A stretch of 64,000 nt of DNA from Undaria pinnatifida (Eukaryota > Sar > Phaeophyceae > Laminariales > Alariaceae): positions 2,963,710 to 3,027,709 of the forward strand of contig JABAKD010000014.1 in the NCBI GenBank assembly GCA_012845835.1, in the 5' to 3' direction. Both the position numbers and the translations under genes were made by a program. Under the pieces are notes generated by a model, which searched no databases, was not told the origin of the DNA, and worked only from the letters and a program-made list of their open reading frames with translations. This document shows, piece by piece, positions 1 to 64,000 of this stretch; positions within the stretch are counted from its first letter, which is position 1, and every line of letters starts with the position of its first letter.

Positions 1-2390
1 CTCGAGGGTTTGTTTTGCTTGACATTTGCAGAGCTTGAACGAATAAAACACGGGAAAACGTTTTTTTTAACGGCATTTTAAATGGCACCATTTCCAAATT
101 GGCATCATTTGCAAACTCCTCTCCCAGGCAACCTGATATATGCTCAAAATCGTTTTATGCGCGACGTATTATGCAAATATGTGGCCAAGTTGCGACCGCG
201 TAAATAATTGCGAGCTTAGTTAGGCTTTGACCCAATAGGCGAACGTTTTATGGGCGAGCTATGATGCAAATAACAAGCCGAACTGCGACCGCGAAAATAA
301 TTGCGAGGTCGCTAGTTAGGCTTTGACCCAATAGGCGAATAAAATCAGCATTTTCAGCCTCCTTTTTCGGGGTCGCATAAGCGACCAAGAGGTGATTATG
401 CAGGCAAGTATTACGAAGTGAATTGTTGCCTTATTATGTAGCGAGTAGCATGCCAAAAACCGCGAAAATAATTGCGAGCTTTTAGTTAGGCTTTGACCCA
501 ATAGACGAATGAAATCGAGATTTTCAGCCTCTTTTTTCGGAGTCGCATAAGCGACCAAGAGGTGACAATGCGGGCAAGAATTCCATGAAACAAACCTGAA
601 GAGGAAAACAAACGATAGGAGTTGTGAAGAATGTGATACAAGAAGATTAGAAAGACTGCAAGACGAACAGCATACGTCCACAGAAACGCATATTATACCA
701 GTAGTAGATCGCTCTATTTCGTCCTTTTACACTGCGTTTGGTGCTATTTAAGTGTTCGTCATTTGGAGTGTGCTCGGTCTGCACGTCAACCTGATATAGG
801 CTCAAAATCGTTTTTTGCGCGACCTATTATGCAAATAAATACCCAAATTGCGACCGCGAAAATAATTTAAGCGACCAAGAGGTGATAATGCGGGCAAGAA
901 TTCCATGAAAAAAAACTGAAAAGAAAACAAACGATAGGAGTTGTGAAGAATGTGATGCAAGAAGATTAGAAAGACTGCAAGATGAACAACATACGTCCAC
1001 AAGAACGCGTGTTATACCAGTAGTAGATCGCTCTAATTCGTCCTTTTATATTGCATTTGGTGCTGTTCAAGTGTTTCTCATTTGGAGCGTGCTTGGTCTG
1101 CACGTCAACCTGATATAGGTTCAAAATCGCTTTTTTGCGCGACCTGTTATGCAAATAACGTCTGCAGAGCGTGAACGAATAATATAACCTGGGCTTTTTT
1201 TTTAATGGAGTTTTAAATATCATTATTTTCAAATTGACATTATTTGCAAACCCCTCTTCCCAAGCAACCTAATATAGGCTCAAAATCGTTTTATTGCTCG
1301 ACGTATTATGCAAATATGTAGCCAAATTGCGACCGCGCAAATAACTGCGAGCTTGGTTAGGCTTTGACCCAACAGGCAAACGTTTTATGGGCGACCTATG
1401 GTGCAAATAACAAGCCAAATTGCGACCCGCGAAAATATTTGCGAGGTCGTTAGTTAGGCTTTGACCCAATAGGCGAATGAAATTGGAATTTTGGGATTTT
1501 TTTTTTCGGGGCCGCATAAGCGACCAAGAGGTGATTATGCAGGCAAGTACTACGAATTTAATTGTTGCCCTATCTACGCAAGCAAGTAGCATGCCAAAAA
1601 CCACGAAAATAATTGCGAGCTTTTAGTTAGGCTTTGACTCAATAGGCGAATGAAATCGAGATTTTCAGCCTCTTTTTTCGGAGTCGCAAAGCGACCAAGA
1701 GGTGACAGTGCGGGCAAGAATTCCATGAAACAAAACTGAAAAGAAAACAAACGATAGGAGTTGTGAAGAATGTGATACAAGAAGATCAGAAAGACTGCAA
1801 GACGAACAGCATACGTCCACAGAAACGCATATTATACAAGTAGTAGATCGCTCTATTTCGTCCTTTTACATTGCGTTTGGTGCTATTCAAGTGTTTGTCA
1901 TTTGGAGCGTGCTTGGTCTGCACGTCAACCTGATAAAGGCTCAAAATCGTTTTTTGCGCGACCTATTATGCAAATAAATAACCGAAGTGCGACCGCGAAA
2001 ATAAATGCGAGGTCGTTAGTTAGGCTTTGACCCAATAGACGAAAGAAATCGAGATTTTCAGCCTCTTTTTTTGGGGTCGCACAAGCGACCAAGAGGTGAT
2101 AATGCGGGCAAGAATTCCATGAAAAAAAACTGAAAAGAAAACAAACGATAGGAGTTGTGAAAAATGTGATGCAAGAAGATTAGAAAGGCTGCTAGACGAA
2201 CAACATACGTCCACAAGAATGCGTGTTACACCAGTAGTAGATCGCTCTAATTCGTCTTTTTATACCATGGTATTACGTTTGGTGCTGTTCAAGTGTTTCT
2301 CATTTGGAGCGTGCTTGGTCTGCACGCCAACCTGATTTAGGTTCAAAATAGTATTTTTGCGCGACCTGTTATGCAAATAGAATATAATTT
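1..2390. repeat. Two tandem copies of a ~1.14-kb unit with internal sub-repeats
   Basis: The phrase CAACCTGATATAGGCTC recurs near 129, 787, 1106, 1266, 1926 and 2330. Positions 129/1266 and 787/1926 both differ by ~1,138, so the block is two long units built from shorter, related ones. Within units the same order recurs: ATGCAAATA, GTTAGGCTTTGACCCAATAG, GCGACCAAGAGGTGA, and CAGTAGTAGATCGCTCT. Open frames here are by-products of the repeats. Satellite-like; no gene recognised. Confidence 0.85.
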
Positions 2391-2529
2391 CGGGTGAATA
2401 CGCACATGAAAAAATAATGTGTGAACAAATAATAATATTACACCCGCCAACAACGTACAACAACGACGGAAAACCTACAAAAAGAAATAAGCAAATGGCA
2501 CGTGAGCGATTACGTGCTTTTTGTACATG

Positions 2530-3140
2530 TGTACAAGGGCTCCGCTCCGCGGGCGGCTGACGCCGCCCGCCACGCGCGCGCAAGGAAGATTTCAGCTAAT
2601 AAATGTGAAGGGGGCAGAAAGAAGAGGCCCATGATTTAGTGCGTACTAGCGATTTGACAATGCCAAGAGCTATTTGTGCGGAGCTGATTGCCCTGTCTGT
2701 GCTGTGCTGTATGTAGGCGATGTCACGTTCTGATCGGCAGTAGTACGGGTGTCATTTGCGAAGAAAAACTCGCGAAGAGGACCGAGATGGAGAACAAAAC
2801 CAACGACGAGAAAGTAAAAGGACTAGTACACACACGTACCAACGGTACCTGGTACCTGGTACTTCGCCCAATACCTGGTAGTACTCCGTGTGGTCCTAAA
2901 GAAAGCGCAGGGCTCTGCTCCGCAAGGCTGCTGACACCTACGCTCGCGCAAGGAAGAATGCAACTATATAATGACTGAAACATGTAAATAAATGGGGCAG
3001 GAAGAAGAGGCCCGTGATTATTTGGTGCGAATAGCGAATTGATAATAATGCCAAAAGGCTCTTGTGCAGAGCTAATTGCCCTGCGCTGTGCTGTGTGCTT
3101 GTTGATGTCACGTGCTGAACGGCAGTACGTGCGATATTTG
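2530..3140. repeat. Tandem duplication, ~370-bp period
   Basis: 2536-2750 and 2906-3130 are diverged copies. Both start with GGGCTC(C/T)GCTCCGC, contain GCGCGCAAGGAAGA, an AAGAAGAGGCCC motif, AGAGCTGATTGCCCTG-like text and a TGATGTCACGT-like site. No coding region recognised. Confidence 0.7.
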
Positions 3141-4640
3141 CGGGGAGGGGGGGGGCATGGGGACCGAGAGAGGACAATCATCTGAAGAAAGCAAAAAGAC
3201 GAGTACACAAAACACGTACATAAACCTGGTATCTGTATCGTATCTGGTACTATTTTAATACAACTAATACTAGTAACTGCTGCCGTATATTCAAAAGAAC
3301 GCACAGCGCCGCACGACGCAGCACCGCAAAACGAAGGGCAAGGCACGGCACCGCACTGCGCTGCGCTGCTGAGCTATATATAGCCGTGCTGAACTGAGCT
3401 GAGGGTGCATTGTTTGTGATCCAATAACAACGTCAGATGTACAAACCTGGTGTAGTATTAAAAGTACCGGTACGTGGTAATATACTTCGAATATTATTGG
3501 CATGTACGAACTAGTAAAAAAGTACAGCAAAGCCCGCAGCATGGCAGCACGGCAAAACACAGCGCTTCGATCTGCTGAGCTAGCGCTGCGCTGCGGTGCG
3601 GTGCTGAGCTGAGCTGCAGGGCATCGCAGGGCACTGCACGGCGCTGCGTTGCTGTGAGCTATACCGCTGCGGTGGGGTGCTGGGCGGTGTGGAGCTGATG
3701 AGCCAAGCCCAGATCTCAGCTGATGAAACTTCGTCAAGTACAAAACGAATGCCATAGTGGGAATCAAAGAAAAGCTAAAGCTGGACCGTTCCGCAACTAA
3801 TGCACAGGCGGCAAACTAGCGGCAAATGATAGGAAGTTCATCTTGCTAGACAAAAGGAAGAAAATATCGCGAAATGTTGAAAATCGTGTTGGCAGAAAAA
3901 ACAAATTTGCAGGAAGCAGCCGAAAGGTCAAGAAACAACTGGCAAAACGAGCAGAAACAAAAACAATAAAGGCCGAGCAAGAAACCAAAGAAAAGCTAGA
4001 CCGTTCCGCAAATAAGCTGGACCGTCCGACCCCGAAAATGCCAGGGATGCACCAACCGAGCACTCTCAGCAGAAATAAGTTAGTAAGTATACTTATATAC
4101 TACGACATCTGTGAAAGGCTCCCTACGACCGGGAACGAACGCAAGTCTCTCCAGGATCAGACTATACACACAGACAGTCGGTCTGAGAGCCTCGGACCTA
4201 GATGCTATCATGTATTGTGTAGCAGAAGCTGGCTCAGTGCGCGCCTTTCAGTGGCTACGTAGAGCATGTAGCATACATGGCCACCCCCTTGCTGGCCCTG
4301 GATGCTTGGTTGAGTCAAAACATCAAAAAGCGCACTCGAAACGTCTCTTCGTGGCCAGACTAGAGGGTCAGTCTGCGTGGGCTCCGATTTATCCGATCGC
4401 ATATGATGAAGCTCGGAATCGGATTCACCCAAGAAACGGCAGAAGAAAGTGGTTCACTGGTAGTCTAAAACGATCCCTTGGCATTACTTTGCATTCTACA
4501 CGCGTTGACTATGTGTTGTGTGGTAACGGTTTTTACTCTCTATCGAATATTGAATCGAACAAGTCGAAATGCTGCCCTTCCCTACCCGGAGCATGGGTGC
4601 CGACGAATGCCGCCACCCACGCGGAGCCGTTGTACCAGGT
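3141..4640. other. No recognised gene; GC-rich GCTGAGCT low-complexity part, then unassigned DNA
   Basis: 3300-3700 is rich in GCTGAGCT/GCACCGC words in both orientations. 3780-4740 contains two overlapping open frames on the + strand (3843-4262, lysine-rich, and 4111-4749) that match nothing I recognise and have no visible splice or start context; they are probably chance. CTAGACCGTTCCGCAA-like text occurs at ~3781 and ~3997. Confidence 0.4.
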
Positions 4641-4646
4641 ATCACG

Positions 4647-4712
4647 TATCCTCGAAAATTGCGGGCGTTCGCGAAGCCAAGGAGGGCGTCAGCCCGCCGC
4701 GGCGAGTAGTTA
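4647..4712 (+). repeat. Short GC-rich hairpin repeat, copy 1
   Basis: About 66 bases: TATCCTCGAAAATTGCGGGC, then AAGCCAAGG and a GGGCGTCAGCCCGCC hairpin. Related copies are at 5938-6005 (+) and 8622-8692 (-), and the hairpin core also at 2548-2575. It looks like a small dispersed palindromic element. Confidence 0.6.
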
Positions 4713-5150
4713 TGGTTGGAAGGTCGTGGTTTCGAATTACAGCAATTAATTACAATATTTTTTTGTGTGTGTATCATGATTTTTATTTCTATACGTTACG
4801 ACAAAGTAGCATGAATGTGTTCGTTATGGGTGGAAGGTTGTAGCTTTGAACCCCTCTACAGCTATAATATGCATCGTCCGAGCATTCTTTTTTTGGTGTG
4901 TACGTACCACCAGGTATTTTCATGTTTAACGTAATGATGCACACGAAAGATTGAGTGGCTCAAACGATTGATATGTTGATACATGGGTTGATTTTGGCGG
5001 GAAGGTCGCGGTTTCGATTCCCTCCACGGTCTTTTCTGGGTGTATTTTTTTTCACGTTTCAACAGATTGATATGCGTTCGTTATGCTTGGAAGGTCGCGG
5101 CTATCCTTGTGCGAGTTTCTTTTTGTGTGTGTGAATTTTTTTTCTATGTT
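4713..5150 (+). repeat. Four diverged ~100-150-bp repeats with a B-box-like word
   Basis: GGAAGGTCGTGGTTTCGAAT (4717), GGAAGGTTGTAGCTTTGAAC (4830), GGAAGGTCGCGGTTTCGATT (4999) and GGAAGGTCGCGG (5089) recur. Each is followed by a T-rich run and usually a GTGTGTGT-like word. GGTTTCGATTCC resembles a pol III B box, so the units may derive from a tRNA-type SINE, but no A box is clear. Confidence 0.45.
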
Positions 5151-5937
5151 TCACTGCAGGTTTGATGTAACCTATCTATCTTTGTTGCGATGATGTACGT
5201 TAGTACCATTGTTGCCATTGGTATTTTTTTGCTGCTATAGATGACCAGGCGTTTAATTGCACGTGCGTGCAAGGTTTTCAGAATTGCACGTAGATTCAAT
5301 ACTGCCCCTGCCGACTTCGAGAGCAGACCTCGAGCCCCCCAAAGGGTTGGGCTGGGGTTAGGGTTAGGGTCAGGGTCAGGTCTGGGGTCGGGTTGGTCTG
5401 GCAGCGCAACCGTCGTTTTGTGCGGACCTGCACATACGGAGCCGCCATACATAAATCGCTATTGAATTTACGTGCAAGTCTAAAACATCGTGCACGTGCG
5501 TGCAACTTCGCGAGGACTCGCTATAGATACATATATCCACATGTTGCTTGGTCGGCGTCGGCTTGTGTACCGTCTATTTCATATATTTTTGTTTCGTAGG
5601 CACCGTGTGTGGTTCACAACAGGGTACCTTGACCTGATACGTTAAAGTCGTACTTACTGCTGTACGCTGCTGTACGATGTACGAGTATATATGTATCTGC
5701 CCGTCATGTTTTTCTGCAGGTGCTGCTTCTTAGTGTTGCTATCCTGCTGTTGCTGCGGCTGAGGTGCTGCTGCTTGATGCTGCTGTTCGTCATCGTGTGC
5801 CGGACGACGCAATTTGTTGCTGTGGTTTATTGCACCTGATTAACAACGTTATTTGTACTGTACCCGTTGACAGTACTTACGGTCGAATGTACAGCCTCGA
5901 TTCACCTATAATCCTCTACTCGTAATACATATCATGC
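5151..5937. other. No gene seen
   Basis: Holds a G-rich stretch at 5340-5400 (GGGTTAGGGTTAGGGTCAGG and variants, too short and irregular for a telomere) and CTGCTG-rich text at 5730-5800. GCACGTGCGTGCAA recurs near 5258 and 5492. Confidence 0.4.
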
Positions 5938-6005
5938 ATCCTCGAAAATTACGGGCATGCGCGGAGCCAAGGCGGGCGGCAGCCCGCCGGGGCGAAGCCC
6001 CCTTG
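5938..6005 (+). repeat. Short GC-rich hairpin repeat, copy 2
   Basis: ATCCTCGAAAATTACGGGCA, then GCGGAGCCAAGGCGGGC and GGCAGCCCGCC followed by GGGGCGAAGCCCC. This is the cleanest copy, with two adjacent hairpins. Confidence 0.6.
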
Positions 6006-6491
6006 GTATCTTTATTTAGTATTTTGGTAGACTACTCCTTTCTTGCTTCGCTCTTTTGCCGTCGCTTCCGTGCCGAGGTCTTACCGGCAGCCATTTCGCA
6101 AAAGTAAAACAAGCATGGAGACAGGCAACGCAGCTGATACTCATTCGATCGCTATACAAATACACTAAGGTAGTATGTACAACACTTTTGAAAATGGCTC
6201 GAGGTACCCACCAATCGACCAGAAAGGATACAATGAACGCAGTAGAATTACAGATTTCTGTTTCCCTCTAGAATGCTTGTAATGTTATCGAAAATGTAAG
6301 CAAACACGAAAAGCCACGTATTATGCCGCTCGCTTTTTGTATGAGATCAATTCTCCCTTGCTGCGGCGTTACCCCATTTCCAACTCCTAAATTATTTCTA
6401 TTCTAAATCCAAGTTTTTTGTCCCCATGTCGGGACTGCGGTGCTAAATGGGTTAAAAAACATCACTTTTTTTCGCTCTTGTGACGATGAAA

Positions 6492-6570
6492 GGCTTGGGA
6501 AGTTATGGTGCGTGACTTAAGGTAGACCCTGCGCTGCCCGCGTATAACGTGACGATTTCAAAGCAATATT
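6492..6570 (+). pseudogene. Echo of E1 exon 1, 5' half
   Basis: CTTGGGAAG..TGCGTGACTT, then ACCCTGCGCTG, TAACGTGACGATTTC and AAAG line up with 6892-6970 of exon 1. Several differences include a stop in the equivalent frame, and the acceptor CAG is lost. It lies ~397 bases upstream of the true exon start. Confidence 0.8.
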
Positions 6571-6589
6571 ACACCAGTTAGTACCTAGT

Positions 6590-6868
6590 CGGCGACTAAA
6601 GAGCCAGCGAGGCGACTTACAGCCAGTGAGGCGACTTGGAGCCAGCGAGGTGGCTTAGAGCCAGCGAGGCGACTTAGAGCCAGCGAGGTTACTTTAGAGC
6701 CAGCGAACTCACAGCCTTACTGCTCTGGTTTCGAGGTGCGTGAGACACCTCTACATTTTTTCTCGCTCCAAAACTTCTTGCAACACCTCACAGCCTTCCT
6801 GTTCTGGTTTCGAACTGCTTGAGACCCCTCTTTTTATTGTGTTTGCTCCCAAACTTCATGTGCCACCT
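6590..6868 (+). repeat. 20-bp minisatellite (x6) followed by a 79-bp tandem pair
   Basis: 6594-6706 repeats GAGCCAGCGAGGCGACTTA about six times. 6709-6787 and 6790-6868 are two copies of a unit beginning CTCACAGCCTT and containing CTGGTTTCGA, TGAGAC and CCTCT. The second copy carries the pyrimidine-rich acceptor region of exon 1. Confidence 0.75.
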
Positions 6869-6890
6869 TTTTTTCTCTTTTTTTCAACAG

Positions 6891-7079
6891 GTCTGGGAAG
6901 TCCTCGTGCGTGACTTCAAGGTGAACCCCGCGCTGTCAGAGGATTACGCGACGATCTCGAAGGAGGATCAGCTTAAGGGATACGAGATGATGCAGCTCTG
7001 CCGCCAGTTCGAGAACGCCTGCAACCAGGCGTACATGCAGGGGAAAATCGGGGGAGTCGTACACTTGGACAATGGACAG
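6891..7079 (+). CDS. E1 exon 1 of those seen: start of E1 alpha
   Basis: 63 codons, phase 0 at both ends, between a T-rich acceptor ending CAG and a CAG|GTTAG donor. It reads VWEVLVRDF... then LCRQFENACNQAYMQGKIGG and VVHLDNGQ, the first helices of E1 alpha where bacterial-type enzymes have RxFE, AYMQGKIGG and HLxxGQ. At least one earlier exon must supply the start codon and any targeting peptide; none was recognised upstream. Partial copies of this exon lie on both sides, at 6492-6570 and 7333-7418. Confidence 0.9.
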
Positions 7080-10000
7080 GTTAGTTGGTTGGTTGGTTGG
7101 AATGTTTCCCCGCCCGTTTCTTCTCTTCTTTTTCCCCCTGTTTTTTTATTCCTTTATTTTCGTTGTTGCTTTTGTTTTTTTGGTTTGGAAGGTTTGATTT
7201 GGTTTGGTTAGCTGGGCAGGTCGGTTGGATGTGTGATTAGGCAAGTTGGTTGGTTGATTGGATATTTGATTGTTTGGTTTGGTTTGGTCTGGTTGATTGG
7301 TTAATTCGTCAACTGATTAGGTTGACTGGTGACCCTGCCGCCAGTTCGACAACGCCTGCAAGTAGACTTTCAGATGCACGGGTATATCTGGGGATTCATG
7401 CACTTGGACAACGGACAGGTGGGTTGCTTGGATACAAAAGGTTTTGAGACTGATTTTACGATAGCCCCGCTCCAAAACCAGCGATTTTCTTCAACGAACG
7501 CTTCGTGGCTGCTCAACACGAGGAAGGATGTCATGAAAATATGTATCGTCACAAAAATTCTTGTTGGCAAAGGACTATCGAGCGATGGCGTCGTCGGGGT
7601 GGCAATGGGCACCGTATTTCAGGAGATACGGCCGGGAGCTGGTTTCAAAACCAGATAATTGCTAAAGAAAGGTTAGGGAGGCTACCGTAGAATGGCTGAT
7701 TGGGTTGGTTGGTGTTATGGTTGATTGAATGGTCGATTGGTTAGTTGGTTGGGCGGTTGGGTGATTAGTTGCTTGGATAATAGATTGGTTGGTTGATTGA
7801 TCGGTCGGTATACCCCCCTCAAGCGTTTTTTTGGTGTTTGGTTGAGTTATAAATACAATCTATGTTTTCTTTAGGTTACAGCACGTCTGTTATAATCAAA
7901 TTCCTGAATATGTTTCAGTAAGTTTTGGGAAGTTTTTTTCTATTTTTTTCTTTTTGCGAATCTTGGAGTTTTGCACTTTTTCGCGAGTTCCTCCGTCTAG
8001 ATTGCAAACATTGGATGAGCGGGTTCCACTTGTTTTTTCTTTCGTTTGCCTGTGTGGTATGTTGAGCCAAATGACGCTCTCTTGATCGCTGTGTGTACCG
8101 GGGACTCGCAGGAGGGCAGCCCCGCCATGGTTGCCGACAGCGTGGTGAAGGACGGGCGTAATCAATCACTTGGAGGGTTGTTGAGATCGTTATTTTCCAG
8201 CGATTTTCACGGGTCGGGTCGCTCCTCGCAAGGTCGGGTCAGGCAAGGGTGATCCAACTCGACCCGTGAGATTTGAAAACCTGCTGACCCGATCCGACCC
8301 GATCCGACCCGACCTGACCCGACCCGACCCGTGAGATTTCCAACCTGTCCTGACTCGACCCGACCCATTCCGCGAGATTTTGAAAACCTCCTGACCCGAC
8401 CCGCAGGACCGGCCATGACCCATGTAAAACTCCTGTTATTTTCCGTGTTTGGGGAGGACAGGTACTCTTGTATACTTCCGTCAATATATTTAAGGCGCCC
8501 TCGTTTTCTGAGTCGATCCCTATCCTCGATCATCACTTGTATGACTCTTCAGGAAGGCATCCCCGCCATCCCATTCCCTCCCTAACAACAACAAACCTCT
8601 GCATTATATCATAAACTTGTACGAAGTACAAGGAGGTTTCGCCATGGCGGGCTGACGCCCGCCTGCGGCTCCGTGCATGCCCGTGAAGACTGAGGGTGTA
8701 TTACATAGGCAAGTCCGGGCCGTGAATGCGACAGAGGACTGCGAAGAGTTGCGTTTAAAAGAAAACATGTATGAGCGATGAGAAAGGAAACATCGAGTAA
8801 CAAAAAAGCAAGGATTGCCATCTAACACTTCGTGTAGCATACAAAAGCAAAAACAAAAGCATAGCAATTGCCCACTCGGAAGCAACACGCCGGAGGAAAT
8901 CCGACCCTAACGCTTCGAAGAAACATCGCCAGCAATCGCTCTTGCCTGGTTCCTCTGCCGTTTTGTAACTTGGGCCTACATGAAAGTGGTACTCGTTCGT
9001 GCAGCATCAGCAATAGCCGTTCGTATGGCAGCAGTAGCAGCACTAACTGCTATCCGAGCCCTTGTCGTCGAATCGTGCTATACGCTCGTTCGTAATTCAT
9101 ATACTACCTACCTGGCGGCACGATGACGAACTTTCAATCCAGTATCAACATAAAAACCGCAAGCAGCACCAACTATTAAAAGCAGAAGCAGCAAATACAT
9201 GCGGCAGACAGCAGTATCATATACGTGTGCTCGCGACAATGCAAACATGACTTTTTGTTTTTTCGGCCCAAGGGGAAAATGTACCCGGTATTCTTTTTCG
9301 AAGTAAGCAAAAAAAAAAATCTAATAAACGAAAGTGGCCACGGTGAGAATCGAACCAAGGACTTAAGGATATCCAGGTTTCCAAACTAGATGTTGGCCCA
9401 CTTTGGAATGGTAACCGCTTTTGACTCAGGGCACCGCCCAGGCGCGGTCGAGGCGCCCTCGGCGCCGTAGGGGTTGCGGGGAGCACAATGAGGGAATTTC
9501 GGACCGAGCGGTGGTCCTCATCGCGCGCTATGTCGAGGCACGCAAGAACGCCGAAAAAACGAAAGCGTTTAAGAAAACCTGAGGAGCGTTCGGGGAAGGC
9601 ACACCACCAACAGTATCGTCCCTGTGTATCCATAAACGCCCGCGCTGCTGTGTGGGTGTGTTTTGCTTTTTCCGCCCATCGACATCGTATAAGCTATCTT
9701 TCGTGCCTTCTCAGGAGGGCATCCCAGCCATGGTGGCAGACAGCATCGTGAACGGCGATAAGAAGATGAGCTACTACCGCGAGCACACACACGCGCTCGC
9801 TAGCGGCGTCGACCCCGGGCGCGTCATGGCCGAGATCTTCGGGAAGGACGGCGGGACGTGCAGAGGCGCCGGCGGGTCCATGCACATCTACGACAAGGAC
9901 ACGCACTTCCAGGTTTGGCGGAGGTGGGAGGAGAGGGGGGGGGTTGGGTGGATTACTTATTTTGTCATGCACTGCCGTAATCGTTAGACCAAAGGGGGGG

Positions 10001-13000
10001 TGGGGGGGGGGAGGGGCAGGGCAAAATTGGGGGGGGCGGTCTCTTAGTGGAGAACAGGCTTAGGTTTTTCTTTTTTTTTTCAACTCTTCCGGCGGACGGG
10101 TGAAAAATAAGTGGGGGGGTGTTCTCTTAGTGGAGATCAGGCTTAGGTGGTCTGTTTTTTCTTCACTCTTCCGGCGGGCGTGTAAAAAACAAGCTTGACC
10201 CCGTTAGACCCGCACCCACGATTTTGGGTTTTGGAACTTGAGGGGGATACATTTTGCGGTATTAGATGGGTTAAGTTCACTGTAAAACCCACATCTGTGT
10301 CTCGTGTACATTTTAGACTCGGTTGTGGAGCGCAACAGCGCTGCCGTGAGAAAGGCAGCGCGAGCTGCGGTGACGTGTTATATACGGCTCACGTATTTGG
10401 CGGAAGGGGTGGGACGGGAGCGGGGGGGCGGGAGGGGGGGGCGGGTCAAAGTTGATATCGGAATCGCTCTTCAGGATGAGAGCACAGCGAAAGAGCTGAT
10501 TTGCTGCTTGGTTTTTGTCTCGCGTAATTTTGGACGGTGTGGGTACCCCCCCCCAACCTCGAGTGTTGGAGGTGTCTCTGTTAGGAGCAAGAGCGTTGCT
10601 CCGTCTCGAAAGGGATGCCAGGTTAATGGTCAAGTGACTAAGGCAAGCAACAAATGAGTACCTGTCCCCCCCTCCTACCCCGGCCGCGGCTCTGAAGATC
10701 GACGATATATGTTCCACCTTATATCACCCCGTCCCCGCGTGCGCCATGCCATACCGCGTCGCTCTTTTTGTGTTTCGCGTGGTTGCTGTGTTGTCGTTGT
10801 TGCTGCTGCTGCTGCTGCTGCTGAGGACAGGGGGGGTGGGCGCTTGTGGCGGAACAAATTGCTTATGCGGCGGGCGCGGCGCGGTCTATCCTGATGGACA
10901 GGCACCTCGACCCCGAGGGCATGAAGGATGACGACAGGTACTTCCACTTCTGCTTCCAAAGCTTGACCCGCTCTTGCAACTGCTGTAGAAATAATGTGAA
11001 TTAAATACCGTTATTATTGAATAGTACCTACTTTTCGGGGCTGAAGTGTTTTTGCTTGAATGTGTTACTGTTGGGCCTGTTTCACTTCGTGTGCGTTAAC
11101 CTGTCAATAGTTCCACAAATACGCTATTTTTTTATCGTTCGGAACTATACCAGGTAAGACCGATGACAATAAGCCGATAGTTTGGCCAAAAAGTTTCCCA
11201 AGTTTTTTTTTGGGGGGTTACTTGCTGAAAGATTCCGGGGTGTGACATACATTTTCTTGTGCACAGTTATTGGTCGAATTAAATATTATCAGCACGTCAT
11301 TGGTTTAAAAAAATCGTGGAGAGGGGGTGTATTTTGCGTGCCCCTGTCGGGGAAAATATGAAGCAATTCTGGAACTCCCGTTTCGGCAGAATGTCGTCCC
11401 GTTTCTGGTCGAGCGGTCGAGGGGGGTGGAAAGAGTTGGCGACCCGCTGATGCTGTCCATATGTGCTCGCACTATCCTGTTGGGCTCGGAGAGGCCGACT
11501 CTCAAAGCCTACCCATGTCAATTTTCTTAGCACAATGCCGAGAAATCGCTCATACTGCGAACGCAATGTACGGATGGGTGAGTGCACGGTGGTCCACCTG
11601 GGTGGGTGCATGTCGGTGAGCTCGCGAGGTACAGATTTCGTCTGATGCCGAAACTAGGCCGAGGCCAACGAAATGTGCTAGGCTATCGAGGTATGACAAA
11701 AACTGCCGCGATGCTGCTGCTGTCGCCGGAGAACGCGTTTTGAGGGTCAATCGAACAAGGGGTACCCCGGGTTGTGATTTTTGTGCTTCACTTGAATGGG
11801 CTTCAGAAACAGTAGGCTTCACAAAAATCATTTCAGTTTGAGAGACTCCACGCTGAATGAAGCCTGGAGAATATCGCCTCGACAAAAAGCATCCATCTTA
11901 GCACGGGATAAGTAGTAATCCCCCCCCTCCCCCTGTGCTTACCATGATGGTTATGTTGTAAAGGCTTTAGTAACGCAAGCGAATACATATCATTCATGTT
12001 CCTTGTCTCCAGGCCCAATTTTAAGCTCGACTGTTTTTAACTCAATGCAACAGGTACATGTAAAAGAAAGGTGGTGTGCACGATTTAAGGAGCCCGATTT
12101 AAGAGACATCGCTGTGCGTGCTGTCCATCTGTGCTCATACTATCCTGTTGAGCTTGGAGAGGCCGACCCTCGAAGCCTACCCATGTCAATTTTTGTTCGC
12201 GCAATGTCGAGAAATCGTTGATACTGCGGACGCAATGGACGGATCAGTGGTGCATATGGTGCAGCACCTGGGTGCGGGCATGTGGGTGAGATTCTGACAC
12301 AGATTCCGTCTCACACCCTCCGCCTGTGATGCCGAAACTCGGCCAAGGCTGACGACATGTGCTAGGCTGTCGAGGCATGCAAAAATTGTCGCGAAACAGT
12401 TGCTGTCGCCGGAGAACGGGTTTTGAGGGTCAATCGAGGGGTATCCCTATTAATGATTGTGATTTTTGCGCCTCACTCAAGTGTGCTTCATAAAAAATGG
12501 GCTTCATGAAAATGTTGTCCGTTTGTGAGACTCCAGGCTGAAGCCTGGAGAAAAATTGGATTTGAAAAAACGGGTACGCGCTCAAGAGGCGGAGAGGAGT
12601 AGTAGGAAACTTATTCATGAAAGGAGACAAGGCTGACCCGGGGAACTACCGAAGGTTAACGCTATTAAGCACGGGCAAAACATTCTGCAAGATTTGAGCG
12701 ATAGAACGGGAATAATGTTGGAGAAGGAAGGGCGAAACACTAAGCGAAGGGCAAGCAGGGTTTAGGCCAAATCGTAGCTGCGTAGACCATGTGTGCACAT
12801 TAGGTAGGAAAGACGCCGAGCTCACGACGTACTGCTTCTTCCTATTAATAGATGTATAAAAAGGCCTGACACAGTATGGAGGAATGGGTTATGGAAAAAT
12901 ATGTGGGGAATTGGGATCAGAAGAAAGATGTGGAGAATGATGAAAAAGAGTATGGAATGTGCGACATGTGCTGTGATGCTGGACGGAGAAATATCAAAAT

Positions 13001-16000
13001 ATGTTGGTTTTGTACAAGGAGTTGCACAGGGATTGTACACTATCACCCAATTTTTTTGAGGTACAGATTAATGGCATGATTGTAGCAGTCAAAGCAGCAA
13101 AGCAAGGAGTCACGATGGGGGAAGATACGGTGTCGGGGTTGATGCTTGCGGATGATTTCGTGGGGATATCAGAAACACCCCAAGCATTGCAGGAATAGAT
13201 AGAGGAAGCACTAGAGTACACTAGGAAATGGAGAGTGACAGCGAACGTGAAAAAATGCGCAGTAGTTGTATGTAACGAAGATAAGGTGAATCCTGTAATT
13301 TTTAATGGGAGTGGGAAGAAGATGAACTACCGATCGTAGACCAGTATACGTACCTTGGCGTAGAGATCTCAAAGGACTGCTCTTGGGATGCACACATAGC
13401 GAAGGTAATAGGAAAGGGTAAATCACAAGTAGGTAAGATGGATGCGATCCTAACAGACTCGCACCTTGACACTAGGATGTATTGTGAATAATTTGGTTGA
13501 ACCAAAGTTAGAGTATGCAGAAAAGCATGGGAAGGGAACGCGAAGCTCGTAAAACAACCGGAAACAGTGCAGATGACAGCGGCTAAAATTATACTAGGAT
13601 GCTCAAGTGCTACGAGTAATACAGTATAAAGAGCAGAACTAGGAGTGTATCCACTTAATACAAATAAAGACGCGAGAACGTTGAATGGCAATATAAAGTG
13701 AAGAATACGCCAGAAAAGAGGTTGCCAGCCATAGCTGATAGGGCTGTATGGGAGAAAATAACAAAGGAGCGAGCTAGAATAAGATGGGATATATGGAAGG
13801 ATTTCGGGAGAGACCAAGAAGAGGTACCATGGTACTGTCTATGGAGAAGTTTGAAAAATAAGGTGAAAGAGGAGAAGCACTTAGAGATATACGGGGGGTT
13901 GATGGAAGATATTGGAATTAAAACGTTTCTGCACGGCCCAATGGACTACGCGAACAAACTGAAACTGCGATTTCGTGTAGGGGACCTGGACCTACCAGAA
14001 AGAAGAAAGAGATATACCAGTAGTCGGGAGGAGGAGGACGTGGCTACACATACGTGCCCGTTTCGCACAACAATAGAGAGTAGGACTGACATAGTAGGAG
14101 GATGTGAAATATACAAGGAGGACCGGGATGCGTTGGAGAAGGAGATGAGAAAATTAAACGTATATGACATGGAAGAGTTTGGTAGACTAGAGGGTAGCGA
14201 AAAAACGGTCGCTATACTAGGAGCTAGATGGTGGCCACAGACGGCGAAACAGGAAGGGGATAGGATAAGCAAACAGTTTTTTATGTATTATGGAAGAAGC
14301 GTAATGAGCGCCCAAATCTTGGAGGTGTCTCTATTAGGAGTAGGAACGGTTCTCCGTCTCGAAAGAGATGCGTGGTCAATGATCAAATGACTAAGGCAAG
14401 CAACAAATGAGCATCGCCCCCCCCCCTCCCCCTGTTGACTGTTTTAACTGCGTGCATTTGTGTCGCCTAAAGTGGTGAGTATTATCTTGACTAAATATTT
14501 TCTTGCCGTGGTCTTGACGCAGTCTCCCCCCCCCCCCCCTCCATTACCTCCATCGAAGATGTCATCCATGTGCAAGAAAGTACGCACAACGTGCCAAAGT
14601 TAGCCTCACAAGCGGTTCTTAGCAGGGCCGGGCTCGCCCTCCTTGCGATTCGCCGGACACCGCACGATGCTTCGCGTGTGGTACACGCGACGTCTACCTG
14701 GCCCGCAATAACCCGACGCGCTCCGTCCCGGCGTTGTAGGGATGCAAGGGTCTATGGTCATGCGACAGAGCATACTTCAAGTATGTACACCCGTCCCCCC
14801 ATCTACGTAAGGGTTACGACCATGTTCCTGAGCTTATTCAATCTCCGCAACACGGCCACCCGGTATCCGTAATAAATCGTCCGTTACACATAACCCTGTA
14901 CCTGTTTATCGCATCCGTTAACCCCCCCCCCCCACCCCTTCTCTCCACCTCCCCGCCCCCTCTCACTCCCTTCACCCCCTCCCCCCACCCCACCCCCGTT
15001 CCCACCGCCCCCTCCCGTTGCCCTCCCCTCTTTTCCCCCCTCCCCCTCCTCCCTCCGTCTTGTTTTTCTACGTAAGAGTTGCGATCGTGTTCCTCGGCGA
15101 CGGAGCGGCGCAGAACGGGCGCATGGCGGAGACGCTCAACGCAGCTGCGAAGGAAAAACTCCCCTTGATTTTCCTCGTGATCGACAATGGCCGTGCCGTC
15201 AACACCTTCACCGCCGACGTCGCGGCTAACTCTGACGTCTTTCTCCAGGTATGCCTGGTACCTGGTAAACCGTACTTTGTTGAACTGTTTCGTTTTAACA
15301 AAGCTGTGATTTCGACGGATTTAAGGGTCGATAATCAACTTTGCAAAGCTGCGTGATGCTCCGGTCGCGCGTTTTTACGGGTGTTTTTTTTTTTTTTTTT
15401 TTTTTTTTTTATCCTCCGGCGGATGGGGAAAAATAAAGCTTTAGCTCACCACACTTCCGCGTATTTTCATACGCGTCGTGTGTCGATTTAACTCAGTTGC
15501 TTTCGCAGCCCAACGCTAGCTGGCGCACCCTTCGAGTCCCATTGTAGGTATAGCGTGAGCTGTCCCTATCAGTGGTCTTCGTTACAACCCCGGGTTTTAC
15601 GGGTGTATTACTCTTTGGAGGTATAGTATTGGTAGTACAATAGTGCTGGTCTCCCAATAAGGCGACGTCCCTATATAAGGCGGTATCCCGATATATGGCG
15701 GTCAAAAGCGCTTGGCGCGACTACTCATAACCTGGAATGAATAATGCGGCTTCCCCCTATAAGGCGGTCGTATTGCTCTGGCACACTACCGCCTTACTCC
15801 CCCCCCCCCCCCTACTGCAATGCTCTTTTATGTGGCTGACCGTAAGTTACCGACTAGTATTTAATTGGTTATTAATAGTTGCGTGCGGCAATTAGCAGAG
15901 TTACCGACCCCATAATTTGGATACGGGAAGCCCTCCTACTGATATACGCGGCCAACTCCAACGTCTTCCTTCATGTGCCACATTTTTCATGCCGGTATTT

Positions 16001-19000
16001 ACCAATTTTTTCACGCCGGTATTTCCATGTTTTCATACCGATTTTAATGCTCTGGCTACCCTATTTGCCGCGTGTTTTCCTACCAGGTACGGGTTGCAAT
16101 CCTGTCCCACCTCACAAAGAGTGTGTTCGTTAATCCCTACGAAGCGTAGAGGGCTTACCCATTGCACAATCAGCCGTGGGGTAGTGCGTCAGCAGCAGGT
16201 AGAAAATGCATAATGAATATAACACATTATCACGGCTCCATGCCGAGGTACAACGTGGAGAGAAGAAGAGCACTCGGTAGAAGAAGAACAAAGAAAAGTG
16301 ACAGCTAAACAACGCAGGACATATTCCGTCATCCCGATATCCCGCCACCATGCAGCCAAACTATCAATGGAAACCCCTTCTATACTCAACCGTCATCATA
16401 GCCGCATCATATCCAAGCATACGATCAACAGCCTCCCTATTTCGTAAATGATACGCCATGATGCTATACTATTATAATATCATCATGGTAAAACGATTCA
16501 ATGAAAATACGGTCAATCAATATCCTCCCAGTACTATTGAGACAAGAAAGATTGCAGCACCGTAGTCCTTGAACGGCACTCCATAAACCAAAAGACAAAA
16601 TTCAGGGACAGTATGCAACATCAATCTTCGAGAACCTAAGATCTACGGTGTAAAATCCTTAGTCCAAAAACAAAAAACTCAAGTCCGAAGACCGAAAACT
16701 CGAGTCTGAAATTTCAAATTCGAAAATCCGAAAACTCAAACATCGGCCCCATAATCAGCACTCAGCCTTCCTTGTAAAACGTTTATCAGCTCCATAGAAT
16801 AGGGCTGTCAAATAATGTGATCGGACAGCAGTCCCAAAACCCACTTTCGAATCAGACAAATGCCTCCCGGCTGGGTACATACCAAAATTCCATTCAGATT
16901 CCAAAACTCATAACCAGAGCAAAACATTGTCCAGCTAGACAATGTAATCGCGAAAAAGTATTATTTCAAAAGTCAAGAAACAGTTACTTGCTTCCCAAAA
17001 TACCATGCACTCCCTAAAGTACCAAAATCCAGGTAATATATGCAGAATCCTCAACCACTTTCAAAAGTCAAGTCACATCAAAATGCCAATCAGCTCGCGA
17101 AAAAGCCAGTCGCCCTCGGGTTCAGGCGTATCGAACTCGTCAAGTTTGAGACCATTTTCGAAATTATTGAGCCTTCCCGAATCTACTACATAGTCAAGTA
17201 AATCCTACCTCACACAAGCGGTAAGAGGTGGGCGTGACCCCTCCTTGCAGGATATAAACTAAACGCTTTGGCTCAGCTGAGTCTCACTAATGGGCTGGGT
17301 TGAGAAAACCATAGACTGATTTAAGCAGGGCTGACCCCGGATAGTTTACCAAAACGTCGCCACCTCCAAATCCCAGAATTCTCCAGATGTTAGACAGGCC
17401 ACAGGCCTAATTTGCCAGAAGTAAGCCAAACGATTTGACTCAGCTTGGTCTCACTACTGGGATGGGTTGAGAAAACCATGGACTGATTACACAGGGCTGA
17501 CCCGGAGTAATTTGCCGAAAACGTTGCCGTCCCCAAATCCTCAAATTCTCCAGATGTTAGAAAAGTCAAAGGCCTAATTTGCAAGATATAAACTAAATGA
17601 GTTGGGTCAGCTGGGTCTCACTACTGGGCTAGGTTGAGAAAGCCATAGACTGATTGCGCAGGGATGACCCCGGGTAGTTTACCAAATCGTTGCCACCTCC
17701 ACCCCCCAAAGAATCTCATACTTCCAGTTTATAATATACCCCATACTGTCTACTATCAGGGATCCAATACTGAAACGGAAGTAAAAAATCTTGAATATCA
17801 ATTCCAAACTGTAGAAACAACGAACCTAGCGTACTAAATTATGAGATAATTCAACAATCTCAAAAATCAAGTGTTTATCATAAAATCCCGGCGAAAGCGA
17901 AAATACCAGCTGCAATCTTCCAGTGTACCTTCCTCGGCGAATTCATGTACCCAGCCACCGCTCTCACTGCATTCGCAACGTCATGACGTGTCTGGTGAGC
18001 AAGCCACATCAAGCATCGGACCTGCTCGCGAAAAAGGCCAGTGGCCCTCGGGCTCAGACTTATCGAACTGGTCGAGTTTGAGACCTTTCTCTAGCGGGTT
18101 TCTCCTGCACGAACTAACGCAAATACCACCATTCATCGCATATCCTGCAATAAAGCAATTACATTTCAGAGTTGACTCGACACCTGTTTGACGTCGGTAT
18201 AGCACGAATTTATTCAACCGCGTGTTTGTTATTTTTCAGAGTTGCAAGCGCCTCGCTACACGTCACGAGGTTGTTCTATCAAGGGTCAAGTTTTTCTGGA
18301 TATTTCTTCCCGGAAGAGTGACACGTAGTGTCACAGTGCTGCAGGAGTGTTAATCCATGCTGCTACTTGTTAAGATACCGTGATAAAGAAATAACGATCC
18401 TTTGAACTGTTTGGCAAACTTGACTAAAACGCGTATATAGAATACCGTATCAGGTAAACTCCATAATGTACGCAGGAATATTGGCCATTTTCGTCTGGAC
18501 TCAAAATGGTCGTATACTATCGTACGTACATAAAATGTTTGAGCACCTGTGGATTATATGAGCCTTATAACCTACCCGATTCCCCCTCTCATTCGTTTTG
18601 GTACGGCAGGCAGATACCGCATACTAAAACACTCTGCACACGCGCACGATAAGGGCGGGGGGAGTTGAGGGGGGCATCTAACAAAAGGGGACTTGAACAT
18701 AATCCTATCATCCACCATTGCCCAGCAATGTATGACAAACTACAATCGCATAAATAGGCACAACAGGTACAAGAACAGGGTGGAACCCTCAGTTTAATGA
18801 GGAGAACACATCCCCATACCTCTGAACACATCCCCATACCTCTACCACATGTTGCCTTGTAACACGTGACTAATACTGTATTTCCTCGCTACCGGTTTCT
18901 TCATTCCGTAGGGTCTTTCCAGGGAGAAATTACCGCACTATGCTAGATCCCCGTTGAGGTTGACAACCAGCTATTCTGGAAGTAGCCAGGATTGTATAAG

Positions 19001-22000
19001 ACAACCAAAATACCACGTATGTATGTAGCATCATCTTTCGTGCGTACCCTAAATATCATGCCACTGGTATTAACCATACCCCTACAGCCCTCAACCGTCA
19101 CCAATGTATCTGTAAAAACTGGATGACGTATATATCTCGTTTCAGGTGTTTTTGGAAAAATACGGCACTACCGGAATCAAAAATTATGTGTGGGAGATGG
19201 CGAATTCCTTACCTCTTTGGTACGTGATCGGAAATGGTTGATTGAGAATGAACCAAAGTACCAAACTGTGTTATACGACGGAAAAATTGGGTACCACTGA
19301 AGTCAGCGCTATGATCGGCTACCACAATTAAGCGCTATGTTCGGCAAACATCAGGCACATCCTTCATCCCTCCAAAAACGCAGCATTTTGGTAGTTACCA
19401 CTTGATTAGCAGAGAACAAGCACAAGCAGTTTCCGGGGGGCGGGAGAAAGGGCAGAGGGAGTGGCTCAAGCATTTACCCTACAAGGCCCTCTGCCCTGGC
19501 TACCATTCCACGCCAAAGGCAAAGTGTTAACCGCGAAGAATAACTAGTCAATGCTATAATGCTACGCCAGAAAACATCTCTGCCGTAATTTAGCAGTATA
19601 TCGTCTCGATTCGTGCATCAACAACAATATTACCCTGCTGTATTTATGCTATTGAAAAAAGACAAAGCCCATGGAAAGAAAGGCAGTCTACATGAACTTT
19701 TTGTTACCTAGTCTGGTCCGAAAGGCGGGAAAGGTTCCAGGCTGGGTGTCCGTGCCTCCCACACCCAGCGTTCTCCATCGCAACCAGCCACCTTATGCCG
19801 ATCCCAGCCCTGGCCCACACGTCAACGGGCTCAGCAGCCGCCGCTCCCACGGAGCACGACCAATACGACTCATATTTTAGTTTCACAACCAAGCCGTCGA
19901 ACCGTCCGTCCTCCCCCGTCTCAAACTCCACCACCTCTTTGTTCGCATCAACCATCATGCCTTGTCCCTCCGTCTCAAACTGCTGCTGCTGCGGGTGCTG
20001 CTGCGGCTGCGGCTGCGGCTACTGCTTCGCAGTGCTCTCGCTCCCAGTCTCAAGTAGTAGGATTACGAGCTGTGACGTCCAAACAGGGGGTGGTGCCGCC
20101 GGAGGTTGCATTGCTGCTGCTGGTACGGTGGCAGCTGCAAAAGCTCCTCCTGCGCTTCCTCTCTTGTCTCCAATTCCACCATCTCTTTGACCGCATCAAC
20201 CACCGTCGTATTTTCCTGCGTCTCGAACTGCTGCTGCTGCGGCTGCGGCTGCTGCTGTGCAGCTCTCTCGCTCCCAGTCTCAAGTAGTGGGATTACAAGC
20301 TGTGACGCCCACCTGGCCACGCCCGCTCCCCTCTCTTGTATCTGAGTTGGCTGCGAAATATCTCGCATTTGCTCTGTCGTAAAGAGAAGCTGGAGAGCTC
20401 GAGGAGTGCATGCGAGTACTCGCATATGATGAATTTGCTTTCCTCAATCTGACCTTCAAAATTCGGTAGAACTCGTCCCACCCTGTCGAAATCTGGTCGA
20501 TGGTCCGGAAACCACAACATAAACCACCCTCTATTTATTTCTCGAGTTGGTCCCTTCTTGCGAGCAACTCTTCCGGCTCCCGCATCTTGGCCCATTGAGA
20601 GGTCCCCGCTCAACGCTGTCACGTCCACACTGCCCATTTTGACCTCGCCCTCAGGCACGGTTTTAGATCAGACACCCAGCTTGCTCCCTTTCTCAGGGAG
20701 GGCTCTTTTTGTGCAACACCTTTTGCTTCGAACACAGGAATAGTACCGAGTACGATAATTGTCGTGTTGTTAATCCCTACGAAGCGGAGAGGGCTTGCCC
20801 ATTATCGGCCGTGGGGTGGTTGCGTCAGCAGCAGGTAGATAAATGCATCATGAATATATTACATTATCACGGCTCCATGCCGAGGCGCTACGTAAAGAGA
20901 AAAAGAGCACTCGGTGGAAGACCAAGGTGAAGTTACGGCTAAACAGCCCGGGACATATTCCGTTATCCCCATATCCCGCTACCATGTAGCCAATCTATCA
21001 GTGGAAACCGCTACTATACTCAACCGTCATCATCTATGCCATATCATATCGAAGCATACAATCAACAGAGTGTTCGGCTTTAGTACTATTCCCGCGTTTC
21101 TTCGCCGTACAGGGGAAGCACTACGGCGTCCCCGGCATCAACGTAGACGGGCAGGACATGATGCAGATGCTCTCTGCGGGCCGCGCCGTTACGGATTACG
21201 TCAGGAGCAACGGCCCGGCTATCCTCCAGGTGCGTAGGAGGCGGCTTTGAGTGATGCAGGGCTCGTGATCGGGGCTTCATATGTTTCCCCTTGGCCTCCG
21301 TCACCACGTACCCCCCCCCGATCCCCCCGACCCCGACCACCAGAGTACCGTTTTTACTTCTCGTTTTTTTGTTTTGGCGCTAACCTAGATGGTGATGGAG
21401 TTAGATAATATTTTATCAAATTATTTTAACAACGTGAGCTGTGAGTTCGACTAATTAAGGTCGATACTCATCATATTTGCAAGCTGCGTAATACACCGGA
21501 CGTCCGTTTTCGGTAAGTTTTCATTAGTCAAAACTGAATTGTACGGAGTGGAGAACCTCTTTAACTCCGCATGATGAGGATATTATCACGTGGTGTGCAT
21601 TCGGTAAGGCACACACAAGGCAGTTACATACTACCCCCATTTCTGTATGGAAGTGGCCACACCAGAGAACCAACCGAATTCACTGGAAGCGGTCATCCAT
21701 ATGCAAGAAAGCACGCATAATGTACGAAAGTCCGCATCGCAAGTGGTTTTTAGTACGATGCAGCTCACACCTCACGGCGCTTCGCGCTTGGTGCACGCGA
21801 TGTCTGTCTGACCGGTGAAGAACCGACGTGCTTCGTCCCGGCATTGTAGGGATGAGACTGTCTACGGCTATGCATGAATTGACTACGCTCCCCCCCCCCA
21901 AACCCCGGCCACCCCCACCCGCCATCGCGGGGTCGGGCGCTACTATTTTTTGTTTGGCTCCCCCCACCCCTACCACCCATTCCTATCTTCTCACACACCC

Positions 22001-25000
22001 CTCCACACCACATTCCCCTCTCCCAACCACCGACCACCCCCCGCGACTTGCTTCAGCATTGACATATACGTGCGCCACTCTTGTTTTGTTTCATTTTTTT
22101 CCTAGGGTATTATTCCACTCCAGAGTGACTGGAGCCTGTCCTGTGACCACGGACTTGATTTTGCGAATTGATGTAAGAACAGCAACAGCAGCAACACCCC
22201 CCATACCTCTCCCCTCCCCTCGCCACCCCAATCCCCCCCTCCTTCCCTCCTCATCCCCACCCCCACCCCCCCAAAAACATCCTTGTACAGGTCCAGACGT
22301 ATCGTTTGCAGGGGCACTTTTCCGCCGACCTGGAGCACGAGAGAGGGCGCAAAGAGGAGAGACGTTGGGCTGAGGCGACGCAGGACCCCATCCTCATCTT
22401 CGAGGCGGAATCGCTAGACTCTGGCGCCTTCACTGAGGTATTAAGATGGCCGCGTTCTTGCCGACTATGTCCCGCTCTAATCCCGTTTTGTCCGCCCTCG
22501 TCCGATTGCCGACCTTCGTCCGAATGCCGTCCTCATTCAGAATATTCTCCGGCCTCATCTGATTATGCACGCCGTCGTCCGAATTTTTCCGCCCTCATCC
22601 TATTTTCTTCCGCTCTCGTCGTCCAATTTTTTCGGTCTTCGTCCGATTATATCTGTCCGTCGTCCGATGATGTCCTCTCTCATCCGATTATCCTCACCCT
22701 TGTCGCAAATTTTTACGCAACGCTCGTTTTTCCCACGGTATTCGTTTGTTGTTTGTTTGCACAGGAGGAGTTGGACGGCGCGAAAAAAAAAGCTGCTGCG
22801 GCGGTCAAGGCGGCCGTAGAGTATGCCGACGCATCCCCTCCCCCACCTACAGACCTCGCCAAGGCAAGATTTGCGTGTGGTGGTGGTTGGGTTGGATTTG
22901 GTTGGGTCGGGTTGGGATATGGTCGGTTGGGTTGAGTTTGGTCTGGCTTGGCTTGTTGGTAGAATTTGCCGACGCGTCCCCCCCCCAACCTGCCGACCTC
23001 GTCGAGGCAAGCTTTGAGTGTGGCGGTGCTGTTGTTTGTGTTGTTGTTGTTGTTGTTGTTGTTCTTGTTCTTGTTCTTGTTCTTGTTCTTGTTCTTGTTC
23101 TTGTTCTTGTTCTTGTTCTTGTTCTTGTTCTTGTTGTTATCGCTGTTGCTTGTTTTTGTTGACATTGTTATTGTTGTTGCTGTTTGTTGGTGTTGCTGCT
23201 GTTGTTGTTGTTGCTGCTGTTATTCTTGTTGTTATCGCTGCTGTTATTCTTGTTATCGCTGTTGTTTGCTTTTGTTGACATTGGTATTGCTGTTGCTGTT
23301 TGTTGGTGTTGTAGAGATTGATGCTGTTGTCTTTGTTTAAAAGTATAGCTAGTGCGGTGTAATTGTTGGGTTTGGCTTGATTTGGGTCAGGGTTGGCTCG
23401 GTGTGTTAAGGAGGCGGCGAAGTTTGCCGACGCGTCCCTTCCCCCGCCTAGCGACCCCGCCAAGGCAAATCTTAAGCCCTGTTAATAATGTGCAGCATTT
23501 TTTCCGGCACACTAATTCCGAGTTGTTTGCCCCGAAAAGGTGGTTGCAGGTCTAAAGGGGTTGAGCGTTGTTTAACTATAGTTAACACTCTTGTGATTGT
23601 TGGGTTCGGTTAGAGCTGAGGTTTGGTTGGTGGTGTGCGAGAGCACGTAGGTGGGTTGATGGGTGGTTTGGGGGGGGTCCACTTATGGCACAACAAGTGC
23701 AACTGCTTTCGCCTGGGTTGGGATTGGGCTGGGGTTGGGTTGGGTTGGGTTGGGTTGGGTTGGGTTGGGTTGGGTTGGGTTGGTGTGCGACAGCACAAGG
23801 GTGGGTGGTGGTGTTGATAGCGGCGGTGGCTTTCTTTTATTTCCCCCCTATTACCTGGCGTTTCCTGACCTCTAAGTCTCTCTAGCTGCTCTCTCCATCT
23901 CTGACTCTTCACGATTTTGTTTTTGCTCACTTTTGTCTTTTATCTCTCAGGAGCTTGAGTACCCCGACGTACCCTCCACCGACTACAACCTTAAGTCGCC
24001 ACCCGCCAACGCGGACGAAGTCAACGCCAGGTCTCTCCCGGCCCACTCCAAGAAGGAAGCCGAGGCTCACTGTGCTATGCTCGAGGTATTCTAGTACCTC
24101 TGTATTTTCTATGGTGATCGTTGGTGGTGGTGGTGGTGGTGGTGGTGGTGTTGGTGTGGTTGTGTTGGTATTGGTGTTTGTGATGGTGATGGTGATGGTG
24201 GTGGTGGTGTTGCCGAGGTCCACTGCGATACGCTCAAGCTATAATGCCGCTGTTGTGTGTGTGGTGATTGGTGATGGTGGTGGTGCTGAGGATGTTGTCG
24301 GTGGTAGTGGCGATGATGGTAGTGGTGGTGGTTGTGGTGGTTTGGTTGTTGTGGTGGTTGTGTTAATGGTGGTGTTGGGGGTGTTGTTGGCGTTGGTGGT
24401 GGTGATGGCGTTGGTAATGGTGGTGGTGGCTCGAGATGTCGCTGTTTTTTGTTGGGGATCTATGGTGGTGTTGGTAGTGGTCGTGTTCGCGATGATGATA
24501 ATTTTGAATGTGGTATCGGTGGTGTTTCGAATGCCAAGTTTCTGCCGGCGCACTCCGAGAAGGAAGCCGAGGCCTACTGCGCTATGCTCAAGGTGCAACC
24601 TAATCAGGACTTTTCACGGGTCAGGGAGGTTTCGAAATGCCGCGGGTCGGGTCATTGTGTTTTAAAATCTCACGGGTTGGGTCGGGTCGGGTCAAGAAGC
24701 TTTGAAATCTAGCGGGTCGGGTCGGGTCGGGTCAAGGGGTGCGGGTCGGGTCGGGTCGGCTCAGAAGGTTTTGAAATCTCGCGGATCGGGTCGGGTCGGG
24801 TCGGCTCAGGAGGTTTTGAAATCTCGCGGGTCGGGTCGGGTCGGGTCGGGTCAAGAGGTTTGAAAACCTCGCGGGTCGGGTCGGGTCACGATCCCCGAGA
24901 TACGAGTCACTCACGGGTCAGGCCACGATGACCCGCGGGTTTATTTTTTAGGCTGACCCCCTGTTCGAACCCGCGGATCTGGCCTGCGGATTCGCCTCGC

Positions 25001-28000
25001 GCCTCGCGGGTCGGAACCGCGGATACGACCCGCGGGTCCGAAAATGGTACAAAACTTGCCGCTTCCTTCATGAAAGCCTCTCTCGTCCCGATACTCCGAT
25101 CGTGTGTCATCATAACGTCCAGAAACATCAACCAGACAGCAGCTTCTCGCACCAGGCATAAAGTATTACTATGCGAATCCCCGTGTCGGATGAAGCCATA
25201 AGTATTATTCAGGTATATTGGCATCCATCAAAGTCCACTAAAACAAGCCAGGCCACAAACTCTTGCTGCATTGCAGGTTGCAACAATAATGCTACAAGCA
25301 GTAGACCTATAGTAGAAAGTACAATGAAAATATATATTTTTATAAAATATTCCAGGTACGTATATTTTTTTGAAACAAAAGAATAGGACCCCTCCCATTC
25401 ATTGAGAAAAAACTCACCCACATAGTATATTACAACTACCAACAACGCAGCTTGCAAAGATGAGTATTGACCCGAAATTCGTCGAACTCACGGCTGACGT
25501 CCTTATAATATTTTTATTAAATAAGGAATATATACTTTGGATTTTGCTTTACCACCTATTCGTGGCAGCAGCAGTACACAAGTACCCCATTACTACTTTA
25601 ATAAGGTGGACCAAACCGGTACCCTACTATTTATACTAAATATTAATACCGCCTTATAAAACATCAATTAATGATAGGTTATTAGTACGTACATCAGACT
25701 GTTCAGAGATAACTATTGGTATGTCAATTGGTTCTATACGTGATAGGTAACATAGCACAATGTCATCTTATGTTAGGTTTTGAGTTATGAAACACATGCT
25801 AAAGACGGGCGGTCGATTTAGTACGCAGCTTGCAAAGATGAGTATCGACCCTGAAATCGTCGAACTCACAGCTGACGCCGTTACAATATTTTTATTCAAT
25901 GAAGACGGCAGATAAACGAGGGTTTGGGGTAACCCAGGTTCGACGCGACTTGCAACAACTTATCTTCTTGTCTTGCGTAGCATGGAGGACACGCCGGGTT
26001 GGGGCAAGGTTCGACAGCGAACCAAGCGACGGTAGTAACGATAGAAGTGCCTCGAGGCAACGAGAGGTGCTTCGTAGGCAGAACAGAGAGTCGACAGTGA
26101 TGATTAGACTACTTGTCAGCGGGAAACGTGATTACCCGCCTCTCTGTCATCAGAATTTACGTAGACTCCACGACCACTTTTAGTACAACAAGACACGATA
26201 TCCAACACCTCTGGAACGGCTACCGTTCATACAAATCTTCACGAGAGCATCTGCCTACGTAACGGTAGAAAGTGTACCTGCGACCTATACAAATGGCAGC
26301 ATATTATAATAACCTACGTATGTATATGTACGAGGTATACTGCTGTATGTACGTAAACATTGGATACCCCGTGAGAATTTCATCATACCAGTACGAAATG
26401 TGACCAAGCGTAAAAAGGCAAGGGCAGTCGTCGTCGAAGCAGCAGCAGCAGCACTGGCAGCAGCAGGCACCAGCAACAGATCCCGGATCCTCGCGGATCG
26501 TAGCCCCTGCTGACAGATCCACAGCCCCAGTTGTGGGCTTGCTGCCGGAGGCGGCTCTTCTAGGCTGCTTGCCGGTGCCGGAGACTGCATGATGCATGAT
26601 ACATACGGCAGCACGTAGCTAGCTCGAGAATTAGCGTATACACCAGTACGGAATGTGACCAAACTTGAAAAAACAAGAGCACTCGTCGTCGAAGCAGCAG
26701 CAGAGCAGCAGCACTGGCAGCAGGCAGCAGCGAGCACCATATTCAGCAGACAACGCATCCTTGCGGAACGCAGCCCCTGGTGACAGATCCACTACTGTTA
26801 CGATGGTTTTATTGGTATTATGGGTCTAAAGAGGGGTTTCCAGTCGGGGGTTGCCAAGTAGGGAAATGGGGGCAAGATACCGTGGACCTCAGAGGAACAT
26901 GCCTTCCTGCTCCTATGGAGGGCTTTTGATCGGCCAAGTGTATAATAGCTAGTGTATAACTCTCCTGTACGCTTGGGTCTTCTCGTGCGCCAGCGCTGTA
27001 TTAAGAGCTAGCGATGGGACGCGAGAGTCAGGGCTACGGCAGCGGGGCCGCTAAGGACGCTCTCCCAGGTGCACCTGTGTTGCTCTGCCCACAAAACGAA
27101 AATGATATGCAACCTATAACGTCAATATTCTTGAAACCGGGGTTCTGTCAAAAACAGCCCCGACTTGGTCATTCAGCGTTCTGTGCCCTTTCACAGGCGC
27201 CGTCCTCCCCACTGAATCCTTCAAATGACATACCACGCCCGTAGGGACCCCATCAAATAATTATATAGTCTGATCTGTAGTTGGTGTGGCTTTTGTCTCG
27301 TTAGAAATGGAGAAATTCGGTGCGCCGCGTCCATGTACTGTGTCGCTTGCACAGTTGCTACGTATGCTCCCAGCAGTCGCGCCGCCAGTTTAGGCATTTT
27401 TCACCGTCACTGTCGCGGTGGTAATGGTTAATAAAATCGCTCAAGATTCGCCGTGTGATCGTGTATGCAGGGAGGAAAGGCATTCCAGGGTGGTGAGATT
27501 TATTATTCATGTCGCCGACGCCGCAATCGCTGGAGACGTGCGCATAAAAAAACAACGAATTGTGGACAAAAAACTCAGCGTTGTAGACTAGCGTATTAGG
27601 GCATACTCCTACAGCAGTAGTAGTCTATTAATAGTAGATCACAGTTTTTTTTCAAAAATTTCACGTACGTACACACGTAACTCATAGCTGTCCTTATAAT
27701 ATGCTTCGAAGTAGTTTTTCATAAATTACGGGAACAACGCAGCTTGCAAAGATGAGTATTCACCCTAAATTCGTCGAACTCACGGCTGACGTCCTGCTTA
27801 TTTAAATATTTTTATGAAATACGGGAGCTGACCTCCTGATCATCGCTAGAGCAGTAAAACAATAACTTGGCCACAGTCAGTATGAGAAAGAGAAAACCCA
27901 ACGACCTGGAAACACTGCTGTCGCGGTGCTTACAAGTCACCAAAATTGCTATTAATACCGCTTTGCCACACTGTAGCGAGAGTATCTGAGCCCCCGTCGC

Positions 28001-31000
28001 AGGGTGTTGTGGTTTCCGATTAGCTGCTACGCCGCAGTTATGGCAGAACTGCGGAATATCGTACACAAATATCACAGTGGTAAGAGGTTGTTCCAGATCT
28101 GTATTTCGGCATAGTTTGGCCTCATTTTTTTTTTTTTTTTTTTGGTGGGCGGAGCAACACAGTTACGGTGGTGCAGTCGTCTCCGCTTAAAAGACGACAC
28201 AATTTTTCATGAAGCAAGGTGCCCTGCAGATAGACATCACCCCGGGCGGGGTAGTAGTTTTATGCCACGGGACCCCCCAAAATTGCTGTGATCACACCTG
28301 TAGAGCTGCGCAGAAAGAGGTCTGCTGCCGCTGCTGCGTGTGGGTATTATCGATAGATTGCTCTCACCTGCTGATGGTTCGTCTGCCTCCGGCACGACGA
28401 CATGCGAAGAACCAACATGCACGATGAAGTCTATCCCAATCACGACGAAGCACCAGTGCCCTTGCGGGCAACCCAGGGATGGCTTTTGCGGTCGGGGCAT
28501 CGGACAGGAAGGCTACGGGCAGCAGAGAAAGTGCATAGATCACCGATATTTTCTGGTATATGTGTTCGTCTCTATTTCGGGCGTACCAACTAGGTGGTTC
28601 TGTTTTGCCCTTGTTTGGCGCGTAGCCTATCACAAAGGTGTATCGTATCAGTTGAAATAGTAGTACGATTGTTTTGTCGGTATTGTTGTCGTGGGAGGAC
28701 AGCACCGGCAAAAATAAAAATATTGAAAAAAAAACAAGCACAACAGCATCACCACCAGCAGCAGCATCATCCACGACAGCAGTGGTAGTACACTGCTGTC
28801 ATTAAAAAACGTCGTTCTGCAACACCAGCTCTACTAATTTTCGTGGTATATTTTGGGAGGTCGAGTTTCGCTACAAAGGTCAACAAACAAATAACTTGGT
28901 CATATAGCGCGTGAGACTCTCAACCACCTGCCACGGTGTGATGGACATTATTTCGGTGTTTTCGTGTCGTGCTGGTATTCCTGCTGCAACGGCGCGTCTT
29001 TTGACGTATGTTACGCCTCCATTGACCCCGGGGATGGTGAGTTATCGTCCCCAGAATCGTAAAGACAATTCCCCGCGTTAAAAGCGCTTTGAGAAAAATA
29101 AACGATGTGCGTCTTTAAAGCGGGGACGACTGTAGTCTTGTCAGTTCTGGTAGTCTGTATGTACGCAAGCTCGGTTAGCTTTGGAACGTGATGATGGAAG
29201 GTTGCGCGTATTTGACTGTAACGTGTTGGGTAGAACTGGGAAACCCATGCGGGTATCAATCACTCGCGCCTCTCAGAGGGATTCCTCTATATTATAATGA
29301 TGCGTGCAAAGCTAAAGTTTGTGACACCACCGCCCCAGTTGTGGGCTTGTTGCCGGAGGCGGCTCGGCTAGGCTGGTTGCCGGGGTCGGAGACTGCATAG
29401 AAAAGTAGCTCGCTCGTCGGGTCGCTCGTCGGGTCGACCCGGTGGTCTAGCGCTACGGGCGTGGCTAATTGCCCGTGCGTGGGTTGCGGCCTCCTTATCA
29501 TTTATCGCGTGCACACCACATAATAACGCTGCTGCAAACAATGCCGGTGAAAAAAACAGAGAGCATGAATTCCTGGGAAACGTACGAGCAACCACGGACC
29601 AACCAATCCACCAAGGTACCTATCCAGACATGTTTGACCCGTGACTTTCCGACTTTAACCCGTGAGATATATCGCGGGCCCAGCCGACCCGACCCGCATG
29701 AAACCCGCACCTCACGAGTCACTCGGAGTGTGGCGGGTCGGGTCGGGTCGGGTCAACAGGCTTTCAAAATCTCGCGGGCCGGGTCGGGTCGGGTCGGGCC
29801 AGGAGGTTTTTAAAATCTCACGGGTCGGGTCGGGTCGGGTCAAGAGGTTTTAAAATCTCTCGGGGCGGTTCCGGTCGGGTCAAGGCGTCTCGAAATTCTC
29901 GCGGGTCGGGTCGGGTCGGGCGGGGTCGGGTCAAGACCTCTCGAATTTCTCGCGGATCGCTGACCCGACCCGACCCGACCCGCGAGGTTTGACCTGACCC
30001 GTGAAAAGCCTTGAATCTAATGCCTGTTTTTTGTTGGTGGTGGTCTGTGATGGTGATGGTGTACATGGGAATGATGGTGTTGGTGGTGGTGATGGTGTTA
30101 GTAGTGGTGGTGTTAGTGACGGTGGTGGGGGTTGTTGAGGTTGTGGTGGTGTTGGTGTTAGTGACGGCGGTGGCGGTTGTTGAGGTTGTGGTGGTGTTGG
30201 TGTCGGTGATGTTGGTGTTGGTGCTGGTGTTGGTGATGTTGGTGATGATATTGATGATGAGATGATGGGGATGATGCCGATAATTTTGCCGACCACCATG
30301 ATGATGACGATGATGATGATGCCAACGCTGATGCTCTTTATGGTGATGATTTTGCCGACGAAAATGACGATGCAGGAGAAGGCGAAGAAGGGAGAGATCA
30401 CGATCGGCGATGCCATCAACCTGGCAATCCTTGAGGAGATGCTGCGCGACCCCATGACCACAATCCACGCCGAGGACCTGCAGGTGATTAACCTTATTTT
30501 TGTTCTTTGTGTGGCGTGTTGTTTACGTACCACTCCCGGTTTGAGTTTTGCCCGTTCTTTTGTTTTTGTTTGCCGTTTTAGGGTCCATCCAAACGAGGAA
30601 AAAAAACGGAAAGCGAAACAAAAAAGGGAAGATCCTTTCGTTTTTTTGATAATTAAAGCATGTTCATTCCAAACGACATCCAAAAAAAAAATTGAAAAAA
30701 ACTGAAAATTGTTCATGTTCCACGCTAAAACTCGCGGTGCAACTTGACAGAATAGTTCGACCGCCACAGCACACCGACTCGCGGCGAATGCACTCAACGA
30801 CGCAGCTGAACTCACCCAACTCGCACACCGGAAGCACCCCTGAGAGTAGGCCGTGCTCGTGGTCCAACCCGCTCCCCCGGGAGTGCTCTAGAAGTTGTGT
30901 TTTGGTCATGGTTGTCTATCGGCAGCCGTTGGATTACTGGGTGGCACCCTCATAAAAAAAAATATCGCCACATCCACGTCCAGACGCTCTGGTTTCTTGC

Positions 31001-32741
31001 ATAGTCACCCCTTAGTCATATCCTACCCATACATGCTGGCTTCGACGGCGGACAAGCACTGTGGCAGCCTCACGCACTACCCCACTAGCCCCACCCACCG
31101 TGCGCCTGCAAACGGGTCACCCTGTGTTCCTCTTCGCGCTGTTTATCCCATATTTTGTTCTTCTTTTATCCCATTTCGTTTATTTTAAACGGTGTTGGGA
31201 TAAAAATAAGCCAAAAAGTAAAACGTGTTTATCGAGATCTCTACTGCTTGTTTCTGCTATCTGACCAATGAAACTCGGCTGCTCTTTAGTTCTGCTTTTC
31301 GTTGTTGTTTTTTCGTTGTTTTCCTCGTTTGGACGGGCCCTTAGGCACCCTGCTACGAAAAGGAAAATAAGAGAAAACAACCTTGCATTCCTCCTAATCA
31401 TTAGTATTATAGGGTTTCCACGTAAATTTTAACAGGAAAATAGTTTGAAAAAAATCTGGTGCCTCCTTTTTGTGTGTTTTTTTTCACCCGGCTCTTGCGG
31501 GCTGTGCGAAGAAGAGTTGCACCAGGTACCAGGTAGCACCGCAGGCGAGAGGCGAGAGCGCGAGGACTCACTCGTACCAAACTGCTGTGGATTTCAAAGC
31601 ACCGAACTGTCTAGAGCACTACACACAGAGCAAGACTATCCCTACCCGCTTGGTGTGGCAGCAGCATTAGCAGTGCACTACCGATGCTGCTAGTTTTTGG
31701 CCGCGTGGGGGGCGATACCTTCCGCAATCTCGACCGGCGCGAGGTGGCCTCTCCATCCAAATCGACCTTTCTTTGCTCGTACTCGTATCCCACCGAACGC
31801 CACCAAAGTTTATTTATGTTTCGAGAACCTCCAAGATGGCTTGAACTCCAAACACCCGGCAACACACGGGGTGGGGCGGCAACATGAGCAGTATACATAC
31901 GATGCTGCTTGTACTCAACCGTGGCGGGCCCGGTAGCTACCGCAGTCGTCAACGGCGTGGGATGATCTCTCAGGAATAACTCGATTTTCCCCCGCGAAGC
32001 ACAGCAGATCCCAGGAGCTTGGCTCAGCATTTTCAGAACAATGGAGTTCGCTCGAAAAACACACAGGACAAGACGAGCCCTACCCGCCTGCTGCGGCGGT
32101 GAAGTATGACGAGCACCAGGCGCCATACGCTGCTGAGTTTCATTTGAGGGTGTGATGGCTGCCCGAGTCGTGTGTGCTGTCTGCTGCTGCTGTTGTCTGC
32201 TGCAGCTCGTGCTGGCCAAAAAGCAAATTATCTCGCATGTCAGCGAGTGGGCTACTCGCACTGTACACTCTCAACTTATAAGTTGTTTCGCAAGGTAAAT
32301 ATTTGTCAAACCAATCCGAACCCCTTAATTTATTCAGCATTTTTGGAATCACTCTGAATTTTTTCACGGCAAAAAAACGTGATGCAACCTACTCTGGATA
32401 AATTTCCAAGGTAACGCGCAATTTACCTGCTAATATTTCTACGTGGACACCTTATATTTCCCTTCCAGGGGTTTTGTTGAGTAACGGTGAATACTCTGGG
32501 GGTACCCAAGTATCTACCCGAGTACGATCGAAGTTACTAGATTTGGTGCCCGGGTACCCCAGAGTGTCTATCCTACTAAGCGCACCCTTGGACCCTTTTC
32601 TTTACTGCACCAACAGTTTTGAGGGGGTGGTTTGTAGAGGTAGAGAGGGATCTTTTTTGCAGTTGCGGTGGCAAATGGTTAGTTTCGTGTGTTTGGCCGC
32701 CGCTGTTGAGTTAGTTGTTAGTTGTTGGTGTTAGTTGTTAG

Positions 32742-32798
<57 letters not shown>

Positions 32799-35700
32799 TT
32801 GTTGTTGTTGTTGTTGTTGTTGTTGGTGTTGGTGTTGGTGTTGGTGTTGGTGTTGGTGTTGTTGGTGTTGGTGTTGGTGTTGGTGTCGGTGTCGGTGTTG
32901 GTGTTGGTGTTGGTGTTGGTGTTGGTGTTGGTGTTGGTGTTGTTGTTGTTATTGCTGTTGCTATTGCTGTTGTCCTCGTTGCTGTTGTTTTTTCTGTTGG
33001 TATTGGTGTTGGTGTTGATATTGGTGTTGGTGTTGCTGTTGGTGATCACCAACAGCAACACCAACAGCGAATTCTACAACAACAACGGCGACAACAGCGA
33101 GCACTAGCACCAACACCATCACCATCACCAACACAGATATCGACACTAGCTACACCAACGTCAGTGTAGCTGGTGTAGATATCTGTGTTGGTGCTGGTGC
33201 TATTGTTGGTGTCGGTGATTCTGCTGGGGTCGCGCTGCTGCAGTGTTGGAGCCTTCTTATAATCACCCGCTAGATTATGGCGACGAATTTTGTTGAATTG
33301 TTCTTGTTGCTACATGAACGAAACTATAGTTTCCACGCACAGATTGAGCTGCCCCACCCGCCCCAACCCCGCCCCAACCCCGCCCCAACCCCCCCCCCAT
33401 GATAAACTGGGGCATTTTTTTTTTTTTTTTTCCCAAAACCGTCAGGTTTATCCCCTTGAAGGATTTATAGTTTCCACGCACAAATTGCCACCCCCCCCAT
33501 GTAATATCAGAAAGAAAATGTCTACACCGACATTCCCGGCGACAGCCAGCATCACCGACTCCACCGGTAGCACCTACGGCGATAGGGGGATGTGCTTGTA
33601 TGGTCAAGTACACCGACCACCACGGCAGGATGAAAGCAGTATGCTTCATTGAGAAGAATACTGACACACTGCATACTTGATGGCGTGGTTGACATGAACT
33701 TGTTTGGGCTGGTCGGTGTTGCTTGTGCGGTGTGCGGTGACTAATTATTTTGCCTGCACTTTTCATTAGCTTTTTTTACTCCTTTTCAACTTGCAACACC
33801 TCCGAAATTTCAAGGCAGCCACACCCCGAAGGCGAAGCTTGTGTTAGCGGGGTTTTTGTTGATGGCACTGACCTTACCACTGCTGTGGACTTCAATTTTT
33901 TGCTTTCCCCATTATTTTGCGCTAAACACTCCCAGGCTGGTTCGTCGTACGACATCCCTAAGAAGCTGCAGGAGGTCTTTGGATCGCTCCGGGCGGCCGA
34001 CGAGATCATCGATGAGGGGCACATCATCGGAAAGGTAGGGCTAAAAATGTCCCCACCCCGTTACAGCCCATCCTACCACACCCCAGCCCAGCTTGTCCTG
34101 CTCCACCCACCCCACCCCACCCCACCCCACCCCACCCCACCCCACAAACCCCACAAAATCCCGCAAAATCCCACCCCACCCACCCCCACAAATCCCTACG
34201 AAAAACCTATCACACCCTACAAAACTGCACAAAAACCTGCAATATTTCATAAGATCCCGCAAAAACCCACGGCATTCCACCCATTCTATGCAAGGTATAT
34301 ATTAATGACATGATAGTAGCAGTCGAAGCAGCAAAGCAAGGAGTCACGATGGGGGAAGATACGATGTCGGGGTTGATGTTTGCGGATGATTTCGTGGGGA
34401 TATCAGAAACACCCGAAGGATTGCAGAAACAGATAGAGAAAGCACTAGAATACACTAGGAAATGGAGAGTGACAGCGAACGTGAAAAAATGCGCAGTAGT
34501 AGTTATTGTATGTAACGAAGATAAGGTGAATCCGGTAATTTTTTATTGGGAGTGGGGAGAAGATGAACTACCGATCGTAAACCAGTACACGTACCTTGGC
34601 GTAGAGATCTCAAAGGACTGCTCTTGGGATGCACACATAGCGAAAGTAATAGGAAAGGGTAAATCACAAGTAGGTAAGATGGATGCGATCCTCACAGACT
34701 CGCACCTTGACATTAGGATTGAAATATGCATTCTGATTAATGGGATTGTACCATAACTAGAGCATGTAGGAGAAGTATGGGAAGGGAACGCGAAGTTCGC
34801 TAAACAATTGTAAACAGTGCAGACAGCTGAAAACATACTAAGATGCTCAAGTACGGCGAGTAATACAGTATTAAGAGCAGAAATTTACCCATTTAGAACA
34901 AATAGAGACGTGAGAAAGTTGAAAGTGCAATATAAAGTAAGGAGTATGCCAGGAAAAAGGTTGCCAGCCATAGCTAATAGGGCTGTATGGGAGAAAATAA
35001 CGAAGGGCGAGCTGGAATATGATGGCATAATGCAGTCGAGAAAATGTGGAAGAATTTAGGAAGAGACCAAGAAGAGGTACTGTCGATAGATAAGTGTGGC
35101 GGGTACAAGACATTAGTAAAAGAAAGGATAGAAGAAAGGGAAAGGCCAGCGCTAAGAAATAAGGTGAAAGAGGAGAAACACTTGGAGATATACGGGGGTT
35201 GAGGGAAGATATTGGAATGAAAACGTATCTGCACGGCCCAATGGACTACGCGAAAAAGGCTGAAACTGCGATTCCGTGTAGGGGACCTGGACCTACCAGA
35301 AAGAAAGAGATACACCAGTAGTCGGGATGAGGAGGACGTGGATGCACATGTGTGCCCGTGTGGCACAACAATAGAGAGCAGGACTCACATAGTAGGATAA
35401 TGTGAAAGATACAAGGAGGAACGGGATGTGTGAGAGGAGATGAGGAAATTAGACAAATGTGACATGGAAGAGTTTGGTAGACTAGAGGGTAGCGAGAAAA
35501 CGATCACTATCCTAGGAGATAGATGGTGGCCGCAGACGGCGAAACAGGAAAGGGGTCGGATGAGCAAACAGTGTTGTTTGTGGTATATGGTTCGATGCTT
35601 GTCTGCGAATGTTTGGAGTTTTCGTGTATCATAGGGTTTCGTATTATGTGACGAGCTTATTTGGTATGTGCCTCGAGGGGATTCAGGCGGCTCACCATCA

Positions 35701-38700
35701 TCACCGAGCGTCTCCACCCCAGGCGCATGCTGCTGCTGCATCGTCATGCCTGGCGGAGTCGCTGCCTCTGTGGACGCCCTCAGTTTTCTCTCAGCTGCCA
35801 AAGAATCCTCTGCTTAAGCCGCCGCCAAATACTCCACTGTCATGTACTCAGCGTCTCGCTCAGTCGATGACCCGGCTATTACCTCCAGCTATTGTTCCGC
35901 TGCCACCCACGATGGCAAAGCCGCGACTAGCTCCACCGTCGTGTTGATTGTATCCTTGGATATTATACGGCTATGATGACGGTTGAGTATAGTAGGGATT
36001 TCCAGTGATAGGTTGGCTACATGGTAGCGGGAATATCGGGATGGCGGAATATGTCCCGGGCTGTTTAGCCGTCAGTCCTCTCCTCCTTGTTCTTCTACCG
36101 AGTGCTCTTCTCTCCACGTTGCGCCCCGGCATGGAGCCGTTATAATATAATATATGTATGATGCATTTATCTACCTGCTGCTGATCCACCACCCTACGAC
36201 TGCTTGTGCAATAGGTATGCCCTCTACGCTTCGTAGGGATTAACAAACACGATAACTATCGCGTATCGTACGCGGTACTATTCCCGTTCGAAGCAAAGGG
36301 TGTTGCACAAAAGAGCCCTCCACTGTGAAAGGGAGCAAGCTGGGTGTCTTATTTGAACCATGCCTGAGGGCGAGGTCAAAATGGGCAGTGTGGACGTGAA
36401 AGCGTTGGCAGGGAGAGCGTGGAGCTCTCATCGAGCTAAGATGCGGAAGCTGGAAGAGCTGCTCGCAAGAAGGGACCAACTCGAGAAATAAATCGAGGGT
36501 GGTTTTCGTTATGGTTTCCGGACCATCGACCAGATTTCGACAGGGTGGGACGAGTTCTACCGAATCGTGGGTCAGATTGAGGAAAGCAAACTCATCATTT
36601 GCGAGTACTCGCAAGTACTCCTCGAGGTCTCCAGCTTCTCTTTACGACAGGAGAAAATGCGAGAGATCCAACTCGGACACAAGAGAGGGGAGCCGGCGTG
36701 GCCACATGTGAGTCGCAGCTCGTAATCCCACTACTTGAGGCTGGGAACGAGAGCACTGCACAGCAGCAGCTGCTGCAGCAGCAGCAGCAGTGCGAGACGC
36801 AGGAAAATGGAACGTTGATGCGGGCAAAGATAAGGTGGAATTGAAGACGAGTGGGGAAGAGCAGGAAGAGCACTTGCAGCTGCCACCCAAGGAGCAGCAG
36901 CAGCTGCAACCTCCGGCGGCACCACCCCCTGTTTAGACGTCACAGCTCGTAACCCCACTACTTGAGACTGGGAGCGAGAGCACTGCACAGCAGCAGCCGT
37001 AGGAGCAGCAGCAGCAGCAGTTTGAGACGAAGGGACAAGGCATGGTTGTTGATGCAGACAAAAAAGATTGTGGAGTTTGAGACAGGGGAGAAGGGATGGC
37101 TCGACGATTTGGTTGTGAAACTAAATTACGAGCCGTATCTGTCGTGCTCCATGGAAGCGGCGGCTGCTGAGCCCATTGACGTGTGGGCCCGGGCCGGAAT
37201 TGGTACATGGTGGCTGGTTGCGATGGAGGACGCTGGGTGTGGGAGGCACGGACATCCAGGCGGAGAACCCTTCCCACCGTTTGCACCAGACTACGGCAAC
37301 GATCAGGTCATGTCATGTAGATGTTTCTCCGTCTGTGCTTTGTCTTCATTCTAGAGTAATACAGTAGGCAGTGGAGTTTCGCCGTGTGAAAAGACATCAT
37401 ATGAACTGTCGAGATATATGATACTGCTAACTATACAGCACCAGTATTCGATTGACATGGCGATGACATGTTTTTTTTGCGGTCAAGACTTTGTTTTTCG
37501 CGTGTTATGGAAGAAGTCAGGGACCACCACGTACGTGCGGAAGTTCATCGCCGACATGAACAACATGGGGCGGCCGCACTGCTTCCGTACGGATAACGGT
37601 GGAGAATTCACCAGCCGCGACTACGTGGAGTTTTGCGACTCCGCGGGGATCGCCGTGAATACACGGCCCCGGATAGGAAAGGGCAAATTGGGTTGGGCAG
37701 AGGGACCGGCAGGGTAAAATGCTTGTGTCTGTCCCCCAGCCCCTCTTGCCCCAACCACCGGCAACTGTGATTGCTTGTGGTGTGATAGCTCTGATGATCA
37801 ATCGGTTACTACTACAGGATGCAGGCTGCTTGACGAGTTGAATAATCGATTATGTCAGCAGTGCAGTAGGTAGCGCTTGATTGTGACAGCCGTATTTTTT
37901 ATCTGTCGTATGTTGGGTTTTGTTCTCTACAACAGTTTGGGTCGGTTCATTTTCAGTCAACCATTTTCCCTCACGTACCGAGAAGGAAAGGGATTCGCCA
38001 TCTCCGAATCATTTTTTTTTTATTCCGGTCGAGCCGTATTTTCCTAAAAAGACCGAGAGAATACCTGGCACGAGATGTATGATTTCACAGATAAATCGGT
38101 GACGGTTGATGGCTGTAGGGGTATGGTTAGTACCAGTAGTATTATATTTAGCGTACGCACGAGAGATGATGGTATTTTGGTTGTCTTATGCAATGCTGGC
38201 TACTTCCAGAATAGCTGGTTGTTAACCTCAGCAGCGATCTGGCATGGTGCGGTACAAGAAATGAAGAAACCGGTAGTGAGGAAATATAGTATTACTCGCG
38301 TGTTATAACGCAATATGTGGTGGAAACATTTCGATGTGTCCTTCTCGTCAAACTGAATATTCCACCCTGGTCTTGTGCCTGTTATGCCTACTGTAGTATG
38401 AATATGATGTGTAGTCTGACATGCTTTGCTGGACAATGAGTGATGATAGGATTATATTCAAGCCCCCTTTTGTTAGATCGCCCCCTCAACCCCCCCCGCC
38501 CTTATCATGCGCTCGTGCGGAGTGCTATGGTATGCGGTATCTCTACCGTACCCAAAAATAATCAGCAAGGGGAATGGGGTAGATTATAAGGATTATCTAA
38601 TCTACAGGTGCTCAAGCATTTTATGTAGGTAGAACATGAGCATTTTGAGTACATATGGTCGATAATGGCCAATATTCCTGCGCTTGTTGTGGTTTTCAGG

Positions 38701-41700
38701 TGGTTTTACCTGATATCGTATTCTATATACGCGTTTTAGTCAAGGTTGCCAAACAGTTTATTTCAAGGATCGTTATTTCTTTATCGCGGTAGCTTATCAA
38801 GTAGCAGCATAGACTAACACTCTTGCAGCACTGTGATACTACGTGTCGCTTTCCCGGGAAGGAACATGCTGAATAACTTGACCCTCGATAGAACAACCTC
38901 GTAACATGTAGCGAGGCGTTTGCGCTCTGATTTATCGGTACTCTGAAACAGAAACAAACACGCGGTTGAATTCGTGCTATAGTGCATACCGGCATCAAAC
39001 AGGTGCCGAGTCAAATCTGAAATATAATGACTTATTGCGGGATTTGCGGTGAATGTTGATTTATGCGTTAGTTCGGGTAGGAGAAACTCGCTCGAGAAAG
39101 GTCTCGAACTCGACGACTTTGCTCGATTTTTGATAGCGTTGAAATATCGCATGATTTAGTACGCTCGGTTCGCTGTTTCTACAGTTCGTTATTGATATTT
39201 CAGATTATTCGTTTCCATTTCAGTATTGGATCGCTGATGATGAACGATATGGCGTATGTTATGAGCTGGAAGTATGACATTTTGGGGCTTGGGGACTGCG
39301 ACGGTTTTGGTAAACTCCCCCGGGTCAGCCCTGCGTAATCAGTCGATGGTTTTCTCAACCCAGCCCAGTAGTGAGACCGAGCTGGGCCAACTTGTTTAGT
39401 TTATATCCTATAAGGAAGGGTCACGCCCACCTGTTACCGCTTGTGCGGGGTAGGATTCGCTTGACCACTTAGTAGATTCGGGAAGGCTCGTTAATTTCGA
39501 AAAAGGTCTCAAACTCGACAAGTTCGATACGTCTGAACCCGAGGGCGACTAACTTTTTCGCGAGCTGATTGGAATTTTGATGTTTCTTGGCTTTTGAAAG
39601 CGAATGAGGATCAGTGCTCGTAATTTCGAAAAAGGTCTCAAACTCGACGATACGTCTGAACCCTTTTTCGCGAGCTGATTGCAATTTTGATATTCTTGAC
39701 TTTTTAAAGTGGGTGAGGATTCTGCACATATTAACTGTATTCTTGTACTTTAAAGAGTGCATGGCATTTTGGGAGGCAAGTAACTGTTTCTTGACTTCTG
39801 AAATAATAGTTTTACACGATTGTATCTAGTATGGCATGATTTTGCTCTGGATTTAAGCATTTGGAATTTGAATCGATTTTTAGTATGTACCCAGTCGGGA
39901 GGCATTCGCCTAGTTCGAAAGTGAATTTTGAGACTGCTGTCCGATCACACTTGTCGGCAGCCCTATTGTATGGAGCTGATAACCGGTTTATGAGGAAGGC
40001 TGAGTGCTAATTATAGCGCCTATGTTCAAGTTTTCGGATTTTGGAATTTGGATTTCAGATCTAACTTTTCGCCCTATGGATTTATGATTTTAGATTTTCT
40101 GTTTCTGGACTTGGGATTTTACATGTTAGATCTTAGGCTCGCGAAGATTGATGTTGGATACCATCCCTGAATTTTGTCTCTAGATTCATGGAGTGCTTTT
40201 CAAGGACCATGGTGCTACAATTTTTCTTTCTTGCCACTGTAGTACTGGGAGGATATCGATTTACCGTATTTTTCAATGAATCGTTTTACCCTGATGATAT
40301 GATAATATAGCATCATGGCATATCATTCACGAAGCAGGGAGGCTGTTGATTATATGCTTGGATATTATACGGCTATGGTAACGGTTGAGTATAGTAGGGG
40401 TTTTCAGTGATAGGTTGGCTACATAGTAGCGGGGTATCGGGATGACGGAATATGTCCCGAGCTGTTCAGTCATCAATCCCCTTCTCCCACTTGTTCTTCT
40501 ACCGAGTGAGTCTTCTTCTCTCCACGTTGCACCCCGGCACGGTGCCGTGATAATAAAATATACCAGGTATTTATGATGCATTTATCTACCTGCTGCTGAC
40601 CCACCTCCCCACGGCTGCTTTTGTTAGCCCTCTGCGCTTCGTAGGGATCAACAAACAGATATGTGCCTCGAGAGGACTCAGGAGGCTCACCATCATCACC
40701 GAGCGTCTCCACCCCAGGCGCATGCTGCTGCTGCTGTATCGTCACGCCTGGCGGAGTCGCTACCTCTGTGGACACCCTCAGTTTTCTCTCGGCTGCCAAA
40801 TAATCCTTTGCTAAAGCCGCCGCCAAATACTCCACTGTCATATACTCAGCGTCTAGCTCAGTCGATGACCCGGCTATTACCTCCAGCGATTGCTCCGCTG
40901 CCACCCACGATGGCAAAGCCGCGTCTAGCTCCATCGTCTTAGCCCTTGCCACCGCCGCCGTCCTCAACGCTCTCTCCGCTGCCAACGCCGCGTCTTGCTC
41001 AGCCAGGGCCGTGTCCCGCTCAGCCTACGCTACGTCTCGCTCAGCCAAAGCCATCGACACCTGTTCAATTTGCTGCCGAAGCAGCTCTTTCTCCTAATCC
41101 GTTACAACACCCCTTCAGCCGGGCCCGGAGCGTGCTGAAGGGGTGTTCTTACGGGTGAGAAAGAGCTGCTTCGGCAGCAGATTGAGCAGGTGTCGATGGC
41201 TTTGGCTGAGCGAGACGCGGCGTTCGCTGGGTGGGACGCGGCGTTGGCAGCGGAGAGAGCGTTGAGGACGGCGGCGGTGGCAAGGGCTAAAACGATGGAG
41301 CTAGACGCGGCTTTGCCATAAGTGGGTGACAGCGGAGCAATCGCTGGAGGTAATAGCTGAGTCATCGATTGAGCAAGACGCTGAGTATATGACAGCGGAG
41401 TGTTTGGCGGCGGCTTTAGCAGATGATTATTTGGCAGCCGAGAGAAAAATGAGGGTGTCCACAGAGGCAGCGGCTCCACCTGACGTGATGATGCAGCAGC
41501 ATGCGCCTGAGGTGGAGACTCTCGGTGATGATGGTGAGCCGCCTGAGTCGGAGCTTGCTGGTACTGGCGTTGTTAAAGCAGAACAACAACAGGAGCCATC
41601 ACCGCCGGTGACGAGCACTTAGCCTTTTGCACTGCTGTTGGATGAACCAGATATGGTGGATGGTGATGTTTCTGGTGTTGCAGTCAGGCCCGAGCCTTTG

Positions 41701-44700
41701 ATGACCGAGGAGTTTGGAGGCTCGGATGTCTTGGGGGTTGGAACGCGGCAGCACCAAGGGGTGGAGCAGCAGCAGCAGTCTGAGCCGGTAACGGTGGGGG
41801 CTGTGGCCATTAGCAATGGGCCGGGGGCGGTGCGGACTGTGGCGACCAGCAGTGGGACGCGGTCGGTAAGGAGATCGGTTTTGCCACATCAAGAGGGCTT
41901 CGCATCAACGCATCCGTTTGACCCGGATACACCAAAACATAGCATGCCACCGCTTCGACCGGAAAATGAACCCGGTACGGTTGGGGGGGGTATGACGAGG
42001 GAAACGAGGAAGACCATGGGGGTGGAAGCAGCAGCAACAGCAGCAGCAAAAGTTTGGATGAGATGGGATGGAACATCGTTGTTCCCCTTTGACCGTGGTA
42101 AGACTCCACGGGCACTCCCCAGGCATGTTCTTTCGAGTGTAGCATCGCTTGATAGCTGAATATTATGCTGGGCTGGGTGGATTGACGTTCGTTTTGTTTT
42201 TGTGATTTCCTGAATGCCTGGTACATGCTAATATTTGACGTTGTTTGGTCAAACTGCCTCCAGCAGAATACTGAGAGGGGGAGTTCGTTGTGATATCGTG
42301 ATTCTACTCGCAGACGTAGTACGTACCTGGTATAATAGTGCGGAAGAATGGCGTGGTATATCGCTATCTAACGATTGTGCAATTTGTCTAACCTTTTGAC
42401 TATTTGGCCTGAAAGAATGAAACGTGTAATTTGCGTATTTTCAGCTAATTCTGTGCACTTTTCATGACGAGATGAAAGGGAGGACGTGAGGGTGCTGGCT
42501 CCTTAGTCGTACACATACGACTGCCGATTTACGTTGTTAGTTGGCTAATAGCTATGACGTATATACGTATCTGGTATACTATATGATACATGGTACCAGG
42601 TATCAGGTACACAGTATCAGCTGGTACGTACCGGGGGTAACACAATACGAGTTTCCTGGTGGAGCACTTCACGTATGATTTGTAGTGGTATGATGCTCCT
42701 TGTTTACAGCAGATCGTGATCGCTGGTGGTATGTATCAAGTGTCAAATCTTACCGGACACCTGGTAGGTGCTAACCATCTACTACTACTGCTGTAGTACT
42801 AGGCATGATATAGCAGCAGCAATATCCTCTCCGGCATACTGCTGCATCATATTAAGCCGAAACAGTACGTGCATTGCATGATTACCAAATTGAGGCGAGC
42901 TATATTTGATGTGTGTCTCCGCGTGAAACCCGCCCACCGGTAACACTGTTATTGTCAGAGTTGTGTATTGTGCTGGTGCCTTGTTCATCGTTTTTGTCAT
43001 GGATGCAGATGTATTGTGCTGGTGCCTTGTTCATCGTTTTTCTCTTGGATGCAGACATGCGTTACGCTCTCGTCGATGGAAATGGAGTGTGGCCAATGGG
43101 AAGTGTGAAGTTTTCCACCAGTGTCAGCATAGTAACATGCTGACTCTATCACCAAACCGTTGCATACGGAGGCGTTTAGCTGTTTGCGCTTGCATTCGGT
43201 CATGGGGAGTATCTAGCAGGGGGGCTGCCAGAGTTCGATTTGAGTCTTTCGATAGGAGCTGTTGTTCTGTCGGAGACGTGCTGTTGTTTGCTCTTTCCTG
43301 TAGAGTACAAAGCAGGGGGGCCAATGTTATTGAGCGATGGGATTTTATGTGAAGACGGTGTTTGTGATCTTGTTCGAAGGTTTTCCCAACAGATTCTTGC
43401 TTGTTGGATTTTGCCCTTCCCGTAGTCACGGTCTTATTTTATGTGGGAGATTTATGCTGAACCTGAGATTGAGACATTTTGGTATCGAGATTGCCGTTTC
43501 ACCTGGGCAATTCTTAGCTTGATGCGTTAACATTCATTTAATGTGTTGACAAGCTCGACAGTGAAAGAGGACATCGGTTGTAACCACATTTCACTGCGCA
43601 AACTTGAGTCAGGAGGTAGCCTAAGCGTAGGATTTCCTGGTAACAATATTGGTATTTAGACTGCCGTTTTACCTTGGCAGTTATTGATGGAATTAGGAAC
43701 CGCCGTTTTACCTTGGCGATGATATAAGGATGGAATTTGGGCTTGCCCCTTTCCTTGGCAATGAGTTATTATGGAATTAGGGATTTGCCATTCCATCGGG
43801 CAATTGGTGATACATTGTTCGGGACCTATCGTATCGCGCGCCGAATAGGGAGGCTCTTTGTGGTATGCGGTTGTTCGATACTGGTCTGCGGATATTTGGG
43901 AGTTTCGTAATATGTGTCGATGCATTATTTGGTATGTGCCTCGACCTGTGGAGCTTCCTCCCCGAGAGGCAGTCGCTGATGATGATAATATAGGACCCGG
44001 ACTTTGATGAAAAGATACGGGTCACCCCTCTATGGCTCATGTGTGTGAAGCCTTTGACGACATGTACTGCGCTTCTTCCGTGTGAGTGTGTGTTCGAGAG
44101 TCTGCGATAACCAGGTGCGGCTCCGTGTATTTTATCTTGTGCTCTTCTCATCTACTCCATAAGGACACGCCACGTGGTTACATAGAACACGTTATAGAGC
44201 AAGCGAATTCAAACAAGTTTCTATGTAACATATGAAGAAAGCGTAATGAGCGCTCGAATGTTGGAGGCGTGGCGTCTATTAGGAGTAGGAACGGTGCTCC
44301 GTCTGGAAAGGGATGCGTGGTCAATGGTCAAATGACTAAGGCGAGCAACAAATGAGTACGCCCCATTCCACCCCACCCCAAACCAGGCGTTGGGCGAGGG
44401 CATAAACGGTACCGTCCGATCGCGGGGCTGATGAACACGAAGTTCGGCATCACTTCCAATTATATCTCATCCTGTCCCATCATAGTATATCCCACCCGAT
44501 CCTATCCAATCCCGCCCCATCAGATCCCATCCAATTCCATCCCATCCCGTCCCGTCGCGTAGAAATATATGCCATCCAATCCCGCCCCGTCCTGTCCCGT
44601 TTCATCCTATTCTGTGTTACCCCCCAGGCGTTGGGCGAGAGCATGAACGGGTACCGTCCCGTCGTAAAGCTCAACACAAACTTCGGCATCTAACCCCCCC

Positions 44701-47700
44701 ATGCATCCCATCCCATCCCATCCAATCCAATTTCATCTCATCCCATACCTATCCGTGCCATAGTATTATGTCCCTTCCCATTCCGCCCCGTCCCGCCATA
44801 TTTTTTCCCATCCCATCCCGTCTCGTCCAGTCCCATCCCACCTCATATCATCCCATCCCGTCCCATCCCATCCCATCCCATCTCACCCCATCCCGTGCCA
44901 TCCCATCCCATCCCATCCCCATCCCCTCCTGTCCCATCCCATCCCGTCCCGTCTCAATCCCAGGCGTTGGGCGAGGGCATGAACGGGTACCGCCCCATCG
45001 TGGAGCTGATGAACACGAACTTCGGCATCTACGGCATGGCCGAGCTGGGCAGCGCCGGTAACACGCACGCGACAACGGGAGGACAGTTCGACATGCCGAT
45101 GACCATCATCGGGGCTGGGGGCACGGCGCCCAACCAGTCTCTGGGGGCGGAGCACTCGCAGGTGAACGGTGTTTTATTTTTGTGTGCGTGCTTTGGTTTA
45201 TTAAGATAACTCCGGCCCCCCCGCGCGCGCTCGTCCGCAGACGCCATATTCCCCATCAACGAAGCACCTTCGCTTGCCATTCCAAGTTGACCGTCAGTTT
45301 GTCGCGCAATTCCTGTGACGGAAGAAGCGCGGGCGGCAGGAGCAATCGTTAAGGGCACGGTGGGTCCCTCAGCGAAGACTACCGGTTCTGTAGAGAACTG
45401 GCGTTTTGTTTCGACCGGTCTATTCGCGATTCTGCCCTGATTCCTTTGGTGAATTGGGTGTACGCAACAAATCGCAATATATATATATATTTTTAACAAC
45501 TAGAAGTGATGCAATCACGTACGAGTGCACAGCAGGACATTAACTTGTGGTTCGGTGTCTGTTGCGCGCACGAAAAAAATGCGACATATGCGCGAATATA
45601 TGCCTAAAAACCATTATCGAACTACGTTTAAACGCCTCCCGAAGCTCGAAAAGGCGTGTATCAGGATGCCTTGGGATGTCCCCCCCGGAGGGCCCCTGGA
45701 GGGGCCTCCGTAGTGCCTAGTGCTTAGTGCCTACCAGGCTGGGGCCTACTATTTGTTTTCGACTATGGCGAATAGGAAAATGGGCCTAAAAAATGTTCAA
45801 CTTCGACCGATTGGACAAAAAGCGCTAAAAAGGAAATTCGCATACGGCGATTTAGAAAAAAACACAGCCAAAACAAGAAATCGCCTGCAGCGACAAGAAG
45901 ACCCCTCCCAAAAAATCACCTGCGGCGAAAAAATGTTGCGCGCCCAAAATCGCGTGTTGCGCTGCGCGCAACCAGTCTCGCGGCGACTGTTGCGCAAAAT
46001 GTTTTTTTGACCCAAATATTGCGCGCGCGCAACAGTTAATTAATGCCCTGGTGCACAGCAGCAGTACACATACGTAGCAGCACAGCACACGAAAACGCAC
46101 ACTGCGCCGTCATCCCACCAGCCTTTGTGCCCCCTATAGTTCGCTGTCCTTATCATGGCCGACGGGAGGTCGCCAGCGTGGAAGCGTACGAAGGCCGACG
46201 ATGGTCTTTCGGCGTGTCGTTCGGGAGGTGCTGCCTCTCCTACAGCCGCACGTGTAGTAGAAAGCGAGTAGGAGAAATCTTCCCCGTGCGAGTGAGCTAC
46301 TCCCTTCCCAAGGTGGGACAGGGCGGACCCGTCACAGACGCCTACCTTCGGTCGCCAGCAGGCATTTATCGTGTCCCACGCGGAAATCCAGGTGCGTCTT
46401 CTTGGGCTCGTTGCACGTAGATACCACCGACGAGTGCTACGAACCATCGATCGTACATATACGTGCCTTGTTCTTATGTTCTTGTGTTCTTGTCCTTGGT
46501 GTTCTTGCTTGCTTGTGCTTGCTTGCTTGCTTGTGCTTGCGCTTGCTTGCCTGTTGCTTGGCTTGGCTTGTGGCTTGTGGCTTGGCTTGTGGCATGGCTT
46601 GTTGGCTGGCTTGTTGACTTGGCTCGGCTAGTAATTGACTTGGCTTGGACTTGGGCTGTCACCCTGTCCGTAAATATATATTTTAATATTAATATACAAT
46701 CGAAACGGTGCTTACATTTCGAGACAATGGTACCCGTGTACCAGTACAGAGGAAGAGAAGGACGTTCATTGATGTATATACGTTCCACGATTATTGGAAA
46801 TACAGGGGCCGTAGGGGTACTAATTTCAACACGAAAATGTCGAAAATGTCCTACGGTGATGATATTGTCAGATAGCCCGTGGTGTACTGTACATCAACTA
46901 CATCCGTACCTGTTGTCATCTGTATAACGTACCTGGTATCATAGTACATACGAAGTATATCCCCAACTCAAGATAGTTTTTCTACGTCACCCAGATACGG
47001 AGCCCGCGCGCTAAGTAGTGTACTGCTTGATGCTTACATTGCTCCAAATAAATAACATGTGACCGGCCAAGTCACCACTAGCAGTTATATACGAATACCA
47101 GGTATACTCCAACTGCTGTTGTAAATTGAACACCTCTGACAGCTGGCGCGTGCTACGATCGAGGTGCGCCCCTTTTTTTCTGAGGTTTCTCAATTTGAGG
47201 AGCTTAAGACCGCCCCCGAAAAAACTGACCTTTGATGAAAAAAAGAAACTGCTACTGGATACAAAAAAAAACATGGCTTAGGTACACGGCGATAATCATG
47301 CTAGAATAAATGGAGCGTATTTTCCGACGAATTTGGGTCAAGGAGCCCCGTAGTTCAGAAACCATTTCTTCAGACGAAAAAGTGCAACCTCTATCGTAGC
47401 ACTTGTCAGCTGTCGAAAACAGTAAAATTAAGTATTCTTCACAGAGCAGCCTTACCCGTTGCAGTGGTGGGCGTGTGCATGGTACTTGCTGGAAAATACA
47501 GGGGAACACACACACTTACTCGCGAACGTAAACCCACACATTGTAAACCACTAGACACGGGAAACGTCGAGCAGCTGAACAAATACAACACACTAGGTTA
47601 TGCCTCTCCCTTGCACGATAAAAAATATGGCATAGAAACCCCGTCGCGCGCACAGCCTCTCCCCCCCCCCCCCTCAACGCCAACACAAACGCGGACCAGT

Positions 47701-50700
47701 AGGGGCACAGTGAGGACAGGAGTAAAGCAGAGGCAGGATCTCAGGAATCGCGAAACGAGACATGTCGGTTTTCTTATAAGGGTGCAGTGGAATATAAAGA
47801 AGTATTATTGCACAGCGCTCTGCTGCGAAAAAGCGACAGGCGACCCGGTGGCATATTTTCGAGGCGTAACGTCGCCGACGTTTGGTATGTACAGTAGTAG
47901 TGGTTTTGTTAATTACAAACACAAACAATTGTATGTGTACCCCCCCCCACCCCCCCCTCCCTAAGGGTGTTCGACACACTTTCAACCCCCCACGCTTCCC
48001 CTCCCCCCGCCTCCCCTCCCCCCCCTCCCTAATATCCCTACGACCGTGCATGATTACGAGTACGCCCCCCCCCCCGTCGCCCACATGAAGACAAATAACA
48101 AAGCACGCCTTCGATCCACCCTCGCTCGACACCCCCTGCCCCCACTTTCCGCCAACAGGCAGTTTCGGAGCGCCAGAAGGAGCGTGGAGGCAAGGACGAC
48201 GTCCCCTATATCCTCGCATGCACGGTTAGGAGTTTCCTGCAGTGCAATGCAGCGATTGATATTGAGTGCAAGGGGATCGCCAGTGCGTGCGTGGACCGTG
48301 CTTCAAACGCGCGACGGATTTGTTTTTGGGCGAAGGCATGGAAGCAATTCCTATAGAGATTGTGCCCGCGTTGCTCAATAATCAGTGACACAGATTCTCT
48401 GTCTGCGGAGTTTTGGTTTGTTGGCGGTCTCCCCTCACCCCCTTCCCCATTCAACCAATGAACACCCCCGCCCCTACCCCCACCCCCACCTCCCCCAACC
48501 CTCGCCCCCGGATGTTTTGTCGAGCGCCACAAAGAAATACACAGGGCAGGCGATAAAACTCCTAGGCAATAATAACGCGCACGAATTCAGACTTGTCTGC
48601 AGTACGATTGAGCTTATGGTATTGGGCTTTTGGGGCCGGATAACCAGCGTGCGGACTATGTTTTTGAAGGCGCAATGTACAACGAGGCTTATGAGACTGG
48701 GCTTTGGGTGCCGGATAACCGGTGTGTGGACTATGCTTTAAAGGCACGATGTACAATGAGGCTTATGGGACTGGGCTTTTGGGGCCGGATAACCAGTGTG
48801 TGCACTATGTTTTAAAGACGCAATCGATACGTTCGCTGGAGAGGTGTAAGCTGTTCCATGCGATGTTGTGGTCGAGTTGCTGTGGTCTAATGGATGCAGA
48901 AATGTCGATCCGGCCAACGGTGTTTGTGCGTAAACCAGTGGTTTTTAGCGTGTGGTTGGAGGACGGAGTAGCGAGCAGAGGCTAGTGTGGACGGCAGTGC
49001 AGGTATATTGCTGCAGGTTTCGGTTCTGTTGGGTGAATTGGCAGGGAGACTTGGTAGAGGTAGCCGATTGGTCATTGAGGTCGCAGATGGTGATTCATTT
49101 TAGTTTTAATCACGCCCCCGTTCGTCATATCAGTCGCCGAAACGTGGCAATTATGGTCGTGATTGCCGACGATAACCGTGAAAAGGAAAAACAACAAAAG
49201 CGTCGATTTGTTTTTCGGCATCTTTGCGCGCAAAACAGGGCCATCGTGTGTTGGGAATGCAACACCATGCACCCCCCTCACGACAGAAAAAACGACGTGC
49301 GTGTTGACTTAATGTAAGCATATTTTCCATGGGAGAATAACGGGGTGATCGGGCATTGACAATGCAACAACACGAGGAACACCAGCACCTGCCCCGGGAT
49401 TTAAACCGGGGATGTGTACGGAGTGAGAATATATCCGCGGAGCGGTTTTTCACGGAGCGGTTCGATCAAACCGCACCGCTCCGTGACATTTGTAGTGGCG
49501 GATATCCGCTCCGTGACAATCCGTGACCTTTCCCAAAAGCGGATATATCCTATCCTCTCCGCTCCGTGACACACTGGAAAAATCCGCTCCACTCCGTGAC
49601 ATTTTCAAGGGCGGATACGTATCCACTCCGCAATAATCCCGTGAGTTTCTCGATGTGCGGATATCCGCTCCGTGACATTATAAAAAAAAAACGCTCCGCT
49701 CCGTATGGATTATAACTGCGTGGTTGAAACCGTGAAAAGTGTTTTTTCTACGGAACGGTTCGACCCACTCCGTAGGTATTCCGCAGCATATCTCACGGAT
49801 CAAACCGCTGAAAGTCGCCTTTTTTTTCACGGTCGAAATTGTCTAGAATGCTGGATGACCTACCGTAGAACGACTTGATATCACAGTGTATTCCTCGCAT
49901 GGCGCCCATATTGGCGGCATCCATCCCCCGCCCGGCGTAAACAACGTAATATGAACAGGTGGTCGTTTTGTTGTTCACTCATAAAGACAGACCCCGGCAT
50001 TGTATTTCCGGATAGCGGATTTGAGCAGATGGAGAGGCTGCGAGCGGGAAGCCGAGCAGCCGAGTGTCGGAACGAGCGCCACAGGGCACGGCTTGCATCT
50101 CTCCGTGCGGGGGACGGGGCTCGCAGGGGCAAAGAACGGGGAAAGCTTGGAAGATGGCGCCGCGCGCGGCGAGGGTGATCGCGAGGGCAGCATGCATGAG
50201 TCTCGACCAGAACGACAACAAACAAAACTTTCTATTTTAGTGTTCGCCACACCCCAAAGGACGCCATCTGGTTCGCTGGGTGGATCGGTTTGAGGTTTGT
50301 TACTTTTATCGTGCACAAATACATTGTGGGTTCATGGGGAGGGTGTTGGTGGACTTTTTTGCTGCTGTGTGCGGCGCTGTACTACTGCTGTGCCAGGTAC
50401 TATCATACGCCCTGCTGTAGTGTTGATAGTACAGGGTGGCACCGTCGTCGATCGCCCGCCGTCGGACGTCCGTCAATGCAGTACTGTTTTTGTTGTAGAT
50501 ATTTGTGCCAGGCGATGTCACGCGGGCAACCAGCACTAAAGCGGGATATCTACTGCTGCTGCTAAAGCGCGTGCATTCTCATACCGTATCATTTGCGACA
50601 ACCGGCACTACTACACATGAAGAGATACCAGGGGGGTCCGATTTTTTTTTTCCGACACCTCACGTCAAATTATTCAACTTCGAGGCTCCCGACAGGAGGG

Positions 50701-53700
50701 GGGGTACCTGACACCGTCCCCTCCCCTAAACGCTATACTAAGTCCTATATAAAATCGAACGCGCATACCCAATCCTATATACAACCGAACACACTAAATC
50801 CTATATAAAACCGAACACCCACTAAATCCTATATAAAACCGAACACAGCCGTATTGAGTGGTACTACCATATGAGCTCGCTCCTAGATGGAGCAGAACGC
50901 CCCGAAGAGCCGTGGGATCGACAGGTTTCATCGCGCGGCGCGCGTACAACTGTTCGCTGTAGCTGCGGTAAAGCCTTGAAACCTTATTGTGTTGTATCTA
51001 GTACCGGTGGTATCCGGTATCAAACTCGTTCCTGTGGCATCTGGTACCACATGTCGTACCACTAGGGTACCACCGGTATATATTGTCAGGCTTGCCTTGC
51101 GGCCGCGTTGTAGCACAGTCCTTGCTCGCACATGCAAATCGTGGCAGTAAAACGCTTCCCGCAGCTACAACAGCAGTCGAACACTGCGAGCCGTTGCTTT
51201 GTGTGTGTCATGACGTTGCCGCTGGGGCGACTTGAATGCTGCCGTATTTTGACGAGGCATCTATTCATGGTTGTTTAAGATCCTCTTAATGCTGTACTGC
51301 ACAGCACCGAGCGGTACTTACTATAAAAATTAAAATACACTCCAGCTGTGAGATCGAATATTTTGTCGAAACTCATCTTTGCAAGCTGTGTGTGATACTC
51401 CGATCGCGCACCGACCAACGATTGACGGCGCCTGATGTCGTTGACACCTCGTCTGCTACCTGCGTTTGTACATGTCCTGTGTGTCATTGTCGCCACCCTC
51501 GAAAAAATATAGTCATGTCTCATGTACATACGAGGGATGTGTGTGATATGATGTTACGCTTTGTTCGCCTTGTTGTGAGGGTGTGCCTCTTGGGAACGAT
51601 TGTCACACCAATAAACAAGAAGAAAAAAATGGGGGAAAACTTGCTTTTCGTCCCCTCCGGGGCGGGGGGGGGGGGGGTAGCTAGGTGTATGCTGTCCCAA
51701 TCCCCGGGCCCCGCTTAGGATACGGCTTTTTTCTCTCATATTTATTTCCCGCCTCCACTACGCCGGATTGCCCGGAAGGACAAGAGGGAAGAGGGGGCGG
51801 GGCGGACCCTGAGAGAACAGCACGTCGAATATTTTGTCGAAACTCATCTTTGCAAGCTGTGTGTGATACTCCGATCGCGCACCGACCAACGATTGACGGC
51901 GCCTGATGTCGTTGACACCTCGTCTGCTACCTGCGTTTGTACATGTCCTGTGTGTCATTGTCGCCACCCTCGAAAAAATATAGTCATGTCTCATGTACAT
52001 ACGAGGGATGTGTGTGATATGATGTTACGCTTTGTTCGCCTCGTTGTGAGGGTGTGCCTCTTGGGAACGATTGTCACACCAATAAACAAGAAGAAAAAAA
52101 TGGGGGAAAACTTGCTTTTCGTCCCCTCCGGGGCGGGGGGGGGGGGGGTAGCTAGGTGTATGCTGTCCCAATCCCCGGGCTCCGCTTAGGATACGGCTTT
52201 TTTCTCTCATATTTATTCCCCGCCTCCACTACGCCGGATTGCCCGGAAGGACAAGAGGGCAGAGGGGGCGGGGCGGACCCTGAGAGAACAGCACGCCGCC
52301 CGATGCGAGTGTGCCTTTCCAGTGTGTTGTCCCGTTCTAAAAAGTACACGCTGGCGTTTTTTTTAATATTTTGTGTTGATTTATCAGCTGATATTATTAC
52401 CAGGTATTATATATCATTATATACCGATTCGTAGCCGTTTTATTTTGAAAAAAAAAACTTATAAACACGTCAACGGTGAGTTCGATAATTTTGGCTCGAT
52501 ACTCATCTTTGCAAGCTGCGTGATACACCTTATTTATTTCAAGATCTGCTTCTAGCTGTAGTAGCTGCTTCCGGCAAATGAGGCACACACATGCACTGCC
52601 CACTCAGCCGTGATCCATCAACCAGCAAATAAATAATAAATGCCCGGTCCGATGGATTATATCCCGACTGGTGGATCACCACCTCCTTCTGTTCCTGCGA
52701 CGCCCACACCAGCAGCAGCAGCAACCTGCTGCTATTGCGATACCTGCCCCTGCTATAACAACAGCTGCTGCAACGCCTGCACCTGCTGTTCATATTTCAT
52801 CTGAAGAGAACTAGTTGTCTTTTGGTGGCGGCTTCCCATGCGACAGCATCAGCAGCAGCAAGCTTTCGACAACGACACACAAAGGTGAATGTTGCTGCAA
52901 GTTTCGGCCAAAAGATGCCGCCTGTCTGGCCCTACTTAGCGATCCTTCAACGGCGATTCCGTCTGGGCCGAACCATGCAAGAGCGTCAAATGCGGCCTGA
53001 AGCGCGGAGAAGGCGAGGAGTGTCCCCTGTACAATGGTACCAAGACTTTGATCAGACACTGTGCTGAAGGATCACGAAGCAGAGTGGGAGTTGGCTGTCG
53101 CCGCGAGCAGCAGATCAGCACAGGCAAAGGGTCAGCGCGCAGAGGCGCTCGTCGAGGCATCAGGTGGGTAGTTGCGAGGATCGTGCTTCTAATTGTTTGA
53201 GAAAGAAGGCAAGAGTTTCTTGGTGGGACGAAAAACACTCCTGACGCCGTCGGAGATATAAGTTGTTTATATACTTCAAGTAGAGAGTAGCGTATAGCGT
53301 AGATGTCGTTGCGATATATCATACGAGGGTGGTAATGAGGAGGGTGACAGACGCCTTCGACTGGTCGAACTCCTGACTGCATTAAGCTACTGCATTGGCG
53401 GTTCTTGTATTATTGTCATGCTTGCGTTCTCGTGCTCAACCTGATGCACACAGCTAGCTGCAATAATACAAGAAGCACGGGGAAGTAGTTCAGCTTTTGA
53501 GTATTTTTCATTCATCGATGCGCGTCGGCGTAGAAACGCGTAGAAACCTTGCATGAATTGCTCCTGGTTCATTTTACTACGTACCTGGTACTACATTGTA
53601 CGCACCTTGCATGGCCTGTACGTACCCTATATAGTGCTCTTCCTTTATCGCACTACCAGGCTGGTGAGTTTCGTATTATAGCAACATACATATAATACGT

Positions 53701-56700
53701 GGTCGACGTACTGCTATTTATAGTACACTAACTGTAGTACCATTGTCATTAATCGGCAATGGTGCCAGGTGTGGCTTATACGTTTGGCCTGCTTCCATGC
53801 GGGAGGGGGTTATCAACGCGCTAAAGAAGTGCTTGGTAGAAGGTAGGTTCTTATTTCTGTCATTGCATATGAGTGTGGTTGGTGCATTGATGCGTGGAAA
53901 TATCAGTTTTGGTGGAGAACACCGAAACCTTTCAACACACGTATACGTGGTCAACGTTCGCACGTATTCGTGGTCAACGTTCTATTTATAGTACACTGAA
54001 AATAGCATGGAAAATAGCGGGGGGTTGTTCCTCATGAAGGGCACTGGTTGTATACAACTCTACCAACACTAAAAAAATCAGTTATGTAAAAAACAAAACA
54101 AAGATAATTGCTCTCGTGATGGTGTACGTGCGGGTCGCGGGTCTCCGTGTGCCATCCTCCTCCTGCTGCCGTTCTCCGTGGCCGCCTCATCGCCTTAGCT
54201 CATTCAGCCAGCTCCCTCGCACGTGCGCTCGTTGACACTCAATCCCACAGTCGGCACAAAAAAAAAATGCCTCTCGCGGCCTGTTGTGCTGGTCTGAAAA
54301 ATAACCACTGAAAATAGCATGGAAAATAGCGGGGGGTCGTTCCTGATGAAGGGTATACTTTTATCATACCAACACTACAAAAATCACTGACGAAAAAAAT
54401 TAACTGCTCTCGTGATGGTCTTCATGCGGGTCGCGGGTCTCCGTGTACCATCCTCCTGCTGCCGTTCTCCGTGGCCACCTCATCGCCTTAGCTCACTCAG
54501 CCAGCCCCCTCCCACGTGCGCTCGTTGACACTCAATCCCAGTCGACTCCAAAAACAAATGCCCTTAGCTGCCTGCGGTGCTGGTCTGAAGAATAACCAAC
54601 CGAACCACGTACGACCCAACTCTCGTACCGCCATGCCTCGATCACACCATCACACCACCACCACCACAACCGCCACCGCCACCACCATCACCACCGCCGC
54701 CGCAGAAGTACGTTCCCAGTACGGGCTGGTGATGATGGTGGTAGTGGGTGGGTGGGTGGTGGTGGTGGTGGTGGTGAACGACTGTGTATGAATGGTGATG
54801 GTGATATGGTACGACGATAAGGATAGACGACGTGCGTTTGTTGTGTGTATGGATGGAAATAACAGTTTAGTTTGTGAAGACCCCCCCCCCCCTCCTCCGG
54901 CCAACCGGCTGGGCAAATCGGACATATCACGAGCAAGCTCTACTAATTCAAAACGGTTTTGGACGCGGTCAGAGGTGGATGGATGTCATTAATAGGCGCG
55001 TCTGTAGCCGCCGGTTTGGTCGAAACTGGCTCCGTGTTGGTTGGGTTGGTTAGGTTTGAGGGGCCAGCGTCGATGCACACAGACAAACGTCCTCAATAAG
55101 TCTGCGCTGCAAGCCTGTTTGCATTACTTTTTTCGGAATTTTTCTCGCAGACAACGTGAGCACAGCTGACCGCAAGATAAGGAGAGACTACGTCGCAGCG
55201 CTGTCGCTTCGCTCCATCGCCTGCTTCTCATTATAATCGACTAAACTAGCGTCATATTGTACTCGGAGTATTTGACGACATTTTATTCCTTTTTCCATTG
55301 CTGGGTCATGATATTTTTATTTTTCGTTTATTTTCTTTCTTTTGTTTTGCTTGCCAAGCAGAGCAGGAGCATCGCCAGAGCGGAGAGCGTGATGAGTGCA
55401 GCTTGGGGAGAGGGGAAAGAGGCTGGGCACCGCGTGGGTAAGCAAACACCCCGACAGCGAGGACGAGATTGTCGGGGGGTTGGGATGAGCTGGTACGGCT
55501 GAACCCAGCCATTGGAAACGAAGGCATCATGATGTCGTTGAGTAGAAAAAACGATTTAATGTGACGACAACACACACAATACGTTGGTGGCGTGTGTTTG
55601 CCGTGCTGTGCTCGTCATGTATGATACAGCAGTAGTGTACATACTGCAGTATTCACGACTATTGCATAACAACGCATTATCGTTGTCTACGCTCCAAATG
55701 TGATATGGATCTCATCATACCTGATAATAATATATATTAGCTGTATAATCCAGGCACTAACATTATTGTGTATACGAAAGGCGGCTGGAATATCGGAGCA
55801 GGCATAAGACGCAAGAAATAATCACAAGAGCATGTATACCCTGATGTGTACGACAGAAGACTGGAGGGGTCCTAAATTATATTATAAAAATTAAAATACA
55901 CTCCAGCTGTGAGATCGAAGATTTCGTCGAAACTCATCTTTGCAAGCTGTGTGTGATACTCCGATCGCGCGCATTACGAGTTGTGTGTCCTCATTAAGGA
56001 TATAGGTCGGCGACTCCCCTTACAGCTACAGTGTAGCTATCAGGGTCAACAGGATGATTTTAGTCAGTCTGTGCGCGGAAACTATAAAACCCGTTTCTGA
56101 GGGGGACAAAATCTGACAGCTGTGAAGGGAAAGCGGGGGCCTGGTTTTGATCAAAAGCGAGCGGGTTTGGAGGGGGGCGGGGGGGGGGGGGGGGGGGGGA
56201 AGGGGCAATTTGTGCATGTAAGCTATAAATCCTTTCGAGGGGATAAATCTGACGGTTTTGGCACCAGTATATTATTGGGGGCGGGGGGGGGGGGGGGGGG
56301 GCAGCTCAATATGTGCCTGGAAACTATACATTATTTCGAGGGGATAAATGTGACATTTTTGGAAATAATACATCAGTTTATCATGTATATCCTGGGGTAA
56401 GTCGTACAATCAGTGAGTAAAGAGAGGGTGGTATATGTAATACATTCCAGAAAAATGCGATATCTTCATGATCTGCTTGGTGGTACATACTGTGTAGACA
56501 AGAATCGTTAACATTTGAAACCCACGGACAGATCGGCGTGTATAGAAGACGTGATCGACATACGTACATGTCATGATACGCACCTAATCTTCTCTTCTAC
56601 TATCCGTTCACGAATCTAATTTCTCTAAATTCCTCCGGCAAATCACGATCAAGAGCCCCCAAGGCTGCAAGGGCTTAACTCGGAAGGACGTCGTCAACGC

Positions 56701-59700
56701 CTGCAAGTCTCTCGGCCTCGACACGGTCAAGTGCCGTGGACACCGAGCCAAAGCGAAATCATGTGCGCGTTGGGCCTAGCCGTCGCTTCGTCAAAGTGCA
56801 CCCCCCTCCCTGCAAGACGCTGGTCGGGGAGGGTGCTTCTTCTCTCGTGGGGGGCTTTAGCCACTCAGCCGTGCTCTTTGGTGAACAGCCAGACAGCGAT
56901 GAAGAACATACGCGCGAAAGCGCTACGAAGCCTTGCTGCAAAGGCGCAGGCTGTTGTTGGCGCGGGGGGTGTGGGGCATGCAGTCTAGAGTGGTGCTCGC
57001 GAAACGTGATTAGCCAAGTGTGGATGTGCAGCTGTCCTCTCGTCAAGGCTGTGTATGGGGCAGTATACACAGTTCCTGCGGGCAGGTTGTTGTTTGATTC
57101 TGCTTGCGTCCCGTCCTGGATTTATTTTACTCTGTCAACAGCAGCAGTTATGCATGGTATGCAGAGATACGCCTGATTTGTAAACCACCTTTGGTTTTCG
57201 TTTCTCCTTGCATGATGTGTTAGCATTAGCGGTATCGCGAATATCGAATCAATCTGTTTTCCTCGCCTGTTGTTGCTGTTTTGGCCCGTGTCTCGGCCTG
57301 TGAACGCCCCTTGGTTACCTCATGGGCAAGGCGGGCGTCAACGTCATGGTAGTAGTACTTACAGTACACATCATATGATGGGCCGCCGCCCGGGCCGGCC
57401 CGCAAAAACGCGTGGGCCGTCTCGTGGGCAAGGTGGACTTCGTCATCGCAGCAGCAACAGTACACCACATTTCATGGGCCGCGGCCCGGGCCGGCCTGTC
57501 AAAACTCGTGGGACGCCTCATGGGCTGCGCAGAGCGGTATAAAGCCCACATCCCACGGGCCGCTGCCCGGCCCGACCCATGAAACTCCGAGTCGATGGGC
57601 CGCGGCCCGACCCGGCCCATCAAATTTTCAGATGATGGGCCACGGCCCGGCCTCACCCATCAAATTTCCACATGATGGGCCGCGACCCGGCCCGGCCCAT
57701 CAAATTTTCAAAGCTCTCGGCCGGGCCAAGCCCAGCCCACCAAGTTTTCAAAACTCTCGGCCCGACCCAGCCCGGCCGGGCCCGGCCCATTAAACTTTCA
57801 ACTAAATCTCGGCCCGGCCCGGCCCGGCGCACACTTTCGGCCCATGGCATGCCCTGAAAAAAACGTATTACATTACTCCCATTCAAAGACGTGGCGTACC
57901 CACGGCGGTGGCAGCGCAAAATCACGATAAATATCATTATTTCCTTGCGTCAAGTCGCACCACCAAACATCACGGATTTAACGCCAAAAGACACCCGTCC
58001 TCATTGATGCAACACCTGCGCCGCTATTTGGCAAAAACACGCTTCTTTAAGTAACCCAGTCAAACAGGGGAACGGATGGAAACTCCGCAAGCGCACATCT
58101 GCCCACTCAGGTTGTACACCATCCGGAACCCTGCCGCCATCGTGAACACGTCCCCGCCGTCCCCGCCCCTCGACAAAAATGCGGGACGGGAGGTTATCTA
58201 TCCAAGCGATGCTCAGCCTCCCGTAACACAGGTCGGCGAAAAGAAGGGTAACGAATTGCGGTAGAACATGCACAAGGCCGCGGATGCTGTCAAACATTTT
58301 AAGCACGAAACCGTTCCGTCGTTATTCTCTGAAAAAGTTTTTTGCCTGTCCTTAGCCGGCAAACTTTACGCTTAGTGTCGGAATTTTTATCTCGTTGACA
58401 TGCCGAATGCCCCATCCCCGCCGTCATATTTCGTCTGGTATTGAACGAACTAGTTGGCGAAAATTGGCGAAAACACAATTTACGAAGGTTTTTTTTCAAC
58501 TACCCCTGCGACAACAAAGTTTCGCAGAAGGGATAACGTCAATCTGCCATGGACCACACTCCCCCCCTCCCCCCCCCCCCACTATTACATACTAACCAAG
58601 GCGAAGCTCTCCCCCCCAGAGCTATATATTTCGTCTCCGAGATACTTCGCGTATCTACCGAACCCTGAAAATACAGAGGTGTCGAAAGAAGGTCGTCGGC
58701 CGTTACTTTGGGGTTGACCAGAATGTACGAGGGAGAAGGCATGCTTACCATGATGGTTGTGCTGTGTAATTGGATATGGAAGAACGAGTACGCAGCTAAG
58801 AGGTGGAGAGAAACAGTAGTAGGAAACTTATTCAAGAAAGGTGATGAGGCTGACCCGGGGAACATTCCGAGGCATGACGCTAATAAGCACGGGCAAACAT
58901 TCTGTATGATTTTGAACGATAGAAATTGGAACGATGTTGAAGAAGGACAAAAAAATAAGCGAACGGCAAGCAGGATTTAGGCCAAACCGTAGTTGCGTAG
59001 ACCATGTGTAGACATTAGGTAAGATAATTCAAGGTAGGAAAGACGCCGGGCTAACGACGTACTGTTTCTTCCTAGATGTACAGAAGGCCTATGACACAGT
59101 ATGGAGGAATGGGTTGTGGAAAAATAGGTGGGAAATTGGGATCAGAGGAAAGATGCGGAGAATGATGAAAAAGAGGATGGAATGGGCGACAAGTGCTTGC
59201 TGTGATGCTGGACGGGGAAATATCAAAATATGTTGATTTTTATAAGGAGTTGCCCAATGATGTACACTGTCGCCCAATCTATTCAAGGTATATGTGAATG
59301 ACATGATAGTAGCAGTCGAAGCAGCAAAGCAAGGAGCCACGATGGGAGAAGATACGGTGTCGGGGTTGATGTTTGCGGATGATTTCTTTGGGACATCAGA
59401 AGCACCCGAAGGATTGCAGAATCAGATTGAGAAAGCACTAGAATACACTAGGAAATGGAGAATGACAGCGAACGTGAAAAAATGCGCAGTATTAGTTGTT
59501 GTGTGTAACGAAGATAAGGTGAACCCGGTAAATTTCAAATGGAATTGGGGAGAAGATGAACTACCGATCGTAGGCCACTATACGTACCTTGGCGTAGAGA
59601 TGTCAAAGAACTGCTCTTGGGATGCACACATAGCGAAAGTAATAGGAAAGGATAAATCAGAAGTACCAGGTAGGCAAGATGCATGCGATCCTCATAGACT

Positions 59701-62700
59701 CGCACCTTGACACTGGGATTGAAATATGTATTCTGATGAATGTGATAGTACGAAAGTTAGAGTATGTAGGAGAAGTATGGGAAGGGAACGCGAAGTTCGT
59801 ACAACAATTGGAAACAGCAGTGCAGATTACAGTTGCTAGAATGATACTAGGATGCTCAAGTACGACGAGTAATACAGTATTAAGAGCAGATATAGGAGTG
59901 TACCCACTTAAAACAAATAGAGGCGTGAGAAAGTTAAAATGGCTATCCTAGGAGATAGATGGTGGCCGCAGACGGCGAAACAGGAAGGGGATAGGATAAG
60001 CAAACAGTTTCTATGTAGTATATGGAAGAAGAGTAATGAGCGCCCAAATGTTGGAGTTGTCTCTAATAGGAGTAGGAACGGTGCTCCGTCTCGAAAGGGA
60101 TGCGTGGTCAATGGTCAGATGACTAAGGCAAGCCATAAATGAGTACGCCCCCCTTAACACCCCCCCCCCCAAACCTCCTTACCGTATATATGTAATAGTT
60201 GGCCTCGGTTGGCACCGACGCTGTAAAACGTCATATGTATATTGGGGTTGGCGTTGGTTGGCAGCGACGCTGTAAAACATGTCAGTCACTGCGTGAGCTA
60301 GACTACCAGGGTACCGTTTTTCTGTTTCTTTTTTTGGCGGTTACCATCATGGTTATCGAGTTATACCATATTGTGCGGGGTGGAGAACCCCAACTCCGCA
60401 CAAGGGGAATGATCGCATCACGTAATGTGAATATGGTAAGGCACCCACGAGGCAGTTACATAGTAATACCCATTGCTGTCTCTGGAGTGGCCACACCAGA
60501 AAACAAAGTATAACTCATTGGCGCTGTCATCCATAAGCAGGAAAGTATGCACAAGGTGCCGAAGTCCGTCTTACGAGCGGTTCTTGGAAGGATGCAATTC
60601 ACCCTTCATGCGACTCGCCGAACACCTCACCGTGCTTCGCGCCTGGTGCAAGCAATGTCTGCCTGGTTGGTGAAAACCCGACGTGCTCCGTCCCGGCATA
60701 ATAGGGATACGAGGGTCTATGGTCATAGGACTACGACCATGCACAAACTGAGTATGCCCCCCCCCCCCCCCCCCCCTCCCCCCCCCGAAGGGATTCGAGG
60801 GTCTATGGTATTTTAACACTACCGCTATGCATGAAATGAGTACACCCCCACCTCCCCACCCCATTTTGCCCACGCGCGCTTTTAAACGAAACCCGTATGC
60901 ACCAGCCTTTCCACGCTTACGTGATGAGCATCCCGGGGATCAAGATCTGCACCGCCGCTTCTCCTGAGGCTGCTTACGGCATCACAAAATCCATGATCCG
61001 AGACAACGGGCCGGGCATCCTGTTTTGCCCGGTGAAGATGATGAAGGGGGTTAAGAGCGAGGTGGACTTGGGGAAATGCCTACCGCTGAACAAGGCCGCG
61101 GTTCTCCACGCTGCCTCGGAGGAGGCGGTTTCGAAGGGCAAGGTAAGGGGGGGAAGGGAGGGTACTCATATCATGCATAGTCGTAGCTAAGACTAGGGGG
61201 GCGGGGGGGGGGGACGAGGGATGAGGGCGGTGGTGGGGCTGGGGGTTGTTCTCAGTTTGTGCATGGCCGTAGTCGTATGGTCATAGACCCTCGCATCCCT
61301 ACTATGCCGGGACGGAGCACGTGGGGTTTTCACCAACCAGGCAGACATTGCTTGCACCAAGCGCGAAGCGCCGTGAGGTGTTCGGCGAGTCGCATGAAGG
61401 GTGGACAGCATTCTTCCAAGAACCGCTCGTGAGACGGACTTCGGCGCCTTGTGCCTACTGTCTTGCTTATGGATGACAGCGCCAATGAGTTACTTTGTTT
61501 TCTGGCGTGGCCACTCCAGAGACAGCAATGCGTATTACTATGTAACTCCCTCGTGAGGGCCTTACCATATTCACACTACGTGGTGCGATAATTCCCGTTG
61601 AGCGGAGTAAGGGTTCTGTACACCGCACAATATGATCTAACTCGTTAACCATTGTGACCGTAAAAAAATATATAGGTACTAACTCACGCAGTGATTGGCA
61701 TGTTTTACAGTGCCGTTGCCAACCAACGCCAACCCACCCCAATAAACATATGATGATTTACAGCGCCGGTGCCAACCGAGGCCAACTATTACATGTATAT
61801 TGTAAGGGCTGAGGGGGGGGGGGGGGGGGTGCTCATTTAATGCATGGCCGTAATCTTAAGAGCATTAATGGGGGGGGCGATTGGGTTAACCTGCCGTTAA
61901 AGAAGGCCGCGGTTCTCCACGCTGCCTCGGAGGAGGCAGTTGCGAAGCGCAAGGCGAGGGGGGGGGGGGCGTACTCATGTGTTGATTGCCTTAGTTATTT
62001 GACCATTGACCACGCCTCCCTTTCGAAACGGAGCACCGTTCCTACTCCTAATAGAGACACCCCCAACATTTTGGGCGCTCATTGCTGCGCTTCTTCCATA
62101 TACTACATATAAACTGTTTGCTTATCTTATCCCCGTCCTGTTTCGCCAGTCTTCGGCCACCATCTAGGATAGCGATCGTTTCCTCGCTACTCTCTAGTCT
62201 ACCGGACTCGTCCATCTCACGTTCGTCTATTTTCCTCATCTCTAACGCATCCCGTTTCTGCTTGTAAATTTCACATTCCCCTACTATGTCAGTCCTACTC
62301 TCTATTATTGTGCCACACGGGCACATATGTGTAGCCACGTCCTCCTCCCGACTACTGTTATATCTCTTTTCTTCTTACTGGTAGGTCCAGATCCCCTTCA
62401 CGAAATCGTAGTTTAAGCTTTTTCGAGTAGGGCCGTGCAGATACGTTTTCATTCCAATATCTTCCCTCGACCCCCCGTATACCTCTTAAGGACTTCTCCT
62501 CGTTCACCTAATTTCTCAGCTCTAGCCTTTCCCTTTCTTCTATCATTTATTTTACTTCTGTCTTGTACGGGTCCCGCTAAACTTCTCTGTAGACAGTATC
62601 TCTTCTTAGTCTCCACCTAACTCCTTCCATATGTTCTCGAATATGTTATCCCATCGGGGGGGGGGGGGGGAAGGGGGAGGTTAACTGACGCGGTAAACGT

Positions 62701-63131
62701 AAGGTGTGTTGTACGCTTATGTATCCGTGATGTGTGGGTGTTCATTGTGCGAGTGTCCTGACACTTCCCCTAGACTGCTCAGTTGCTCAGTCGCACTGTG
62801 ATTAGCGAATAGTGCTACGTAACCAACAGTCTCCCGTGAGTTTTGTATGAGCGAATGCGGGCACGCTCTTTCCCTCAATGTCAACATCAATTCTCAGTCT
62901 AAATCAACCGCAGTATGAGTGTATCTCAAATCTCGGTGTCAACCTCTCTCCTTTTCTTAACGTCTCCCTCTGTTGATGCCTCTCTCTCGCTCGGTCGTGC
63001 TTGCTTCCCTCGCTTCCAATTACCGCTCTCTTTGTTTTTTTACTATTTGTGGTGACTCTTGGGCGGAAACGGAACGGTGCGAACAGGCGGTGACTGTCCT
63101 GACGTACCTACATGGCGTCAAAGAGGCACAG
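6891..63131 (+). CDS. Fused E1 alpha-beta 2-oxo acid dehydrogenase (pyruvate dehydrogenase E1-like), 13 exons seen, both ends open
   Basis: E1 decarboxylates a 2-oxo acid (probably pyruvate) with thiamine diphosphate and reductively acylates the lipoyl group of E2. Exons seen: 6891-7079, 9715-9912, 10831-10937, 15077-15248, 21113-21229, 22291-22437, 22765-22863, 23951-24085, 30376-30483, 33936-34034, 44964-45161, 60906-61142, 63087-63131. All join in frame (~617 codons); every junction is phase 0 except exon 3/4. The alpha part shows QAYMQGKIGG, YREHTHALASG, GTCRGAGGSMHI, GDGAAQNG...DN and TYRLQGH. The beta part shows the AED glutamate, EGMNGYRPIVE and GAEHSQ. The alpha-to-beta join is exon 8 to exon 9. 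Alternative: two adjacent genes, because an in-frame stop follows exon 8 by three codons if unspliced and ATGs lie just before exon 9. Fused E1 proteins are known in other organisms. Compartment (plastid or mitochondrion) is undecided because the N-terminus was not found. Confidence 0.85.
7080..8111 (+). other. Intron 1, first part: GGTT/GATT-rich repeats
   Basis: 7080-7330 and 7690-7810 are made of TTGGTTGGTTGATTGG-like words. 7419-7690 and 7811-8111 hold no recognised feature beyond T-rich stretches. The exon 1 3' echo lies inside and is listed separately. Confidence 0.6.
7333..7418 (+). pseudogene. Echo of E1 exon 1, 3' half, with splice donor
   Basis: CTGCCGCCAGTTCGACAACG, CCTGCAA and CACTTGGACAACGGACAG|GT match the end of exon 1 (donor at 7079). 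The copy is 339 bases downstream and keeps the AG|GT donor. A stop interrupts the equivalent frame. GGTT-type repeats follow both the exon and the copy. Confidence 0.88.
8112..8158 (+). pseudogene. Echo of E1 exon 2, 5' part, with splice acceptor
   Basis: After CTCGCAG it reads GAGGGCAGCCCCGCCATGGT, then GCCGACAGC and GTGAA, like the start of exon 2 (EGIPAMVADSIV against EGSPAMVADSVV). The frame is open over this stretch, so it could be a cryptic exon start. It lies ~1.6 kb upstream of exon 2. Confidence 0.85.
8214..8412 (-). repeat. GACCCG array with AT-rich spacers (array 1)
   Basis: Runs of GACCCGACCCG alternate with spacers such as TGAGATTTGAAAACCTGCT and GAGATTTTGAAAACCTCCT. The same design recurs at 24612-24935 and 29650-30010. 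Open frames through it encode only RVGSGR-type repeats. Confidence 0.8.
8553..8582 (+). pseudogene. Second, shorter echo of E1 exon 2 start
   Basis: CTCTTCAG then GAAGGCATCCCCGCCATCCC, matching the first ~20 bases of exon 2 with its acceptor; similarity then fades. Confidence 0.55.
8622..8692 (-). repeat. Short GC-rich hairpin repeat, copy 3 (reverse)
   Basis: On the + strand it reads GGTTTCGCCATGGCGGGCTG, then ACGCCCGCC and GGCTCCGTGCATGCCCGT, the reverse complement of the copies at 4647 and 5938. Confidence 0.55.
8693..9714 (+). other. Intron 1, last part: nothing recognised
   Basis: No exon or repeat family recognised. 9333-9405 has a B-box-like word on the - strand (GGTTCGATTCTC) but does not fold as a tRNA. 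Confidence 0.4.
9715..9912 (+). CDS. E1 exon 2: E1 alpha, YREH and GGSMH region
   Basis: 66 codons, phase 0 at both ends, after ...TTCTCAG and before CAG|GTTTGG. It begins EGIPAMVADSI, continues YYREHTHALASGVDP and ends with GTCRGAGGSMHIYDKDTHFQ. The YREH histidine and the GGSMH segment line the thiamine-diphosphate pocket in E1 alpha. It joins exon 1 as HLDNGQ-EGIPA, the usual continuous family sequence. Partial copies of its first ~45 bases lie upstream at 8112 and 8553. Confidence 0.92.
10040..10195 (+). repeat. ~80-bp tandem pair
   Basis: TCTCTTAGTGGAGA(A/T)CAGGCTTAGG, then a T-rich run, then ACTCTTCCGGCGG(A/G)CG(G/T)GT and AAAAA occur twice. A related piece (CCTCCGGCGGATGGGGAAAAA) lies at ~15412 after a long T run. 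Confidence 0.7.
10556..10680 (+). mobile_element. LINE 3'-end fragment
   Basis: GTGTTGGAGGTGTCTCTGTT, then CTCCGTCTCGAAAGGGATGC, AATGGTCAAGTGACTAAGGC and AAGCAACAAATGAGTACCTG followed by a C-rich run. It matches the last ~100 bases of the LINE ending at ~14432. Confidence 0.85.
10831..10937 (+). CDS. E1 exon 3: E1 alpha, AEQIAYAAGAA region
   Basis: 107 bases, entering in phase 0 and leaving two bases into an arginine codon. It reads GGWALVAEQIAYAAGAARS, then ILMDRHLDPEGMKDDD(R), matching the family's GG...V.EQ....GAA segment before the GDG motif. The acceptor CTGAGGACAG follows a CTG microsatellite, and the donor is ACAG|GTACTT. This is the only exon seen with a non-zero phase border. Confidence 0.85.
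10938..11449 (+). other. Intron 3, first part: nothing recognised
   Basis: No gene, exon copy or repeat family seen apart from short homopolymers. Confidence 0.4.
11450..12550 (+). repeat. Tandem duplication, ~667-bp period
   Basis: 11451-11890 and 12118-12550 are diverged copies: GCTGTCCATxTGTGCTC, CCTACCCATGTCAATTTT, GTGCTAGGCT.TCGAGG, TTTTGAGGGTCAATCGA and the end GAAGCCTGGAGAA. CTTACCATGATGGTT at ~11940 also occurs near the start of the LINE at 58.7 kb. Confidence 0.75.
12553..14432 (+). mobile_element. LINE (non-LTR retrotransposon), copy 1, 5'-truncated and broken
   Basis: Reverse-transcriptase remnants: QAGFRPNRSCVDHV near 12750, the catalytic box LADDF near 13150, a thumb-like region YTYLGVEISKDCSWDAH near 13340, and a C-terminal segment with C..F...ESRTDIVGGCE (zinc-knuckle-like) near 14060. 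The frame is interrupted by stops and frameshifts before ~13690, then stays open to 14390. It ends GCAAGCAACAAATGAGCATC followed by a C-run. Clade not determined. Confidence 0.88.
14559..14795 (+). mobile_element. SINE-like repeat S1, copy 1 (5'-truncated)
   Basis: CATGTGCAAGAAAGTACGCA, GAGTTCGCCGG-like text, GCTCCGTCCCGGCGTTGTAG and GGGTCTATGGTCATGCGAC. Related longer copies are at 21343-21900 (+), 60187-60778 (+) and 61240-61800 (-). Non-coding; moved presumably by LINE machinery. Confidence 0.75.
14798..14835 (+). pseudogene. Echo of E1 exon 4 start, with acceptor
   Basis: ATCTACGTAAGGGTTACGAC, then CATGTTCCTGAGC, against TTCTACGTAAGAGTTGCGAT and CGTGTTCCTCGGC at the real exon 4 border. 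The GTAAG acceptor context is kept. It lies ~275 bases upstream. Confidence 0.7.
14836..15076 (+). other. C-rich tract before exon 4
   Basis: 14918-15060 is almost entirely C and T with C-runs up to ~10, forming a very long pyrimidine tract ahead of the exon 4 acceptor. Confidence 0.6.
15077..15248 (+). CDS. E1 exon 4: E1 alpha, thiamine-diphosphate GDG...DN motif
   Basis: 172 bases. The first base completes the split arginine codon, then 57 codons end in phase 0 at CCAG|GTATGC. It reads VAIVFLGDGAAQNGRMAETL, then NAAAKEKLPLIFLVIDNGRA and ends AANSDVFLQ. GDG followed about 28 residues later by DN is the metal/thiamine-diphosphate motif of E1 alpha. The acceptor used (GTAAG|AGTT) is the only one that keeps frame with exon 3. 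A C-rich stretch of about 150 bases lies just upstream. Confidence 0.9.
15249..16118 (+). other. Intron 4 before the LTR element
   Basis: Contains a T-run at 15386-15410, one reverse copy of the dispersed R2 repeat (15308-15365), and GGCGGT-rich text at 15655-15790. A weak resemblance to the end of exon 4 (GCGGCCAACTCCAACGTCTT) lies at 15948-15970. No gene seen. Confidence 0.45.
16124..16430 (-). repeat. LTR of element 1 (3' by coding direction)
   Basis: On the - strand it runs TGTTGATCG...CGAACA. It pairs with 20765-21067 and shares CACGGCTCCATGCCGAGG. Confidence 0.88.
20765..21067 (-). repeat. LTR of element 1 (5' by coding direction)
   Basis: On the - strand it runs TGTTGATTGTATGC...CAACA; its outer edge abuts target duplication GAGTG at 21068-21072, 41 bases before exon 5. 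Confidence 0.88.
21113..21229 (+). CDS. E1 exon 5: E1 alpha, GKHYGVPGINVDG region
   Basis: 39 codons, phase 0 at both ends, from CGTACAG to CCAG|GTGCGT. It reads GKHYGVPGINVDGQDMMQML, then SAGRAVTDYVRSNGPAILQ. GxxxGVPGxxVDGxD and the GPAxL end are standard after the thiamine-diphosphate motif in E1 alpha. It joins exon 4 as DVFLQ-GKHYG. The acceptor lies only ~45 bases from the end of a 4.9-kb LTR element inserted in the preceding intron. Confidence 0.92.
21343..21900 (+). mobile_element. SINE-like repeat S1, copy 2 (near full length)
   Basis: Starts around AGAGTACCGTTTTTACTTCT, continues AAGGCACACACAAGGCAGTT, AGTGGCCACACCAGAGAACC and ends GCATGAATTGACTACGCTCC with a C-run. An R2 fragment (21429-21505) lies inside or overlaps it. 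Confidence 0.7.
22291..22437 (+). CDS. E1 exon 6: E1 alpha, GH loop region
   Basis: 49 codons, phase 0 at both ends, with acceptor TTGTACAG and donor TGAG|GTATTA. It starts VQTYRLQGHFSADLEHERG, continues RKEERRWAEATQDPILIFEA and ends AFTE. The TYR..GH block is the conserved C-terminal loop of E1 alpha. The regulatory serine pattern SMSDPG of the mitochondrial enzyme is not seen here; FSADLEH occupies that position. A C-rich, pyrimidine-rich tract precedes the acceptor. Confidence 0.9.
22438..22764 (+). repeat. Degenerate CGTCCGAT-word array in intron 6
   Basis: 22497-22695 repeats words like TCGTCCGATT and CGTCCGAATT at irregular spacing. No coding sense. Confidence 0.5.
22765..22863 (+). 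CDS. E1 exon 7: end of E1 alpha, with a GC splice donor
   Basis: 33 codons in phase 0: EELDGAKKKAAAAVKAAVEY, then ADASPPPPTDLAK. A charged and alanine-rich helix followed by a proline stretch is usual near the end of E1 alpha. The 3' border reads CCAAG|GCAAGA, which makes it a GC-AG intron; no in-frame GT donor is at that position. Two downstream partial copies keep the same GC at the equivalent site. Confidence 0.8.
22966..23013 (+). pseudogene. Echo of E1 exon 7, 3' end, copy 1
   Basis: TTTGCCGACGCGTCC, a C-run, AACCTGCCGACCTCGTCGAG|GC parallels TATGCCGACGCATCC...ACCTCGCCAAG|GC at exon 7. The unusual GC donor is retained. Confidence 0.85.
23038..23335 (+). repeat. (TTGTTC)n and (TTG)n microsatellite
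   Basis: A run of TTCTTG hexamers, then mixed TTGTTG/CTGTTG words. Long open frames on both strands are by-products. Confidence 0.9.
23417..23466 (+). pseudogene. Echo of E1 exon 7, 3' end, copy 2
   Basis: AAGTTTGCCGACGCGTCCCT, then TCCCCCGCC and GACCCCGCCAAG|GCAA match the end of exon 7, again with GC at the donor. Confidence 0.85.
23467..23950 (+). repeat. Intron 7 end: (GGGTT)n array
   Basis: 23719-23785 is a clean GGGTT pentamer run in a GGTT-rich context. A T- and C-rich stretch at 23890-23950 leads to the exon 8 acceptor. Confidence 0.8.
23951..24085 (+). CDS. E1 exon 8: linker between alpha and beta parts
   Basis: 45 codons, phase 0, from TCTCTCAG to CGAG|GTATTC. It reads ELEYPDVPSTDYNLKSPPAN, then ADEVNARSLPAHSKKEAEAH and CAMLE. 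No catalytic residue is expected. The last ~17 residues look helical and run naturally into the lysine-rich start of exon 9, supporting a fusion. If the donor were not used, a stop codon would follow three codons later, which is the basis of the alternative two-gene model. Confidence 0.75.
24116..24530 (+). repeat. (GGT)n-rich array in intron 8
   Basis: GGTGGTGGT, GGTGTTGGT and GATGGTGGT words fill the stretch. A partial echo of exon 8 (GCCGAGGTCCACTGCGATAC at 24214) interrupts it. Confidence 0.85.
24531..24592 (+). pseudogene. Echo of E1 exon 8, 3' end
   Basis: GCCAAGTTTCTGCCGGCGCA, CTCCGAGAAGGAAGCCGAGG and CCTACTGCGCTATGCTCAAG|GTG match the last ~60 bases of exon 8, whose donor is at 24085. 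Donor and frame are kept (PAHSEKEAEAYCAMLK), so it could act as a cryptic exon end. Confidence 0.88.
24612..24935 (+). repeat. CGGGT array with AT-rich spacers (array 2)
   Basis: Five or six units: GGGTCGGGTCGGGTCGGGTC followed by AAGAGGTTTTGAAATCTCGC-like spacers. Same design as 8214-8412 and 29650-30010. Confidence 0.88.
24936..29649 (+). other. Central part of intron 8: repeats, no recognised gene
   Basis: R2 repeat copies lie at 25447-25530, 25823-25900 and 27735-27820 (all +). A ~260-bp tandem pair spans 26380-26790 (GTCGTCGAAGCAGCAGCAG in each). CCCCAGTTGTGGGCTTG with GCCGGAGGCGGCTC occurs at 26521 and again at 29331. A T-run lies at 28127-28142. Open frames at 27014-27244 and 28340-28660 (the latter cysteine-rich: KHQCPCGQPRDGFCGRG) match nothing I recognise. 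Confidence 0.45.
29650..30010. repeat. GACCCG/CGGGT array (array 3), orientation switches
   Basis: Starts with GACCCGACCCG words, runs as GGGTCGGGTCGGGTC with TTTAAAATCTCACGG-like spacers from 29738, then returns to GACCCGACCCG at 29963, so both ends are inverted relative to the middle. Confidence 0.85.
30025..30375 (+). repeat. GGTGTT/GATGAT array ending at the exon 9 acceptor
   Basis: GGTGTTGGTGTTAGTGACGG-like words change into GATGATGATG. GATTTTGCCGACGAAAATGA and the earlier AATTTTGCCGACCACCATGA are internal duplicates ~69 bases apart. The acceptor GATGCAG lies in the array edge. Confidence 0.8.
30376..30483 (+). CDS. E1 exon 9: start of E1 beta, AED glutamate
   Basis: 36 codons in phase 0 between GATGCAG and GCAG|GTGATT. 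It reads EKAKKGEITIGDAINLAILE, then EMLRDPMTTIHAEDLQ, matching the TxxxAxxxAxxEEMxRDPxxxxxxED opening of E1 beta. The ED glutamate binds the aminopyrimidine of thiamine diphosphate. It sits right after a GATGATG-type microsatellite containing in-frame ATGs, so a separate beta start cannot be excluded from sequence alone. Confidence 0.88.
30581..31340. mobile_element. Non-autonomous DNA transposon with TTA target duplication, Harbinger-like
   Basis: Left end GGGTCCATCCAAACGAGGAA and right end TTCCTCGTTTGGACGGGCCC are inverted repeats (16 of the terminal 18 positions match). TTA flanks both ends (30578-30580 and 31341-31343). A 3-bp TTA/TWA duplication with G-rich ends is typical of PIF/Harbinger elements. 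No transposase is seen in its 760 bases. Confidence 0.75.
31344..32700 (+). other. Intron 9, middle: no recognised gene
   Basis: Diverged short repeats occur (CTACCCGC.TG.TG near 31640 and 32085; GGTACCAGGTA-type words). GAATACTCTGGGGGTACCCA and its near-complement (GGGTACCCCAGAGTGT) at 32488-32565 form an inverted repeat. Confidence 0.4.
32718..33240 (+). repeat. (TTG)n/(TTGGTG)n microsatellite ending in palindromes
   Basis: TTG triplets to ~32820, TTGGTG hexamers to ~33040, then a perfect 42-bp palindrome (33025-33066, centre GGTGATCACC). A second inverted repeat follows, with arms of ~28 bases around CAACGTCA (about 33121-33190), ending in ATATCTGTGTTGG. The repeat strand flips across the palindromes. 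Confidence 0.88.
33310..33510 (-). repeat. R3 repeat, reverse copies with C-runs
   Basis: TATAGTTTCCACGCACA occurs at 33333 and 33466, with GTCAGGTTTATCCCCTTGAA between and C-runs nearby. Forward relatives are at 56083-56350 (AACTATA...CGAGGGGATAAATCTGAC with G-runs). Confidence 0.65.
33936..34034 (+). CDS. E1 exon 10: E1 beta
   Basis: 33 codons in phase 0, acceptor CACTCCCAG and donor GGAAAG|GTAGGG. It reads AGSSYDIPKKLQEVFGSLRA, then ADEIIDEGHIIGK. This corresponds to the E1 beta segment between the catalytic glutamate and the GLRPV/EFM region (usually ...KGL...FG..RV.DTPI.E....G). It joins exon 9 as HAEDLQ-AGSSYD. Confidence 0.88.
34095..34275 (+). repeat. CCCCAC-type minisatellite
   Basis: CACCCCACCCCACCCCACC followed by ACAAA(A)TCCC(A/G) words; runs up to the LINE fragment at 34290. 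Confidence 0.8.
34290..35575 (+). mobile_element. LINE copy 2, 5'-truncated, left part (split by a nested LTR block)
   Basis: Begins in the RT palm (NDMIVAVEAAKQGVTMGEDT), followed by the catalytic box FADDF, then YTYLGVEISKDCSWDAH, with the C-terminal cysteine region near 35355. It stops at AGCAAACAGT where an LTR-like end begins. The rest of the same copy resumes at 44214. Stops and frameshifts interrupt the frame. Confidence 0.88.
35942..36249 (+). repeat. 5' LTR of element 2
   Basis: TGTTGATTGTATCCTTGG to GGGATTAACAAACA; pairs with 40344-40657. Confidence 0.87.
40344..40657 (+). repeat. 3' LTR of element 2
   Basis: TGTTGATTATATGCTTGG to GGGATCAACAAACA, directly after a purine-rich tract. 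Confidence 0.87.
40661..41530. repeat. Large inverted repeat centred near 41127
   Basis: Left arm ~40690-41096 and right arm ~41155-41530 are reverse complements with modest divergence. The centre is itself a hairpin: ACACCCCTTCAG ... CTGAAGGGGTGT. A third, direct copy of the left-arm end lies at 35660-35941. Confidence 0.85.
42290..43849 (+). other. Non-coding stretch in the nested block
   Basis: GTTCATCGTTTTTxTC(A/T)TGGATGCAGA is duplicated at 42986 and 43029. A ~55-60-base unit with TTGCCGTTTxACCTxGGCA recurs four or five times at 43480-43805. Otherwise nothing recognised. Confidence 0.5.
44214..44383 (+). mobile_element. LINE copy 2, right part with 3' end
   Basis: TTCTATGTAACATATGAAGA, then AATGAGCG, TAGGAGTAGGAACGGTGCTC and CAACAAATGAGTACGCCCCA. 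It continues exactly where 35575 broke off, judged by the intact order at 59996-60148. Its C-rich tail abuts the first exon 11 echo. Confidence 0.85.
44387..44451 (+). pseudogene. Echo of E1 exon 11, 5' part, copy 1
   Basis: After AAACCAG: GCGTTGGGCGAGGGCATAAA, then GGCTGATGAACACGAAGTTC and GGCATC. It matches the first ~63 bases of exon 11 and then stops, keeping the acceptor. Confidence 0.92.
44452..44960 (+). repeat. CATCCC/CGTCCC pentamer-hexamer array
   Basis: CCATCCCATCCCGTCCC-type words fill the gaps after each exon 11 echo and up to the real exon acceptor, so exon piece plus array was amplified together (starts 44387, 44628, 44964). Confidence 0.85.
44628..44690 (+). pseudogene. Echo of E1 exon 11, 5' part, copy 2
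   Basis: After CCCCCAG: GCGTTGGGCGAGAGCATGAA, GGGTACCGTCCCGTCGTAAA and CTTCGGCATC. It ends at the same exon position as copy 1 and keeps the acceptor. Confidence 0.92.
44964..45161 (+). CDS. E1 exon 11: E1 beta core, GAEHSQ motif
   Basis: 66 codons in phase 0, acceptor TCAATCCCAG and donor TCGCAG|GTGAAC. It reads ALGEGMNGYRPIVELMNTNF, GIYGMAELGSAGNTHATTGG, then QFDMPMTIIGAGGTAPNQSL and GAEHSQ. The GxRPIVE..NxNF block and the (A)EHSQ histidine are the signature of E1 beta; the histidine is an active-site residue. Two copies of its first ~63 bases, each with an acceptor CAG, lie upstream in a (CATCCC)-like array. Confidence 0.95.
45162..48590 (+). other. Intron 11, part 1: no recognised gene
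   Basis: Holds a TTGCGCGC-rich stretch (45940-46040, GTTGCGC words in both orientations), a (GCTTGCTTG)n array (46500-46640), and C-runs at 47660, 47940-48030 and 48065. An open frame on the - strand at 46040-46447 matches nothing recognised. Confidence 0.4.
48609..48832 (+). repeat. Three tandem copies of a ~74-bp unit
   Basis: Each unit reads AGGCTTATG(A/G)GACTGGGCTTT, GCCGGATAACC, GTGTG and ACTATG, then AAGGCxCxATGTACAA. Confidence 0.85.
49425..49830. repeat. GGATATCCGCTCCGTGAC degenerate array
   Basis: CGCTCCGTGACATTT, GGCGGATATCC and GGAGCGGTTCGATCAAACCG-like words recur in both orientations over 400 bases. Confidence 0.7.
49831..51352 (+). other. Intron 11, part 2: no recognised gene
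   Basis: 50739-50845 has four copies of a ~30-base unit with CTATATAAAACCGAACAC. A GC-rich stretch at 50000-50190 gives open frames on both strands, with no family resemblance. 51001-51080 is rich in GGTACCAC/GGTATC words. Confidence 0.4.
51353..52296. repeat. Near-identical tandem duplication, 471-472-bp period
   Basis: 51353-51824 and 51825-52296 differ at only a few positions over the whole unit. Each contains an R2 repeat, a 108-codon open frame (51392-51718 and 51863-52189; last residue differs) and a G-run. This is far younger than other duplications here. The frame matches no family I recognise. Confidence 0.92.
52463..52532 (-). repeat. R2 dispersed repeat (reverse copy)
   Basis: GGTGAGTTCGATAATTTTGG, then GATACTCATCTTTGCAAGCT and GCGTGATACACC. 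Family members: 15308, 21429, 51353, 51825, 55890 (-) and 25447, 25823, 27735 (+). The core is ACGCAGCTTGCAAAGATGAG read on the other strand. Confidence 0.7.
52533..53996 (+). other. Intron 11, part 3: no recognised gene
   Basis: AGCAGCAGC-rich text at 52700-52870; an R-, P-rich open frame on the - strand at 52936-53382 without recognised relatives. TATTTATAGTACACT recurs at 53713 and 53982. Confidence 0.35.
53997..54600 (+). repeat. Tandem pair, ~312-bp period
   Basis: 53997-54308 and 54309-54600 both start TGAAAATAGCATGGAAAATA, then GCGGGTCGCGGGTCTCCGTG, TGCTGCCGTTCTCCGTGGCC and end GTGCTGGTCTGAA(A/G)AATAACCA. Moderately diverged. Confidence 0.88.
54650..54790. repeat. (CCACCA)n then (GGTGGT)n inverted microsatellites
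   Basis: ACCACCACCACAACC at 54655-54700 faces GTGGTGGTGGTGGTG at 54757-54775, forming a potential stem. Confidence 0.75.
54791..56082 (+). other. Intron 11, part 4: no recognised gene
   Basis: A C-run at 54883, an R2 copy at 55890-55965 (-). CAGACAACGTGAGCACAGCT at 55149 opens an exon-like stretch (DNVSTADRKIRRDYVAALSL) after a TTTTTCTCGCAG-like acceptor; its origin is unknown. Confidence 0.35.
56083..56350 (+). repeat. R3 repeat with long G-runs, three units
   Basis: GGAAACTATA...CGAGGGGATAAAT.TGAC occurs around 56083, 56217 and 56318, separated by G-runs of more than 15. Reverse relatives at 33310-33510. Confidence 0.7.
56351..57359 (+). other. No recognised gene; possible exon-like fossil at 56630-56760
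   Basis: One + frame reads ITIKSPQGCKGLTRKDVVNA, then CKSLGLDTVKCRGHRAK, which looks like real protein rather than chance, but I cannot name the family. It loses sense after ~56780. Confidence 0.35.
57360..57845. repeat. GGCCCGGCCC array with TCAAATTTTCA spacers
   Basis: Blocks such as GGCCCGGCCCATCAAATTTT alternate with CACATGATGGGCCGC. Same architecture as the GACCCG arrays, but the repeat word is changed to GGCCC. Confidence 0.85.
57846..58690 (+). other. Intron 11, part 5: no recognised gene
   Basis: C-run at 58560-58580; open frames at 58001-58306 (-) and 58299-58499 (-) without recognised relatives. Confidence 0.35.
58700..60150 (+). mobile_element. LINE copy 3, 5'-truncated and internally deleted
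   Basis: Keeps RT-region text (SRISG-like start, FRPNRSCVDHV near 58980, FLDVQKAYDTVWRNGL near 59080, FADDF near 59375, YTYLGVEMSKNCSWDAH near 59585). At ~59937 it jumps over ~500 bases present in copy 1, rejoining at CTATCCTAGGAGATAGATGG. It ends GCAAGCCATAAATGAGTACG with a C-run. Confidence 0.88.
60187..60778 (+). mobile_element. SINE-like repeat S1, copy 3 (longest)
   Basis: Begins near TAATAGTTGGCCTCGGTTGG, contains GCGACGCTGTAAAACATGTC, AGGCACCCACGAGGCAGTTA, GAGTGGCCACACCAGAAAAC and GCTCCGTCCCGGCATAATAG. It ends CATGCACAAACTGAGTATGC with a long C-run. A short second 3'-end copy follows at 60786-60860 (ATGAAATGAGTACACCCCCA). Confidence 0.82.
60906..61142 (+). CDS. E1 exon 12: E1 beta, PFHAYVMSIPGIK to KGK
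   Basis: 79 codons in phase 0, acceptor GCACCAG and donor GCAAG|GTAAGG. It reads PFHAYVMSIPGIKICTAASP, EAAYGITKSMIRDNGPGILF, then CPVKMMKGVK and ends with EEAVSKGK. HSQ-PFHAYVMSIPGIK across the exon 11/12 border matches HSQ....Y...PGLK of E1 beta, and S.I.D..PG..FEP is the following conserved strand. A downstream copy of its 3' end lies at 61887-61953, and inverted SINE-like copies flank it. Confidence 0.94.
61240..61800 (-). mobile_element. SINE-like repeat S1, copy 4 (reverse)
   Basis: Reverse complement of 60187-60770: TCAGTTTGTGCATGGCCGTA near the left edge, GGAGTTACATAG-like text in the middle and CGGTGCCAACCGAGGCCAAC at the right. Short reverse 3'-end pieces lie at 61164-61195 and 61826-61860. 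Confidence 0.82.
61887..61953 (+). pseudogene. Echo of E1 exon 12, 3' end
   Basis: CCTGCCGTTAAAGAAGGCCG, CGGTTCTCCACGCTGCCTCG and GAGGAGGCAGTTGCGAAGCG match exon 12's end; about 55 of 60 bases agree. The frame is still open (KKAAVLHAASEEAVAKRK). The donor position reads AAG|GCGAGG, GC instead of GT. Confidence 0.9.
61962..62646 (-). mobile_element. LINE copy 4, reverse, 3' half only
   Basis: A G-run then CGTACTCATGTGTTGATTGC marks the reversed 3' end. Further right come the cysteine segment (CPCGTIIESRTDIVGECE on -) and ERRKRY-like text. It abuts the exon 12 echo. Confidence 0.85.
62647..63086 (+). other. Intron 12 end: nothing recognised
   Basis: A G-run at 62657-62670, then CTCTCT/TCTCTC-rich text at 62880-63050 leading to the exon 13 acceptor. 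Confidence 0.45.
63087..63131 (+). CDS. E1 exon 13 of those seen: AVTVLTYLHGVKEAQ
   Basis: A short 15-codon exon in phase 0, acceptor CGAACAG and donor GCACAG|GTAAAA. AVTVLTYLHGVKEAQ matches the strand opening the C-terminal domain of E1 beta (DVTIVTYG...V..A). No later exon was found in the remaining 870 bases, so the last ~100 or more residues lie beyond the window. Confidence 0.8.
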
Positions 63132-64000
63132 GTAAAAGCTCGATGAAAATCGACGAGCGTAAGAAGCTGAAGGGTGGGAACGCTGAACCAACCCTAATCG
63201 GGATACAAATTAAGACGTACCGGGGGGGGAGAAGGGGAGACACCTGTGCCCTCGGTTTGTCTGGAAGGTTGCTGAGGGTAAAAACTAGTGAGTTGAGATG
63301 GAGAGTAAAAATTGCGATAGAAAAAAAAAAAGTGTGCTTACCGTAGGGGAGGGATCGCGGGGCGGGGCGGGGGGAGTAGGAGACGTATGTATTGTCCCAC
63401 TGTCGATATTTTGGGGTTCGTTTCGTGGGGCATTGATATATTGATGACATCTTCTCTCTCGTGGAGACAGGCAACCGATGCCCAGAACCCAGAAAACCCA
63501 CCCACCGTCGCTCGCGAATTGGTCATAGTCATGTTTGTATTAACGAGACATCCTTGCGCAAGGGCCGAGACACGTGCTGCGGTAGAGGTGCACTGGCTCT
63601 TTTTTTCCTTCTGAGGGTGGTGGCTTAACGCATTTACAACTGCAAACCCGTTTTTGGGGACAATGTCACTGGGAATTAGTATAGGGAGGGGTTTCGGGGC
63701 TCTAAAGGGGTTAAGGAGCTCTACATGCCTTCTAAGACAGAGACTGTTTTTTGAAACGAAATGATAGTGCCCCCTCGATCAGCAATCTCATGGCCTGTGA
63801 AAGGCATAAAATAAAATACAAAATAAAAGAATAAAATGCCATGCCAAGCCAACGATATGGGGTTATTAAGGAGTCCGGGAATTCGAAAAATAATAAAAAA
63901 AAAATCATCAAGAGGGGGTTTACATTACGTTCCGATGTACATGTCCAATAGTAGCAATCCAATCAATCCAAGGAGTTTTACCACACAATCCAAGGAGTTG
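63132..64000 (+). other. Intron after exon 13: nothing recognised
   Basis: No exon matching the missing E1 beta C-terminus and no repeat family seen; only short G- and A-runs and CAATCCAAGGAGTT repeated at the very end. Confidence 0.45.

Follow-up and report, generated by a model that had tools for sequence, protein, structure and literature searches.

Truncated copies of exon edges with a fixed polarity in the introns of a dehydrogenase gene of Undaria pinnatifida

Introduction

The origin of intron DNA is mostly invisible, as introns decay. Exons are preserved and can serve as a reference against which an old local duplication that took in part of one is still readable. Several described systems come close to this situation. 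A published tandem duplication over the boundary of intron 1 and exon 2 has, in the sections consulted, the same geometry as the copies of exon 5' parts reported here; it gave a new intron that is used, whereas the present copies, at several exons of several genes, have the look of old, inert sequence. The tandem-duplication intron gains of Drosophila (PMC2891723, in part) resemble our case in that duplicated exonic sequence led to new intron/exon structure, and the polymorphic duplications cited in the same sections have a median length of 367 nt, and 624 of 1901 take in some exonic sequence without spanning a whole gene. As those sections describe it, however, the Drosophila introns were gained in coding sequence and the footprint is mostly lost, while in our case the footprint survives and we see no gain of an intron. 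The models of AGGT tandem genomic duplication and double-strand-break repair (PMC3443670, relevant sections) likewise take local duplication or short direct repeats as raw material for introns; their new introns arise in coding sequence, whereas our copies sit in existing introns. Duplicated and mutually exclusive exons (PMC6071210, excerpts) also involve tandem duplication of an exon with flanking intron, but those copies are exons in use and ours are partial and decaying. In the literature searched, which mostly did not extend to subscription papers, we found no report on the polarity of partial copies of exons in different genes.

Here we describe such partial copies, termed echoes, in a window of 64,000 nucleotides of the Undaria pinnatifida genome. 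The geometry of their placement can be used to tell tandem duplication from dispersed copying: under the former, 5' parts should lie upstream and 3' parts downstream. We suggest that each echo is probably what remains of a local duplication in direct (tandem) orientation that had one breakpoint in the exon and a second in the intron next to it.

Results and Discussion

Gene structure and exon echoes

The host gene encodes a fused dehydrogenase E1 alpha/beta-like protein, and 12 exons are recognisable in the window. The same 12 exons, with an open frame, are present in the window gene and in a paralog. An earlier note on this DNA had counted 13 exons, seven of them affected by copies; exon 13 was not located by tblastn with PdhB and inspection by eye, and secure echoes are found at six of the 12 (E1, E2, E7, E8, E11 and E12), with E4 weakly supported. 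The exons are as follows:

6891..7079, +, exon 1 (tblastn to S. meliloti PdhA; AG/GT)
9715..9912, +, exon 2
10831..10937, +, exon 3 (reading frame, AG/GT; echo not found)
15077..15248, +, exon 4
21113..21229, +, exon 5 (echo not found)
22291..22437, +, exon 6 (echo not found)
22765..22863, +, exon 7 (GC donor)
23951..24085, +, exon 8
30376..30483, +, exon 9 (echo not found)
33936..34034, +, exon 10 (echo not found)
44964..45161, +, exon 11
60906..61142, +, exon 12

When the 12 exons were compared by Smith–Waterman with both strands of the remaining window sequence, nine partial copies reached a score of at least 42, every one in the sense orientation and in an adjacent intron; at this threshold no antisense copy and no copy in a non-adjacent intron was found in the window. 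Four are 5' parts of exons lying upstream and five are 3' parts lying downstream, so the fixed polarity claimed earlier holds in all nine. The scan alignments cover 6496-6563, 8112-8154, 44387-44451 and 44628-44692 for the 5' parts, and 7335-7418, 22959-23006, 23405-23464, 24530-24592 and 61856-61953 for the 3' parts. Eleven copies had been listed; the scan confirms nine, and the remaining two (8553 and 14798) are matches of about 28 nt that are singly insecure. The exon 4 match is plausibly genuine, as similar sequence in the paralog would suggest. For the echoes in the first blastn comparison, E-values range from 3e-7 to 2e-22; the exon 2 copy has 3e-5 in another.

6465..6563, +, exon 1 5' echo, upstream (72 nt exon and 24 nt intron; 74/101 identical; scan score 74)
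7335..7431, +, exon 1 3' echo with donor, downstream (78/97; found in paralog too)
8106..8154, +, exon 2 5' echo with acceptor, upstream (40/49; in paralog too, 41/43 between copies)
8542..8569, +, putative second exon 2 5' echo, weak (23/28; under scan threshold)
14802..14829, +, exon 4 5' echo, weak, upstream (24/28; under scan threshold)
22959..23043, +, exon 7 3' echo a, downstream (about 37–41 nt intron included; 71/90; in paralog too)
23405..23468, +, exon 7 3' echo b, downstream (51/64; in paralog too)
24530..24594, +, exon 8 3' echo with donor, downstream (55/65; in paralog too)
44362..44451, +, exon 11 5' echo a with acceptor, upstream (77/92; in paralog too)
44628..44692, +, exon 11 5' echo b, upstream (scan score 94; in paralog too)
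61856..61953, +, exon 12 3' echo, downstream (scan score 107; in paralog too)

A preference for direct repeats is seen in the window as a whole: self-comparison gave 69 direct and 3 inverted pairs of similar sequences less than 2 kb apart (E<1e-3, tandem arrays included).

Age and decay of the echoes

The paralog, 120 kb downstream, shares eight of the nine window echoes and has one further echo of the same polarity; the exon 1 5' echo (6465..6563) was not found there. Echoes common to both gene copies must be older than the gene duplication, and we estimate them to be about 1.9 times older. Between the gene copies, identity is 87.8% for echoes (453/516), 85.8% for introns (5940/6920) and 94.5% for exons (1706/1805). 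The echoes thus diverge at about the rate of introns, their decay is near-neutral, and no constraint on them is seen in this comparison.

That most echoes keep the splice site, as had been noted, is borne out by the dinucleotide, which is unchanged in eight of nine; both exon 7 echoes retain the GC donor of that exon, and in the exon 12 echo GT has become GC. Retention of the dinucleotide, together with the slight excess of echo over intron identity, would suit a function as putative decoy splice sites, pseudo-exons or RNA-structure elements under selection. However, echo conservation is far below that of the exons, and the exon 1 3' echo carries a frameshift and an in-frame stop. We therefore consider a function very unlikely, and the proposal that echoes supply new splice sites gains no support from these sequences.

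Retroposed or cDNA-derived exon fragments, inserted in nearby introns, are a further conceivable source. We found no support for such an origin, and consider it almost certainly wrong: the echoes carry some of the intron flank of their own exon and none of the neighbouring exon, and every scan match in the window and in the chaperonin genes described below is local with fixed polarity. Exon 12 points the same way. A search with it through the 511-Mb genome gave at least four matches, these being the exon and its 3' echo in each of the two gene copies, and none away from them, although the search was non-exhaustive, since an exon 12 5' echo of 51 nt seen in the paralog comparison is absent from its matches.

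Recurrence in chaperonin-family genes

The pattern recurs in other genes. Seven chaperonin-family genes of the same genome, sampled through 37 of 57 exon matches whose edges are HMM match ends with unverified splice sites, yielded 13 further matches from four of the seven genes, and all 13 are concordant in polarity. Within their own loci, these 37 exon matches gave one antisense match (score 46) against the 13 in sense. The 13 do not include simple-repeat matches (L030 5763 and 5873, L032 8139, L034 5781), two concordant but flank-dependent matches (L031 7874-7949, score 60, upstream; L033 9001-9044, score 51, downstream), or self-matches at the query's own position arising from unmasked 20-nt flanks (scores 56 to 80). 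One gene (L035) has four copies of an exon 3' end in succession, and one of its matches (positions 102-157 of 180) ends before the exon edge.

Counting that match, which stops short of the edge, polarity is concordant in 22 of 22 scan matches in the window and the chaperonin genes, with one more in the paralog. Counted per exon edge, 14 of 14 are concordant, among them the weak L035 6766 (score 42) and L036 (44–46); in a sign test, the probability of this outcome under random placement is 2^-14, about 6e-5. Chance matches at these scores are rare: when unrelated exons were run against 10-kb stretches of other genes (444 strand searches), a score of 40 was reached twice (52 and 42).

Exons compared with non-exon segments

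Exon targeting was considered but is not supported: an early impression of strong enrichment failed against a control of random non-exon segments. A local copy is present for 12 of 49 exons (PDH, 6/12; chaperonin, 6/37) and for 45 of 242 complex non-exon segments. By locus, complex segments with a local copy number 24/126 (PDH), 30/107 (paralog) and 21/116 (chaperonin), and all non-exon segments 38/150, 65/150 and 41/154, respectively. The claim that local duplication is frequent holds; exons are not clearly special, non-exon segments having a similar local-copy rate. Copies of exons stay visible longer because exons are conserved.

The two kinds of sequence were also classed by the position of the copy, with edges matched to within 12 nt in chaperonin exons and 8 nt elsewhere. 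The 233 random non-exon segments with a local copy, which overlap one another so that the counts are non-independent, comprise 76 concordant, 38 discordant, 96 internal and 23 full copies, whereas all 12 exons are concordant. No full-length exon copy with both splice sites occurs among the 12 exon copies (score at least 54), a shortage that, against 23 of 233 segments, is by itself non-significant.

As a separate observation, PDH exons taken alone have a local-copy rate above that of their introns.

Probable origin of the echoes by local duplication

If one breakpoint of a tandem duplication fell inside an exon, the event would leave a complete exon and a truncated copy with one splice site, either a 5' part upstream or a 3' part downstream. 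Having a single splice site, the truncated copy would be spliced out with the intron and the gene would survive; the copy would then drift as the intron does, while selection would hold the exon. Duplications confined to the interior of an exon would disrupt it and be removed, and edge-type copies would be the ones to survive. At the molecular level, the events may have arisen by slippage or by the repair of breaks where intron edges are of low complexity. Sequence before acceptors is C-rich and sequence after donors G-rich as an average trend, which is patchy. We do not adopt edge composition as the cause of duplication.

The tandem reading proposed earlier is upheld by polarity, by locality and by recurrence (13/13). 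In its simple form the spacing would equal the length of the duplicated unit, and this can be seen at about five of 14 exon edges (E8 in the paralog, E11, two L033 exons and L036). At these edges homology runs through the intron part: 130 of 183 columns in L033 and 88 of 143 in L036, with the spacer of exon 11 echo b similar to the outer flank at 111/163 positions (117/169 in the paralog) and that of exon 8 in the paralog at 218/314, partly in simple repeat. Three self-alignment rows, a second one for exon 11 among them, carry no information and were disregarded. The expected identity of duplicated intron at echo age is about 75%. Ten of 25 comparisons of spacer and outer flank are significant, at the five edges and at exon 12, where the match is an element tail; in the other 15 the outer flank has no significant partner in the spacer. 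With simulated flanks, whose age was taken from the PDH gene and applied to the chaperonin genes too, homology beyond the splice site lies under the 5% point of homologous flanks in 23 of 26 comparisons and not above the 95% point of unrelated flanks in 12 of 26. Exon 2 is the worst case: its 1,560-nt spacer has no match to the outer flank, and a 1.6-kb unit would need a whole copy of exon 1, which is absent.

Such edges call for another possibility to be weighed. Staggered double-strand breaks over an exon edge, with long overhangs filled in and filler set between them, would produce direct repeats of roughly 30–140 bp around unrelated filler; the polarity would be the same as for tandem duplication, and the spacer would be new DNA from the start. 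In most window cases homology does stop 2–41 nt past the splice site, with spacers of 95–1,560 nt. On the other hand, spacer and outer flank have intron sequence in common for the copies at exon 8 (paralog), exon 11, L033 and L036, and many spacers are of low complexity, in which positional homology is lost fast. We find break repair with filler rather unlikely as the source of the echoes. Later insertion into spacers would account for poor flank homology; outside the roughly five edges, our best reading is a spacer that is a later insertion or replacement, or that arrived as repair filler.

Exon 12 raises the question of a mobile element. A C-tailed retroelement inserted in or beside exons could have made long target-site duplications, leaving the element between exon and echo. 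Exon 12 and its echo are indeed separated by a repeat copy (61223-61839, minus strand), and element tails of the ATGAGTACNCCCC type stand beside the 44362 echo, exon 12 and the exon 12 echo. The exon 12 spacer is 715 nt with the repeat in the window but 224 nt in the paralog, where the repeat body is missing, insertion and deletion not being told apart without an outgroup. The paralog spacer does hold an 80-nt tail-like piece (142694-142773, window coordinates), so a piece of the element may have been present early. The spacers of exons 1, 7, 8 and 11, however, contain simple repeats and not this element. We regard target-site duplication as quite unlikely.

Tandem duplication remains our preferred reading, and where intron homology has gone the tandem step itself would precede such changes to the spacer. 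More tentatively, small local duplications may be so frequent in this lineage that about a quarter of conserved exons bear visible truncated edge copies. These would amount to a lasting reserve of half-exons, sorted by selection and with splice sites that look alive, lengthening introns and feeding new splice forms. As selection holds the exon of each pair, echoes would reach about twice as far back as intron–intron comparison, and intron turnover might become measurable per genome. Should the whole genome show the frequency seen in these two gene families (49 exons), local duplication and the part it plays in intron growth could be measured, and splice sites born by exon-edge duplication could be sought.

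Contribution to intron length

In the compact gene copy the spans from echo to exon take up 4,015 bases of a total intron length of 14,173, which sets an upper limit. To that extent the proposed route of intron growth is partly supported; it does not explain the bulk of the window introns. These total 52,447 bases, most of which belong to blocks without an aligned counterpart in the compact copy, and the huge introns of the window are mostly such blocks rather than echoes.

The gene and its exon copies

The window (C20:2963710-3027709, in a genome of 511,146,479 bases and 68 contigs) has plus-strand exons with matches to both E1 alpha and E1 beta of bacterial pyruvate dehydrogenase. Joining the 12 exons (E1-E12) gives a 602-residue open frame with Pfam matches to E1_dh (1.1e-55) and Transket_pyr (1e-13), a fused dehydrogenase E1 (window 6891-61142) with E1-alpha-type and E1-beta-type domains in one frame. 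The splice sites are AG acceptors and GT donors throughout, except for a GC donor at exon 7 that is common to both copies of the gene (see below); ten of the 11 introns are phase 0, and intron 3 is phase 2 in the exon model.

The earlier note listed 11 partial exon copies of fixed polarity in adjacent introns. With the exons masked, we scanned both strands of the window for copies of all 12 and at a score of at least 42 obtained nine matches (echoes), all sense and each in an intron adjoining its own exon: four are exon 5' ends lying upstream and five are exon 3' ends lying downstream. No antisense copy and no copy in a non-adjacent intron reached this score. The polarity is upheld by all nine; the other two listed copies, at 8553 (23/28) and 14798 (24/28), are singly insecure. 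Eight echoes were aligned together with their flanks. Five carry 6-41 nt of intron, the exon 8 echo carries 2 nt, the second exon 7 echo carries 4 nt, and similarity of the exon 12 echo extends 47 nt into the intron, partly as a shared retroelement tail.

Age of the echoes

E1-E12 recur 120 kb downstream (C20:3090374-3106351; 126665-142642 in window coordinates), also with an open frame over 12 exons but spanning 16.0 kb rather than 54.3 kb; summed exon identity is 94.5% (1706/1805 positions). This paralog has eight of the nine echoes (E1 3', E2 5', two of E7, E8, two of E11, and E12 3') and an additional 5' echo upstream of E12. The E1 5' echo was not found there, the alignable stretch stopping short of its place. 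The shared echoes must be older than the gene duplication, about 1.9 times its age by quartet distances. With gaps excluded, echoes are identical between copies at 453/516 positions and introns at 5940/6920, which argues that echoes decay about as fast as introns do. When exon 12 was searched against the whole genome, four matches came up, the exon and its 3' echo in each gene copy; this search was not exhaustive, as the weaker E12 5' echo went unreported.

Recurrence in other genes

The genome has 57 exon matches to the Cpn60/TCP1 (chaperonin) family. We took seven 10-kb stretches (L030-L036) holding 37 of them and scanned these matches alone against their own stretch. At a score of at least 40 there were 13 sense matches, all 13 of concordant polarity, in four of the seven genes and six of the 37 exons, and one antisense match (score 46); the chance level was two matches in 444 cross-gene searches.

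Chaperonin echoes (score of at least 40; every 5' echo lies upstream, every 3' echo downstream)
L030: one 3'
L033: three 5' (from two exons) and one 3'
L035: four 3' (one short of the exon edge) and one weak 5'
L036: three 3'

At L035 5740-6245, at least four decayed 3'-end copies of a single exon stand in a row.

The geometry and process of exon-edge duplication are already known. A tandem duplication over an intron-exon boundary is documented in a potato gene, where it gave a new intron (PMC4974935), and according to PMC2891723 flies are often polymorphic for duplications that take in some exonic sequence. In contrast to the potato case, the window echoes are old and apparently inert. A standing set of such polarity-obeying copies in several genes is less familiar, and we found no report of one in the literature that was searched.

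Probable mechanism

The polarity was attributed in the earlier note to tandem duplication with one breakpoint inside the exon, and both scans (9/9 and 13/13) agree with this. In its simple form, the duplicated unit would equal the exon-echo spacing and intron homology would cross the spacer; a duplicated intron as old as the echoes should still be about 75% identical. Similarity does continue through the intron part in L033 (130/183 columns, covering some 130 nt of intron), L036 (88/143), exon 11 (111/163 in the window, 117/169 in the paralog) and paralog exon 8 (218/314, partly simple repeat). However, 15 of 25 comparisons show no significant partner in the spacer for the outer flank, which counts against the simple form; they include exons 1, 2, 7 and 12 (for exon 12, the 5' echo and the paralog's 3' echo) as well as L030. 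Among 26 flank comparisons, 23 score lower than the 5th percentile for simulated homologous flanks and 12 score no higher than the 95th percentile for unrelated ones. At exon 2 the spacing is 1,603 nt, and a duplicated unit of that length would include exon 1, but the window scan gave no such exon 1 copy. Either spacers were inserted or replaced after duplication, a history suggested by the exon 12 spacer (in the window it measures 715 nt and contains a repeat; in the paralog it measures 224 nt, a difference that may be insertion or deletion), or break repair with filler accounts for some events; the two predict identical polarity.

Frequent local duplication, as had been proposed, appears to be general and not particular to exons. 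A sense copy lies within 1.7 kb of 45/242 complex random non-exon segments (24/126 at the window gene and 21/116 at the chaperonin loci) and of 12/49 exons (6/12 and 6/37); antisense copies at these loci number 13/242 and 0/49. Short-range pairs in the window (E<1e-3) are 69 direct against three inverted. Given the similar copy rate and the excess of direct pairs, the echoes look like the exon-touching part of a generally high local duplication rate. Exon copies scoring at least 54 are all edge-concordant (12/12), whereas 233 control-segment copies comprise 76 concordant, 38 discordant, 96 internal and 23 full, a contrast that is indicative, as control samples overlap each other; it fits a selective filter whose survivors left one exon intact. 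An intronic tandem duplication of about 471 bp (window 51354-52298, 98.9% identical) is a young case of local duplication.

Intron growth and retroelements

Echoes had also been offered as a possible route to intron growth. In the compact paralog, echo-to-exon spans make up 4,015 of 14,173 intron bases, an upper bound on their contribution; the window copy has 52,447 intron bases, and its excess is made up of blocks with no aligned counterpart in the paralog.

Non-aligning blocks (approximate window positions)
11.2-14.4 kb
16.1-21.1 kb
24.6-30.0 kb
30.6-32.5 kb
34.2-44.4 kb
45.3-60.7 kb

Since several of these blocks hold dispersed repeats, one with a reverse-transcriptase match, the huge window introns were most likely made by insertions, not echoes, and most simply they expanded after the gene duplication. 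The match (Pfam RVT_1, 2.8e-7, window 34253-34756) is within a repeat resembling stretches near 13.1, 59.3 and 62.1 kb.

Early involvement of an element is conceivable at one edge, that of exon 12, as the paralog's exon 12 spacer has an 80-nt piece resembling a retroelement tail. Exons 11 and 12, or their echoes, have 3' tails resembling those of retroelements nearby (ATGAGTAC followed by a C run).

Tails with the C run towards the exon (window positions)
44352-44365
60139-60152
60748-60761
60836-60849
61156-61169, minus strand
61823-61836, minus strand
61965-61978, minus strand

In a further tail, at 48056, the C run is directed away from exon 11.
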